From contig OU612066.1 of NCBI GenBank assembly GCA_914767715.1, positions 20,062,283 through 20,126,282 of the forward strand: a stretch of 64,000 bases of DNA, read 5' to 3'. Position 1 is the stretch's first letter. Every line of letters starts with the position of its first letter. Both the position numbers and the translations under genes were made by a program. Source of the stretch: Membranipora membranacea. Lineage: Eukaryota > Bryozoa > Gymnolaemata > Cheilostomatida > Membraniporidae. The notes under the pieces are model-generated. The model did no database searches, was not told where the DNA came from, and saw nothing but the letters and a program-made list of their open reading frames with translations. Shown in pieces: positions 1 to 64,000 of the stretch.

Positions 1-164
1 CGATGAATCTTGAACACACCTGTATGGTTAAGTTTGCTAAACAGTCCTGCAAATATGTGTTTTGTTTTAGCTGGTAACTGCTATATTGGTTTAATGATCT
101 CAAATTTGACTCTTTTTATGGTATAAGAATTATGAGTATTTGTTTTTACCACCCTTTTATCAAT

Positions 165-310
165 TATATTGGTCATCTTTCAGGATGTTTTATCATTGAA
201 ACCATTTACTATCATAGTAAATCATGTGTGCACCAAAATTCTTTCCTTGCACCATAATGGTGCAAGGAAGGAATTTTGGTGCACACATGACTAATTATTT
301 GACCAATATA
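165..310. mobile_element. Long near-perfect hairpin, possible fold-back element
   Basis: Arms of 34 bases (222-255 and 257-290) around a single-base loop, with one mismatch; arms begin TCATGTGTGCACC. Outer repeats TATATTGGTCA (165-175) and TGACCAATATA (300-310) are also inverted. Looks like a MITE or fold-back element; a small-RNA precursor is a less likely alternative because the loop is too small. Confidence 0.55.
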
Positions 311-3300
311 CTTCCTATTTAAATCTTAGTTTATGGGATTTCCACTCACCTGAATTCAACAATGAGGAAATCACCTCTAACACAATTACTAGAAGTTTCT
401 TTTATCTATTGCCTATAAAAAAAAAAAATCTTATACAATTTACATTGACTCATTTACCTGGCAATGTGCCAGCAGTATGAAGACAGAAAATCCTCAATCT
501 TGGCAAATTCAAATCGTGGAAGAAAAGAAGTAGATTCTACATGGGAAGTTGTTCCTCTTCCACTGCAATGAATGATTAGAAAACCAAAAATGATTGATGG
601 TTTTTTTTATGAACTCAGAGTTCATAAATGAGGGCATATATAGAATCTTTTAGCAGAGTTCCATTAGAAAATTCCACAAGGGGTCATTTTAAAAAAGGCG
701 AATATTGAGTTTTGCAAATTTTGTGCAAAGGCAACACAGTGTGTAATAATACTAAATAGAAGAATGGTAATGGGCAAGGAAAGCCATGTCTGGTTTGTAG
801 TCTCATGAATTCAATTAAAAGAGCATATCAGTAACATTCCCATAATGCATCAGGTTAATCAGATTTGTTACATATAACTTATATCATTGAGTCATTCGCG
901 TTAAGCTTGAGAGCCCAGAAGGGTGCAAGGGGTGATATTTGGGCCGTTCTCATTTTCTCATTTTTGCTGTACACTCTTTAGGAGATGATTTACAGCACGT
1001 TTGTTGATTTGGGGCACCTTGCAAACCTCTTTAGAACCAGCCCCAAATTTATGTGTCCTTTACATTGATCAGTAAATTATAAAAATTACGCCCAGTTAAC
1101 AAAGCCTAATGAGTCAGTTTGACAGGCATAAAAATTACTCCACTGTGAACATTTGTAAATCTATTTTGATCATTGTTAACATACGCGCCGCGTGTAGTTT
1201 TTTTATTCTATACAATTATCAGACAACAACAATGGCCAATTGGCAGACAGCCAAATATTTTACATGTAACTTACAGCTGTTGGCTATCTATGCATATCCT
1301 GGTTTGTGGAAGAATTATTTCAGTTCCAATTCTGCTCAAGCTGGAATCCCAACACATTTGTGGTGACTGGTGGAGTTACTTTTGGCTTTTTGAGTATGCT
1401 AGGACGCACCATGATGATGATGATGTGATGAAGAATGCTATACAATACACCTGACCCTCAATGCAAAGAAGAGGTAGGAAGTAATTGAGTAAGTATGTGA
1501 AGGTTGTCCTACTGGTACGATTTATGTTTGCTTGTTCAAATTGAGAGCTGGTTTTTATTTATCAATGTTCGCAGACTAAATCGGTTGTTTGAACTAATAG
1601 TGTTGCCAATAATCCCCCTAAAGATTGAGCTCAGAGGTTGCAAATTTTCACATAATATGATGAACGCTTTGCCTGCATCACTGGTTTGTCAATTTGAAGG
1701 ACCCACCTATACCACCTTTCTGGTGAACTTGTTTTATAAAATAAATGCAATATTATAAATGTACTGAATATTATAAGGAGTAGCCTTTTCCTGCAACAAG
1801 GACAACTCGAATTTAGTGTGGAAGAATGCACCATGAAGAATGCATGAGAGAGTTTTGGCATAATCTTTGCTATTGGTCTGACCAACTGTTCATCCTTGAA
1901 ATTATTATACAGACAGGTACTCAACCACGTACAGCCAGGACAGTAACAGTACAGCTATGCAGCAGTTTTCTCTGCCAATCATTATACTCCATCAACTTAT
2001 ATTGAAAGTTTGACGCAGCAACGTTAAAAATCTAAATCCAAATTTGTTTTGTTGAGGCAAGAAGCAAGTTTGCTCAGTCCAATGGAGGGAGTTCATTGCT
2101 CAATTTATCATACGCTTTTCAACAGCTCTGCATTCAGTTTGACCCTTACTGACCTCAAGTCGTCAAAGACTTAGTTCTTTGTTACCCTGTGAAGCTCCAT
2201 CCACATTTGAGATCAGATCATGTACTCTTTAGAGCACTTGAATGTTTTTGCAGCGGCTCTTCTGCATGGCTGCACTCATTTCTGATCAATATTTTGTAAA
2301 TGAATTGACTGATTGATCATATTAGAAGGTATATTATTTTAGGTAGAGGTCACATGTGACATAAACAAAAGAATTTTAAGAGAATTACCTACAGAGACTC
2401 TTTTGAACTCATCTCAGTAAATAGCCTGATTTTGTAGGAATTGGTAGGAATGTTTATACATTCTTTATCATTTATCAGAACACATCAGAACCCACAGGAG
2501 TTGTTTCTAGTTTAAAATGAATTAGTTCAGCAACACTCTTTTTAGAATCGCACATCAAACACACCGAATTTAGAAAACACTCCAGACAAAATTTGACTGA
2601 GAAGTCATGAGTCATGGTTGTCTATGTCCAGAAATAATTGACAAGCTCAGCGAGTCAGACTACCACTGATCACATGACATCACATCACATGCACATATAT
2701 CTCTGATTGATTGAGAATGAATTAATTCACTTAGCATGAGTACCACCACAAAGAATTTGGTGTGACGGCCCGAGCTCAATTCTACTATTGACTGGCGGGA
2801 ACCTGTTAGGTACTTGTAGTAAGTTCACTGTAACGATCAGGGATTCACATGATAATAGTGTAGCTTCGCTGTCAGTGTAAGTAAGACCATCAGACTGAGT
2901 CAGGAAAATTATAGCACTCATCTATTACTAATACTATCCAGATTATTTGTTCGGACACCACGAGGTAGAATTAATCAGTTTCTGTGTCAGGAAAAATACA
3001 AAACTAATGTTGAGAGATAAGGATCTATTTTTAAATTTTGTTATCCGCGTTCAAACATTTAAATTTTGATCACAAACATGCTTGTCATGAACACGATGCT
3101 CTCGCCTCGATCTATAAAACAGGTTAACGAGGAAGAACATTTGGCTAATACAATACCTCCCTTTTCAATAGGAGGAAAATCCATAGTGAAAACATCAGAT
3201 TTCATGAGAGTCTGAAACAAACCTGGTAGGCAAAACTGCAACAGGAAAATCCCTCGAGCCATAAGAGATTGAGGCATAAAGTCATAGTTTATAAATACAT

Positions 3301-4856
3301 ATTTTCGATAACAGTGTGGAGTGAGAGGGAGGCTTCATCCAATGAAAGTTTTCTAGCTATTAATTTTAAACTATTATTGTGATGTTCAGGGTTATGGTAA
3401 ACCTTAGTAACAATGAGTAATGCCAATGTGACCACGATGTATCATTGAAATTAAATTGTTTTCACTTTAAGTCTTCACCTAACATCAATAAGTAAAGCCA
3501 TTGTCATCATATGCATGAATGTTGAGTATATTTCTTCTTGGTTTTTGGTCACATATTTAAAATTTAAATTGCTATGAATCTTCGTAAGTTTTAGGGGCTT
3601 AAATTTTCCAAATGTTTCAAACACTGTTATGCACCGATCATTTTTAGCATTAGAGAGAATTGGAATGCCAGTTTAAGAAGCTGTGCCACCAGGGAGGGTG
3701 CAACATTGAAATCGCTAATTGCAATCGTCTTAAGAGTTGTCCACTCCTGTTAGCTGACATCTAGCACTAAGTGGAATACTGTAATAATGTAATGCATGCA
3801 ACGGTCCCAACTCGACACTTGCGGTGAAGGCGGTCAGCGGTGAGAGGGAGACACACAGCGCTTAGGATCATCATTATAGCAGTAGGGCTCAAAATAGCAG
3901 TCTTAGTGTTCAGATGGATGCAAGCGTGTTTTGTGGCATTAAAACATTCAAATAGATTTAAAATGAATGGTTGGTCGTGTAATGCCTCAAGCACGCTTTT
4001 GCAGCCATCTCAGCTCTTAGACTTATTGTATTGATATGCAATCGCGCTGAAGCTAAGCCGCTGTAACCTATTTCAAGTTCTGGTCTCAATTCAAACATAT
4101 GACATGATTCCATCGTATTTTGAAAAGTATTTTCATTACAGGAAACGATATTTTCGTTTGGCAAGTCTTTACATATTCAATATGACTGATATTGTGACTC
4201 ACTGTTGTCCGTAGCCTATTCTTATAGTTCAATGATTTGACACGATGCAAAAAACTAAAACACACATTTCAGAGTAAGCGTCACAGCCACAGAACTTTGA
4301 TTGGCCAGCTTTCACCAACCCTATGTAAACAGAACGAGTAGGTGGAAGTTTATAGCCCCAATATGTTGTTTATTGGTACAATAAATTAAAAATAACATGA
4401 ACAAGTTGAACACTTTGAACACTTAACAATAAAAATGTCTCCTTGTGTAACAAAAGAAAACAGTAACAATAGTAGTCGTACCAGAGGTGAACAAAAATCA
4501 ACAGGATAACGGTTTTGTAAATCTTTGGTAATAAAAAACTAAATTACACAATAAATAATCATGATGCAAAATGATTTTGGTCCGTTTAAATTGTAGAAAA
4601 CAGACATTGACACATTTCAAACTCTGGCTGAGATCTTGTAAATTGAAAAAGATATTTATAAAAATATTTGCACATAGGTAGGAAAACTGGGTTCTCAAAA
4701 CAGGAGCCAAAGAATAAATTTTCTGAGTGAATAGTTATACTAAAAATAATTATAAATAAATAATTATATATCTATCTTCATATATCTCTGATCCATTTAC
4801 TTCGTTGCTCACGGCTCATCAGGTAACTGTGTCTCGGATTCTCGTAACACTTGATA
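311..4856. other. Gene-free AT-rich DNA
   Basis: No exon with family resemblance, no RNA gene and no repeat shared with the array was seen. Short open frames on both strands look random. Confidence 0.6.
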
Positions 4857-4953
4857 TCATTGTGGAAGTTTGGGATCAGTGGCTAGAATCCATAGCACCA
4901 TCGGGTTTGACAACTTACAGTCATCACTCAGACATGTCATCAGTTGTATCATA
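4857..4953 (-). other. Putative alternative terminal exon of copy 1
   Basis: On the minus strand a strong acceptor (TTCATTTCTTTTCAG) ends at 4954. Splicing from the donor overlapping the copy 1 stop (CTCAA|GTGA) keeps the frame and adds 31 residues containing MVLWILA, ending at TGA. The pyrimidine tract and phase are visible. Whether it is used, or belongs to a 3'UTR intron, is unknown. Confidence 0.3.
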
Positions 4954-5107
4954 CTGAAAAGAAATGAAGATATGGTTAGAAATTTTAGACTGGAAAATAA
5001 TTTTTATTGGTGATCTTCTTTTGCAACCCAGGAAAAACTTTTTCGAGCAGCGACTTTGTGAACAAAGTTTGAAGATATTGTTTTACTCTACTCACCATTT
5101 TTTGAAT

Positions 5108-5416
5108 TCACTTGAGATATTGCAGCACGACCAGGCTGACATTTGCTGGGGTTCTGGACAACCAGGATGTGACCTGCTCCAGCAGCGATTCTGTAGGTTT
5201 GGGTTTTGTTATACTTTCAGCATTAACCTCGCGGTCTATAATATCACCAATTGCCTTTAGTCTTCCAGCTACTTCTCTATAACCGTCTTGCTGATCGCAA
5301 GAATGGAGATGGTTGTTGTACAGAGGATCCTTGTTGATATTAAGAGGTAGTGCCATTGGTCTGATTTCCTGCAGACATTTTATTGCGATTTGTTTATCTT
5401 CAAATCGTCTACCCAT
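5108..5416 (-). CDS. Small BH3-like family protein, copy 1 (diverged)
   Basis: A 102-residue protein starting MGRRFEDKQ, the most divergent member of the array. The N-terminal 40 residues are polar and share only PMALPL with the others. The BH3-like core V-A-G-R-L-K-A-I-G-D-I-I is intact, with the h1-h4 hydrophobic positions and the Gly-Asp pair. It is followed by PTESLLEQVTSWLS, after which 8 residues present in other copies (around GTQGVLRR) are missing, so the last helix joins directly. A TATA-like TATATAAAAA lies 115-124 bp upstream on the minus strand. The stop overlaps a donor-like AA|GTGAAT and a second donor (ATG|GTGAGT) follows. Function is inferred from the motif only. Confidence 0.8.
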   Translation of the reverse strand: MGRRFEDKQIAIKCLQEIRPMALPLNINKDPLYNNHLHSCDQQDGYREVAGRLKAIGDIIDREVNAESITKPKPTESLLEQVTSWLSRTPANVSLVVLQYLK

Positions 5417-5530
5417 ATTATATATTACTGTTGAGAAGTTTTACGGAATGCTAAAGTTTGACAGCTATGAGCTTTGTGATGTTCTCTTCTCGAGGTTTGA
5501 ATTTGTTCTAAAGCTCAACCTCACCCCCTT

Positions 5531-5777
5531 TTTTTATATAGTGACAGTGTTCGCAGTTTGCGCTATCGGGAAAGTTTATTGTGTGGCTAAGTTTTCCAGT
5601 GACTACCTCAGACACATTGTATTGAACGAGCATATGAAACTTTATCTCAGATGACTTCCCTCCTACAATCACTGGTTAGTTGCCACCTTATCTCGTTTGT
5701 TATTATGACCATGACAAATGCTGGTAAGTGGTCTCTGACTAATTTTTACTAATCCACAAGGCAAGGTAGGGATTTCC
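5531..5777 (-). promoter_or_regulatory. Putative promoter of copy 1 (TATA and kappaB-like site)
   Basis: Reading the minus strand, TATATAAAAA is at 5531-5540. An NF-kappaB-like GGGATTTCC (plus-strand sense) is at 5769-5777, 229 bp further upstream. Both spacings match those of the other copies, although the rest of the sequence does not align with theirs. Confidence 0.4.
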
Positions 5778-8700
5778 TGAAGCATTCTGCTCTATAATCT
5801 ATGTTATGATGGCATACCTGAACATGACAGGCACTGTGTTTGAAAAGGTGTTTTTCTGGTGCCTGGATAAGTTGAGAGTTCAGCGTTATACGTTTGTTTA
5901 ACACTGCTTGCTCGTTTGATTACGAATAATGTGCTGCAGCACTTTGTAAAATGTTTGATCAATGTCATTTTGTGACGCCTCAAAGTGTACAAGGAAAATC
6001 CATGTAGGTATGACATAACAAAACTGCTCTGACAAATAAACTTGGCTTATGTACCTGGGACTAACCTTCTAGATTTCACCATGAAATAAATTTGTTAGCA
6101 ATAAAATTTTCAGGAATCTTCAATTATTAAAAAAACCCTGTTCCCATGAATAAGAGGCGTTGTAAGTTTCATGGCCATGTCCAAAAATAAATTATCAAGC
6201 TGTGATTTATCCTTGATATTAATCCTTGGCTACACCATCTAAAAGCTGAAGTCCTATATGGCAGTATAAAGCAAAGTACCTCGGAATCCCTCTTGTTTTC
6301 CGCTTGAGTCTCGGTGTGTCAATACCAGCACACAGAACCCACCGAAAATTCTTTACATAACTCCAATGTTTGGAGAGTACACAATCACAGATTGTAGGAG
6401 TGTCAGGACATCATTATCAATACGCCTATGACACATTGGCATGACCTTCAAGTTGTTTAATGCTTGTACTAGGAATGATAAGATTTCAATCAGATGCAAT
6501 AATGATACCTCAATGGTTCTGGAAAAAACAAGTCTTACTGTGGACTTCCTATGAAAAATCAAATATTATTGCCTCACATATGAAGTTTTGTCTCTTTATC
6601 AGAATATATAGCTTAGGTATTTTCCTTGTAACGCTTTAGGTGTCTGTGCGGTAGACCCCCCTCCCTGAAAACCTTATTAGATATATTAAGCGGAATACAG
6701 AAACATTTTGACTAAACCCTATTCTTGCCACGTTCTCCTACGTGACAATAGAGGGAAAACTGATCAGCAGTCCGCACACACATTCTGGTCATTATCATGT
6801 CAGCTGTCAGGAAAATCCATGAGTCAACAACGCTTTGGACAATTTGTCAGTTATTTTGTTTAAAACTGTCACATGCCTCATCAACACAGTTTCCTTGAAC
6901 CTTTATTCAGAATTTATAATATGGATAGTATAGTACTGTCACTATTATACATTCTATTGAGTTTTCAATTTATTTCTGGGCTAAAGTTATTTCTTAATTG
7001 ATCTAAACTTTAAGTAGCTGATGTATTGCTGATGTTTCACATAAATAAATACATAATTTCATCACTAGCACCAATCACCAGCCCTAACGTCAGATGACCT
7101 CCTATAGGAAACCGTGCTACGGCATAAAAACCTTTGCTAAGCAAAGCTTACTTGCTCTGAATCTAAAATACTTGATTCTGATGGTGAAGTACATTGGATC
7201 CTCTGAGGGAAAAGTACTTAGAAATGAACGAACTACCAAAAATTCAGGATCATCCCACATGTCTGGTAGTCTTATTGTGACGTCTTAGCTGACAATTCAG
7301 TTATCCCTAGAAACTTATATCAGGCTATCAATGTCAGTAGAAAGACGAGTAGGCCAGGATGACACACAATATGATGAGCTATCTAAATATGGCTAATCTT
7401 TGCAAATAACTCTCTTTGATGTTTTTGCATTGAAATTCATGCTGCTTTTCTTTTCTTGTTTAAGGTTATAGTATTCATAAAATCAAAGTTTCTGACCTGT
7501 CAAGGATATCTGGGGTTAAATTTCTTGAACACTCAGTGACGCTCTCTTGACCTTCTCCAAAAGTTTGTACTCAATAGAAATCCCGTGTTTGATTCATTGA
7601 AGCTTATTGTAATCAGAATCGCTTGATGCTCGATTCATTTTTCATTTACTGAAGTATAACTACTTTACACTATTGCATAGCACTGATTTACTGCCTCAGG
7701 CTGTTGCCCTAAAATACTAAACTTGCAACTCTGCAAGTTAGCAAAATCCAAAACTTCCTGTGCAGACAATCAAATCATTGTGTTTTAGAAAACTTATGAA
7801 TCGTCTATTCTTATGACGTAGTAGCATAACTCCCAAAAGATTTGTACCAAAAAATAAGCAAGAGAAAAACACTAAATTACATCAGTGATTTTTTTCCACC
7901 CTCACTTAAAAACTTACAATGAATGTAAATCTGCTATAACGACCAAGGGACATAGTTGTTGCCATGAACCCTTACTCTTTTTGATCCTTTGTAGGTGGTA
8001 TGTGATTAGAATTGTCTTACATGTTACACTACCTAGCTTTAATGTGATCAGTAATCTCATTGTGCCTAAAACACGCAACAAACAAAAATCTACACTTCAT
8101 GGTCATGCACAATAATGCAGTTGGAAACTCTTAAAATCCATGATTGTCGGCCTCAAAAACAGAGTTGTGATGTAGAGAAACATGAAAACTTTGTCAAATA
8201 GATATTGATTATCAGATTTTATATGGCGCACTCAACCCGGTTTTTTGTTCCCTGCTGCCACAATGAGCCGAATCTCAATGTGATATTTTATTTATTTGTC
8301 CATACAGTATGACATAGATAGGCAGGTAATTTACCTACATTATACGTAGGGAAACTGTCGGGCGGGTGGCAAGAGTTTGAGGGGGGGCTCAGACTAGAAA
8401 TGTAGAATACTATCAGGTTAATACATCATGCATTGGTAGGATTTGTAACTTTCCCAAGTTCAGAGGAGGATAGCATATGCTACTTGCTGCCACAGCTTTG
8501 GCACTGACACTTTGACAAAATGGTGAATCGGCCTTTGCTCGAGGCTAGCATACAAAGCAGCGTTCTACATGACCAATGACCTGCCAGTGCCAATAACAGA
8601 TCAATGATGCCTCTTACCTCGTAAACATATTTGTTTGGTGATGTGAAGTAGGATAGCGGTCAAGTAACGCAATTTGTGCTGGACAGAGCTGCTGCAAAAA

Positions 8701-10300
8701 GTTCTAGTTCATGCTGTGTAACTGCATATATCAAGCGGTCATATGAATAGCTTAACATGCTATCAAGTTAAGAAAAAGTCTCAAGTCTCATGTTGAAAAA
8801 TAAGTAGCTATTTTCAAATATTTATTTAACGCATTTTGAGCCAAGATGCTCGATCTACGCTAGGAGTGTGATATTTTTTATGAGAGCAACTGGTACTGCA
8901 GAATACAAAATTTTATTATTGTCACTACATGAAAGTTTTAAACACAGCAGAGGCTTTTCAGAGACATACATCGTAATTTGCCTATGTATAATTACAGGAC
9001 CATTTCCTGTAGTTTTCTTAATCAGACCTGATCTACCTTTGGCTCTAAATGTGAGTTTATATCACCACAGCTCGGTTCCCCACATTACCTAGATTGCACT
9101 AGACAGAATACAACTCTGAAGTTATGTTATGATCATGAGTGTCATTGCCATGCCAAGCTGCATAATTTTCACATCATTGAATTAGCCGAACCACTATCTG
9201 TTAGGAGGAATCGTTTTCGTCACCATGAGGGGACAGCAGACCTTGCCTTGCCTCTAAGGTTATGCCTTTAGTAGGTATATCAATTGAATGAATGAATTGG
9301 TGACCAAAGATTCACCTCTGACTTTGTCCTTCAATAACCTAAACCATCAACAAAGTGCTGACGATGTGGCAGATAAATAGCCATATTGCAACCCGAGTGG
9401 ACCAAAGATTCCTAATGTTCTAACCCCTCTAGTGTTATGATTGAGTTGTCTGTTGTTTAATTGGATCAGCTGTAAACTGCCTCATACATGACCTCCAATT
9501 ATAGCTGATGCTGTTTATCATGTTTTTAGAATTATTGATTTATTGTATTGTTCTCTCTAATGTTAAAACAAAAGTGAATACATGTTTACAGCTCAAGCGT
9601 GTGTACTTGTATTTTGCAGAGTTACTCATGAATTTGAATTCGTTTCAGCCTTTACAGCAGTTAGTGTTACTGTATCATTGCCCTGCCATCATATATGAAG
9701 TACATGGGTTTGAAAATGATTATTTTTGTGTCTTGTAAAGCTGCAATTCACAGAAAAGTTACGTTGTTTATGGCGATGTTTTTATGTAGCCTGTGGTTTT
9801 CTCAAGAACAGATCTCCCAATTTTTACTCTGATAAGAACATCACTGTGATATTAACAGGATATAAACGTAGCTGTTTGCTTTGGCATGGCTTTAGCATGA
9901 ATTAATTCAAAATTTGATTTAGAATTTGAAAAACATAATCTGAGTCCACTAACTCATCAGGATAGTCTCAAGCCTCCTTCATTTATTCAAATGATATTGT
10001 CAAAGCTTCAATAATAACCTCTTGGTGGCTTCGGTTTATTTGTAAAGCTGCAAATGTTTCCATATCTTCAATTTCGTTATTTAGAATAGAAAAAAGTAGA
10101 AGTTGCACAAAAATTGTCTAGGATGATAAATAGGACTTAGGCACCATTAACATGAGATTACTTTGGAATTGGAACAAACTTTGGCACCTTGTTCTAAAAA
10201 TGATTAAAAAAATGATGCTAATGTTTATATGGCATATTTTAGAGCATACCACATCATTTTGCACATGAGACAATTATGGGAATATCTTAGTAAAATTGTT
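5778..10300. other. Gene-free AT-rich DNA between copies 1 and 2
   Basis: No recognisable gene. A partial G-rich element (GTCGGGCGGGTGGCAAGAGT ... GGGGGGGCTCAGACTAG, 8357-8397) relates it to later spacers; none of the other spacer blocks were found. Confidence 0.55.
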
Positions 10301-10532
10301 TTGCATGTTTCTGGCCACAAAAAGACGGTCATGTGACAAGCCTAATTTTTATGCAGATCAGGGATAGCGCTAGAGATTGGCAGGTTGATATACTCAGAAG
10401 TGACCACCTGGAGTTGTATTGTCAGCTGTCAGTGCTCTTACTATTGTAGGTTCGATCTAACATCGGTCACACTCAAAAAGCAATGGAATTGGTCACCAGT
10501 CCGTAGTGTCTAAAACTCACTACTTTTCAAAT

Positions 10533-10562
10533 CCATTTGAGACTTTGCAACACAATCAGACT
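10533..10562 (-). pseudogene. 3'-end relic of a further copy next to copy 2
   Basis: The minus strand encodes S-L-I-V-L-Q-S-L-K followed by TGG, matching the family C-terminus SL(M)VLQHLK with the stop mutated. About 150 bp downstream (around 10365-10400) is a degraded copy of the 3' segment that also follows copy 2 (around 10620-10660). An old tandem duplicate whose 5' part is gone. Confidence 0.6.
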
Positions 10563-10819
10563 GATATGTCTTGACAAGACTTGACTTGACAAGATTTGGA
10601 AAAACTATTTTTGAAGGTCTTATCCACATCAGAGATACTGCTAGAGACTGTCAGTTTGGTAGACATAAAGGAGTGGGTACCTGGAGTGACAAAAAATATT
10701 CATGTTCATGAGATCAGCTGAAAGTGATTGTAGATTTGGACTAGTACTAGCACCATGACAGATTCTCAGAGCTTCGACGGTAATGTTAACCATTGCAGCA
10801 TCTAATCCCACAAACAGAT

Positions 10820-11143
10820 TCACTTAAGATGTTGTAGCAACATCAGACTGACTTCAGCTGGAGAAGCTTTTCTCAGAACTCCCTGAGTACCAGACAACCA
10901 GGATGTGACCTGCTCCAGCAGTGATTCTGTAGGTTTGCGTTGTGTTATACTCTCAAAGAGAACCTCTCTGTTTATAATGGCACCAATCTCCTTCAGTCTA
11001 TCAGCTACTTCTCTGTAAACCTCCTCCTGATCAGGGGAGTTAACTGGGCTCTCGTTCTGTAACTCAAAACGGTTATCTAGAGGTAGAGCAATTGGCCTGT
11101 TTTCTTGTGCATCTCGAAGAGCTATATGCTCACATTTGCCCAT
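10820..11143 (-). CDS. Small BH3-like family protein, copy 2, with Gly-Ala in place of Gly-Asp
   Basis: A class K protein of 107 residues starting MGKCEHIAL. The reading frame stays open 24 codons further upstream, but the MGK start aligns with all other class K copies and leaves a normal 5'UTR length. The BH3-like core reads L-K-E-I-G-A-I-I: the aspartate invariant in the other eleven copies, and the key charged residue of BH3 motifs, is replaced by alanine. The rest (PTESLLEQVTSWLS, SPAEVSLMLLQHLK) is well preserved. It is on the opposite strand from copies 3-12. The Asp loss could abolish or re-target partner binding, or mark early decay. Confidence 0.85.
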   Translation of the reverse strand: MGKCEHIALRDAQENRPIALPLDNRFELQNESPVNSPDQEEVYREVADRLKEIGAIINREVLFESITQRKPTESLLEQVTSWLSGTQGVLRKASPAEVSLMLLQHLK

Positions 11144-11288
11144 TTCGTTTCCAATTTGTGATCGCAGTTGGTGCAACTTATACCTGGTCGAGTTGTGAAG
11201 ATTTAGTCGTTGCAATCTGGTATGAGCTTACTTCAGATGTTTGCTGTATATGAGTTATGAATTTATCTGTCGCTATTCTACGATACCT

Positions 11289-11460
11289 CTTATATATACA
11301 AGCGGCTACTGCACTCACCCAACCTTACATGACACCTCATTTGACCTATTTGATACAATCGTTGTAAACATTCTTAACTACTCTGCACTCAAATCAATCA
11401 ATAGGGCACACTTCTTTGTTATTGTTTTGGTCATGTGACCAAACAACTTTGGAAATCCCC
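11289..11460 (-). promoter_or_regulatory. Promoter of copy 2: TATA, class K element, kappaB-like site
   Basis: On the minus strand TGTATATATAAG is at 11289-11300 and the class K element GTCATGTAAGGTTG at 11319-11332. A canonical NF-kappaB-like GGGGATTTCC is at 11451-11460, about 150 bp upstream of TATA. Same layout as the plus-strand class K copies, but a different kappaB sequence. Confidence 0.6.
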
Positions 11461-12255
11461 ATCAATATGCATTAAAAACGGGTCTGCTATTATATTTGCA
11501 GTATTGTTATGGGGGCACAGCCAAGGTTTTGAGTTATGACACGATCTGTTTTGGTAGAGTGTGCAAGATGCAAAATCAATATGAATTCATGATTTGCAAA
11601 TCTATCATCAATCATCAAACAACTAAAGAAAATATCATACAAACAAGACAATATTATATTTTACAATTTCTGTGATAAATTATTCCCTGTCAATAGGCTG
11701 ATATGAAGCGGAATGAATGATGAAAAGATATAATCATTCTGCTTTTAATCCAGCTGGTTATGAACACTGCATTGTCAACTCTAGAGTAACTCTATGACCC
11801 TTACCCATGCTGTTTTCATCGTAAAAGAGATAATAAATGTGAAAAGTGGATATATGTTGCAATGGCTGTTGCTCAACCAAGTTCAATAGTTGCTGACAGA
11901 ATGATGCCAACACATGTCACCTTCATCCATATATTTTTCCTGCATATTTTAGTTGATTCCATCAGTTCGAGGGTCATATCAGGCAAGCCATAGCAACTGG
12001 GACGCTGTTAAATAAGTTCTCTTTTCAGTTTTTCTTTTTAAATGGAAATTTTAAAAATTATAAAAAACAAACCATTTTTTGATCTACCATCTACCACCGT
12101 CATAAAAAGAGATCAATCTATGTTTGTTTCAGCATAGCATGACCAGACCCTTGCCATCATCACTACATTGACGCAATCATTGAACCAAAAGTGCCTATAT
12201 CCAAAAACGTATCCTGCAGCATAAACAAATATCATGTTCAAAGTTTTCCAACCTT

Positions 12256-12292
12256 GGAGTTATCCCGCTACAACAAACAAGCAGACAACTCC
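12256..12292 (-). repeat. 37-bp palindromic spacer element, E1
   Basis: The minus strand begins GGAGTTGTCTGC and ends ATAACTCC. Lies in the copy 2/copy 3 interval, 1.3 kb before copy 3. Confidence 0.6.
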
Positions 12293-12480
12293 TTGAAGTC
12301 TCTCATTATTTGTATAATGCGTATTAAAATTTGAAATGTGAAACTTATAGCTTACCAAATATTCTAGGAAAGGGTGTGATGCAACAGTAGAAGGTAATCG
12401 GGTGCAAAACATCCGCTCAATATTGCACTGCTAACATACTAAAGCGCATTTGTTTGCCTATATATTCAGACACAATTACA

Positions 12481-12579
12481 GGGTTATGTAAGGTTTCAGT
12501 ATTCGATGTCTGTCGGCTAATCGAGGTCAATGGTAAGAGCTATGGGCACTGACCGGAGAAAGCATCGCCTACTACACAA
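12481..12579. repeat. GTAAGGTTTCAG block, P1
   Basis: Shared conserved non-coding block running from TATGTAAGGTTTCAG through GATGTCTGTCGG to GACCGGAGAAAGCATCG, 1.1 kb upstream of copy 3. No reading frame is conserved among its copies. Confidence 0.5.
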
Positions 12580-13399
12580 CCTACAATAAATTGAGTGAAA
12601 CTGGCAATCAATACTGCCATAGTTAGCTTGAGATTTACCTGTGGCAAAATCAACAAGAACTATAATCTCTGGTTTGAGAAACTTTTACATTATTGAGCGG
12701 ATCAAGGGCCACACAGATGTCCTCATACAAGGTGATATTTTGCTGACCGATTCAGGAAACAAATGCACAGGATAAGGGGAAAGTCAGACACAAGTAGCTA
12801 ATTTAAAGGTTATACAAATTTCACACCACGGTGTCATATATTTATACAGATTGTGTTATGCCAATATTTTATTATTTAGAATTAGAAAGCAAATATATGG
12901 GAATATATCAAATATTTACCTATGTAAAATATTTGAAAATGATCCTCGCGCTCTCATGTCTAACACCCCTTTTCTTAGAAATCCAAAGGAACACTAGCAG
13001 AAAATGGCTGGTCATCACATCTTTCTTCTATTGATGTCAGTAGCAGGCTAATTTGCAAACCTATACTCGTATACTGAGAAATGTTGAAGTTGTGATCTAC
13101 CAGACTGACCTTAAAAAGGGATCCGTCTTAATTTGTCTCAGCACAGACGCCCGGATATAACCTACACACACAAGTAAAATTTGCTCTGTTTATTTATTTA
13201 TTGGCAATTTCAACTTACTCTTAGGTGTAATGACTGCACTAAACACCTTGTCTGATATCAGGAACTAAATCAATAAAATACGGATTTTGCCCTATTGATT
13301 GTATGTTATAAAGCACTATTACAGTGCAGCTTAGTATGGCAGCGTAGATTAGGATCTATATACTATAATATATCCAACAATACAAGGGAGGTCAACTGA

Positions 13400-13450
13400 G
13401 GCGGTCATGTAAGGTTGTACAGGTGCACAAGCTGTGTGTGTATAAAAGGC
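13400..13450 (+). promoter_or_regulatory. Core promoter of copy 3
   Basis: The class K element GGCGGTCATGTAAGGTTGTA (from 13400) is followed by TATAAAAGGC at 13441-13450. Transcription would start near 13470, giving a 5'UTR of about 115 bases. Confidence 0.65.
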
Positions 13451-13588
13451 TGAAGTATTCTAGCAGGGCATCAAACCAATTCACAGCTTGTACAGTGATA
13501 CACCTGAAGAGGGATAGCTGAATAACTGACACTTGCAGCAGAATATAATTATCATACAACTTTATAAAAACAAAAATCTGAAGAAAGA

Positions 13589-13912
13589 ATGGGCAAGAAT
13601 GAGAAAATAGCAGTTGGAGAGGCACAAGATAACAAGCCAATGGCTTTGCCTCTCGATAAAAACATGATACAACAGAACGAGAGTCCAATTATCTCACCTG
13701 ATCAGGAGGAGGTTTACAGAGAAGTAGCTGATAGACTGAAGGAGATTGGTGACATCATAAGCAGAGATTATCTCTCTGAGAGTATAACACAACGCAAACC
13801 TACAGAATCACTGCTAAAGCAGGTCACATCGTGGTTGTCTGGAACTCAGGGAGTTCTGAGACGAGCTTCTCGAGCTGAAGTCAGTCTGATGGTGCTACAA
13901 CATCTCAAGTGA
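13589..13912 (+). CDS. Small BH3-like family protein, copy 3 (class K)
   Basis: A 107-residue protein, the first plus-strand member. Residues 1-40 are polar and probably disordered (MGKNEKIAVGEAQDNKPMAL then SPDQEE). Residues 46-58 form the BH3-like helix V-A-D-R-L-K-E-I-G-D-I-I-S. Residues 61-107 are the conserved C-terminal block with Trp82. No signal peptide or membrane segment is visible. The start is supported by alignment of all class K copies and a TATA box 148 bp upstream. The stop sits in CTCAA|GTGAGT, the best donor match in the array. Unlike most copies it has no clear kappaB-like site; the matching position reads TTGGCAATTTCAA. Confidence 0.87.
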   Translation: MGKNEKIAVGEAQDNKPMALPLDKNMIQQNESPIISPDQEEVYREVADRLKEIGDIISRDYLSESITQRKPTESLLKQVTSWLSGTQGVLRRASRAEVSLMVLQHLK

Positions 13913-15233
13913 GTCTGTTGGGGAGTTTAGCCACTGCAATATGGTGAAAATTACTGTTGAAGAACTGAAGAGCTATTAAGGTGTCACCCTGCTACCAATA
14001 CAAGCCAAAACCAACAATCGCTTTCAGCTGATCTCAGGAAGTTTAGCTTTTCTCTGACAATCTGGCAACAAGGATAGTCTGCTAATTTTACTCAAGGATT
14101 TCACCCCTGTATTTGTATCAAACTGCGACACTCTCTAGCAGTATCTATGATGTGGAAGGAACCTACAAATGAATATTTCCATGAACCACACATACAGCAT
14201 GTGTTATATCAGCTTTCACTGTGTCGTATAACAGCGTTATTTTGTTATTTTTTTATTTTTTACAGATTTATATTTATCAATTACAAATGAATCTCAATTT
14301 TTTCTGTCATGTGCCATAGACCTAACCTTAGGTTTTCCCATTATTGGGGTATTTTTACTTCATCTTTCTATCCTCTCTTTATAGCATTCTTGTCATATTT
14401 TCTTGTATTGTTGAATCACCTTACATTAACACATTGGCTTTTATTGATGATAATGATGCTGTCTAAACTGACGCTCCACAAATGAATAAGACAACTACAA
14501 CAGGTAACTGTTAAAGTTCATTGTTGTGCCATTTGAATGAAACATTAGTCAAAGACCATTTGGTCTTCCAGTGAAAGTTATAATGCAGCCTGAGTTAAAT
14601 TATACCATACTCGCAGCACACCAATGAATTCCGTTTTAAGTATTGTTGTACCAAGCAATGAAGTCAGTGTAAATACAGTCAGGCTAATATGTGCAGATAA
14701 AATAAATTATTATATCTGTTTTACAGCAGATGTATGTGGCTGTTTTCATGATTAAATCTACCTCAAATTATCGGATCGGGTATATATGCGACTAGACGAT
14801 TTAAATATTAATACAGTTATGATCAATCAGTGGGGGTTAATGGTCAAACAGAGAAAGTGCTGATATGGGTTGAACTTCAATTCAATCACTCACATCCATA
14901 AAAAGCTTTGAAGAAGAATTTTCAAATCTGTCCATCACGATATCAGAGATTACTCAGCAAACACAAGGAATGTATAATTATATTAAAAACATAATAAATA
15001 CATTGATTCATATTAAAATATTTTCTTTTATGATTGCGAAGGTTTATGATGGAATATCACCTTATTATGAGTTCATATCATGTGATGTCTGAAATAAACC
15101 CAGTTTCTTTCCAGTAACTCTGTATAATAGGTTTACAGCCCTTGAAAAGTAATCAGGTATTCAACTCATGTATTATAACATAAGAAAACAACATAATGAA
15201 TCAATAAAGCTACAAAAGATATGATATACAATT

Positions 15234-15283
15234 TCAGTTGAGTTGAGGTCATTGTGAGGCAGCGGACAGCTCATCCGATCAGG
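15234..15283. repeat. CCAAT-block copy a
   Basis: CAGTTGAGTTGAGGTCATTG then GAGGCAGCGGACAGCTC. The CCAATCA core is degraded to CCGATCA. Embedded in a longer (about 250 bp) conserved context 1.3 kb after copy 3. Confidence 0.5.
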
Positions 15284-15850
15284 GTGAAACAAAATTAGTC
15301 GACAGTCGTCTAATTGTAAGAAAGTAACGGGCTTAGAATCGCTTGTAATATGACTAATTGTTTGATACATAAAATGGACAGTGGTAAGTATTCAGGTAAG
15401 TTTGCCGTGCCGAACTTGACCTGTAATGCAAGGCAGACCTGAGTACATATCTGATAAAGGTTAAGTACACTTATTACTATTGCTTTGACAAAATCGATGC
15501 TGCTGAATTTAGCGTGGTGTTACTGACCCGATCATCTGAGGTTAATAACAGAGGTTCTTGTTGATGACCCTCTTTGACCTGTTTTGGATCGAAGGTTTGC
15601 ATACTGAGATTGCGTGTTTCTATTTTATTGAGAACTATCCATAAGGCTATTGATTCGCTATTGTAAGAGATCTTTTTCTTGCCATCACTTATGGTTAAAA
15701 GATATAAAAGCTATTAACTAAAACTCACATGTGTTTGTCTGCTAGTCTATTATCAGCTGCAAACATTGTTATCGATGTTTTGACAATAGAAGGTTTAGGC
15801 TGACAACCTTCACTCAGAATGAAACTGCTATAAATCATCATGGCTTCCCC

Positions 15851-15914
15851 GGCCAGGGGGGGGGGGTGTGGAGCGTTGGGCAAGGGGTAAGAGTCTAGGG
15901 GGCTCAGACTAGGC
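15851..15914. repeat. Dispersed G-rich element
   Basis: GGCCA followed by a long G run, then GTGGAGCG, GGGCAAGGGG, AAGAGTCT, GGGGG and CTCAGACTAGG. Several G runs within 65 bases could form a G-quadruplex. Related copies occur near 8.36, 20.2 (opposite strand), 28.0 and 59.2 kb. Confidence 0.5.
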
Positions 15915-16083
15915 TGTGCATAGCGTATGTGTGCCATGATGTACGAAGTAAGATTATTATTCACTTAATACTGTAACACTTCAAATTGTTGTCTTTCAAT
16001 CAAGATCGATGAACTGTTAAAACAAATCCAACCTTTGCAATTCATTGCTAAATGTTTGTTTATTTATATAGTTTTTCAAATTA

Positions 16084-16120
16084 GGAGTCATCTGACTCTT
16101 TGTCAGGGTAGTATAACTCG
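16084..16120 (+). repeat. 37-bp palindromic spacer element, E2
   Basis: GGAGTCATCTGAC, loop TTTGTCA, then GTATAACTC. Lies in the copy 3/copy 4 interval, 2.2 kb after copy 3. Confidence 0.6.
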
Positions 16121-18091
16121 AATCATCATAGAGTGCAAATTCTCTTCCCCTTCGATATTGTCTACTATCTTTACAATGATAATTCGACGCTTCAACAACA
16201 CATTTTAACTGACAAGTGGTTCACAACACATGCAGAGTGCATGGATTCCAGAGAAGGGAAAAGTCAGCCATAGAACTAGTTGACCCCTTTGTTAATGCTC
16301 TATATCACAAAAGATCATCTTTTTGTTAGAATAATCCTATATAACCAACACAAATGTCATATCAGCCTTGAATGTTACAATGCATAGAATTCTAGAAAAT
16401 ATTTGATGAATGATTAATAACTTCAGTAAGTACATTTTTTTATGATAAATGAGCTGTAAATCTTTCATATAACCTTCAAATATTGTTTAGCATTCTACAT
16501 CGCCCTGTAGATGATAGGTTTAACTGATGATCTACACAACCCTATGCATAGTATATGTGGAAACAGATCTAACTGATGCAACATAGATAATATACTGTCA
16601 CTCTGTAAGTGAGCATAGATACAATAAACTCTCAGGGTAAATGTAAGGTTCAAGTCTTCTATACCTGATAGTCATTCGATATGCATAGCGTTAGCTTGAG
16701 AATCACCAACTTTGTACTACCTGATAGAAGTTCTATATATCTAAGAATTTTGCCTATGTGAGGAGAAACCAAGGCTCTACAGCTGTCCTGGCAATAGCTA
16801 TTTCATTGCTGACTTTTGACGCTGCCGACGTAAATAGGTAATTTGCAGGTCATGCAAACTAGTGATTTATTTGTCTATATTGTGTTTTGTAAATATTTTG
16901 TTATTTGTGAACTGACACCTTGTCACGCGAGAGTCAAAAGAAATGCAAACAATGCATTTATGTATTTCATATCAAATATTGTTCAAATAAAATGGCAATA
17001 TATCAATATTTATTTAGTGTGTCATTCAAACAAAAAAACTTTCTAGCTGTTTGCTGATGGGATATATGACTTAAGTATTTACACACAGTCGTCAGAAATT
17101 TACTAGATAAAAAGCTCTCAATATTATAAAAAATTTCAGTTTTTGGAGAACATTATTGGATGGCCGGGTTATTTGTTACCTCATCAAAAGATTGTAGCAT
17201 ATTATGTTTATTCTATGACTGCAAATTTTAATTCATTCATTAATTCATGTGTGAGACTCTTCGATTTTTCTTTACAAGACAGCTTTGGGGTGGTTGTTTG
17301 CGCAGCTCAAGCATTGGGTTTATATGCAGGGTTACAGTATGTAAAGCAATGTAATATAGCAGTAACTTTGTCAGGACTCGCGCAAAAATAGTTAATAGCA
17401 GTGCAGTTCCAGATAGGTGTGGGGAGAGGTTGGGTTGCTTTTGTGTGGTTTATAGCTTTCCCGGCACAGCTTATGCGCTTTGACTAAGATAATAGATGTA
17501 TGGTCTCTGATGACCTCAGTTGCTCAACTAATTCCCTAGAATTGTTCACTGGTAGTTGGTCAAGCTGTGAGGAAAGTATGGGATATAAAATCTTTTACTT
17601 CATATTCTGATCGATCAGTTTTTAGACAACTTTAACCTCGCTCACTTCAACTGCGCTGTCTAATTCAATTTAACAGTGTATCATAACTTCATGTTCTTCG
17701 GAGTTGGGGGGGGGGGGGGCGAGGCAAGCAGAAAATGAGAATATTAATGTAATGTTTAGGTGCTCGAATTTTTGCTTGGTTGCTGGCTTTGACATTGAAA
17801 AATCATCAACTATATTCCAATCCAAGCAGAGGTTACTCCAAAAACCGGGAGTTATGCCCCTTATTTTAAACAAACCCATTGATGTCAAAGCTACAAGGTG
17901 TCCACAGTTGTTCTGCCCCCAGCAAAGCGACGCTGAACTAAAATAGCCTGAAAATAAAACTCAGTTCATGAGTAAACAGCAAAATCGAGTTACATGCGCT
18001 TGAGTAGTAAACAGGTATCCAGTTTTGGATTAGGAATTAAAGAAAACAATATGATAAATCAATAAATCTACAAAAGAAATAATATACAATT

Positions 18092-18141
18092 TCAGTTGAG
18101 TTGGGGTCACTGTGAGGCAGCTGACAGCTCAGCCAATCAGG
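18092..18141. repeat. CCAAT-block copy b
   Basis: GAGGCAGCTGACAGCTC followed by AGCCAATCAGG, the best preserved core. 1.6 kb upstream of copy 4. Confidence 0.5.
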
Positions 18142-18338
18142 CTGCAGTAGAAGCGGTCATTGACGGGAGGAGCTAATACGGGTAATATGACTAATTGTTT
18201 GGTACCTACTCATAACATAGTCAGCACTTTGTTTATTTCGTTTATAGCATTGAAGGTAGGAGATTTGAGGACAAGTCAAGTGAATCTGACCGTGTAAACT
18301 AGATATATGACATTATGTCATAGGAATCACCAGCTCTT

Positions 18339-18422
18339 CTATTAGCATAGGACTGCCGCAGTTCCCGATTCCACCCACACCAAGCCCAAAATCAGGAACT
18401 GCGGCAGTCCTATGTCTATTAG
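18339..18422. mobile_element. Fold-back (MITE-like) insertion with 7-bp target duplication
   Basis: Arms of 25 bases (18346-18370 and 18390-18414, one mismatch, starting CATAGGACTGCC) flank a 19-base loop. CTATTAG at 18339-18345 is repeated at 18416-18422. The duplicated spacer near 28.53 kb has the same flanks (CACCAGCTCTT ... GATGAAAACTGATG) without the hairpin, as expected for an empty site. Confidence 0.75.
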
Positions 18423-19112
18423 GGTTTGGTACTGGCAATGAAAACTGATTGGTAAACTATGATCTAACTTAAACTCTAATTATTTAGATAATTTTAGGGT
18501 GTATAGCTTAACCTCACCATGGTAGTCCTTTCCACTAGCTCGACACTGTAATATTATTGTTACCGGGTGTTCTTTTTATCCGTTTCTACTGGTGACCAAG
18601 AGGAACCCCACAATACAACGACATAAATAGGTAAACGACTAAGACATAAAAAAATCCAAAAAATTGCATTGTGGGATATTTTTAAATATGGCCATACAAC
18701 TGTACAAATAATCAAAGTCAAAGGGCAAAGTAATCTGAGGTCTTTGGAAGTATTTCCATCTATATGCAGACACCATTGCACTATGGATAGAAACGACGTT
18801 TTCAACACAGTGTACATCAATTGTAGTTATATTTGCTGTTTAGTAAGGAAAAAAGATTGGGCTGCGCCTAAAGAGGGATGCTAGGTGCCCTAAATCCTCA
18901 TACTGAGAATGTGATACATCCTAGAAAACTAGAATGCATCCTAGAGGTGAGGCCATAGAGGACCTCCTAATCCTGGGTGTGCTGTGAGCTGCCAAAACTG
19001 AACTGGCACTAATCGGCCATCGGCCAGTGACACTTTGATCTAAGCCAATAGGCCGAGAAGCGATTGTAGTTACATTCAAATTTAAATCTGAGACCACATC
19101 TGTCCCTAACTG

Positions 19113-19114
<2 letters not shown>

Positions 19115-19145
<31 letters not shown>
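19115..19145. repeat. (TA)n microsatellite
   Basis: Alternating TA tract before CAACGCTAGCTA. The same position in the duplicated spacers carries TA tracts at 43.5 and 62.6 kb. Confidence 0.8.
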
Positions 19146-19562
19146 CAACGCTAGCTAGTGTCACATTCAAATTGCTCCTTCACAAACAACCGCAACAAAT
19201 AACTGTGTCTTGGGACAGACACAATAATGTGATAACAACTCTGTCTTCATGTACTGTCATCCTTCATCAATAGTTCAGCCATGACAGAACTGCTGAATGC
19301 GCCAACACTTTAGTTAAGGTATTCACTGGGATGCAAAACAGATATAATGCTCCCTAATTAGGAGTTACTATGTAGCCCATTCATATTGCAGGAGATCTCA
19401 GACTGCAGGTAGCGAATACATGGACCTAGATATTATGCTCATCTAAAAAATCTTTGAATTGAAATTTTATATAAAACAAGTGTACCTTGTAGAAACGAGT
19501 TGTGCTCGTTTAATGGAATGCATGAATGAGCTACTATGACTACGCTACGCAGACTAAAGCTG

Positions 19563-19695
19563 TGATTGGTCGATTGATGTACACGATAACACTGAAGTGT
19601 GCCAGGTTGTGTGAGGTGTTTCTAAGGTGAAGTGTGGGGTCATTTACAGTGCACACATAATAATTATAATTTCTTTATTCCTCTGCTATATAAAG
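19563..19695 (+). promoter_or_regulatory. Promoter of copy 4
   Basis: An inverted CCAAT box (TGATTGG, from 19563) and TATATAAAG at 19687-19695, 89 bp before the ATG. GGGAATTCCC, present in sister class I promoters, is replaced here by unrelated sequence near 19535. Confidence 0.6.
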
Positions 19696-19775
19696 GTTTG
19701 CACTATACGGAAGAGAATCACATCAACTCGAAACCTAATCAATACGCCACTAATTTACTGCATAATAAAAATAAT

Positions 19776-20102
19776 ATGGGTATAACTCATGAGCAAGCAG
19801 CCATTTCTAATGGACATGGGTACAGACCAATAGCTCTGCTTCTCACTAACAACATTGCACAACAGCCAGAGAGCCCAGTTAACTCCCCTGACCAGGGAGA
19901 AGTTTACAGAGAAGTAGCTGATAGACTGAAGGATATTGGTGACATTATAAACAGAGAAGTTATCATTGAGAGTATAGCACAACACGAACCTACAGAATCG
20001 CTGCTGGAGCAGGTAACATCCTGGTTGTCTGGTACTCAGGGAGTTCTTAGTAGAGCTTCTCCAGCTGAAATCAGCCTTATGGTGATGCAACATCTCAAGT
20101 GA
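19776..20102 (+). CDS. Small BH3-like family protein, copy 4 (class I)
   Basis: A 108-residue protein starting MGITHEQAAISNGHG. The frame is open 48 codons upstream, but a TATA box lies inside that extension (19687-19695) and MGI aligns with the MGK starts, so the shorter form is chosen. BH3-like core V-A-D-R-L-K-D-I-G-D-I-I at residues 48-59, Trp at 83, C-terminus SPAEISLMVMQHLK. No signal peptide is visible. The stop overlaps AA|GTGAAT. This is the only class I copy without the upstream GGGAATTCCC. Its possible second exon stays open much longer than in its sisters. Confidence 0.87.
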   Translation: MGITHEQAAISNGHGYRPIALLLTNNIAQQPESPVNSPDQGEVYREVADRLKDIGDIINREVIIESIAQHEPTESLLEQVTSWLSGTQGVLSRASPAEISLMVMQHLK

Positions 20103-20220
20103 ATGCGATAAAGTGAGCCTGCATGCATGTGGTGAGTGAAATGCTGTGCAAATCAAAGTGAAAAAAATGGGTCATACTTTTGTTTCATCCAATTAGCTCA
20201 ATTTTGAAAAATATCCATAC

Positions 20221-20267
20221 CAAGCCCCCCAGTCTCTTGCCCCCTCTCCGACGGCCCCCACACCGTA
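20221..20267 (-). repeat. Dispersed G-rich element (minus strand)
   Basis: The minus strand carries GGTGTGGGGGCCGTCGG, GGGGGCAAGAGACT and a G run, the same order as the element at 15.85 kb. Confidence 0.4.
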
Positions 20268-20446
20268 CCTTTCAGAAACTTCCAAGGTGACGAGGTTAAT
20301 GATAATCTTAATGTTAATTTGGCTCCCAAATCGTATTTGCATTGTGGGTATATTGTCAACATTCTCTATTGACAAAAGTACCAGCTTTCATAGCATATCG
20401 TTCCAGAGTGTAGTCTTGCTCTTATAAAATGAGTTTTCTGTTGCAG

Positions 20447-20675
20447 TGCTTCGATATGTTATGAAGTAACCACTAACCTGGTGCTACACTTTATTCTAGT
20501 CCTTTGCGGTCGGAATTCCGCCACTGAAACAAGGGATTTCTTGCAAGCAAGGAGTGGTAGGTTGGTGAAATTTAGCGATGCCTACTCTCTACACATCCTG
20601 CTGTTTCGTGATCCTCTACTCCGTCCTGTTGGAATCTCATCATATCTCTTCTACATAGCCGTATTATTTTCCTAA
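20447..20675 (+). other. Putative alternative terminal exon of copy 4
   Basis: An acceptor (TTTTCTGTTGCAG) ends at 20446. Joined to CTCAA in phase, it adds 75 residues including N-L-V-L-H-F-I-L-V-L. A one-base difference from sister copies (AATTCCGCC against AATCTTTGCC) shifts the frame past their stop, so the tail is longer here. Confidence 0.3.
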
Positions 20676-20918
20676 TCTCTGCCAATCTAGACAAACTTAC
20701 TGAGGATATTAAGTACAACTCTCAGAAACGTAGTACTCAAACTTCTCAATAAGAATCAGGAGTGGTACTATTTTCTCCTTTGCCTAATCTATTTTGATTT
20801 GGTTCTGATACCAGTATTTATACTTTTGTGCCAACAGCTTTTCTATTCCATACTTTTTCAATGCTTCGTTATTACATTGGTAACTAAATTTGTATCATTT
20901 CTCCTTACTTGTTATAAA

Positions 20919-20924
20919 AATAAA
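20919..20924 (+). terminator. Polyadenylation signal, copy 4 region
   Basis: AATAAA in a context (TTATAAAAATAAACCTG) conserved after class I copies 5 and 8 at 730-820 bases past the stop. Confidence 0.4.
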
Positions 20925-21388
20925 CCTGTATACAGCAAAACAAATAACACCCAAAAAATATGACTGATTAAATGATTAGCAGACTAAATATTATAGTCCT
21001 GATAAGGCTCATATTATCAATAAGGTCACTCATTCACAGCATAATGTGTGACATGGTTAATGTGCTCAAATGCAGCACTGCAACTCTTGATTTTTCAACG
21101 GCAAGCGGGGTAAAAGTAGTCTCCTATCGCTCTTAGTTTCTAATTCAATGACTGGTTGCTAGCTATAATAACAGAAAGATGCAATGGTACCAGGCTATTT
21201 GGCATGTTGATAATCTAGATATTGAACTTTCTAGGTCCGTTGCTATGTTGCATAAGTGCTAACGATAATTGCGACAACATCATCATCAATCGGGTGTAAA
21301 GGGAGGGATGGTAGTGAATACTTTCAAAGGAAATGTATCAAGTATGGTGCAAAAAATATTTGTCGCTGTAGACACGAGGCTACTCTAT

Positions 21389-21869
<481 letters not shown>

Positions 21870-21926
21870 GGATATCTCGTTCTCTACAAGGACATCTTAT
21901 TAACTTAAACTTAATAACACCTTATA

Positions 21927-21963
21927 GGAGTTGCCCTCTTCGTTGTCAGAGCAGCAAAACTCC
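21927..21963 (+). repeat. 37-bp palindromic spacer element, E3
   Basis: GGAGTTGCCCTCTTCGTTGTC ... AAAACTCC, the form found after class I genes, 1.8 kb after copy 4. Confidence 0.6.
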
Positions 21964-22112
21964 CAAATAAATAACCATCGCGTTGTTTATTTGTCTAAAT
22001 TGCAAACATTTCCTAAATACCCATATATACAAAGAATGCTGAGTAATCAATCTAGTAGTGTAGATAACAAATTAATAAGACATTAGTTGCTTTCTCAGTA
22101 CAGTGTTACCTA

Positions 22113-22552
22113 GGGGAGCTTTCAAGGTTGATTGTTCCAGCCCCCAGCACCCTCGGGTGTATACCTCTTCTGTGTACTCTTCTTCTGCCTGACTCATGGA
22201 AAGACATGTGACAGCATGGAAAGACATGCTGACAAGCTGGAAAGACAGCTACAAACTCACTACAAGGGGTCCCAGCAATGGGCCATGTAAGGCCAACAAC
22301 CCTAACACATACACTGAATTGCATAGGGTGGCAATGGTGGAGTGGAATGAGCTATGGAGCGAGGGAACACAATTATGAGTAGTGGATAGCGGGCATGCTT
22401 ATTAGCGCCATGAACCCATTCTTTTTTGGGGTGGTGAGATGGCGCAATCGGTTAGCGTGCTTGTATTCACTGCCAGGTGATTAGTGCCGCAACAGTCGTG
22501 GGTTCGAATCCCATTGGGGGAGCTTTCAAGGTCGATTGTTCCAGCCCCCCGC
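22113..22552 (+). mobile_element. Composite SINE-like insertion with tRNA-like head
   Basis: Sister spacers (31.91 and 46.86 kb) run straight from the CAGTGTTA region to TTTCTTTGG. Here about 450 bases are interposed. A segment GGGGAGCTTTCAAGG..GATTGTTCCAGCCCCC occurs at both ends (22113-22145 and 22517-22550). Between them is a pol III-like A box (TGGCGCAATCGGTTAGCG, 22440-22457) and B box (GGTTCGAATCC, 22501-22511) with a clean T-stem. The acceptor stem does not pair, so a SINE head fits better than a functional tRNA. Confidence 0.55.
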
Positions 22553-22686
22553 CCCCCCCCCCCCCCGAGTATATAAAATGCTTTTGTTATTGTAGATCTT
22601 CAATACAAAGATATTAATTCTGCAGCTCAATCAACTGTTAATGTTAAATATAATGTCTTACTTCTCAATGTCTTACTTCTTAATGA

Positions 22687-22714
22687 GCACCATAAACTTC
22701 TTAGTTTATGGTGC
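22687..22714. repeat. Short hairpin
   Basis: GCACCATAAAC and its exact complement separated by 6 bases; a third copy of the arm starts at 22721. No sign of function. Confidence 0.5.
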
Positions 22715-23350
22715 TTATTCGCACCATAAACTTGTTCAAACATATTTTTTCTCATTTTATGCATGCCAAACTAATGTTGTGGGTACTGAGCACTTAATCC
22801 GCTCTTTACTTGTTTACCTACAATATGAGTTCATGAAATGGTTATAATCGAACATAATCTCTCACCAGGCACTAATATACCTGAGAGGTTAGATCCGGGG
22901 TCATAATCCAAACAATAGTTATATTGAAGCTTATAGTTTGATCTACAAAGCAGCGTTTCTGTGTTTGGCTAGAAGGAAGCAGAGTAAGGACTGGTCAACA
23001 CAGTCAGAGGTGATTTCCTGGCCACCAAGCCTAACTTCAGTTGTTGACCAACTGAGTCTATATCCTCAATGGTTAAATCATGTTTGAAGGAGGAGCGGAT
23101 CTGAGTATGATTGCTTAGTTATGATGACAATGAATTATTTTAAATGCATTACTTAACATTTCGCTAAGCTTAGAGATGAACTAAATTAGCAGATAATTAC
23201 GTGGAATTATTATGCTATGCATTGCCATAACAGTCAGTTACAAAACCATCATTGTCGCAGTATCCTAACACAATCCTTACACAAAAATAGATTTTGTGGT
23301 GTAACAGGGCAGGCAATAGTATAAAAAACCTGAAGCTCCCTGTGGAGCCA

Positions 23351-23660
23351 AAGCTGAGGAATTTCCGGTTTTATCCAGTTTTATCCGGTTTCATCTGGTT
23401 TTATCAAGTTTTATCCGGTTTTACCCGGTTTTATCCGGTTTTATCCGGCTTTATCCGGTTTTGTCCGGTTTTACCCGGATTTATCCGGCTTTATCCGGTT
23501 TTATACGGTTTATCCAGTTTTATTCGGTTTCATCCGGTCTTATCAAGTTTTATCAAGTTTTATCCAGTTTTATCAAGTTTTATATGGTTTTATCCAGCTT
23601 TGCCAGTTTTGCCAGCTTTATCCGGCTTCACCTAGTTTTACCCAGCCTTGCCCGGTTTTG
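23351..23660. repeat. TTTTATCCGG minisatellite
   Basis: About thirty variants of a 10-11 base unit (TTTTATCCGG, TTTTATCAAG, TTTTGCCAG). A short degenerate relative is at 32.95-33.06 kb in the duplicated spacer, so the array expanded after duplication. Confidence 0.9.
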
Positions 23661-24049
23661 CCGGTTATGTTGATTTTGGGCGCAGTTCTTTGGCTTGGGC
23701 GGCTGGGTGGACAACCTTGCACCAAAACGAGGGCAGGGTATTTTCTCTCAACACTCACAAACTACTTCTAAAACTACACCAAAAATCGAATAAAAAGCTG
23801 ACAATGGCTGTATTATGAGAACTTGTTGGAGTAGTTAATGAAGTAGATCACATCTATTTACAGAAAGCATTTACATAATGGTTAAAAAGCTGTTATCAAC
23901 GCATCATTATGTACAGCAATAATGTTGATTTGAATTTGATGCCGATTCATTCCTGGAGCTTTTGCATCGCAGTGCTTTCTGTGAATGTAATTATGCACAG
24001 AGGGGATAGAGAGTCCAGGAGCACCTGAAAGCGGTGTCACTTTGGTATG

Positions 24050-25700
24050 TCCAACCTGTCCAACCTGGCAACATTGTTAGTCTGCCATTTTTACTCAAAG
24101 ATTTCACTCCTATATGTGTATCAAACTGACAGTATCTCTGATGTGGATAAAACCTACATATGGCTCTTTCTATGTTACTCCGAGGAGTTAACTCTTTGGT
24201 TACTCCAATAACCCACACATACAGCATTTGCTTTATCAGATCTCACGACGTCATAAATCAGTATTTATTTTTAATTTTTTACAGATTTTTTTACCAATGT
24301 CAAAGCAATCTCATTTTTTTTGTCATTTGCTAATCTAAATTTTTTCCCTTTTTTGGGTATTTTTACTTTTATATGAATTCTATCAAGTTTCCATGTTAGA
24401 TTTGAATTATAATAATGATGCTGTCTACACTGACACTTCCCATAAAACAAGACAACTCCAACAAGTAACAGTTAAAGTTCATTATTGTGTCATTTGAATA
24501 ACACATCAGTCATAGACCGGTTGTTCTTCCAGTGGATGCTAAAATGCAGCCTGAGTTAAATTATGCCTTGCTCGCTGCATACCAATAAATCCTATTTTAA
24601 TTATTGTCATATCAATGAAGTCAGCTTTAACACAGTCAGGCTAAAATGCGTAAATAAAATAATGATTATATCTGTTTTACAGCAGATGTATGTGGCCGAT
24701 TTCGTGATTAACTCTACCTCAAATTATTGAATGGGGTGTATATATAACAAATGCGGCAAGACCATTAAATATTTATTACATACATAGTTATGATCGATCA
24801 ATGGGGGTTAATGGTCTAATGAACAGAGTGCTGACATGGGTTGAACTTCCATAAAAATCTTTGAAAGAGAATTTTCAAATCTGGCCATTAAAATAACAGC
24901 AATTACTAGCAAACACAAAGAATTAACAATTATATCAAAAACATAATACATTGATTCATATTGAAATATTTTTCTGGTTTATGCTGGAATATCACCTTAT
25001 TAAGATTTAATATCATGTGATGTCTGAAATAAAACATTTTCATTTACGAGAAGCACTGCACAATGGAGTGCCCTTGAAAATGTAGAAAACAAGATACTAC
25101 GTCAATTAACATACCATTAAGATAAGATAATAAATAAATTTTCAGTTGAGTTGGTGTCTTTGCGAGGCAGATGACAGCTCAGCCAATCAGGGCTGAAGTG
25201 AAAGCAGTCATAAAACGGGAGGTGCTAAATGTAAGAATGAATGTTTGAGACATACTCTTTAGGCAAACAGATTGCTATCTAAGACAATCATTATATAATA
25301 ATTGTTACACAAAATCAATGCAGAGGCATTTACAGGATCAGGTAAATTTGTTCTGCTGAATTTGGCCTGCGATGCCAGGTGGATCAGACGCTAATTATCT
25401 GATAAAGGCTATGTACACTTATTACTATTGCTTTCACAAAATCGATGCTGCTGAATTCAGCGTGGTGTTGTTGACCCGATCATCTGAGGTTACTATAACA
25501 GAGATTCTTGTTGATGACCCTCTTTGACCTATCTTGGATCGAAGGTTTGCATACTGAGATTGCATGTTTCTATTTCATTGAGAACTATCCATAAAAATAT
25601 TGATTCACTATTGCAAGAGACCTTATTCTTGCCATCACTTATATTAGAAAATATAAAAACCATTAAAGAAAAGTTAACAAACAGCTGTAGACCTTAATAA
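24050..25700 (+). pseudogene. 3' flank of a deleted class K copy
   Basis: Sequence up to about 24.04 kb matches the spacer before copy 6 (around 33.36-33.44 kb). It then switches to sequence that elsewhere follows a class K stop codon: TCAAACTGACA, CTCTGATGTGGATAAAACC, an acceptor-like TTTTTTACAG, and the CCAAT-block. The gene and promoter expected between are absent, so this is a deletion scar. Confidence 0.6.
25142..25191. repeat. CCAAT-block copy c
   Basis: GAGGCAGATGACAGCTC followed by AGCCAATCAGG; retained although the neighbouring gene has been lost. Confidence 0.5.
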
Positions 25701-25930
25701 TAATATTATTGTACTGACAATTGAAGGTGTGATGATCTACAGCCAAAGTGAAACTGATAAATCTGCGTGGCTGCGCATGTGTATGTGTGTCAATTCATTC
25801 ATCGCCACTCATTGCTATTATACCTACAGCATTTGGTTTGTATATCCAAGCCAATACGCTGTTGACAGCCAAAACTGGCATAACCGTTTGCAATTTATTG
25901 CTAGGCAGTTTGAATTAGTTGTTCATATTA

Positions 25931-25967
25931 AGAGTTGTCTACTTCTCTGTCAGGGTAGTATAACTCC
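25931..25967 (+). repeat. 37-bp palindromic spacer element, E4
   Basis: AGAGTTGTCTACTTC, then CAGGGTAGTATAACTCC. Retained in the spacer of the deleted copy. Confidence 0.6.
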
Positions 25968-27188
25968 TACCATCATAAAGGTCATATCCCCTCCTGTAAA
26001 ATATTAATGTCTTTTCTTAATTATTCATAAATTCTATGTTTCATCAACACATTTTAATTGACAGTTAAGTTGATAACACATGCAGTAGGTAAGATTACAG
26101 AGTATGGAAAATTTACCCATAAACTGACTGACCCAATGAATAATGCTTTAATGACACCGATTGATATCGAAACAGGTCATGATTTTGTTAATGAGATCCT
26201 CAATAAACTATAAAAAATGTCCTTGAATCCCTCGATGCAAGGCATAGAAGTGGAGAGAATAAATAAAACATTATGTAGTTACTCTCTCTCTCTGGGTACT
26301 ACCCATTTTTGTATTATTCTGTGTAATTAAGATATGCTCTATTTGTAGGGTTGATCCATTAATATCCCTATCTCAATCAGTTGCCTAATCTAAGCTCCTA
26401 CATTTCTATGATAAAATCATATGTCATCCTTTATGAAACTGATCCTTTTGCGATGGAGTCTAGATCTATTGTGAAAAGCATCTTGTTTTTTTTTATATTT
26501 GTGTTCACAAGCAGCTAGATTTATATATTAATTAAAAAAATTACGCTATCCGAACATGACAGAGTGGAGAGAGGTGAGGATATACAGGTTTTCAGGCCAA
26601 TCCAAAATCTTTTGTCCAGTGGAAAAACAGTAAGTTGCGTAATGCAATGCATCCTTTAACCTGTGCTGTCATAGTTATAAATCACATGGTCCAATCAGGG
26701 AGGTACAGACTCCTTGGTCCAATTTTTCCATGCAACAATCTTCATGAAGGGTTGGATCCCCGATGAGTTTCCCATCACCAGGACAATATCAGGCCACTAT
26801 TAGTACTAAGTAATAGTCATTCTGAAAATTTCATTAATCTACCTGAAGTTCAGCAATATAGATAGTTGGTTTTACCGATGTAGCTGCAGCGCGATAATGC
26901 AAGCAGCAAACATTTCAGCAGCCTTCGAATAAAAGCTTATAGAGAAAGCGGATGAAAGGCGTTCTATTGAACTATTTTATATATAGATGGGCATCACTAG
27001 GAATCGGATCACTGGGGAATGGTTATATGTTGACAGTGTATGAATAAGTTTGATAATGGTCGAAAGCACTGACATTGCATACTTAAGTACTGTGCATGAT
27101 AACTCAACAGTCTGCTGTTAAACTTCCGTCCAAAGCAGCATTGATATTACGATCATTCTGTAAGCATGCATACGTTCAATAGACTTAC

Positions 27189-27282
27189 GGGTATGTAAGG
27201 TTTCAGTGTTCAATGTCTGTTGGCTAATCACGGTCAATGGTAAGAGCTATGGGTAATGACCGGAGATAGCATCGTCTACTAC
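27189..27282. repeat. GTAAGGTTTCAG block, P2
   Basis: GGTATGTAAGGTTTCAGTG ... GACCGGAGATAGCATCG, 2.6 kb upstream of copy 5. Confidence 0.5.
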
Positions 27283-28020
27283 AAAGACGCTACCAATGAA
27301 TTGAGAGACGCTCGAAATCAATATGCACAACATTGGCTTTGGATTTTCCTCAGTGTTGCCTGATAAAAGTTATATATATCTAGGTATTGGAACTTTGGCT
27401 ATATGTATAGAAACCAGGGCTACACAGCTGTCCTGATAATAGCTCTGTTATTTTGCTAACAGCCTCGTAACTTGTTCAGATTTCAGTGAATAAATAAAAA
27501 GGTAATTTACAGGACATGCAAACAAGTGAATTATTTATGTATATTGTGTTACGCAAATATTTTGTTATTTGTGTACAGACACCTTGGCACAAGTCAGTCA
27601 AACGAATGCAAACAAGAGAATGATGTATTATATATCAAATATTTACAAAAATGAAATGTAGACATATCAATGTATCAATATTGATTCCTTGTCCAATTCA
27701 AACAGCAGCAATTTCTTGCTGTTGCCAATGAGATACGCTAATAATATATATACACACAAAATAGTTAACTAGCAAGTTGCTGGATAAAGACTTCAAGCTT
27801 TCAATTAAAATAATAATTTTTTTCATAGACTTGATGATAAACCGCAACAGGACACTATATGGAGCACTAGCATCGAGACACTGAGGCATTGGGTTTGAAT
27901 GGTGTAATAGTATTGGTGTTACCATTGACTTGCAGCTCATATATTCCGGGATTTTTGTTGATAACTCGATCAATTTCGATCGGATTTTATGTTTGAAAAT
28001 TATGATAGTTTCAGCATTGG

Positions 28021-28048
28021 ACGGGGGCAAAAGTCTGGGGGGGGGACT
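28021..28048. repeat. Partial G-rich element
   Basis: ACGGGGGCAAAAGTCTG plus a G run and ACTAG; a truncated relative of the 15.85 kb element. Confidence 0.35.
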
Positions 28049-28242
28049 AGCTGCCCATAGTTCTTCTGCCCAGCAAAGCAACGTTGGACTAAAATAGCCT
28101 GAACTGAAAATCAGCTCATGAGTAATCAGCAAAATAGAGCTACATGCTCTTGAGTCGTAAACAGGCATTCAACTCATGTTTTATAACATGTAGATAACAA
28201 TATGATAAATCAATAAATCTACAAAGGAAGTAATATACAATC

Positions 28243-28292
28243 TCAGTTGAGTTGAGGTCATTATGAGGCAGCTGACAGCTCGACCAATCAGG
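28243..28292. repeat. CCAAT-block copy d
   Basis: GAGGCAGCTGACAGCTC followed by GACCAATCAGG, 1.6 kb upstream of copy 5. Confidence 0.5.
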
Positions 28293-29626
28293 CAGCCACG
28301 TTGAATGTGGTCATTGAATGAGAGGAGCTAAATTGGTAGGAAGTGAGTGTACTTAGAATCGCTGGTAATATGACTAATTGTTCGATACATAGTCATAACA
28401 TGGTCAGGCTCTGTTTATTGCCTAGAAGGAAGGAGATTTAAGGACAAGTCAACGCAGTCAGAGGTGAATTTTCGGTCACCAAGTGATTGATCATGTAAAC
28501 TAGATATCGGATGTGATGTCATAGGAAACACCAGCTCTTTGATTTAGGTTCGGTCCCAGCGATGAAAACTGATGAGTAAACTTTGATCTAACCTGAGCTC
28601 TAATAATTGATATAATTTGAGGGTTTATGGCATAGCATCACTATGGCAGTCTATACTCCTATACTTGCACTGTAACAGTATTGTCACCAGGTTTTACCTG
28701 TTTCGACAGGTAAAATATTCCACTATATTGACATTGTAATGGTATTGTAACCAGATGTTCTTTTAAACTGTTTCGGCTGGTAAACAGGAGGAACCCCAAC
28801 GACAACATAAGATGAGGTAAAACTCCTAGACAGACTAAAATTTCCAAAAAATTGCATTGTGGGATATTTTCAAGTACGACTAAACAACTGAACAAATCAT
28901 CAAAGTCAAAGGAAAAAGTAATCTGAGGTCTTCTTGAAGAAGCCTCATCTATATACAGACACCATTCCCTGTTTCGTTAAAGACAATGTTATCAACACAG
29001 GATGTCTATCCATCATTTATATTCAAATCTAATGCCACTCCTGTCCACGACAGCATATACACATCCAAATTACAATTACACAAACAGTCGCAGCAAAAAG
29101 CCGTCTAGTCTTGAAACAGCCATGATTTTATTTAAAACCATTTATTGACAAAAATCTTCAAAATCTCTCAATAAAATGATGTTCTTCCAAATGTGCCAAA
29201 GCAAGCAAAACAACAAAAAATAAAAGAAAAAAAGAGGAAGTGAGACATGGACGGCTCTATAAAGCAAAAATGATAATGTGATATCAAATGCTTTAAGTTT
29301 ATGTGTTAATCAATATTTCAGCCATGACAGAACCGCTGAATGTGCCAAAATTTTGAGGTAATCACTGGTATGCATACACAGATAAAATGCTTCTAAATTA
29401 AGGGTTACCACCTGGCCCATACATATACAAGAAATTTCAGGCTGCAGGTATCGAAGCTACGACATGGACCGACTTATTATTCTCACATGAAAAAGAACAT
29501 CTTTCGAAATTTGGTTAAAACAACTATGTTTTGATAAAAAGAGTTATATTCATGTCATGGAATGCATGAATGACTGTAATTATCCTTAGCAGTCCATTCT
29601 CATTGCTTCATTTCATGAGCTATAAT

Positions 29627-29804
29627 GGGAATTCCCAATGCAGTCTGGCACTGTGATTGGTCGATTGATGTAAACAATAACACTTGGAGTGTGCCAGGTT
29701 GTGTGAGGTGTTAGTAAGCATAGATTTCTAAGGTGAAGTATGAGGTCGTTTTCAGTGCATGTATAATCATAAGCATTTCTATATAGCTCTGCTACTATAT
29801 AAAG
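29627..29804 (+). promoter_or_regulatory. Promoter of copy 5: kappaB palindrome, CCAAT, TATA
   Basis: GGGAATTCCC, a perfect match to the NF-kappaB consensus GGGRNYYYCC, at 29627-29636. An inverted CCAAT box (TGATTGG) follows near 29655. TATATAAAG is at 29796-29804, 95 bp before the ATG. Confidence 0.65.
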
Positions 29805-29890
29805 GTTTGCACTACATTGAAGAGAATCACATCAACTCAAAACCTAAGCAATACACCACAGATTTAAATTTACTGCATAATAAAAATAGT

Positions 29891-30217
29891 ATGGGTATAA
29901 CTCATGAGCAAGCAGCCATCTCTAATGGACATGGATACAGACCGATAGCTCTGCTTCTCACTAACAACATTGCACAACAGCCAGAGAGTCCAGTTTACTC
30001 CCCTGACCAGGGAGAAGTTTACAGAGATGTAGCTGATAGACTGAAGGATATTGGTGACATTATAAACAGAGAAGTTATCATTGAGAGTATAGCACAACAC
30101 GAACCTACCGAATCACTGCTGGAGCAGGTCACATCCTGGTTGTCTGGCACTCAGGGAGTTCTGAGAAGAGCATCTCCAGCTGAAGTCAGCGTGATGGTGA
30201 TGCAACATCTCAAGTGA
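29891..30217 (+). CDS. Small BH3-like family protein, copy 5 (class I)
   Basis: A 108-residue protein identical or nearly so to copies 4 and 12 over the N-terminus (MGITHEQAAISNGHGYRP). BH3-like core V-A-D-R-L-K-D-I-G-D-I-I intact; C-terminus SPAEVSVMVMQHLK. The start was chosen over the upstream open frame because the TATA box falls inside that extension. Its 3' flank is almost the same as that of copy 12, closer than to copy 8. No membrane segment unless the downstream exon is used. Confidence 0.88.
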   Translation: MGITHEQAAISNGHGYRPIALLLTNNIAQQPESPVYSPDQGEVYRDVADRLKDIGDIINREVIIESIAQHEPTESLLEQVTSWLSGTQGVLRRASPAEVSVMVMQHLK

Positions 30218-30481
30218 ATGGATAAACTGAGCCTGCATGCATGTGGTGAGTGAAAAGGTGTGAAAAATATGAGTCAGACTTTTGCTTCATACTATTAGCT
30301 AAATTTGGCCACTGTCAGGTGAAGAATGTCCATACCACACCTTCCAGAAATTACCAACATATGAAGTCTCACCTAATCTCAGTTTGGCTTTCTAATGGCA
30401 TCTTTTGGAAGAGTAACCGTTTGTATGGCATATCATTCAATCGTGTGGGCTTGTTCTTTTAAAATGATTTTTTTGTTGCAG

Positions 30482-30560
30482 TGCTTTGATATATTGGGAA
30501 ACCGCTAACCTGGTGCTACACTTTCTTCTGGTCCACTGCAGTCAGAATCTTTGCCACTGA
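30482..30560 (+). other. Putative alternative terminal exon of copy 5
   Basis: Acceptor TTTTTTTGTTGCAG ends at 30481. Splicing from CTCAA|GTGA adds 25 residues including N-L-V-L-H-F-L-L-V-H-C, a short hydrophobic run, before TGA. Compared with copy 8 the exon differs by a 3-base deletion, which keeps frame. Confidence 0.35.
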
Positions 30561-30944
30561 AGCAAGGAAAATCTTGCAACAAAGGAGTGGCAGGTTGGTT
30601 AATTTACCAATGCATTCCAACTACGGCTCCCGCAGTTTCGTGATCATCTACTCCGTCCTGTTGGAATCTCATCACATATGTTTTACATTGTCGTATTATT
30701 ATTCGAATCTCCACAAATCTAGACAAACTTACTGAGGATATCAAGTTCAACTCTCGGTAGCATAGTGTTCAAACTTCTCACTAGGAAAGACGTATTATCT
30801 CTTTTGACTTATTTTATTTTCATTCTTCTGATATCAGTATTAAAATTTTTGTGCCAACAGCTTTCCTATTCCACACTTTTACAAAAGTTCTTTATTACAT
30901 CAATAACCCATGTTGTATTGTTTCTACTTAATTGTTATAAAAAA

Positions 30945-30950
30945 AATAAA
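30945..30950 (+). terminator. Polyadenylation signal, copy 5 region
   Basis: AATAAA followed by CCTGAGTAGAGCAG, aligned with the signals after copies 4 and 8. Confidence 0.4.
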
Positions 30951-31616
30951 CCTGAGTAGAGCAGAACGAATAGCACCTAAAATATGCCTTAGTAAATAAT
31001 AAGCAGACAAAATATAGTAGGTCTTGATACAGTACATTATTATCAATAAGTTCTCTCATTCACAGCATACTGTGTGACATTGTCAAAGTATTCAACTACA
31101 GTGCTGCAATGTTTCCTATGGCTCTAAAGCTTAGGTGACCATTAATTCACTGACTGGTTGTTAGCAATAATTACAAAAAAAAACGCAACAGTACCAGGGT
31201 ATTTGGCATGATGATAAATTAGATATTCAGCTTTTTAGGTTTGTTGCTAAGTTGCATAAGTGTTATCGGTAAATATCACAACATCATGATGAATCGGGTG
31301 TATACGGAGCGATGGTAGTCCATGCTATAAATAGAAATGTATCAAGTATGGTGCGAAAGATATTAGCGTACCGATGTGATTGGATTTAAACCCATGACAG
31401 TTTTAGCGAGGACAACATGAGAGGCCATATAGTACATATATGCAATAACCAATTATTATTAACTTTTACCTCTTTTTTCAGTTATTTTTACCAACCATGC
31501 AAGCCAGTAACGAGAAGAGTTTTATTTTTACAACCAACTTTTATTGCTCAAGCTTAACATGATATTACTCAATTTTGAGTCAGAAACAATACAATTAACA
31601 ATGAACCATGTCTTCA

Positions 31617-31653
31617 GGAGTTGCCCTCTTCTTTGTCACAGCAGCACAACTCC
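31617..31653 (+). repeat. 37-bp palindromic spacer element, E5
   Basis: GGAGTTGCCCTCTTC, TTTGTCA, then CACAACTCC; the 7-base end arms GGAGTTG/CAACTCC pair perfectly. Confidence 0.65.
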
Positions 31654-33950
31654 CAAAATCAAAATGAAATAATTGTTTATTTGATGCATAACGAGCATCA
31701 CAGCAAATAATATATCATTGGTATCACATGAGATCACATGATTATGTGATGTAGGATTAAAAAAAAGTCAGTCATGGTACTTAATGACTGGACTGATTCT
31801 GCTCCAAAATAGCAAATGGTAAACATTTCCTAAACATCCCTAGATACAAAGAATGCTGAGTAATCAGTCTAGTAGTGTAGTAAACAAATGAATATGACAT
31901 TAATAGCTTTCTAGTACAGAGTGTTACATATGCACATGTTTCTTTGGTTTTATATTGATGAATCAGGAAATGCTGTTATTAATGTAGATCTTCAATACAA
32001 AGTTATAAATTCTGCATCTCAATCAGCTGTAACGTTATATTCATCGGAAATAATGTCTTACTTTTTATTTTGGATAGTGGCTCATTTGTTCTATAAATTT
32101 GTCATTGGACGCATGCCAATATTATGTTGTGTGTAATTACCACTTAATCGACTCTTTATCTGTTGTTACCTACGAGTTCATGAAATGGATGTAAGTGAAC
32201 ATGATCTCTCACCAGGCACCGATATACATGAGAAGTTAGATCCGGGTTCATATTCTAAACAACAGTGCGTAATCAGGGAACCAAATAATCTTTTCATTAG
32301 AAGCTATCCTACTACCTCTAATTGGGAACTCAGGAATAAAGAGCATCGTTCCGACGCAAGGCAGTCCATCAGTGAGAAACCCCAACTCAAAAATATTAAA
32401 GACTGCATTTATTGTATAATCACTGCTTAGCCAATGAGATGACAGCTTAAAAGGACATTACACGAGAGGTGTGAGTTTGTTAGGAAGTAAGCTTAGTATC
32501 AGTGTAGCAAATATGACTAATGTTGATAGGCCCTTTACCTGCTTGTTATCAAAAGTCAGCGTTTCTGTTTGGCTAGAAGGAAGGAGATTTAAGGACAAGT
32601 CAACACAGTCAGAAGTCAATATCCTTGATGATCGAGATCTCATCTTGTTTAGGGGAGAGGTTAGGACAATGATTGCTTAGTTATGGTGACGATGAATGGT
32701 TGAAAATCGTGACTATACTTTTCTCTAAGCTTAGAGATGAACTCTAATAGCAGATCATTATTTAGAATAATGATGGGGTAGGGAAACTATGCAGCTTTGC
32801 ATTGCCATAACAAACAGTTGCAAAACCACCATTGTTGCAATTCTATGACTAGGGAACCCTTAAACAAATTAAATGTTATGGTATAACAAGATAGGCAACG
32901 ATGAAAAACATTCCCATAATGCGACAGTCACAAGAAGACTAGAACTTCTTGCAGATTTACTAGTGAGGTAGTTCCAGTTCTGTCCAGTTACATTTATCTC
33001 TAACCAGTTTTTATCCAGCCCCATCCAGTTTTCCCAGTCTTACATGCAAACTTAAATCTTTTGGAAAGAGATCATCACAGCGCTGGCGGGGTAAACGAAC
33101 TCGCAACAAAACAGAAACAGGGTGTTTTCAAAAGAGACTCACAATATAACTCCTAAAACTTAACTAATGATTGATTACAAAAACTGACAATGGTAGTAAT
33201 ATGAAAACATGTTGAAGTAGTTGAAGAGGTACTTTTCATCTATTTACTGAAACATTTACACAATTGATCAAAAGCTGATACCGACACATAACACACACAC
33301 ATCTACAGCAATAATTTTGATTGGAGTTTGATGCAGATTCATTCCGGCGGCTTTTTCATCGCAGTAACTTTCTACAAATATGTACCCAGAGGGGATATAG
33401 AGCGCAGGAGCACCTGTAAATGGTGTCACATCTTTGTCCTGTCCATCACCTTTATTTTCAATGTATGTACAACATGTTTTTATTCATTCTGATCTGGCAT
33501 ATTTTTTATTCGATGAGAATGTTTTACAAATTCAGCCATCGAAGAAAAAATAAAGGGAAAAATAATTTCAATCAATATAATGAAAAAGATAATTAGACAA
33601 TAATAAAAAGTGGTAACTATAACACCTTAAAAAAACGAATTAAAAGCTGTATTTACCAACACTTGCTGTAATAAGAACTTGACAGATTGATATGTTCACA
33701 CAGAAAAAAATTGTTACTGTCACACCACATCCCGTTCAACCAATGCAGCTTAAGATCATTGCACTATGCAAACCTGAACTGGCGACTGGCAAATTTAATT
33801 TTAACAAGTTATTAAAATTATACACAAATCATCTTTTGGACTTTCCATCACGACCTTAAAAAATAGATCCATCTATGTTTATTTGTTTCAGCGTAGTCAC
33901 CCGGATATTCCCAACATATGTAGGTAACATATTTTCTGTTGATTTATTTA

Positions 33951-34182
33951 TTGGAAATTCCAATGTACTCTTAAGCGCAATGACTGCGGTAAACACCCTA
34001 TCTGATAACATTACCTACACAATAAATACAGAGAATGCTCTATTGATTGGGTTTTACGAAGCATTATAACAGTGCAGCAGCGTGGCAGCGTAGAATTATA
34101 ATAATACATCCAATAATATCAGCGAGATCAACTGAGGTGGACTGTAAGGTTGTACAGGTGCACCAGCTGCATGTATATATAA
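33951..34182 (+). promoter_or_regulatory. Promoter of copy 6: kappaB-like palindrome, class K element, TATA
   Basis: The 13-base palindrome TTGGAAATTCCAA at 33951-33963. GTAAGGTTGTACAGGTGCAC from 34144. TATATATAAG at 34173-34182, about 127 bp before the ATG. Confidence 0.65.
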
Positions 34183-34300
34183 GGCTGAAGTAACATAGAG
34201 TGGCAACAAACAAATTCACAGCTTGAACAGTGAAACATCTGAAGAACGCTAGCTAAAGAAAACTATTATTTACTCCAACTCCAAAAATATATAAGAGAAA

Positions 34301-34624
34301 ATGGGCAAGTGGGAGCAATCAGCAGTCGGAGATGTACAAGAGAACAACCCAATGACTTTGCCTCTCGATAACAACATGTTAAAACAGAACGAGAGCCCAG
34401 TTACCTCTCCTGATCAGGAGGAGGTTTACAGAGAAGTAGCTGACAGACTGAAGGACATTGGTGACATCATAAGCAGAGATTATCTCTCCGAGAGTATAAC
34501 ACAACACAAACCTACAGAATCACTGCTGGAGCAGGTCACATCCTGGTTGTCTGGTACTCAGGGAGCTCTGAGACGAGCATCTCCAGCTGAAGTCAGTCTG
34601 ATAGTGCTACAACATCTCAAGTGA
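34301..34624 (+). CDS. Small BH3-like family protein, copy 6 (class K)
   Basis: A 107-residue protein starting MGKWEQSAVGDVQENNPM. BH3-like V-A-D-R-L-K-D-I-G-D-I-I-S at 46-58, Trp82, C-terminal SPAEVSLIVLQHLK. It differs from copy 10, 19.0 kb away, at only three residues (Asp/Glu in the BH3-like core, Ala/Val at 89, Ile/Met at 101), all conservative or neutral-looking. First gene of the large duplicated segment. Confidence 0.88.
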   Translation: MGKWEQSAVGDVQENNPMTLPLDNNMLKQNESPVTSPDQEEVYREVADRLKDIGDIISRDYLSESITQHKPTESLLEQVTSWLSGTQGALRRASPAEVSLIVLQHLK

Positions 34625-35681
34625 ATCTGGTGGGAATCTAGAAGCTGCACGATGGTGAACTGTAGACCTAGTAAGGTGCTACCAAATAATACCTGTCCAA
34701 ACCTACAATCGCTTTCAGCTGTTTTCGGGAACATGGTGTGTTTTCTGGCAAGCATTATAAGCAGTTGGCAAAATGGATAGTCTGACATTGAAAACATTGG
34801 CATCGGAGTCACATTGTTCTGTGTATCAACCTGACAATCTTCAGCATTATTGCTGACATTGATAAAACCTTCAAAACTGTGAAATTCTAACTGCCAAATC
34901 TTTGGTATAGACACATTATGATTGGCTCTCAAATGCTATCATCATATCAGTATTACTTTTTATTTTCAGAAATTTTTTACAACAGCGCGCCAAACTTTCT
35001 GAGATTCCAATACGATCTCTTAGTCTTATGCACCAGTATTATTTTAATTGTATTGCATCAATGTGCCTTACTCCCTGAGTGATTCAGAAGCAATCTCACT
35101 TTTCTTCCCTCTTTCTCTGAGTTCTATATAATAGTTTTGTCAACATTTCATGCATTGCTAAAATTGCCTTACATTCTCATATTGTTTTATTCAATAAAAA
35201 TAAAGGTTGACATCAAATAAACGAAATCCTACAGCATGTCAAACACAATCATGCTAAAACACAGTCTCAGTCTTACACCATAGCTGTATACAAGCCAATA
35301 TAAGTATTCCTATAGTTATAGTTGATCAGTGAGTTTATTGGTTTGACAGACAAAGTGCTGACACAGGTTGAACTTCAATCCAATCACTCACTTTCAACAG
35401 TAAGCTTAGTAGAATAATCCTAAAATCTGTCCATCACAATAACAGCAATCACTAGCAGACATAAAGAAAGTTGAATAATATTACAAACGTCATACATTGA
35501 TTCATATTAAAAGAGGACTGTATGTTTTTGGCGTAGCTTTTTGGTAGCACATGCATGAGGTAGGAATGTCAGTAAAGCTCATGAGTGCTTGAGTTGTAAA
35601 CAGGTATTCAATTATATTCCATAACAGATACAAAACAATATGAGAAATCCATAACGCTACAAAAAATATAGTATACGGGTT

Positions 35682-35730
35682 CAGTTGAGTTGAGGTCATT
35701 GTGAGGCAGCTGACAGCTCGGCCAATCACG
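35682..35730. repeat. CCAAT-block copy e
   Basis: GAGGCAGCTGACAGCTC followed by GGCCAATCACG, in the copy 6/copy 7 interval. Confidence 0.5.
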
Positions 35731-36476
35731 CTGCAGTAGAAGCGGTCAATAAACAGGATGCGGTAGAATGATAATAGTGCACTTAGAGTCTATACAATAA
35801 TGACAATTTGTTATGATACATTGGTCATGACATAGACAGTGTCTTGCTCATGGCACATATGATGCATATTTCAGTACGACACAGTCTAAGGTGAATCTTT
35901 GGTCACCAAGTGAACCTCATCCATGCCAACACAGTCAATAGCCTCAACAAAGATCTTAAGTGATGTGAATATGTTATGATAACGTTAAATGTTTGAGCAC
36001 TCATAATTAAACTTTACTCTAAATACAAGATGGACTCACATAACAGATGGCCACAGATAATTATGGAAGTAATTATGGGGCTGAGTAGTATTTTGGTTTA
36101 GCATCACCATGACATGTTGCTTAGTTGCAGAAATAATTCCAATTCATACCTAAACAAACCTTGCATTGCAACTAAGGTTACTTCATAAAAAGTTTATCGA
36201 GTATATTATGACAGAATCTGATGATTTTTAAATTACATTACACAACAAGGGCAGTGGTACTAAAATATATTAATTGAAACATAACAGGTCGTGAAAGCTG
36301 AATCAAGAGATTTATAAGGTACCACTACCCACTCTTAAAGTGGGTAATTTGACATTGACAAACCTTATGAAATCACTGCATTCATACAATAATTGAACGA
36401 AAAGTTTCTTATATTTACATGTGCATGCTGTAGTTAAGAGAATGTATATTTTTAATGTTCTCTTTCCGAATGGTTG

Positions 36477-36513
36477 AGAGTTATGCCACCACAACAAACA
36501 AGTAGACAACTCC
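36477..36513 (-). repeat. 37-bp palindromic spacer element, E6
   Basis: The minus strand begins GGAGTTGTCTACTTG and ends GGCATAACTCT. The K-to-K interval form, in the opposite orientation to those after class I genes. Confidence 0.6.
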
Positions 36514-36731
36514 CTTAAATGTCATATTCGCACTGTCACCATGTAATTGCATAATATTGTATTTTGTTTTTTTAGAAAACTATGTGTTAAATTGTTGAAG
36601 ATAATGGCAGAACATTTATACTCAAACAGGAACTGGTGCAGCAATAGTTGGCAATTTGGTGCAAAACATCCGCTTGATGTAGCCAAGATAATATTGCGCA
36701 GACAGTATAATTACATTATAATCACAGCATA

Positions 36732-36819
36732 GAGTATGTAAGGTTTCAGCAGCTGATGTCTGTCGATTAATCTGAGTCGATGATCAGAGGTTGAACGGAG
36801 AAAGCAGCGCCTTCTTAAC
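36732..36819. repeat. GTAAGGTTTCAG block, P3
   Basis: TATGTAAGGTTTCAGCAG ... AACGGAGAAAGCAGCG, 1.4 kb upstream of copy 7. The opposite strand is open for 62 codons here and in the duplicate, but not in other copies of the block. Confidence 0.5.
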
Positions 36820-37849
36820 ATGCCACCAACAGTTAGAGTGAGGCTAGCAATCAATACAGCAGAAATTAGCTTGAGATTTACCTGTATCAAAATCACCAAG
36901 AGCTATAATCTATGCAGGGATTGACTTTTTTTTGCAATATCAAGTGGATCGAGGGCTAAGCAGCTGTCCTTATGTTTTATGTCTTATGTTGCTGCCTGAT
37001 TCAGGTATCAATACTGTAGATTTAGGAGAAAGTCAGACATAAGTAGGTAATTTGCAGGTTAAACAAACTTCACATCAAGGTGTTATGTGTTTATTCATAA
37101 TGCGTCGTGTCAATATAGTTTTATCATTTTATGAACAGATACACTGCGGTCAATCAGAATGCAATTGCTATTGGAATTATATCAAATATTAACCTACGGA
37201 AAATATTTTAATATGTGATCATTCCACACCCTATTCAAACAAGACATGTTGAATAATTTGATTAAATATCACATACTAGATGAATTTATAACTTAAACTC
37301 TCCCTCCTCCAACGAGAGCAATTTAAATTCAATGTGTTGAATTTGAGTAGCAGACTATGTCACCAGCTCCGACGAGTTGACGGAAAGCAAATATCCCTGC
37401 ACTGGTTTGGCTGAGAGTACAAGCATGATAGTGATGTGAGAAACATTGTTGCACTGAAACAATGAAGAGTTGGCAGCCTCCCTGGCTGCGCAACAAAACA
37501 CTGAAGCTGGCAATATGCGCTGAGGGCTTGATGAGATGGATTGAGATGCTCATCAACACACAGGGGTGGCTTCATGCCGCTGGGGCTGGCCATGGGGAGG
37601 CTGTACTGGGGAAGGCCTCGGAACAGCGATTGACTAATGGTTTCTAAAGACCTGTGTGTTGTGCAGTGGTATGCGGGCTACTGTATGTTGTATCCTGAAT
37701 TGAAACTTTTGAAAAAGCTATGAAAACAAATCATTATTTTGACCTGAAAGCTTGACCTTAAATTAGGGGATGAATATATGTTAGTTTCACCTCAGACGCC
37801 CAGATATTCCCTACACACCCAAGTAACAGGTTTTACGTTGGTTTATTTA

Positions 37850-38046
37850 TTGGAAATTCCAATGTACACTTAGGTTCAATGACTGCGCTAAACACCCTGT
37901 CTGAAAACATTAACTAAGTATAAAGTTTGACCTATTTATTGGTTATTACAAAGTAGCACGGTAGCTTACAACATCAACAATATACGCTAGGTCATACGAG
38001 GCGGTCATGTAAGGTTGTACAAGTGCACCAGCTGCATGTATAAAAG
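37850..38046 (+). promoter_or_regulatory. Promoter of copy 7: kappaB-like palindrome, class K element, TATA
   Basis: TTGGAAATTCCAA at 37850-37862, GGCGGTCATGTAAGGTTGTA from 38000, TATAAAAG at 38039-38046, 130 bp before the ATG. Confidence 0.65.
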
Positions 38047-38168
38047 GCTGAAGTAACATAGAATGGCAACAAACACATTCACAGCTTTCACAGTGAAACA
38101 CCTGAAGAACGCTAGCTAAAGAAAACTATTATTTACTCCAACTCAAAATACATAAAATATAAGGAAAA

Positions 38169-38492
38169 ATGGGCAAGTGGGAACAATCAGTAATTGAAGA
38201 TGTACAAAGGGCCAAGCCGGTGGTTTTGCCTCTAGACAATAACATGGTGCAACAGAATGAGAGCCCTGTTACCTCCCCTGATCAGGAGGAGGTTTACAGA
38301 GAAGTAGCTGAAAGACTGAAGGAGATCGGTGACATCATAAGCAGAGCTTATCTCTCTGAGAGTATGACACAACACAAACCTACAGAATCACTGCTGGAGC
38401 AGGTCACATCCTGGTTGTCTGGAACTCAGGGAGTTCTGAGAAGAGCATCTCCAGCTGAAGTCAGTCTTATGGTGCTACAACATCTCAAGTGA
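38169..38492 (+). CDS. Small BH3-like family protein, copy 7 (class K)
   Basis: A 107-residue protein starting MGKWEQSVIEDVQRAKP. BH3-like V-A-E-R-L-K-E-I-G-D-I-I-S at 46-58, then a class K variant (SRAYLSESM), Trp82 and SPAEVSLMVLQHLK. About ten residues differ from its duplicate, copy 11, mostly in the N-terminal 30 residues, so this pair has diverged more than 6/10. The stop overlaps AA|GTGAAC. Confidence 0.88.
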   Translation: MGKWEQSVIEDVQRAKPVVLPLDNNMVQQNESPVTSPDQEEVYREVAERLKEIGDIISRAYLSESMTQHKPTESLLEQVTSWLSGTQGVLRRASPAEVSLMVLQHLK

Positions 38493-39770
38493 ACCAGGTG
38501 GAGGATTAAGATACTGCAGAATAACGAACATTTACAAATGAACAACTGAAGACCTAATAAGGTTCTATCAATACAAGTCCTAACCTAAAATTGCTTTCAG
38601 CTGATCTCAAGAAGTTGAGTGTTTTTCGGAAGAGCTCTGTGAACAGTGTTGTGACATGGATATTCTGCCATTGTTATTCTAGGTACCAATTCCTGTATCA
38701 AACTGACAATATCTAGCAGTATCTCTTATTATATAAAGCCTACAAATAAATATTCCAAGGAACCCTACATACAGCATGTGCGATGTTAGCTCTCACTGTG
38801 TCATATATCAGTATTATTTTTATTTTTACAGATTTTTATCAATTTACTAGCAATATCACTTTTTTGGTCATGTGCCATAGACCTTACCTTAATATTTTAC
38901 CTTTTTTGGGGGCACTTTTACTCTATCTTCCTACAAATTCTATTTAGTTTCCATGTCAGATTTTCATGCATTGTTGAATCACCTTACATTCACGCATTGA
39001 TGTTTTTCAATAATAATGATGCTGTTCAAACGGACGCTCAAATAAGCAAGAAAATTCCAAAATGTTACGGTTAAAGTTCATCGTTGTGTCATTTGAATAA
39101 AACATCAGTCATAGACCTGATGTTCTTCCAGTGAAAGTTATAAGCCTGAGCTAAAATATACCATGCTAAACTGACACCATGAATTCCATTATAAATATTG
39201 TTGAATCAAGGAATTCAGTTTAAACACAGTCAGAATAAAAGACGTAAATTGAATAAATGATTATATCCGTCTCCAAGATGTATGTGGCCGTTTTCATGAT
39301 TAATTCTACCTCAATTTATCATAGAGGGTGTATATGTAACAAATGCAACAAGACGATTTAAATATTTAATAAGTAAATTTTATCTTATTTATAGTCGATC
39401 AGTGGGGTTAATGGTCTTACAGTGAAAGTGTTGAAATGGGTTGAACTTCAATTCAACGGGGAATTTTCAAATCTCTCCATCACAATAACAGCGATTAGTA
39501 ACAAACACACATAATGTATAATGATATAAAAAACATAATACATTGATTTACATTAAAATATTTCCATCGGCCTTTTATGATTGCGAAGGTATGTTTTGGA
39601 TTATCACCTCATTAAGAGTTCATATCATGTGATGTCTGAAATAAACCCATGCGTAACTCTGCAAAATAGAGTTACATGCTCTTGAAAAGTAAACAGGTAT
39701 TCAATGTTTTATAACATGTAGAAAACAATATAGTAAATCAATAAAGCTAAAACGATATAATATACAACCT

Positions 39771-39813
39771 CAGTTGAGTTGGAGTCATTAGAAGGCAGCG
39801 GACAACCAATCAG
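39771..39813. repeat. CCAAT-block copy f
   Basis: A short deletion removes the AGCTC part (GGCAGCGGACAACCAATCAG); shared with copy i in the duplicate. Confidence 0.5.
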
Positions 39814-40335
39814 AGTGTAGTGAAAGTCGTCCAGGGTCGCCTAAGAAACAAGTGCACTTAGAATCGCTTCCAATATGATCAATTGTTTGATACATACTCA
39901 TAAAATGGACAGTGGTAAGTATTCAGACCTCAGTACATATCTGACAAAGGTTAAGTACACAGATTCATATTCTTTCACAAAATCAATGCTGCTGAATTCA
40001 GCGTGGTGTTACTGACCCGATCATCTGAGGTTACTAATAGAGGTTCTTGTTGATGACCTTTTTGACCTATTTTGTATTGAAGGTTTGCATACTTAGATTG
40101 TATGTGTCTATTTTATTGAGAACGCTCCATAATGATATTGATTCGCTATTGTAAGAGACCTCATTCTTGCCATCACTATAGTTGAAGACGTGAAAACTAT
40201 TAACCAAAACTGTTTATCTGTAAGTTTATACACAGCTGCAGACCTTGATAATTATGTATTATAATGGGAGGTTTAGGCTGACGACCTTCACTCAGAGTGA
40301 AAATGTTATAAATCAGTTAGGCTCCGACGGCCAGG

Positions 40336-40352
40336 GGGGGGGGGGATTCACT
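40336..40352. repeat. Deleted G-rich element
   Basis: ACGGCCA plus a G run joins directly to ATTCACTTAATAAT. The duplicate at 59.23 kb keeps about 110 more bases in between, so a deletion started at the G run. Confidence 0.5.
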
Positions 40353-40464
40353 TAATAATATAACACCTCCAGTCGTTTTCTATTAATCAAGGCTGATGCA
40401 CTGTTAGACCAAAACTAACCTTGGCAATTCATCGCTAAATATTGTGTATTCTTTATTCAAATTA

Positions 40465-40501
40465 GGAGTTGTCTGCCTCTTTGTCAGGGTAGTATAACTC
40501 A
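40465..40501 (+). repeat. 37-bp palindromic spacer element, E7
   Basis: GGAGTTGTCTGCCTC, loop TTTGTCA, GGGTAGTATAACTCA. 2.0 kb after copy 7. Confidence 0.65.
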
Positions 40502-40543
40502 AATCATGATGGAGTGCATTTTCTTTTCCCCTTTAATATTGGT

Positions 40544-40598
40544 TTATCTTTGGAAGATTTTCATGTAACACAATCACGAAAATCTTCCCCTTATCTTT
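40544..40598. mobile_element. Mini fold-back insertion with 8-bp target duplication
   Basis: TTATCTTT at 40544-40551 and 40591-40598 flanks a 39-base element whose ends GGAAGATTTTC and GAAAATCTTCC are exact complements. The related spacer near 16.17 kb has a single CTATCTTT and no hairpin. Also present in the duplicate at 59563-59591. Confidence 0.65.
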
Positions 40599-41100
40599 AC
40601 AATGAAAGTATGGAAAAGTCAGCCGTAGAACTAGCTGACCCCCTTTGATAAAGCTTTGTTTGGCAACATATCATTTCCTTGTTAAAATAATCTTAAATAA
40701 CTTACGACAATGACATAGCACCCTTTGATGATACAAAGTATAATAGCGGATCGTAAAATAACTATGGTAAGTACATTTACCACAATAAATGCGATGTAAA
40801 TCTTTCATACACCCTTCAAATATTGTGCTGCATTCTACAGAAGTAGTGTTTTTTTTATATATAATTTTGAACCATTTTGTAAACAACCACTGAGGTATAG
40901 CTGTATACATATCAGTGCGCCCAGAAGATGAATAGGTTTAAATGATGATCGGAGAGCACCGACAATGTGAAATTTCTACTTGACCCTATGCATAGTATAT
41001 GTGGAAAAACATCTAACCGATGCAACAATGATATTATATTATAGATACCATATTATAGTCACTCTGTACGCATGCATACTACAATAAAATAACAGGATAT

Positions 41101-41179
41101 TTAAGGTTGCAGTCTTACATACAAGGTCGCTGACGCGAACTATGGGTGATGACCGGAGTAAGCATCGCGTACTACACAC
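41101..41179. repeat. GTAAGGTTTCAG block, P4 (diverged)
   Basis: TTAAGGTTGCAGTC ... TATGGGTGATGACCGGAGTA ... CTACACAC, 3.0 kb upstream of copy 8. Confidence 0.4.
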
Positions 41180-41988
41180 GATCCGATCAATATGTATAAC
41201 ATTAGCTTGAGAATCACCTACACCGTAAAACCTGATAAAAGTTATATATATATATATAAGAACTCCGCTATGTGTGGAGAAATCAGGGCTATACAGGTGT
41301 CAGCTGGTAAAAGCTGTTACTTTGCTGAACGCCAATGCTGCCTGCCTACAACAAAAGGTAATTTACAGGTCATGCAAACAAGTGATTTATTTGTCTATAT
41401 GTTGTTAGGTAAATATTTTGTTATTTGTGAACTGACACCTTTACACGGGAGTCAAACGGAATGCAAACAATACATATATCAAATATTAACAAATAAAATT
41501 GCAATATATCAAAATTTATATAGTGCATCATTCAAACAAAAAAGTTACTAGCTGTTTGGCTAATGGGATATATGAGTAAAGTACCTAAACAAAATCCTCA
41601 GAAATTTACTGGTTTTACTGGGTTTTTTGATAGAAATCAGTTTTTGAAGTGAAGCTTTGGACGATGGGTTATTTATTTGATACATCATCAAAGACTGTAT
41701 CAAATATTTATTCTGTTGGAAACATGTATATGAGACATGAGTACACAACTCGTTGTGTCAACAAGTTTTGACCGTTCCATCTGGGTGGGTGGTTGAGTGG
41801 TGTCCCCACCCCCATCCCCGGCAGCCCGTCCAGACTATACTAACATAGCCTGAAATGAACGCAGTTCAGGAGTAGCAAAATATAGTTACATGCGCTTGAG
41901 TAGTAAACAGGTATTCAGATTTGGTTTATAACACATAGAAAACAATATGATAAATCAATAAACTTACAAAAGAGGTAATATAAAATTT

Positions 41989-42036
41989 CAGTTGAGTTGG
42001 GGCCAATGGGAGGCAGCTGACAGCTCAACCAATCAT
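41989..42036. repeat. CCAAT-block copy g
   Basis: GGGAGGCAGCTGACAGCTC followed by AACCAATCATG, 2.2 kb upstream of copy 8, including the insertion that follows. Confidence 0.5.
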
Positions 42037-42239
42037 GAGGCTTTGAATGTGGTCATTAAAACAGAGGATCTAAATTAGTAGGAAGGAAGTAAGTGCACTT
42101 AGAATATTGTTAATATGATTAATTGTTCGATGCATAGTCATTACAACGTCAGCTTTGTTTATAACATAGAAGGAAGGAGATTTGAGGATAGAAACACTGT
42201 ATTCAAAAAAATCATGTCTTAAATCCTCATAAATAATCA

Positions 42240-43335
42240 GGTTGGGCAGTGGTGTTGGGGAGCCCCAACGGTCCCCAACGACGATTGGGTAAGAGTTTTT
42301 GGTGTTGGAGTAGGCCCAACGCTCCATCATCAGCGTTGGGGTGGGCTAAACTGCACTGAATGTCCATTCTGATACATTTTTCTTCTCTTTTATTTGGAGT
42401 TGTCAACGACCGTTACAGGGGACGTTTTATTCAAGTCTCCTTTTCCAAAGATTATAGACCAAAAATCTTTTAGTTTGAACATACTTCCTGAAATTATTAC
42501 TGCCCGCCCACAAGATTGATCTGTTGTGTGTTCATCTGGATTTCGGCCAGGTCAGCCAAAGGTCATAGCCTAAAGTTTACACTGTACAGTTTTTTTATGG
42601 GGAGAGTGCACATTTGACTCTATTCTACGAAAATAACCCTATATTCTTGCTAAAGCAAAATCTCTATCTCAGTGGTTTTCCCATGAGTGTACATGCTCTT
42701 CCTATTTTTTCAATGGAATAACAACAATCTCTTCTGAATTTCAATTCTCCAAGACTAAGAGGTAAGTTAATTCTAATATATTCCACAGTGGATGTACTCC
42801 TGACCAATAGATGATGCTTGTTTGGTGGGTGGATAGAGGAAACAGTTAGAGTTTCATTCTCAATCTCATTCTTCTTTCTCTCATTCACCCGCCCTGGCTG
42901 TGCCCTATTCAATTCAGGTCAATAGGCTGGACCCACTCATTCACGACCATCATCATCATACATGTGTGTTCTAACTGGTTGTCTCTGTGAGTGATAGGTA
43001 ATTGGAAATTTGAGGGCACTCAATGCCTAGCAGGTGTTTGTAATGAAGGAATGAAGAAGAGTTGGTTATTCAAAGGACATGTTTATTTTTAGTAGGTTAT
43101 CTTAGTGGGATGGGACTGGAAAATCCAGCAGGGCAAATTTTAACGACCTCCATCTACCATACCATAGCAAAGCAGTCAAAGCAAGATTGTAAGGGGATTA
43201 TCACATGTATAAATGATTACATTATTTCACTGTGAGATGCATAGATTTGCTCCATTTTGCTCCCTTATGTGAAAAATTTTCCAGCGACAGGCCTGACAGG
43301 GTTGGGGTAAGAAATATTTCCACTCAACACCACTG
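42240..43335. other. About 1.1 kb present in unit A and absent from unit B
   Basis: Unit A continues after AATCATGTCTTAAATCCTC with GTTGGGCAGTGG, reaching GTTGGGCATCCTTAACCC only at 43337. In unit B the equivalent AATCATGTCTTTAATCCTC (62370-62388) is followed within about 10 bases by GTTGGGCATCC. Both ends carry GTTGGGCA, consistent with an insertion in A or a deletion between short repeats in B. The region holds GTTGGGG-rich inverted stretches at 42.24-42.35 kb but no convincing gene. Confidence 0.55.
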
Positions 43336-43523
43336 ATGTTGGGCATCCTTAACCCAATAGTAATTAATGGTAGATAAAATAGCCTGACATGGTCGGACAA
43401 CTCCAATGCAAAGATTTGCCCTACTGAGTCATTCATATATATGAATCACTCATTGTCCAGGGTTTTTATGGGTACCAATCGTGGGATATATAATATATGA
43501 CACTTTATTGCACAGATGTGCGT

Positions 43524-43545
43524 GTATATATATATATATATATAT
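43524..43545. repeat. (TA)n microsatellite
   Basis: TA tract before CAAGGCTAGCTATTGTC, same position as at 19.1 and 62.6 kb. Confidence 0.8.
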
Positions 43546-43941
43546 CAAGGCTAGCTATTGTCGTATTCAAATTTCTCCTTCACAAACAATCGCAACAAAT
43601 AGCTGTGTCGTCTTGTGACAGACATAATAATGTGATAACAACTCCGTCTTCATGTACTGTCATGCTTCATCAATAGTTTGGCCATAACAGAACTGCTGGA
43701 TGTACCAACACTTTAGTTAAGGTATTCACTGGGATGCAAAACAGATATAATGCTCCCAAATTAAGATTTACTGAATGGCCCATTCATATTGCAGGAAATC
43801 TCAGACTGCAGGTAGCGAATACATGGACCAAGATATTATGCTCATCTAAAAAATCTTTCGAATTGAAATTTTATATAAAGCAAGTATGCCTTGTAGAAAC
43901 GAGTTGTGCTCGTGTAATGGAACACATGAATGAGCTACAAT

Positions 43942-44119
43942 GGGAATTCCCAACACATACTAAAGCTGTGATTGGGCGATTGATGTAAACAATAACATTG
44001 AAGTGTGCCAGGTTGTATAAGGTATTAGTAAGTATAGATTTCTAAGGTGAAGTGTGGGGTCATTTACAGTGCACACATAATCATAATCATTTCTATAAAT
44101 CTCTGTTACTTTATAAAGG
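43942..44119 (+). promoter_or_regulatory. Promoter of copy 8: kappaB palindrome, CCAAT, TATA
   Basis: GGGAATTCCC at 43942-43951, inverted CCAAT (TGATTGG) near 43971, TTATAAAGG at 44111-44119, 94 bp before the ATG. Confidence 0.65.
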
Positions 44120-44204
44120 TTTGCACTACACGGAAGGGAATCACATCAACTCAAAACCTAAGCAATACACCACAGATTTAAATTTACTGCATAATAAAAA
44201 TAGT

Positions 44205-44531
44205 ATGGGTATAACTCATGAGCAAGCAGCCATTTCTAATGGACATGGATACAGACCGATAGCTCTGCTTCTCACTAACAACATTGCACAACAGCCAGAG
44301 AGTCCAGTTAACTCCCCTGACCAGGGAGAAGTTTACAGAGAAGCAGCTGATAGACTGAAGGAGATTGGTGACATTATAAACAGAGAAGTTATCATTGAGA
44401 GTATAGCACAACACGAACCTACCCAATCACTGCTGGAGCAGGTCACGTCCTGGTTGTCTGGATCTCAGGGAGTTCTTTGTATGGCATCTCCAGCTGTAAT
44501 CAGCCTGTTGGTGATGCAACATCTCAAATGA
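44205..44531 (+). CDS. Small BH3-like family protein, copy 8 (class I, possibly decaying)
   Basis: A 108-residue protein starting MGITHEQAAISNG. The BH3-like core reads A-A-D-R-L-K-E-I-G-D-I-I: the first hydrophobic position is Ala instead of Val. The normally invariant end is altered (VLCMASPAVISLLVMQHLK), and PTES has become PTQS. The last codon is AAA, so the GT of the donor overlapping the stop is destroyed, uniquely in the array. The frame is still intact. This may be relaxed constraint or specialisation. The start was chosen as for copy 4. Confidence 0.83.
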   Translation: MGITHEQAAISNGHGYRPIALLLTNNIAQQPESPVNSPDQGEVYREAADRLKEIGDIINREVIIESIAQHEPTQSLLEQVTSWLSGSQGVLCMASPAVISLLVMQHLK

Positions 44532-44849
44532 GTGTGATAAACTGAACCTGCATGCATGTGGTGAGTGAAATGCTGTGCAATTCAAGGTGAAAAGAATGTG
44601 TCAGGCTTTTGTTTCATCCTATTAGCTAAATTTGACCACTGTCAGGTGAAGAATATCCATACCACACCTTTTAAGGTGATAAGGTTAATGATAATATTAT
44701 GTAGTCTCACATGATATCAATTTAGCTCCCAAATTGCAGTTACATTGTGGGTATACTGTTAACATTCTCTATTGGCAATACTAACAGTTTTGATAGCATA
44801 TCATTCTATAGTGTAGACTTGCTCTTAAACACAATGATTTTTTTTGCAG

Positions 44850-44931
44850 TGCTTCGATATGTTATGGGCAAACCGCTATCCTGGTGCTACGCTTTCTTCT
44901 AGTCCACTGCAGTCAAAATTTCTGCCACTGA
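44850..44931 (+). other. Remnant of the putative terminal exon at copy 8
   Basis: Acceptor TTTTTTTTGCAG ends at 44849. The frame matches copy 5 and encodes I-L-V-L-R-F-L-L-V-H-C then TGA. The matching donor is lost here; a second donor (ATGTG|GTGAGTG, about 30 bases past the stop) remains and would place the splice in the 3'UTR. Confidence 0.25.
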
Positions 44932-45306
44932 AACAAGATAAATCTTGCAATAAAGGAGTGGCAGGTCGGTTAATTTACCAATGCATTCCAGCTACGGCTG
45001 CCGCAGTTTCGTGATCATCTACTCCGTCCTGTTGGAATCTCATCACATCTGTTCTACCTTGTCGTATTATTTTTCGAATCTCTACAAATCTAGACAAACT
45101 ATCAATTTCAACTCTCGGTAACACAATGTTCAAAATTCTCACTAAGCAAGACGTATTATCTCTTTTGACTTATTTTATTTTTATTCACTTCTGATATCAG
45201 TATTAAAATTTTTGTGCCAACAGCTTTCCTATTCCACACTTTTTCAATGCTTCTTTATTACATCAATAACCCATGTTGTATTGTTTCTACTTACTTGATA
45301 TAAAAA

Positions 45307-45312
45307 AATAAA
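45307..45312 (+). terminator. Polyadenylation signal, copy 8 region
   Basis: AATAAA about 780 bases past the stop, aligned with those after copies 4 and 5. Confidence 0.4.
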
Positions 45313-45319
45313 TCTGTAT

Positions 45320-47900
45320 GCAGCAGAAAGAAAAGAACTCAAAAAATATGGCTTATTATATGATAAGCAGACAACATATTGCAAGTCCTGATATGGCTCA
45401 TGTTGCTAATAAGTTTACTCATTCACAGCATATCGTGTAACATGGTACATTTATTAATCCAGTGCTGCAACGGCCAGCGAGGTAGAAGTAGTCTCTATGG
45501 CTCTGGAGCTTAGGGGACAAATAATTCAATGACTGGTTGCTAGCTACAATTACAGAAAAACACGCAATGGTACCAGGCTATTTGGCATGTCGATTAACTA
45601 GATATTTAATTTTGTAGGTTCGTTGCCAAGTGGCATAAGTCGCAATATCACGATCAGATGGTGGTGCATGTTATAAAAAGAAATGAATCAAGTATGGTGC
45701 AACAAGTATTCACTGTACTGATGTGATTGGGTTTGAACCCATGACAGTTATAGTCAGGACAACATAGATGCAATATTGGCCGGACAACTTCATCAGAAAT
45801 CACTTGATTGTGAATAACCAATGACAAAGACCTAGTTTATGAAGCCTTTGGAGTTATGCACCATGCTTATGCAACAAGGAGACATCACCTCAAATAATGT
45901 GCTGAAAGACTATTTGCATTTGGCAAACCATTGACACCCAGTAAATAAAAAATTGAAGTGGAAAGCACAAATTCCGAACCGTCACATTTTCGTTCAGCTG
46001 ACAGCAAGTTTTACTCATTTTAGCATTTTACCTACAGTGCGAGCCTTGTTCCAGCAATTCTCTTGCTCATTAAGGCTAGTGTAATATTTGAAGTCATTTC
46101 CTGAGTTATACAAGGTCACTGACAGAAGGTGTTGTCGCTGAATCTCTCTAACCTTCATTGGATCGAAGATTTGATCCTTAGAAAATAGGGGTCTGTTATC
46201 AGTTGGATATTGATTTTGATATAACTTGAGGCTTCATTCTGGTTTCCATCAGCGTAAACAATATTAGATTTTAATTAAAACGGGCTGCAATAGATTACTG
46301 GCTGCTAAGTTGATTAAGACCCTGAAGGAACTGTGTACTATATAGAGCGAGTAAAATGGTATAAATGTTTGAAATAGCAAGCTCTTGCTGACCAAGCTTG
46401 TTTTGTATTGTTATTGTTGACATGACTTGGTCGATCTCACCTAAACTAGCTATAAAGAGGCTATGGATACCTAATCAAGGATTTCGCGTTCTCCATAAGG
46501 AAGATTTCATGATTTTATGATTTTATGATTTCATGATTTTAGGAGTTGCCCTCTTCTTTGTCACAGCAGCACAACTCCCAATATTATAATTCAAATAATC
46601 ATCCCGTTGTTTATTTTAGCACTAGCATTGTAATAAATACCATATCAATGGTACGTCATGAGATCGTATGATAATGTGATGCTTTTTTCCATTCAAGGAT
46701 CCAGGAAATTGTCAGTCATGGTTCTCCATGACCAAGCTGATTCTGCTTGGCTCAACAACACCAAACTGAAAACATTTCCTAAACACCCCTAGATACAAAG
46801 AATGCTGAGTAATCAGTCTATTAGTGTAGTAAACAAATGAATAAGACATTGATCGTTTGTTCAATACAGTGTTAGGCACAGTTTCTTTGGTTTTTAATTG
46901 ATTAATCAGGAACCGCTCCTATCATTGTAGATCTTCAATACAAAGTTATTATTTCTGTATCTCAATCAGCTGTTAATGTCTTACTTCTTATTTTGGCTAG
47001 TGGCTCCTTCGGTCCATAAACTCATGAGAAAATATTTCTTGTCATTGGATGCATGCCAAACTAATGTTGTGTGTAATGACCGCTTGTTCCGCTCTTAATT
47101 TGTTTTACCTACAATAAGAGTTCATGAAATGGATGTAAGTGAGCCTGATCTCTCACCAGGCACCAGTATACCAATATCCGAGGCCATAATCCAAACACCA
47201 GTATGTAATCAGATAACAAAAATAATCTGCACATTGGAAGCTTTCTTACTACCTAAAATTGGGACCTCAGGAATATAGTTCATTGTCCCACTGCAAGGCA
47301 GTCCATTAAAAAAGAAATCCAAATAAACATTAAAAAACAATGGCTGCACTCAAAAGTAAATGCTTTGGCCAGCTATAACCTCAACAGTCTTCTGCGCAGC
47401 AATTGAATACCATACTGTAGCCTCTAGTTTGATCTACAAACAAATAAGTAACTTAAGTCTGAAAATTCAATGGCTAGCTGTTAATCATGTCATTGCTGAG
47501 ATCTTTCAGCGGAGATAACACCTCCTCCACATACATACCAAACTAATATTACGCTGTCTGTGTATCAAACACAAGATTCAAAGAAAGTCAGGCTTAAATG
47601 GGCAATTTACAGGTTATACAAACTTTGAATAAAGGTGTCACGCATGCGATATCTGTAATGTGTTATGTCAATATTGTTTCATTTGTCAATGACACATAAA
47701 AATCAGATTGAAAATATTTATCAATAAAATATTGTGGATAAACATCATGATATAATTCCAAATACTCAGTATTCACACAATTTTTCTTAATTGATATGCA
47801 CTGACGCTATTGATTAATTAGTCAACAAAAAAACGTTATCTTAAATTAAACATGCTTCTGTTGAGATAAAAATCATCATCAGAATCACCAAAGGGCAGAG
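45320..47900. other. Spacer after copy 8 without genes
   Basis: Apart from E8 it aligns loosely with 21.0-22.9 and 31.0-32.3 kb (CTAAACACCCCTAGATACAAAGAATGCTG and following text). No coding signal is conserved among the three. Confidence 0.5.
46542..46578 (+). repeat. 37-bp palindromic spacer element, E8
   Basis: GGAGTTGCCCTCTTC, TTTGTCA, then CACAACTCCC. Same class as E3 and E5, 2.0 kb after copy 8. Confidence 0.65.
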
Positions 47901-47901
47901 G

Positions 47902-47928
47902 ATGATGGTGCTGCAACATCTCAAGTGA
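47902..47928 (+). pseudogene. Isolated 3'-end relic of a family gene
   Basis: Nine codons M-M-V-L-Q-H-L-K-stop, almost base-identical to the end of class K genes (one silent A-to-G in the Leu codon, one first-codon change). Nothing recognisable of the gene lies upstream. A truncated copy, also preserving the AAGTGA junction. Confidence 0.65.
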
Positions 47929-48571
47929 TCTCGTCGATATTCAAGCGGTAAGTGAAACATTTAGCAATCATCCCATAAAAGAGAAAGGAAAAGACTGCTG
48001 TTATCCCAATTCAAACTAACACAAATAATCACAGTTTTGATACAATGGTAACATATGTATCCCACGATGCAATTTTCTGGTTATTAAAATGATGATTACT
48101 ATGTGCTTTATTGTATCTTTTCTAACTACTGAAGCCCATGTGTTGATCTCAGTCTTAGTTGCAGAATAAAGAGTGTCGCTGATGTGAATTAAGGCTTTTG
48201 AGAGTGCTACCAATGATACAGTCCAGACCATCTTTGGTTTCTAACAACTAAAGTGAAAAGGTAACTTGTATCAGTATTATGAACAGGATCTTAGAAAACA
48301 GAAAGCTCTGTCTGCAAGTAGAGTAACCATAAGATCGTAAACCATTGATATTTTGTATCATGAGTTTCAATTTGGACATTCATTCTGATAATTGGTTATC
48401 TAAGAGAAAATTTTAAAACGGCATATCAAAATCATACATGTTATGTGAATCAACCATACAAAAACAGGTTGGAGGCATCAATAGCTTATGATCTTGTGCA
48501 AAACATCCGCTCAATACAGCATAGATAATGGACAGGCTATTCTGTAAGACTGTTTGTTCGCACATAATCAC

Positions 48572-48670
48572 AGGGTATGTAAGGTATCAGTGTGCGATGT
48601 CTGTCGGTTAATCAAGGTTAATGGTAAGAGGTTTGGTCAATGCCCGCAGAAAGCATCGCCTTTTACACAC
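48572..48670. repeat. GTAAGGTTTCAG block, P5
   Basis: GGTATGTAAGGTATCAGTG ... GCAGAAAGCATCGCC, 1.5 kb upstream of copy 9. Confidence 0.5.
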
Positions 48671-49740
48671 GCTTCTAATAAATAGAGTGAGGTTGGCAGT
48701 CAACAAAGTAAAATATAGCTTGAGATTTACATGTGGCAAAATCACCAACAGCTATAATCTATGTAAGTTTTGAGAACCATTTGCAATATTTAAGGATCAA
48801 GGACTTTACGGCTTTCCTTATACAAGGTGATAATTTGCTGTTTCAGGTAACATATTAGGATGAGGGGAAAGTCAGACATGAATAGGTGATTAACAGGATA
48901 TACAAACATCACATCAAGGTGTCATGAATTTATTCATAGGGTGTTAAATCAATATTTTATTATTTGTGAACAAATACATTATACACTTTCACATTATTAT
49001 ACATTACAAATAATATGAGAATATATCAAATATTAACCTGAGGAAAATATTTGATATATAATCATTGCGCACTGAAATCAAAACAGTCTGGTCGAAATTT
49101 TTGTATAAAATCCTTACAAATACATGCTTTATGAATTCATGTTATATAAGCCCTTCTCCCCTATCAGAATACAGCCTCTTATTATTCAAAATGCAACAAC
49201 AGTAGTAAAAGGTGGTAACTTTGTTGCAATGGCTGAGGCTAACTGATGTACTCCTTACAGACAACAGCAGTAGTGGACAGGTTGGGCTGGTTGAGTGGGT
49301 TTCTGAGGAAGTGATTAGGAGGCAACACTAATTACTCCCCATCTCAGTGGGCAATGACCTTGAACTTTCGTCATGAACAAGTCAATTATATGGTTGTTTT
49401 TTTGTGAAACTTTACCAACAAATAAATACTTATATTTACATCACTTGCCATAAAAAGAAACTGATAGATTGATATGTTCATACATGATAAAATTGTTTTT
49501 GTCACATCACATCACATCACGCTTCAACAATTTTTAATTCCTGCGGTCTTAGATCATTGTAATATGCAAACCTGTACTGGCAAATTTAATTTTAACAAGT
49601 ATGTTAAATTAAAAAATATCATCCATTGGATCTACAAGCATGACCTTAAAGTATAGATTCATCTTTGTTTGTTTGTTTCAGCGAAGTCACCCGGATATTC
49701 CCTACACATGTAAGTAACATGTTTTCTGTTGATTTATTTA

Positions 49741-49982
49741 TTGGAAATTCCAACGTACTCTTAGGTGTGATGACTGCGCTAAACACCCTGTTTGATAACA
49801 TGAATTACCAATACAGTAAGGTGTTTGCCCTTTGATTGTATGTTATGAAGCACTATTACAGTGCAGCTTAGCATGGCAGCGTGGATTAGAATCTGTAATA
49901 TATAATACCAACAATATAGGTAAGGACAACTGAGGCGGTCATGTAAGGTTGTACAGGAGCACAAGCTGTGTGTATATAAAAG
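49741..49982 (+). promoter_or_regulatory. Promoter of copy 9: kappaB-like palindrome, class K element, TATA
   Basis: TTGGAAATTCCAA at 49741-49753, GGCGGTCATGTAAGGTTGTA from 49934, TATATAAAAG at 49973-49982, 126 bp before the ATG. Confidence 0.65.
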
Positions 49983-50098
49983 GCTGAAGTATTCTAGTAT
50001 GGCATCAAACCAATTCACAACTCAAACAGTACAACATATCAAGAAAGATAGCTGAAGAAAGTGATTATTTATATAAACTCACAATACGTATAAGAAAA

Positions 50099-50422
50099 AT
50101 GGGCAAGTTTGAGCAATCAACAGCTGGGGATGTACAAGAGAACAGGCCAATGGCATTGCCACGCAATGATAACACTGGTAAACAGAACGAGATCCCGGTT
50201 ATCTCCCCTGATCAGGAGGAGGTCTACAGAGAAGTAGCTGAAAGACTGAAGGAGATTGGTGACATCATAAACAGAGATTATCTCACTGAGAGTATAACAC
50301 AACACAAACCTACAGAATCTCTGCATGAGCAGGTCACATCCTGGTTGTCTGGTACTCAGAAAGTTCTGAGACAAGCTTCTCCAGCTGAAGTCAGTCTGAT
50401 GGTGCTACAACATCTCAAGTGA
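50099..50422 (+). CDS. Small BH3-like family protein, copy 9 (class K)
   Basis: A 107-residue protein starting MGKFEQSTAGDVQENRP. BH3-like V-A-E-R-L-K-E-I-G-D-I-I-N at 46-58, Trp82. Differences in the conserved block: ESLHEQV for ESLLEQV, and GTQKVLRQAS for GTQGVLRRAS. No partner in the 19-kb duplication; it lies between the two units, after the 47.9 kb relic. The stop overlaps AA|GTGAAT; an acceptor (TTGTCACAG, ending 50759) would in phase give a tail with D-S-I-M-I-L-F-F-C-A. Confidence 0.87.
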   Translation: MGKFEQSTAGDVQENRPMALPRNDNTGKQNEIPVISPDQEEVYREVAERLKEIGDIINRDYLTESITQHKPTESLHEQVTSWLSGTQKVLRQASPAEVSLMVLQHLK

Positions 50423-51914
50423 ATCTGGTAGTGAAATTAGTCACGGTGTTGAACTGAAGACCTGAAGGTGCTGCAAAGCAATACATGTCCAAGCCTACAC
50501 TCGCTTTCAGCTGTTCTCAGGAAAATGGTGTGTTTTTTCTGGCAAGCATAGAGTTGGCAACATGGATAATCTGCCATCGGCATTGGTGTCAGACTGGTGT
50601 GTGCATCAACCTGACAATTTTCAACATTATTGCTGACGTGGATTAAAACCTACAAAACAATCAATGACCGGTGACCAAAATCTACAAAACAAATCATATA
50701 TGTGTCAACTTTATAAGTATTAGTATCAGTATTTTTGGTATTACTTCATATTGTCACAGATCTTTTTACATGAGCGTGCCAAACTCTCTGAGAGATTCTA
50801 TTATGATTTTATTCTTTTGTGCACCAGTTTTATTTTAATTATTTTGCATTGATTTGCCATATTTCAGATTACGAATTGATCTTATCTTGTGATATTTCGT
50901 GCCAAAACCCAAATTTTTGTTTTGTTAGGGCTGATTCTACTTGTTAAGAGTACCCTTCTTCCCTCTTTCCATCAGTTCCTATTGTTTTTATTCAATAAAA
51001 CAAAGTTGCAATCGAAACTGGCCTTCTTCAAGCGACCAAATCATCCAGCATGTCAATGCAATCAGGCCAAAACCATAAAAGACATTTGCAAAAATGATTG
51101 ATTGAAAATGGTTGATGTATTATAATGATTTTCAGGATTAATTCTGCCTCAAATGAGTTGAGAGGGTGAATTCAACGAGCCAACAGAAGTATTTATCCGT
51201 GGGTTTATTGGTTAAACAGACCAAAGTGCTGACACGGATTGAACTTCAAGCCAATCACTTACTTTCAAGGAAACCTTTAATTCTTTCCCTCGCAATAACA
51301 GCGATTACTAGCGGACACCAAGAATGTACAATAATATTGTAAACAAAATGCATTGGTTTATATTAAAAGAATACTGTGTGATTTTGATTGTAAGCAGAGT
51401 TTTATTTCTGGATGCCACCGTAATGTAAGGATGACGATATATATTTGAAAACTCACAATTAAACATAGATGCTCTAAATACAAGATGAACTCCAATAGCA
51501 GGTCATTATAGAAGTAATTACAGGGTTGAGAAGTATTTTGGTTAAGTATCACCATGACATGTTGCTTTGTTACAGAAATTATTTCTTATTCATACCTCAA
51601 CATCGTACATTGCACTTATTATGAATAAAAAGTGTATCCAGTATATTGTGACAGAATCATATTGATTTGTTTACCGATATTCTTTCAAGAGAACGTAACG
51701 CAAAAATCTGAGTGGTACTAAAGTAAAAGGCATATCATAATTGTGAAAGCGGAATCGAGATAGTTATGAGGTATATCTCCTGTTCTATTGAGGATGTAAG
51801 TTGCCTATGACACACCCATGGATGGAATCAATATATGGCGCAACTATTGAACCAAATTTTATTATTATTTACAAGTGCATCCTGTGGTGTAATTATATAA
51901 CATCACATTTGCTT

Positions 51915-51951
51915 GGAGTTATTTCACTATACAAAATAAGAAGACAACTCC
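51915..51951 (-). repeat. 37-bp palindromic spacer element, E9
   Basis: The minus strand begins GGAGTTGTCTTCTTA and ends AATAACTCC. In the copy 9/copy 10 interval. Confidence 0.55.
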
Positions 51952-52142
51952 CTGAAATTCCACGTGATTGATCTCGCTATTCATTTCCAAAATGAAGTTT
52001 GAAATCCGAAAATATAGAATGATAAATATTAGAAGATTCTAGATTCTATAGCTGGCAATCTGATTCAAAACGGCTGTTTATTGTCGAAGGAATAGCTCAC
52101 ACAAGCGCTCTCCCGTGGGTTCATTTGTTCGCACATAATCAA

Positions 52143-52245
52143 AGGGCATGTAAGGATTCAGCCAGTCAGTTTGATGTCTGTCAGTTAATTGGGGTCAGCA
52201 GTAAGAGGTTTGGGCAATGACCGGAGAAAGTATAACCTACCACAC
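52143..52245. repeat. GTAAGGTTTCAG block, P6
   Basis: GGCATGTAAGGATTCAGCC ... GACCGGAGAAAGTATAACC, 1.2 kb upstream of copy 10. Confidence 0.45.
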
Positions 52246-52994
52246 ATGGTACCGATAAATACAGTGAAGCTGGCAATCAATAAAGTAGAGGCAGAAGTAA
52301 GCTTGAGATTTATGTATTCCAATTAACCGTCAGTACTTATCTTCAGAAGTGTTATGAAACTTTCGCAATATAGAGTGGAGCAAGGGCCCCACGCTGTCCT
52401 TATACAAGGTGGTATTTTGCTGCCTTCAGGTAACATTCCGTTGGATTAGGAGAATTTTAGACAAAAGTAGCCGATTTACAGGTTACACAATATCACAGTA
52501 TTTTTCGGAAATGTGTTATGTCAATATTTTAGTATTCATGAACAGATACATTACAGTTAATCAGAATGCAACCAAACCTCCGTGAACTGGTTTGGCTTAG
52601 AGTACAAGCATGAGAGTGATGGGGCCAACTTTTCTGCACTGAAACAATGAAGGGTTGGCAGCCTCCCTGGTTACGCAACAGAATTGGGATGCTCATCAAC
52701 ACATAGGAGTGGCTTCATGCTTCTGGGGCCGGCCATGAGGAAGTTGTACTCGAAGGTCTCGAAACAGTGCTTGACCCATGGTTTCTAGCTGAAGATCTGT
52801 GCGTTGTGCAGTGGTATGCGCACCACTGTATGTTGTATCCTGAATTTAGAACTTATGAAAAATATATGAAAACAAATCATTATTTTGACATAAAGGCCTG
52901 ACCTTATAAAAAGGATCAATGTGCGTTAGTTTCACCGCAGATGCCTGGATATTCCCTACACACCCAAGCAACAGGTTTTATGTTGGTTTATTTA

Positions 52995-53209
52995 TTGGAA
53001 ATTCCAACGTACAAATAGGTTCAATGACTGCGCAAAACACCAGGTCTGAAAACAGGAACTAAATATGAAGTGTGACCTATTGATTTGTTATTATGAAGCA
53101 CTATAACAGTGCAGCTTAGCACAGCAGCTTACATCCAATAATATCAGAGAGGTCATATGAGGCGGTCATGTAAGGTTGTACAGGCGCACCAGCTGCATGT
53201 ATATATAAG
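52995..53209 (+). promoter_or_regulatory. Promoter of copy 10: kappaB-like palindrome, class K element, TATA
   Basis: TTGGAAATTCCAA at 52995-53007, GGCGGTCATGTAAGGTTGTA from 53161, TATATATAAG at 53200-53209. Confidence 0.65.
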
Positions 53210-53326
53210 GCTGAAGTAATATAGAATGGCAACAAACATATTCACAGCTTGAACAGTGAAACATCTAAAGAACGCTAGCTAAAGAAAACTATTATTTACT
53301 CCAACTCCAAAAACATATAAGAAAAA

Positions 53327-53650
53327 ATGGGCAAGTGGGAGCAATCAGCAGTCGGAGATGTACAAGAGAACAACCCAATGACTTTGCCTCTCGATAACAA
53401 CATGTTAAAACAGAACGAGAGCCCAGTTACCTCTCCTGATCAGGAGGAGGTTTACAGAGAAGTAGCTGACAGACTGAAGGAGATTGGTGACATCATAAGC
53501 AGAGATTATCTCTCTGAGAGTATAACACAACACAAACCTACAGAATCACTGCTGGAGCAGGTCACATCCTGGTTGTCTGGTACTCAGGGAGTTCTGAGAC
53601 GAGCATCTCCAGCTGAAGTCAGTCTGATGGTGCTACAACATCTCAAGTGA
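53327..53650 (+). CDS. Small BH3-like family protein, copy 10 (class K)
   Basis: A 107-residue protein, near twin of copy 6, starting MGKWEQSAVGDVQENNPM. BH3-like V-A-D-R-L-K-E-I-G-D-I-I-S at 46-58, Trp82, C-terminus SPAEVSLMVLQHLK; it reads as the class K consensus. In its 3' flank the acceptor-like TTTTCAG of copy 6 has become TTTTCAC (53994-53996), so any downstream splice would be lost here. The near-identity with copy 6 suggests recent duplication or gene conversion. Confidence 0.88.
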   Translation: MGKWEQSAVGDVQENNPMTLPLDNNMLKQNESPVTSPDQEEVYREVADRLKEIGDIISRDYLSESITQHKPTESLLEQVTSWLSGTQGVLRRASPAEVSLMVLQHLK

Positions 53651-54793
53651 ATTTGGTTGGGAATCTAGAAGCTGCACGATGGTGAACTGTAGACCTAGTA
53701 AGGTGCTACCAAATAATACCTGTCCAAACCTACAATCGCTTTCAGCTGTTTTCGGGAACATGGTGTGTTTTCTGGCAAGCATTATAAGCAGTTGGCAAAA
53801 TGAACAGTCTGACATTGAAAACATTGGCATCGGAGTCACATTGTTCTGTGTATCAACCTGACAATCTTCAGCATTATTGCTGACATTGATAAAACCTACA
53901 AAACTGTGAAATTCTAACCGCCAAATCTTTGGTATAGACAAATTATGATTGGCTCTCAAATGCTATCATCATATCAGTATTACTTTTTATTTTCACAAAT
54001 TTTTTACAACAGCGCGCCAAACTTTCTGAGATTCCAATACGATCTCTTAGTCTTATGCACCAGTATTATTTTAATTGTATTGCATCAATGTGCCATACTC
54101 CCTGAGTGATTCAGAAGCAATCTCACTTTTCTTCCCTCTTTCTCTGAGTTCTATATAATAGTTTTGTCAACATTTCGTGCATTGTTAATCGCCTTACATT
54201 CTCATATCGTTTTATTCAATAAAAAAAAAGGTTGACATCAAATGAACGAGATCCTCGAGCATGTCAAACACAATCATGCTAAAACTTAGAAAAAAAATTT
54301 GCAAAAATGATTTGATCAGTCTTACATCATAGCTGTATACATTTGGTACCATGATTAATTCTGCCGCAAATAAATTAAGTGGGTGGATGAGACAAGCCAA
54401 TATAAGTGTTCCTATAGTTATAGTTGATCAGTGAGTTTATTGGTTTGACAGACAAAGTGCTGACACAGGTTGAACTTCAATCCAATCACTCACTTTCAAC
54501 AGTAAGCTTAGTAGAATAACTTTATAATCTGTCCATCACAATAACAGCAATCACTAGCAGACATAAAGAATGTTGCAAAATATTACAAACGTCATACATT
54601 GATTCATATTAAAAGATGACTGTATGTTTTTGGCGACTGCGTAGCTTTTTGGTAGCACATGCATGAGGTAGGAATGTCAGTAAAGCTTATATTATGAGTG
54701 CTTGAGTTGTAAACAGGTATTTAATTATATTCCATAACAGATACAAAACAATATGAGAAATCCATAACGCTACAAAAGATATAGGATACGGGT

Positions 54794-54842
54794 TCAGTTG
54801 AGTTGAGGTCATTGTGAGGCAGCTGACAGCTCGGCCAATCAC
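54794..54842. repeat. CCAAT-block copy h
   Basis: Near-identical to copy e, in the copy 10/copy 11 interval. Confidence 0.5.
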
Positions 54843-55568
54843 GCTGCAGTAGAAGCGGTTAATAAATGGGATGAGGTAGAATGTTATTAGTGCACTTAGA
54901 GTCTATGCAATAATGACAATTTGTTATGATACATGGTCATGACATAGACAGTGTCTTGTTCATGGCACATATGATGCATATTTCAGTACCACACAGTCTA
55001 AGGTGAATCTTTGGTCACCAAGTGAACCTCATCCATGCCAACACAGTCAATAGCCTCAACAAAGATCTTGAGTGATGTGAATATGTTATGATGACGTTAA
55101 ATGTTTGAGCACTCATAATTAAACTTAACTCTAAATACAAGATGGACTCACATAACAGATGGCCACAGATTATGGAAGTAATTATGGGGCTGAGTAGTAT
55201 TTTGGTTTAGCATCACCATGACATGTTGCTTAGTTGCAAAAATAATTCCAATTCATACCTAAACAAACCTTGCATTGCAGCTAAGATTACTTCATAAAAA
55301 GTTTATCGAGTATATTATGACAGAATCTGATGATTTTTAAATCACATTACACAACAAAGGGAGCGTGGTACTAAAATATAGTATTTGAAACATTACAGGT
55401 CGTGAAAGATGAATCAAGAGATTTATAAGGTACCACTACCCACTCTTAAAATTGGGTAATTTGACATTGACATTCCGACAATAATTGAATGGAAAGTTTC
55501 TTATATTTACATGTGCATGCTGTAGTTGAGAGAATGTATATTTTTTATGTTCTCTTTCTGGATGGTTG

Positions 55569-55605
55569 AGAGTTATGCCACCACAACAAACAAGTAGACA
55601 ACTCC
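55569..55605 (-). repeat. 37-bp palindromic spacer element, E10
   Basis: Duplicate of E6, same sequence over the element. Confidence 0.6.
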
Positions 55606-55822
55606 CTTAAATATCATATTCGCTCTGTCACCATGTAATTGCATAACATTGTATTTAGTTTTTTAGAAAACTATGTGTTAAATTGTTGAAGATAATGGCA
55701 GAACATTTATACTCAAACAGGAACTGGTGCAGCAATAATTGGCAATTTGGTGCAAAACATCCGCTTGATGTAGCCAAGATAATATTGCGCAGACAGTATA
55801 ATTACATTATAATCACAGCATA

Positions 55823-55903
55823 GAGTATGTAAGGTTTCAGCAGCTGATGTCTATCGGTTAATCTGAGTCGATGATCAGAGGTTGAACGGAGAAAGCAGCG
55901 CCT
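55823..55903. repeat. GTAAGGTTTCAG block, P7
   Basis: Duplicate of P3, 1.4 kb upstream of copy 11. Confidence 0.5.
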
Positions 55904-56961
55904 CCTTAACATGCCACCAACAGTTAGAGTGAGGCTAGCAATCAATACAGCAGAAATTAGCTTGAGATTTACCTGTATCAAAATCACCAAGAGCTATAAT
56001 CTATGCAGGGATTGACTTTTTTTTGCAATATTAAGTGGATCGAGGGCTTAGCAGCTGTCCTTATGTTTTATGTCTTATGTTGCTGCCTGATTCAGGTATC
56101 AATACTGTAGGTTTAGGAGAAAGTCAGACATAAGTAGGTAATTTGCAGGTTAAACAAACTTCACATCAAGGTGTTATGTGTTTATTCATAATGCGTTGTG
56201 TCAATATTTTATCATTTTATGAACAGATACACTACGGTCAATCAGAATGCAATTGATATTGGAATTATATCAAATATTAACCTACGGAAAATATTTCAAT
56301 ATGTGATCATTCCACACCCAATTCAAACAAGACATGTTGAATAATTTGATTAAATATTACATACTAGATGAATTTATAACATAAACTCTCCCTCCTCCAA
56401 CGAGAGCAATTTAAATTAAATGTGTTGAATTTGAGTAGCAGACTATGTCACCAGCTCCGGCGAGTTGACGGAAAGCAAACATCCCTGCACTGGTTTGGCT
56501 GAGAGTACAAGCATGATAGTGATGTGAGAAACATTGTTGCACTGAAACAATGAAGAGTTGGCAGCCTCCCTGGCTGCGCAACAGCGTAAACACACTGAGT
56601 ATGTCAAAACACTGAAGCTGGCAATATGCGCTGAGGGCTTGATGAGATGGATTGAGATGCTCATCAACACAAAGGGGTGGCTTCATGCTGCAGGGGCTGG
56701 CCATGGGGAGGTTGTACTGGGGAAGGCCTCGGAACAGCGATTGACTCATGGTTTCTAAAGACCTGTGTGTTGTGCAGTGGTATGCGGGGTTACTGTATGT
56801 TGTATCCTGAATTGAAACTTTTGAAAAAGCTATGAAAACAAATAATTATTTTGACCTGAAAGCTTGACCTTAAATTAGGAGATGAATGTATGTTAGTTTC
56901 ACCGCAGACGCCCAGATATTCCCTACACACCCAAGTAACAGGTTTTACGTTGGTTTATTTA

Positions 56962-57124
56962 TTGGAAATTCCAAAAAACTGAAAACAGGAACTAAATATA
57001 AAGTTTGACCTATTTATTGGTTATTACAAAGTAGCACGGTAGCTTACAGCATCAACAAAATGAGCGAGGTCATACGAGACGGTCATGTAAGGTTGTACAA
57101 GTGCACCAGCTGCATGTATAAAAG
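56962..57124 (+). promoter_or_regulatory. Promoter of copy 11: kappaB-like palindrome, class K element, TATA
   Basis: TTGGAAATTCCAA at 56962-56974, GACGGTCATGTAAGGTTGTA from 57078, TATAAAAG at 57117-57124. A deletion of about 40 bases after the palindrome brings it closer to TATA than in copy 7. Confidence 0.65.
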
Positions 57125-57245
57125 GCTGAAGTAATATAGAATGGCAAGAAACAAATTCACAGCTTTCACAGTGAAACACCTGAAGACCGCTAGCTAAAGA
57201 AAACTATTATTTACTCCAACTAAAATTCATAAAATATAAGAAAAA

Positions 57246-57569
57246 ATGGGCATGTGGGAGCAATCAGTAATTGAAGATGCACAAAGGGCCAAGCCGGTGG
57301 CTTTGCTTCTAGACAATAACATGGTGAAACAGAATGAGAGCCCTGTTACCTCCCCTGATCAGGAGGAGGTTTACAGAGATGTAGCTGAAAGACTGAAGGA
57401 GATTGGTGACGTCATAAGCAGAGCTCATCTCTCTGAGAGTATAACACAACACAAACCTACAGAATCACTGCTGGAGCAGGTCACATCCTGGTTGTCTGGT
57501 ACTCAGGGAGTTCTGAGAAGAGCATCTCCAGCTGAAATTAGTCTTATGGTGCTACAGCATCTCAAGTGA
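57246..57569 (+). CDS. Small BH3-like family protein, copy 11 (class K)
   Basis: A 107-residue protein starting MGMWEQSVIEDAQRAKP; Lys3 of class K is Met. BH3-like V-A-E-R-L-K-E-I-G-D-V-I-S at 46-58 (Ile to Val just after the Gly-Asp), then SRAHLSES. C-terminus SPAEISLMVLQHLK. Duplicate of copy 7 with about ten changes, several non-conservative in the N-terminal tail, and few in the conserved half. The stop overlaps AA|GTGAAC. Confidence 0.88.
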   Translation: MGMWEQSVIEDAQRAKPVALLLDNNMVKQNESPVTSPDQEEVYRDVAERLKEIGDVISRAHLSESITQHKPTESLLEQVTSWLSGTQGVLRRASPAEISLMVLQHLK

Positions 57570-58652
57570 ACCAGGTGGAGGATTAAGATACTGCAGAATG
57601 ACGAACATTTACAAATGAAAAACTGAAGACCTAATAAGGTTCTATCAATACAAGTCCTAACCTAAAATTGCTTTCAGCTGATCTAAAGAAGTTGAGTGTT
57701 TTTCAGAAGAGCTCTGTGAACAGTGTTGCGACATGGATATTCCGCCATTGTTATTCCAGGTACCAATTCCTGTATCAAACTGACAATATCTAGCAGTATC
57801 TCTGATTGGATAAAACCTACAAATAAATATTCCAAGGAACCCTACATACACCTACATCACACCCTACATCACTGTGTCATATATCAGTATTATTTTTATT
57901 ATTACAGATTTTTATCAATTTAATAGCAATCTCATTTTTTTGGTCATGTGCCATAGACCTTACCGTAATCTTTTACCTTTTTTGGGGGCACTTTTACTCT
58001 ATCTTCCTAAAATTCTATTTAGTTTCCAGTTTTTATAATGCAGCCTGAGCTAAAATATACCATGCTAACCTGACACCAATGAATTCAATTATAATTATTG
58101 TTGAATCAAGGAATTCAGTTTGAACACAGTCAGAATAAAAGGCGTAAATTAAATACATGATTATATCCGTCTCCCAGATGTATGTGGCCGTTTTCATGAT
58201 TAATTCTACCTCAATATATCATAGAGGGTGTATATGTAACGAATGCAACAGGACGATTTAAATATTAAATTAGTAAATTTTATTTTATTTATAGTCGATC
58301 AGTGGGGTTAATGGTCTTACAGCGAAAGTGTTGAAATGGGTTGAACTTCAATTCAATTCAATGGGGAATTTTCAAATCTGTCCATCACAATAACAGCGAT
58401 TAGTAACAAACACACATAATGTATAATGATATAAAAAACATAATACATTGATTCATATTAAAAGACTTTCTTCAGCCTTTTATATTTGCGAAGGTTTATG
58501 TTTATGTTTATGTGATGTCTGAAATAAACTCATGCGTAACTCTGCAAAATAGAGTTACATGCCCTTGAAAAGTAAACAGGTGTTCAATGTTTTATAACAT
58601 GTAGAAAACAATATGATGAATCAATAAAGCTAAAACGATATAATATTCAACC

Positions 58653-58697
58653 TCAGTTGAGTTGGAGTCATTAGAAGGCAGCGGACAACCAATCAGG
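58653..58697. repeat. CCAAT-block copy i
   Basis: Same internal deletion as copy f (GGCAGCGGACAACCAATCAGG). Confidence 0.5.
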
Positions 58698-59231
58698 ATG
58701 TAGTGAAAGTAGTCAAGGGTCGTCTAAGAAACAAGTGCGCTTAGAATCGCTTCCGATATGATCAATTGTTTGATACATACTCATACAATGGACAGTGGTA
58801 AGTATTCAGGTAAGTTTGCCGTGCTGAACTTGACCTGTAATGCAAGGCAGACCTGAGTACATATCTGATAAAGGTTCTTGCACAAAATCAATGCTGCTGA
58901 ATTCAGCATGGTGTTACTGACCCGATCATCTGAGGTTACTAACAGAGGTTTTTGTTGATGACCTTTTTGACCTATTTTGCATTGAAGGTTTGCATACTTA
59001 GATTGTATGTGTCTATTTTATTGAGAATGCTCCATAATGATATTGATTCGCTATTGTAAGAGACCTCATTCTTGCCATCACTATAGTTGAAGACGTGAAA
59101 ACTATTAACCAAAACTGTTTATCTGTAAGTTTATACACAGCTGCAGACCTTGATAATGATGTATTATAATGGGAGGTTTAGGCTGACGACCTTCACTCAG
59201 AGTGAAAATGTTATAAATCAGTATGGCTCCC

Positions 59232-59299
59232 ACGGCCGGTGGGGATGGGGGGATGTGGAGCGTCGGGCGAGGGCACGGGTCTGGGGGACTCAGACTAGG
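59232..59299. repeat. Dispersed G-rich element
   Basis: CGGCCGGTGGGGATGGGGGG, GTGGAGCG, GGGCGAGGGC, GGGTCTGGGGG, CTCAGACTAGG. The fuller version of the element deleted at 40.34 kb. Confidence 0.5.
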
Positions 59300-59465
59300 C
59301 TGTGCTTAGTGTAAGTGTGCAATGAAGTTTGAAATTAGATTATGATTCACTAAATAATATATAACACCTCAAGTCGTTTTCTATTAATCAAGGCTGATGC
59401 ACTGTTAGACTAAAACTAACCTTTGCCATTCATTGCTAAATATTATGTATTCTTTATTCAAATTA

Positions 59466-59502
59466 GGAGTTGTCTGCCTCTTTGTCAGGGTAGTATAAAT
59501 CA
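59466..59502 (+). repeat. 37-bp palindromic spacer element, E11
   Basis: Duplicate of E7, but the right arm is degraded (ATAAATCA instead of ATAACTCA). Confidence 0.55.
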
Positions 59503-59562
59503 AATCATCATGGAGTGCATTTTCTTTTCCCCTTTAATATTGGCTTGTCTTTGGAAGATTTT

Positions 59563-59591
59563 CGTGTAGCACAATCACGAAAGTCTTCCCC
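59563..59591. mobile_element. Mini fold-back insertion, unit B copy
   Basis: Duplicate of the 40.55 kb element. One arm base differs (AAGTCTTCC) but still pairs as G-T. The left target repeat is degraded to TTGTCTTT. Confidence 0.55.
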
Positions 59592-60094
59592 TTATCTTTA
59601 CAATGAAAGTATGGAAAAGTCAGCCGTAGAACTAGCTGACCCCTTTGATAAAGCTTTGTTTTGCAACATATCATTTCTTCGTTGAAATAACCTTAAATAA
59701 CTGACAACAATGACATAGCACCCTTTGATGATACAAAGTATAATAGCGGAGTAAAATAACTATGGTAAGTACATTTTCCACAATAAATGCGATGTAAATC
59801 TTTCATACACCCTTCAAATATTGTGCTGCATTCTACAGAAGTAGTGTTTTTTTTATATATAATTTTGAACCATTTTTTGAAAACAACCACTGAGGTATAG
59901 TTGAATACAAATCAGTGCGCCCAGAAGATGAATAGGTTTTAATGATGATCGGAAAGCACCGACAATGTGAAATTTCTACTTGACCCTATGCATAGTATAT
60001 GTGGAAAAACATCTAACCGATGCAACAAGGATATTATATTATAGATACCATATTATAGTCACTCTGTGCGCATGCATACTACAATGAAATAACA

Positions 60095-60179
60095 GGATAT
60101 TTAAGGTTGCAGTCTTACATACAAGGTCTCTGACGCGAACTATGGGTGATGACCTGAGTAAGCATCGCATACTACACAC
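60095..60179. repeat. GTAAGGTTTCAG block, P8 (diverged)
   Basis: Duplicate of P4, 3.1 kb upstream of copy 12. Confidence 0.4.
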
Positions 60180-60970
60180 AATCTGATCAATATGTATAAC
60201 GTTAGCTTGAGAATCACCTACACCGTAATACCTGATAGAAGTTATATATATATATAAGAACTCCACTATGTGTGGAGAAATCAGGGCTATACTGTTGTCC
60301 TGGTAAAAGCTGTTACTTTGCAATGCTGCCTGCCTACAACAAAAGGTAATTTACAGGTCATGCAAACAAGTGATTTATTTGTCTATATGTTGTTAGGTAA
60401 ATATTTTGTTATTTGTTAACTGACACCTGACACGGAGTCAAACGGAATGCAAACAATACATATATCAAATATTAACAAATAAAATGGCAATATATCAAAA
60501 TTTGTATAGTGCGTCATTCAAACAAAAAACTTACTAGCTGTTTAGCTAATGGGATATATGAGTAAAGTACCTAAACAAAATCCTCAGAAATTTACTGGTT
60601 TTACTGGTTTTTTTGATAGATATCAGTTTTTGAAGTGAAGCTTTGGACGATGGATTATTTGTTACATCATCAAAGACTGTATCAAATATTTATTCTGTTG
60701 GAAACTTGTATATGAGACATGAGTACACAACTCGTTGTGTCAACAAGTTTTAACCGTTCCATCTGGGCGGGTGGTTGAGTGGTGTCCCCACCCCCATCCA
60801 CGGCAGCCCGTCCAGACTATACTAACATAGCCCGAAATGAACGCAGTTCAGGAGTAGCAAAATAGAGTTACACGCGCTTGAGTAGTAAACAGGTATTCAG
60901 ATTTTTTTTATAACACATAGAAAACAATATGATAAATCAATAAACCTACAAAAGAGGTAATATACAATTT

Positions 60971-61019
60971 CAGTTGAGTTGGGGTCAATGGGAGGCAGCT
61001 GACAGCTCAACCAATCATG
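60971..61019. repeat. CCAAT-block copy j
   Basis: Duplicate of copy g, GGGAGGCAGCTGACAGCTC followed by AACCAATCATG. Confidence 0.5.
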
Positions 61020-61279
61020 AGGCTTTGAATGTGGTCATTAAAATAGAGGATCTAAATTAGTAGGAAGGAAGTAAGTGCACTTAGAATATTGTTAATATGA
61101 TTAATTTTTCGATGCATAGTCATTACAACGTCAGCTTTGTTTATAACATAGAAGGAAGGAGATTTGAGGATAGAAACACTGTTTTAAACACAGTTTACAT
61201 CAATTGTAGTTATATTTAATGTTGAGACCATATCTGTCCCTAACTGCGTACATATATATATCTCTCCCTCTCTCGCTCT

Positions 61280-62276
61280 CTTGCAGTCAGTCGATGCGAC
61301 TAAGACTGTTCTATGATTTTGGCTTTGATTTGGTTGGTCAGGTATAATGAGAATATTGTGGGAGCAAGAACATATCCCTGCTTGACACCATTGGTCACTG
61401 CAAACTCATTCGATGTGTCTCTACCTTGTACTACTTTGGCTTGCATCCCCATATGAAGGGCGTCAATCAGGTTTGTGACTTTCTTTGTGAAGCCAAACTT
61501 CTTCAGTGTATCCAGAGGCCTTCCCTTGATACTGTATCAAAGGCTTCAGTAAAGTCTATAAATACAGCATATAGCTCCCTGTTCTGTTCAGTACATTTCT
61601 CTTGTATTTGGCGCAAGCTAAACACCATATCAATAGTGCTTCTGCTGCTACGAAAAACACACTGTGTCTCAGGTAGGATATTTGGAGTTATCTTTTCACT
61701 GATTCTGTTGAGGATTATTCGGGCCACGATCTTACCGGCTATAGAGAGCAGTGAGATTCCTCTGTAGTTACCACAGATCTTCCTACTGCCCTTTTTGAAA
61801 ATGGGCACAATGTTTGCATACTTCCAGCTCTGTGGCATCTGCTCGTTCTTCCAGATAAAAACAATCAGGTCATGCAGTCTTTCTTTTAACTTCAGTCCGC
61901 CATGCTTCCACACCTCTGCTGGAATGCCACACTCTCCATGGGCCTTATTCTCCTTCGTTGCATCTATGGCATTCAGCAGTTCAACAAAGCTTGGCGTGTC
62001 ATCCAGACTTTCATCAGGCGGCATGTCTGTGAGACTGCTTAGAGCTTCATGATCCACAGTCCCGGGTATATTCAGCAGGTGGTCAAAATGCTGTGCAAAC
62101 CTTTTTAAGGTGTCATCCTTTGCTGTTAATACTGTCTCACCATCCTCATTTTGTGGCCCATACACCTCTCTAAGGCAATTGTAAAATGCCTTCATGTCAT
62201 TTTTATCAGCTGCTCGTTGGAGTTCTTCCGCTTTTTTCTCCCACCATTCAGACTTCTTCTCACGAGTATACTTATG

Positions 62277-62280
<4 letters not shown>
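61280..62280 (-). pseudogene. Truncated, frameshifted non-LTR retrotransposon (reverse transcriptase fragment)
   Basis: The minus strand encodes the finger-palm part of a LINE reverse transcriptase: EWWEKKAEELQRA, PQSWKYANIVPIFKKGS, GNYRGISLLSIAGKI, LPETQCVFRSSRSTIDMV, then AVFIDFTEAFDTVSREGLW (normally FTKAFD). Frame breaks near 61500 at GLW, then continues as LKKFGFTKKVTNLIDALH and FAVTNGVKQGYVLAP (normally KQGC). The catalytic FADD region, endonuclease and 5' end are missing. It interrupts a TA microsatellite, with TA tracts at both ends, and is absent from unit A. Clade not assigned. Confidence 0.85.
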
Positions 62281-62307
<27 letters not shown>

Positions 62308-62308
62308 T
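62281..62308. repeat. (TA)n microsatellite at the retrotransposon boundary
   Basis: About 14 TA units; a matching shorter TA tract is at the other end (near 61252-61260). Confidence 0.8.
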
Positions 62309-62485
62309 GATTGGCCCCAACAAAGTGTCACTCAAAAATAAGGAGTCATTTTGTATGACCCACAAAAAATCATGTCTTTAATCCTCTTATATAATCATGT
62401 TGGGCATCCTTAACCCAATAGTAATTAATGGTAGATAAAAAAGCCTGACATGGTCGGACAACTCCAATGCAAAGATTTGCCCTAC

Positions 62486-62513
62486 TGAGTCATTCATATA
62501 TATGAATGACTCA
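62486..62513. promoter_or_regulatory. 28-bp perfect palindrome with two AP-1-like ends
   Basis: TGAGTCATTCATATA and its complement end to end; both ends read TGAGTCA, the bZIP/AP-1 consensus. In unit A (43426-43453) one half has a mismatch (GAATCACTCA). About 750 bp upstream of the class I gene in both units. Function inferred only. Confidence 0.4.
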
Positions 62514-62982
62514 TTGTCCAGGGTTTTTTGGGTACCAATAGTGGGATATATAATATATGACACTTTATTGCACAAATGTGTATATATATATATATGAATA
62601 TATCAAGGCTAGCTATTGTCACATTCAAATATCTCCTTCACAAACAATCGCAACAAATAGCTGTGTCGTCTTGTGACAGACATAATAATGTGATAACAAC
62701 TACGTCTTCATGTACTGTCATGCTTCATCAATAGTTCGGCCATGACAGAACTGCTGGATGCACCATTCACTGGGATGCAAAACAGATATAATGCTCCCAA
62801 ATCAAGATTTACTAAATGGCCCATTCATATTGCAGGAAATCTCAGACTGCAGGTAGCGAATACATGGACCAAGATATTATGCTCATCTAAAAAATCTTTC
62901 GAATTGAAATTTTATATAAAACAAGTATGCCTTGTAGAAACGAGTTGTGCTCGTGTTATGGAATGCATGAATGAGCTACTAT

Positions 62983-63156
62983 GGGAATTCCCAATGCAGT
63001 CCAAAGCTGTGATTGGTCGATGATGTAAACAACATTGAAGTGTGCCAGGTTGTGTGAGGTGTTAGTAAAGTATAGATTTCTAAGGTGAAGTGTGGGGTCA
63101 TTTACAGTGCACACATAATCATTATTATTTCTTTATTCCTCTGCTACTATATAAAG
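62983..63156 (+). promoter_or_regulatory. Promoter of copy 12: kappaB palindrome, CCAAT, TATA
   Basis: GGGAATTCCC at 62983-62992, inverted CCAAT (TGATTGG) from 63011, TATATAAAG at 63148-63156, 95 bp before the ATG. Confidence 0.65.
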
Positions 63157-63242
63157 GTTTGCACTACATTGAAGAGAATCACATCAACTCAAAACCTAAG
63201 CAATACACCACAGATTTAAATTTACTGCATAATAAAAATAGT

Positions 63243-63569
63243 ATGGGTATAACTCATGAGCAAGCAGCCATCTCTAATGGACATGGATACAGACCGATAG
63301 CTCTGCTTCTCACTAACAACATTGCACAACAGCCAGAGAGTCCAGTTAACTCCCCTGACCAGGGAGAAGTTTACAGAGAAGTAGCTGATAGACTGAAGGA
63401 TATTGGTGACATTATAAACAGAGAAGTTATTATTGAGAGTATAGCACAACACGAACCTACCGAATCACTGCTGGAGCGGGTCACATCCTGGTTGTCTGGC
63501 ACTCAGGGAGTTCTGAGAAGACCATCTCCAGCTGAAGTCTGCGTGATGGTGATGCAACATCTCAGGTGA
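63243..63569 (+). CDS. Small BH3-like family protein, copy 12 (class I)
   Basis: A 108-residue protein starting MGITHEQAAISNG, close to copy 5. BH3-like V-A-D-R-L-K-D-I-G-D-I-I at 48-59. Changes in the conserved half: ESLLERV for ESLLEQV, RRPSPAEVCVMVMQHLR for RRASPAEVSVMVMQHLK. The last codon AGG makes the donor overlapping the stop CAG|GTGAAT, a better consensus than in other copies. The start was chosen as for copy 4. Last gene in the window. Confidence 0.87.
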   Translation: MGITHEQAAISNGHGYRPIALLLTNNIAQQPESPVNSPDQGEVYREVADRLKDIGDIINREVIIESIAQHEPTESLLERVTSWLSGTQGVLRRPSPAEVCVMVMQHLR

Positions 63570-63852
63570 ATGCGATAAACTGAGCCTGCATGCATGTGGT
63601 GAGTGAAATGCTGTGAAAAGACTTTTGCTTCATACTATCAGCTAAATTTGGCCACTGCCTGGTGAAGAATGTCCATACCACACCTTTCAGAAATTACCAA
63701 CATATGAAGTCTCACCTAATCTCGGTTTGGCTTTCTAATGGCATTGCATTGTGGGAATATGATCAACAATCTCTTTTGGAAGAGTAACCGTTTGTATGGC
63801 ATATCATTCAATCGTGTGGGCTTGTTCTTTTAAAATGATTTTTTTGTTGCAG

Positions 63853-63931
63853 TGCTTTGATATATTGGGAAACCGCTTACCTGGTGCTACACTTTCTTCT
63901 GGTCCACTGCAGTCAGAATCTTTGCCACTGA
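63853..63931 (+). other. Putative alternative terminal exon of copy 12
   Basis: Acceptor TTTTTTTGTTGCAG ends at 63852. Joining CTCAG to it in phase adds Ser then 25 residues including Y-L-V-L-H-F-L-L-V-H-C and stops at the same TGA as copy 5. Confidence 0.35.
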
Positions 63932-64000
63932 AGCAAGGAAAATCTTGCAACAAAGGAGTGGCAGGTTGGTTAATTTACCAATGCATTCCAGCTACGGCTC

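Follow-up and report, generated by a model that had tools for sequence, protein, structure and literature searches.

We analysed a 64,000-nucleotide stretch of the Membranipora membranacea genome (the window) and found that it contains twelve copies of one single-exon gene, most of whose small products carry a putative BID-type BH3 helix. The best reading, to which we assign a probability of about one half, is that the genes form a kB-inducible battery of BH3-only-like proteins, with induction, groove binding and killing all being predictions of this reading. BH3-only proteins are usually few, and beyond vertebrates and nematodes they are difficult to recognise. Excerpts of PMC7022251 put the mammalian total at eight and mention four candidates from Hydra, and those of PMC8998228 and PMC7022251 report none in sponges or placozoans. 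New here are the TATA and kB-like promoter sites, the low synonymous divergence at the 3' end of the genes and the presence of Bcl-2-fold, Rel, caspase-type and Hox genes in the same genome.

All twelve small open reading frames named in the initial annotation are present as intact single-exon genes of 102, 107 or 108 codons, two on the minus strand and ten on the plus strand. The division into two classes is real but incomplete. Class 1 comprises seven copies of 107 codons, one on the minus strand (10823..11143) and the others on the plus strand (13589..13909, 34301..34621, 38169..38489, 50099..50419, 53327..53647 and 57246..57566). Class 2 comprises four copies of 108 codons, all on the plus strand (19776..20099, 29891..30214, 44205..44528 and 63243..63566). 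The copy at 5111..5416 on the minus strand (102 codons, BH3 core RLKAIGDII) falls outside both classes as a third, short form that is missing 8 residues, and the same gap was seen in 5 of 12 ENA relatives. A tandem array of twelve correctly describes the window but understates the cluster, which runs past it on both sides: a genome-wide search with the 53327..53647 gene, the query of our searches, located at least 29 copies, 12 of them in the window and all inside one 232-kb stretch. Protein length across the family is 92-108 residues. No 13th full copy was found in the window by tblastn, and when every frame of the window was scanned by dN/dS, no other clear coding set or downstream exon emerged. 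A segmental duplication is also present, its left (33806..44999) and right (52850..63999) blocks, both on the plus strand, sharing pieces that are 88-95% identical. Viral contigs and prokaryote genomes gave pattern matches, none of which encodes a family relative.

The BH3 pattern had been claimed for eleven of the twelve copies, and L-x-x-I-G-D is indeed kept in 11/12, the exception being the 10823 copy, in which Ala replaces the acid (IGAII). Across the cluster it is kept in 23 of 29 copies and absent from six, namely three old copies, the 10823 copy, L051 and the broken L054. At the BH3 hot spots of 24 sequences from two sources, HP2 Leu, HP3 Ile, the Gly and HP4 Ile/Val were each found in 24/24 and the acid in 23/24, while HP1 was Val in 22 and Ala in two. 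The core of a BH3-only protein, with four hydrophobic positions, Gly and acid, was found in 23/24 of these sequences and in 23/29 copies. The residue following the acid was hydrophobic, Ile or Val, in all 24; in ten known BH3s this position is taken by Glu, Asp, Ser, Lys or Gln. A loose BH3 pattern was weakly specific, matching 11 of ~1125 unrelated window frames and 13 of 120 reverse transcriptases. A BH3 profile scored 23 of 24 members at 8.2-15.4 bits, with the 50099..50419 gene highest in the window (13.0 bits), and the 10823 copy at 4.3 bits. Only 2 of 4800 shuffles reached 8.2 bits or more, and unrelated window frames scored at most 4.8 bits.

The BH3-only likeness proposed in the initial annotation is supported by PDB and Pfam searches, which were not built around the motif. 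When the relative P0008 was used as the query, the best 6 of 10 PDB matches were all BID (E 0.0042-0.2), and a family profile gave BID in 6 of 12 matches (best E 0.063). The BH3 stretch alone yielded three BID, one BAX and one BAK among 12 matches, as well as one chain labelled an MCL-1 design; the top match of this profile was an alphaB-crystallin peptide. No BH3 chain was found in the PDB from a single window copy as query. Profile searches against Bcl-2-type models, suggested earlier as a check, were in keeping with this likeness: Pfam BID (PF06393) matched 19 of 20 members weakly and below its cut-off (best E 3.1e-4), the curated threshold being 25 bits and the best scores 20.8 (P0011) and 20.6 (P0008). 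No Pfam family other than BID matched most members, and the likeness ends past the BH3 stretch. PF00452 (Bcl-2 fold) matched none of the 20 members, and the BH1 (NWGR-like) and BH2 (GGW-like) motifs of multi-domain Bcl-2 proteins were not found in the six frames of the window, bearing out the claimed absence of both and leaving, as in BH3-only proteins, no other BH motif or Bcl-2 fold. The likeness is further supported by the presence in the same genome of Bcl-2-fold genes with NWGR (BH1) and GGW (BH2). The genome also has exons for Rel domains, numerous exons of caspase type and a Hox cluster. Five homeodomain matches lie within 61 kb of contig C1, with up to 92% identity to an Antp-type homeodomain. 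These matches rule out a sponge, a group in which BH3-only genes are reportedly missing, and mark the animal as a bilaterian.

A TATA box is located upstream of 12/12 window copies and 11/14 neighbouring copies. On the minus strand the boxes lie at 5535..5540 (-124, 5111-5416 gene) and 11293..11298 (-155, 10823-11143 gene); on the plus strand they lie at 13441..13446 (-148, 13589 gene), 19687..19692 (-89, 19776 gene), 29796..29801 (-95, 29891 gene), 34174..34179 (-127, 34301 gene), 38039..38044 (-130, 38169 gene), 44112..44117 (-93, 44205 gene), 49973..49978 (-126, 50099 gene), 53200..53205 (-127, 53327 gene), 57117..57122 (-129, 57246 gene) and 63148..63153 (-95, 63243 gene). Ten site patterns and then three kB versions were scanned, and a relaxed kB-like 9-mer, picked after viewing the window promoters, is present upstream of 10/12 window copies, all except those at 13589 and 19776. 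Two sites are on the minus strand, at 5769..5777 (362 bases before the 5111-5416 gene) and 11451..11459 (317 bases before the 10823-11143 gene). On the plus strand, the site GGAAATTCC occurs at 33953..33961, 37852..37860, 49743..49751, 52997..53005 and 56964..56972 (348, 317, 356, 330 and 282 bases before the 34301, 38169, 50099, 53327 and 57246 genes, respectively), and the palindromic decamer GGGAATTCCC at 29627..29636, 43942..43951 and 62983..62992 (264, 263 and 260 bases before the 29891, 44205 and 63243 genes). With the motif fixed beforehand, a test confined to the 14 neighbouring copies found it at 11, a result matched by 0 of 2000 permuted motifs, although the sites are not independent because the promoters share descent. 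One of three far-right copies has a kB-like site. A strict kB decamer was weaker, occurring at 4/12 genes and being equalled by 20 of 2000 permuted motifs. Because most copies have both an upstream TATA box and a kB-like site, we infer that a Rel/NF-kB-type factor induces expression, in the manner of immune or stress responses.

Among class 1 copies, codons 1-34 show about four times the synonymous divergence of codons 35-107, which suggests gene conversion. The opening third of the gene drifts, whereas the remainder, with the BH3 and the C-terminal helices, is kept similar from copy to copy, probably as a result of such conversion. The BH3 stretch has a dN/dS of 0.66 in class 1 and 1.09 in class 2, both based on few changes. 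The predicted targets of the products are the grooves of the Bcl-2 proteins encoded by the same animal, and binding there would likely push cells towards apoptosis. The cell-death role remains putative given a Pfam score under the cut-off, the lack of the core in six of 29 copies and the hydrophobic residue that follows the acid. We tentatively extend the proposal to an invertebrate immune suicide battery of ~27 intact BID-type BH3-only-like genes that NF-kB would switch on together, in which a gene-converted BH3/C-terminal cassette would be combined with a diversifying N-terminus and a few diversifying cores, possibly tuned to different Bcl-2 partners or to mimics of Bcl-2 made by pathogens.

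Outside the BH3, BH3-only proteins other than BID are largely disordered. Both of our structure models were of low confidence and built on shallow alignments; residues 1-38 were without helix and three further helices were modelled, each at low confidence, and comparison with the eight-helix BID fold gave no usable match. At this confidence a stable fold burying the Leu and Gly-Asp face, named in the initial annotation as a refuting result, was neither seen nor excluded by them. N-myristoylation at the conserved Gly2 was considered and dropped as a misfit to the PROSITE pattern. Mean column identity among the 12 copies was 89% in the C-terminal 45 residues compared to 78% in the BH3 stretch, suggesting that the former may matter more than the BH3, and the three old copies have kept the C-terminus (VLQHLK) and lost the BH3 core. 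These observations favour an explanation that we consider rather doubtful, namely that the family consists of small, kB-linked helical proteins that function through their C-terminal helices, perhaps as immune effectors or adaptors and with no Bcl-2 groove involved, and that their resemblance to BH3 sequences arose by convergence on a common type of amphipathic helix. The hydrophobic residue after the acid in 24/24 sequences and the description of BH3 patterns as poor predictors in excerpts of PMC9171138 point the same way. In contrast, convergence would not readily account for BID being the best PDB relative of P0008 in six successive matches and the one Pfam family shared by 19/20 members, or for all canonical hot spots occurring in 23/24 sequences from two sources, save the HP1 Ala in two.

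It is unlikely that the proteins bind the groove without killing, as modulators or decoys that, for example, compete with stronger BH3s, shield Bax-type partners or tune autophagy like the Beclin-1 BH3. Such a role would suit the degenerate cores of the old copies and the hydrophobic residue after the acid, which the family shares with the Beclin-1 BH3. Excerpts of PMC9171138 likewise report a BH3-like protein, TPT1, that activates BCL-XL; Beclin-1, however, is long and has a coiled coil in the excerpted account of PMC7022251, unlike the 92-108-residue family proteins. We also rejected, as very improbable, a spliced multi-domain Bcl-2/BID gene of which the reading frame is the first exon and the apparent stop a splice donor. 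Most copies do end in AAGTGA or AAGTAA, which contain GTGA or GTAA, and two of 12 ENA relatives (P0005 and P0007) read on beyond the stop point. Yet 3 of 26 copies, including that at 44205..44528, end in AAATGA, with no GT, and stop there all the same; moreover, conservation drops sharply at the stop, no segment of the next 2.2 kb reaches 0.90, and the window lacks a BH1/BH2 pattern in six frames.

If the kB-inducible BH3-only-like reading is true, a 29-copy cluster with common kB/TATA promoters would link innate signalling directly to a mitochondrial death switch. It would also be a compact system for measuring BH3 specificity and concerted evolution across natural variants, including acid-less copies. 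By sequence, BID comes closest in both the PDB and Pfam searches, ~30 residues about the BH3 being alike, with the frame QE--R--A--L--GD--R. BID is longer, at about 195 residues (chain 2bid_A, 197) compared to 92-108, and the family differs from it in being a multicopy cluster with kB-like promoters that scores below the Pfam cut-off. With Bcl-2-fold proteins (PF00452) the family has the BH3 motif in common but neither BH1, BH2 nor a PF00452 match. The single-exon BH3-only candidates of cnidarians, likened here by description only, are small and intronless with the BH3 as sole recognised motif in excerpts of PMC8998228 and PMC7022251, as in our family; in Hydra four such genes are reported, compared to the cluster of 29 described here.

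Twelve intact family open reading frames of 102-108 codons (10 on the plus strand, 2 on the minus strand) were found in the window, with 2.4-10.1 kb between starts, confirming the twelve clustered small genes of the initial annotation. Its division into two classes stands for class 1 (seven copies) and class 2 (four copies), but copy 5111, whose C-terminal part is eight residues shorter, is an additional short form outside both. The segment at 33.8-45.0 kb is duplicated at 52.9-64.0 kb, with pieces 88-95% identical, and the window clearly shows block duplication. Near 24061-25672 lies DNA homologous to that downstream of the 13589 gene yet with no preceding gene copy, perhaps a unit whose gene was lost. 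An eight-codon match to the family C-terminal end (MVLQHLK plus stop, E 4.8) at 47902-47925 may be chance or the remnant of a lost copy. The window also holds a minus-strand LINE-type reverse transcriptase fragment at 61503-62195 (PF00078, E 1e-13; 943 relatives at E <=1e-10), an 8-base repeat (ATCAATCA) in about 60 tandem units at 21389-21869, open in more than one frame, and a TCCGGTTTTA-type array with 10-, 20- and 30-base periods at 23364-23659.

The window corresponds to G000:C2:20062283-20126282 in an assembly of 339 Mb and 18 contigs. One family protein gave at least 30 matches across this assembly, where match counts are lower bounds; at least 29 lie in C2:20.042-20.274 Mb, each at E 5.2e-4 or better, and the one match listed outside this cluster (C6, E 7.5) is likely chance. 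The extent of 5108..63569 previously assigned to the array thus holds for the window copies, but the cluster itself is larger. Two of the 29 copies are broken, one left of the window at coordinate -9335 (C-terminus shifted to another frame) and the far-right copy L054 (internal stop), leaving 27 full open frames. The left edge holds three old copies, L055, L056 and L057 (window coordinates about -20167, -14745 and -9; 92-94 residues), which share 35-42% identity with the query proteins. They retain the N-terminal MG and C-terminal VLQHLK and carry degenerate BH3 cores (KVRRTSDII, KLRITSAFI and KLRITGQFI). On the left, a Strabismus (Vangl) exon (L014:5897-6703) serves as a landmark about 26 kb beyond the outermost copy, and P-element-type transposase domains (PF12017, PF21787, PF21788, PF21789) occur right of the main cluster (L024:150-3345). 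A search of about 5.8 billion protein sequences, followed by a profile search, returned 12 relatives, all on ENA contigs and including the long form and the same short form as 5111; in a tree, the window copies and ENA sequences form separate groups.

The loose BH3 pattern is insufficient alone because it also turns up in 11 unrelated window frames out of about 1125 and in 13 of 120 reverse transcriptases; the other searches are better evidence. When the family was compared with BH3 and Bcl-2 models, as the initial annotation had proposed, Pfam BID matched 19 of 20 members at E <=10, the best (E 3.1e-4, 20.8 bits) falling below the 25-bit cut-off. Against PDB chains, the ENA relative P0008 gave 10 matches at E <=10, the top six all BID (E 0.0042 to 0.2), and BID supplied 6 of the 12 matches of the family profile (best E 0.063). 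Of the 12 matches to a profile of the BH3 stretch, three were BID, while BAX, BAK and Sc-apCC-2-MCL-1-1 (its name indicating an MCL-1 binder) each appeared once; the top match was an alphaB-crystallin peptide (E 0.093). The three PDB matches of a single window copy included no BH3 chain. Using a BH3 profile built from ten human BH3 stretches, we obtained a median of 12.4 bits over 24 members, and 4.3 bits for the 10823 copy, in which Ala replaces Asp. The maximum of 4800 shuffles was 9.3 bits (only 2 reached >=8.2), and control maxima were 0.6 for 24 reversed sequences, 2.1 for 120 reverse transcriptases and 4.8 for unrelated window frames. Across 24 sequences the hydrophobic hot spots were HP1 Val in 22 and Ala in 2, and HP2 Leu, HP3 Ile and HP4 Ile/Val in all; Gly was present in 24/24, the acid in 23/24 and Ile/Val directly after it in 24/24. 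The BH3 core is retained in 22 of 26 copies within 224 kb (counting the -9335 copy); among the three far-right copies, it is intact in L050 and altered to I-G-Y in L051, and L054 is broken, giving 23/29 overall.

Past the BH3 stretch, the sequence likeness stops. The C-terminal part alone had four PDB matches: three to lectins, over eight residues, and one to a canarypox Bcl-2-like protein (E 1.9). The AlphaFold2 model of the full protein reached pLDDT 56 and pTM 0.23; that of residues 31-107, with the BH3 helix and three more helices, reached pLDDT 67 and pTM 0.48. Fold comparison of the predicted models yielded no usable match.

Synonymous change is unevenly distributed along the gene. Within class 1 (21 pairs) dS was 0.52 for codons 1-34 and 0.12 for codons 35-107, and between classes (28 pairs) 0.85 and 0.30. 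In 13 class-1 pairs, 25/69 four-fold sites differed in codons 1-30 versus 67/428 in codons 31-107, and the flanking DNA showed JC distances of 0.23-0.51. Low synonymous change in a block ending at the stop fits gene conversion, with constraint on the DNA itself a possible alternative. For codons 35-107, dN/dS was 0.43-0.47 whether copies were compared inside a class or across classes, and 0.33 for 5111 versus the rest. The BH3 stretch alone gave 0.66 among class-1 copies, 1.09 among class-2 copies (few changes), 0.36 across classes and 0.22 when 5111 was compared with the rest; constraint on the BH3 thus shows up between older lineages but is not seen between young copies.

Mean identity of class-1 copies is 0.90-0.95 per window over codons 31-107 and falls at the stop; in the 2.2 kb beyond, no window reached 0.90, with some at 0.89 on one or two pairs. 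Most copies have AAG-TGA at the stop, three have AAA-TGA and the three old copies carry AAG-TAA. Since the AAA-TGA copies lack GT, a splice donor alone does not account for the stop. Two of the 12 ENA relatives, P0005 and P0007, continue beyond the stop position. The gene reads as a single exon with a real stop.

TATA[AT]A is present upstream of 12/12 window copies and 11/14 neighbours, at a distance of about 70-160 bases, compared with 247/2000 random places. The kB-like 9-mer GGRRWTYCC occurs within 500 bases upstream of 10/12 window copies, and 13 of its 15 positions in the window are upstream of copies (three palindromic sites each counted twice). The motif was relaxed to this form only after the window promoters had been inspected, and 1/2000 column-permuted motifs matched its gene count there. 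Held fixed, it was found at 11/14 neighbouring copies, equalled by 0/2000 permuted motifs, and at 1/3 far-right copies; over 224 kb, 24/35 positions lie upstream of a copy (2.0 expected by area). Because the copies share ancestry, these sites reflect conservation rather than independent gains.

Candidate partners are encoded in the genome. PF00452 had 12 matches, 8 above the cut-off; L001 and L002 are open frames carrying NWGR and WINQHGGW (73 and 53 bits), and L004 has a Bax-like exon with DGHFNWGR. Five partial PF00452 matches inside 100 kb of G000:C7 (about 18.14-18.24 Mb) form a small cluster of Bcl-2-fold genes. The Rel DNA-binding domain had four matches at two loci, and Peptidase_C14 (caspase-type) at least 145, counted exon by exon. 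Many of the latter are locally clustered with similar lengths on C1, C5, C9 and C10, and may have arisen through extensive expansion or be part of a repeated element with the domain. Five homeodomain matches lie in C1:21.41-21.47 Mb, with up to 92% identity to an Antp-type homeodomain, which identifies the animal as a bilaterian. The parts and their sequences are observed; in the proposed chain of events, a stimulus would bring a Rel factor to the kB site, producing a short intronless transcript and from it a small BH3 protein; this protein may then enter the groove of a Bcl-2-fold protein, whose occupation would lead to a Bax-type pore and caspases.

Among the matches listed when open-access literature was searched for an expanded or clustered BH3-only family, for the motif letters and for an NF-kB connection, no title or abstract describes such a family. 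PMC9171138 describes BH3 alignments as poor predictors. According to PMC8998228 and PMC7022251, sponges and placozoans have yielded no BH3-only proteins, and PMC8998228 reports BID as first seen from cartilaginous fish or gar onward. PMC8998228 also describes cnidarian BH3-only proteins as intronless, and PMC5386376 shows that a sponge Bcl-2 protein binds a Bak-type BH3.
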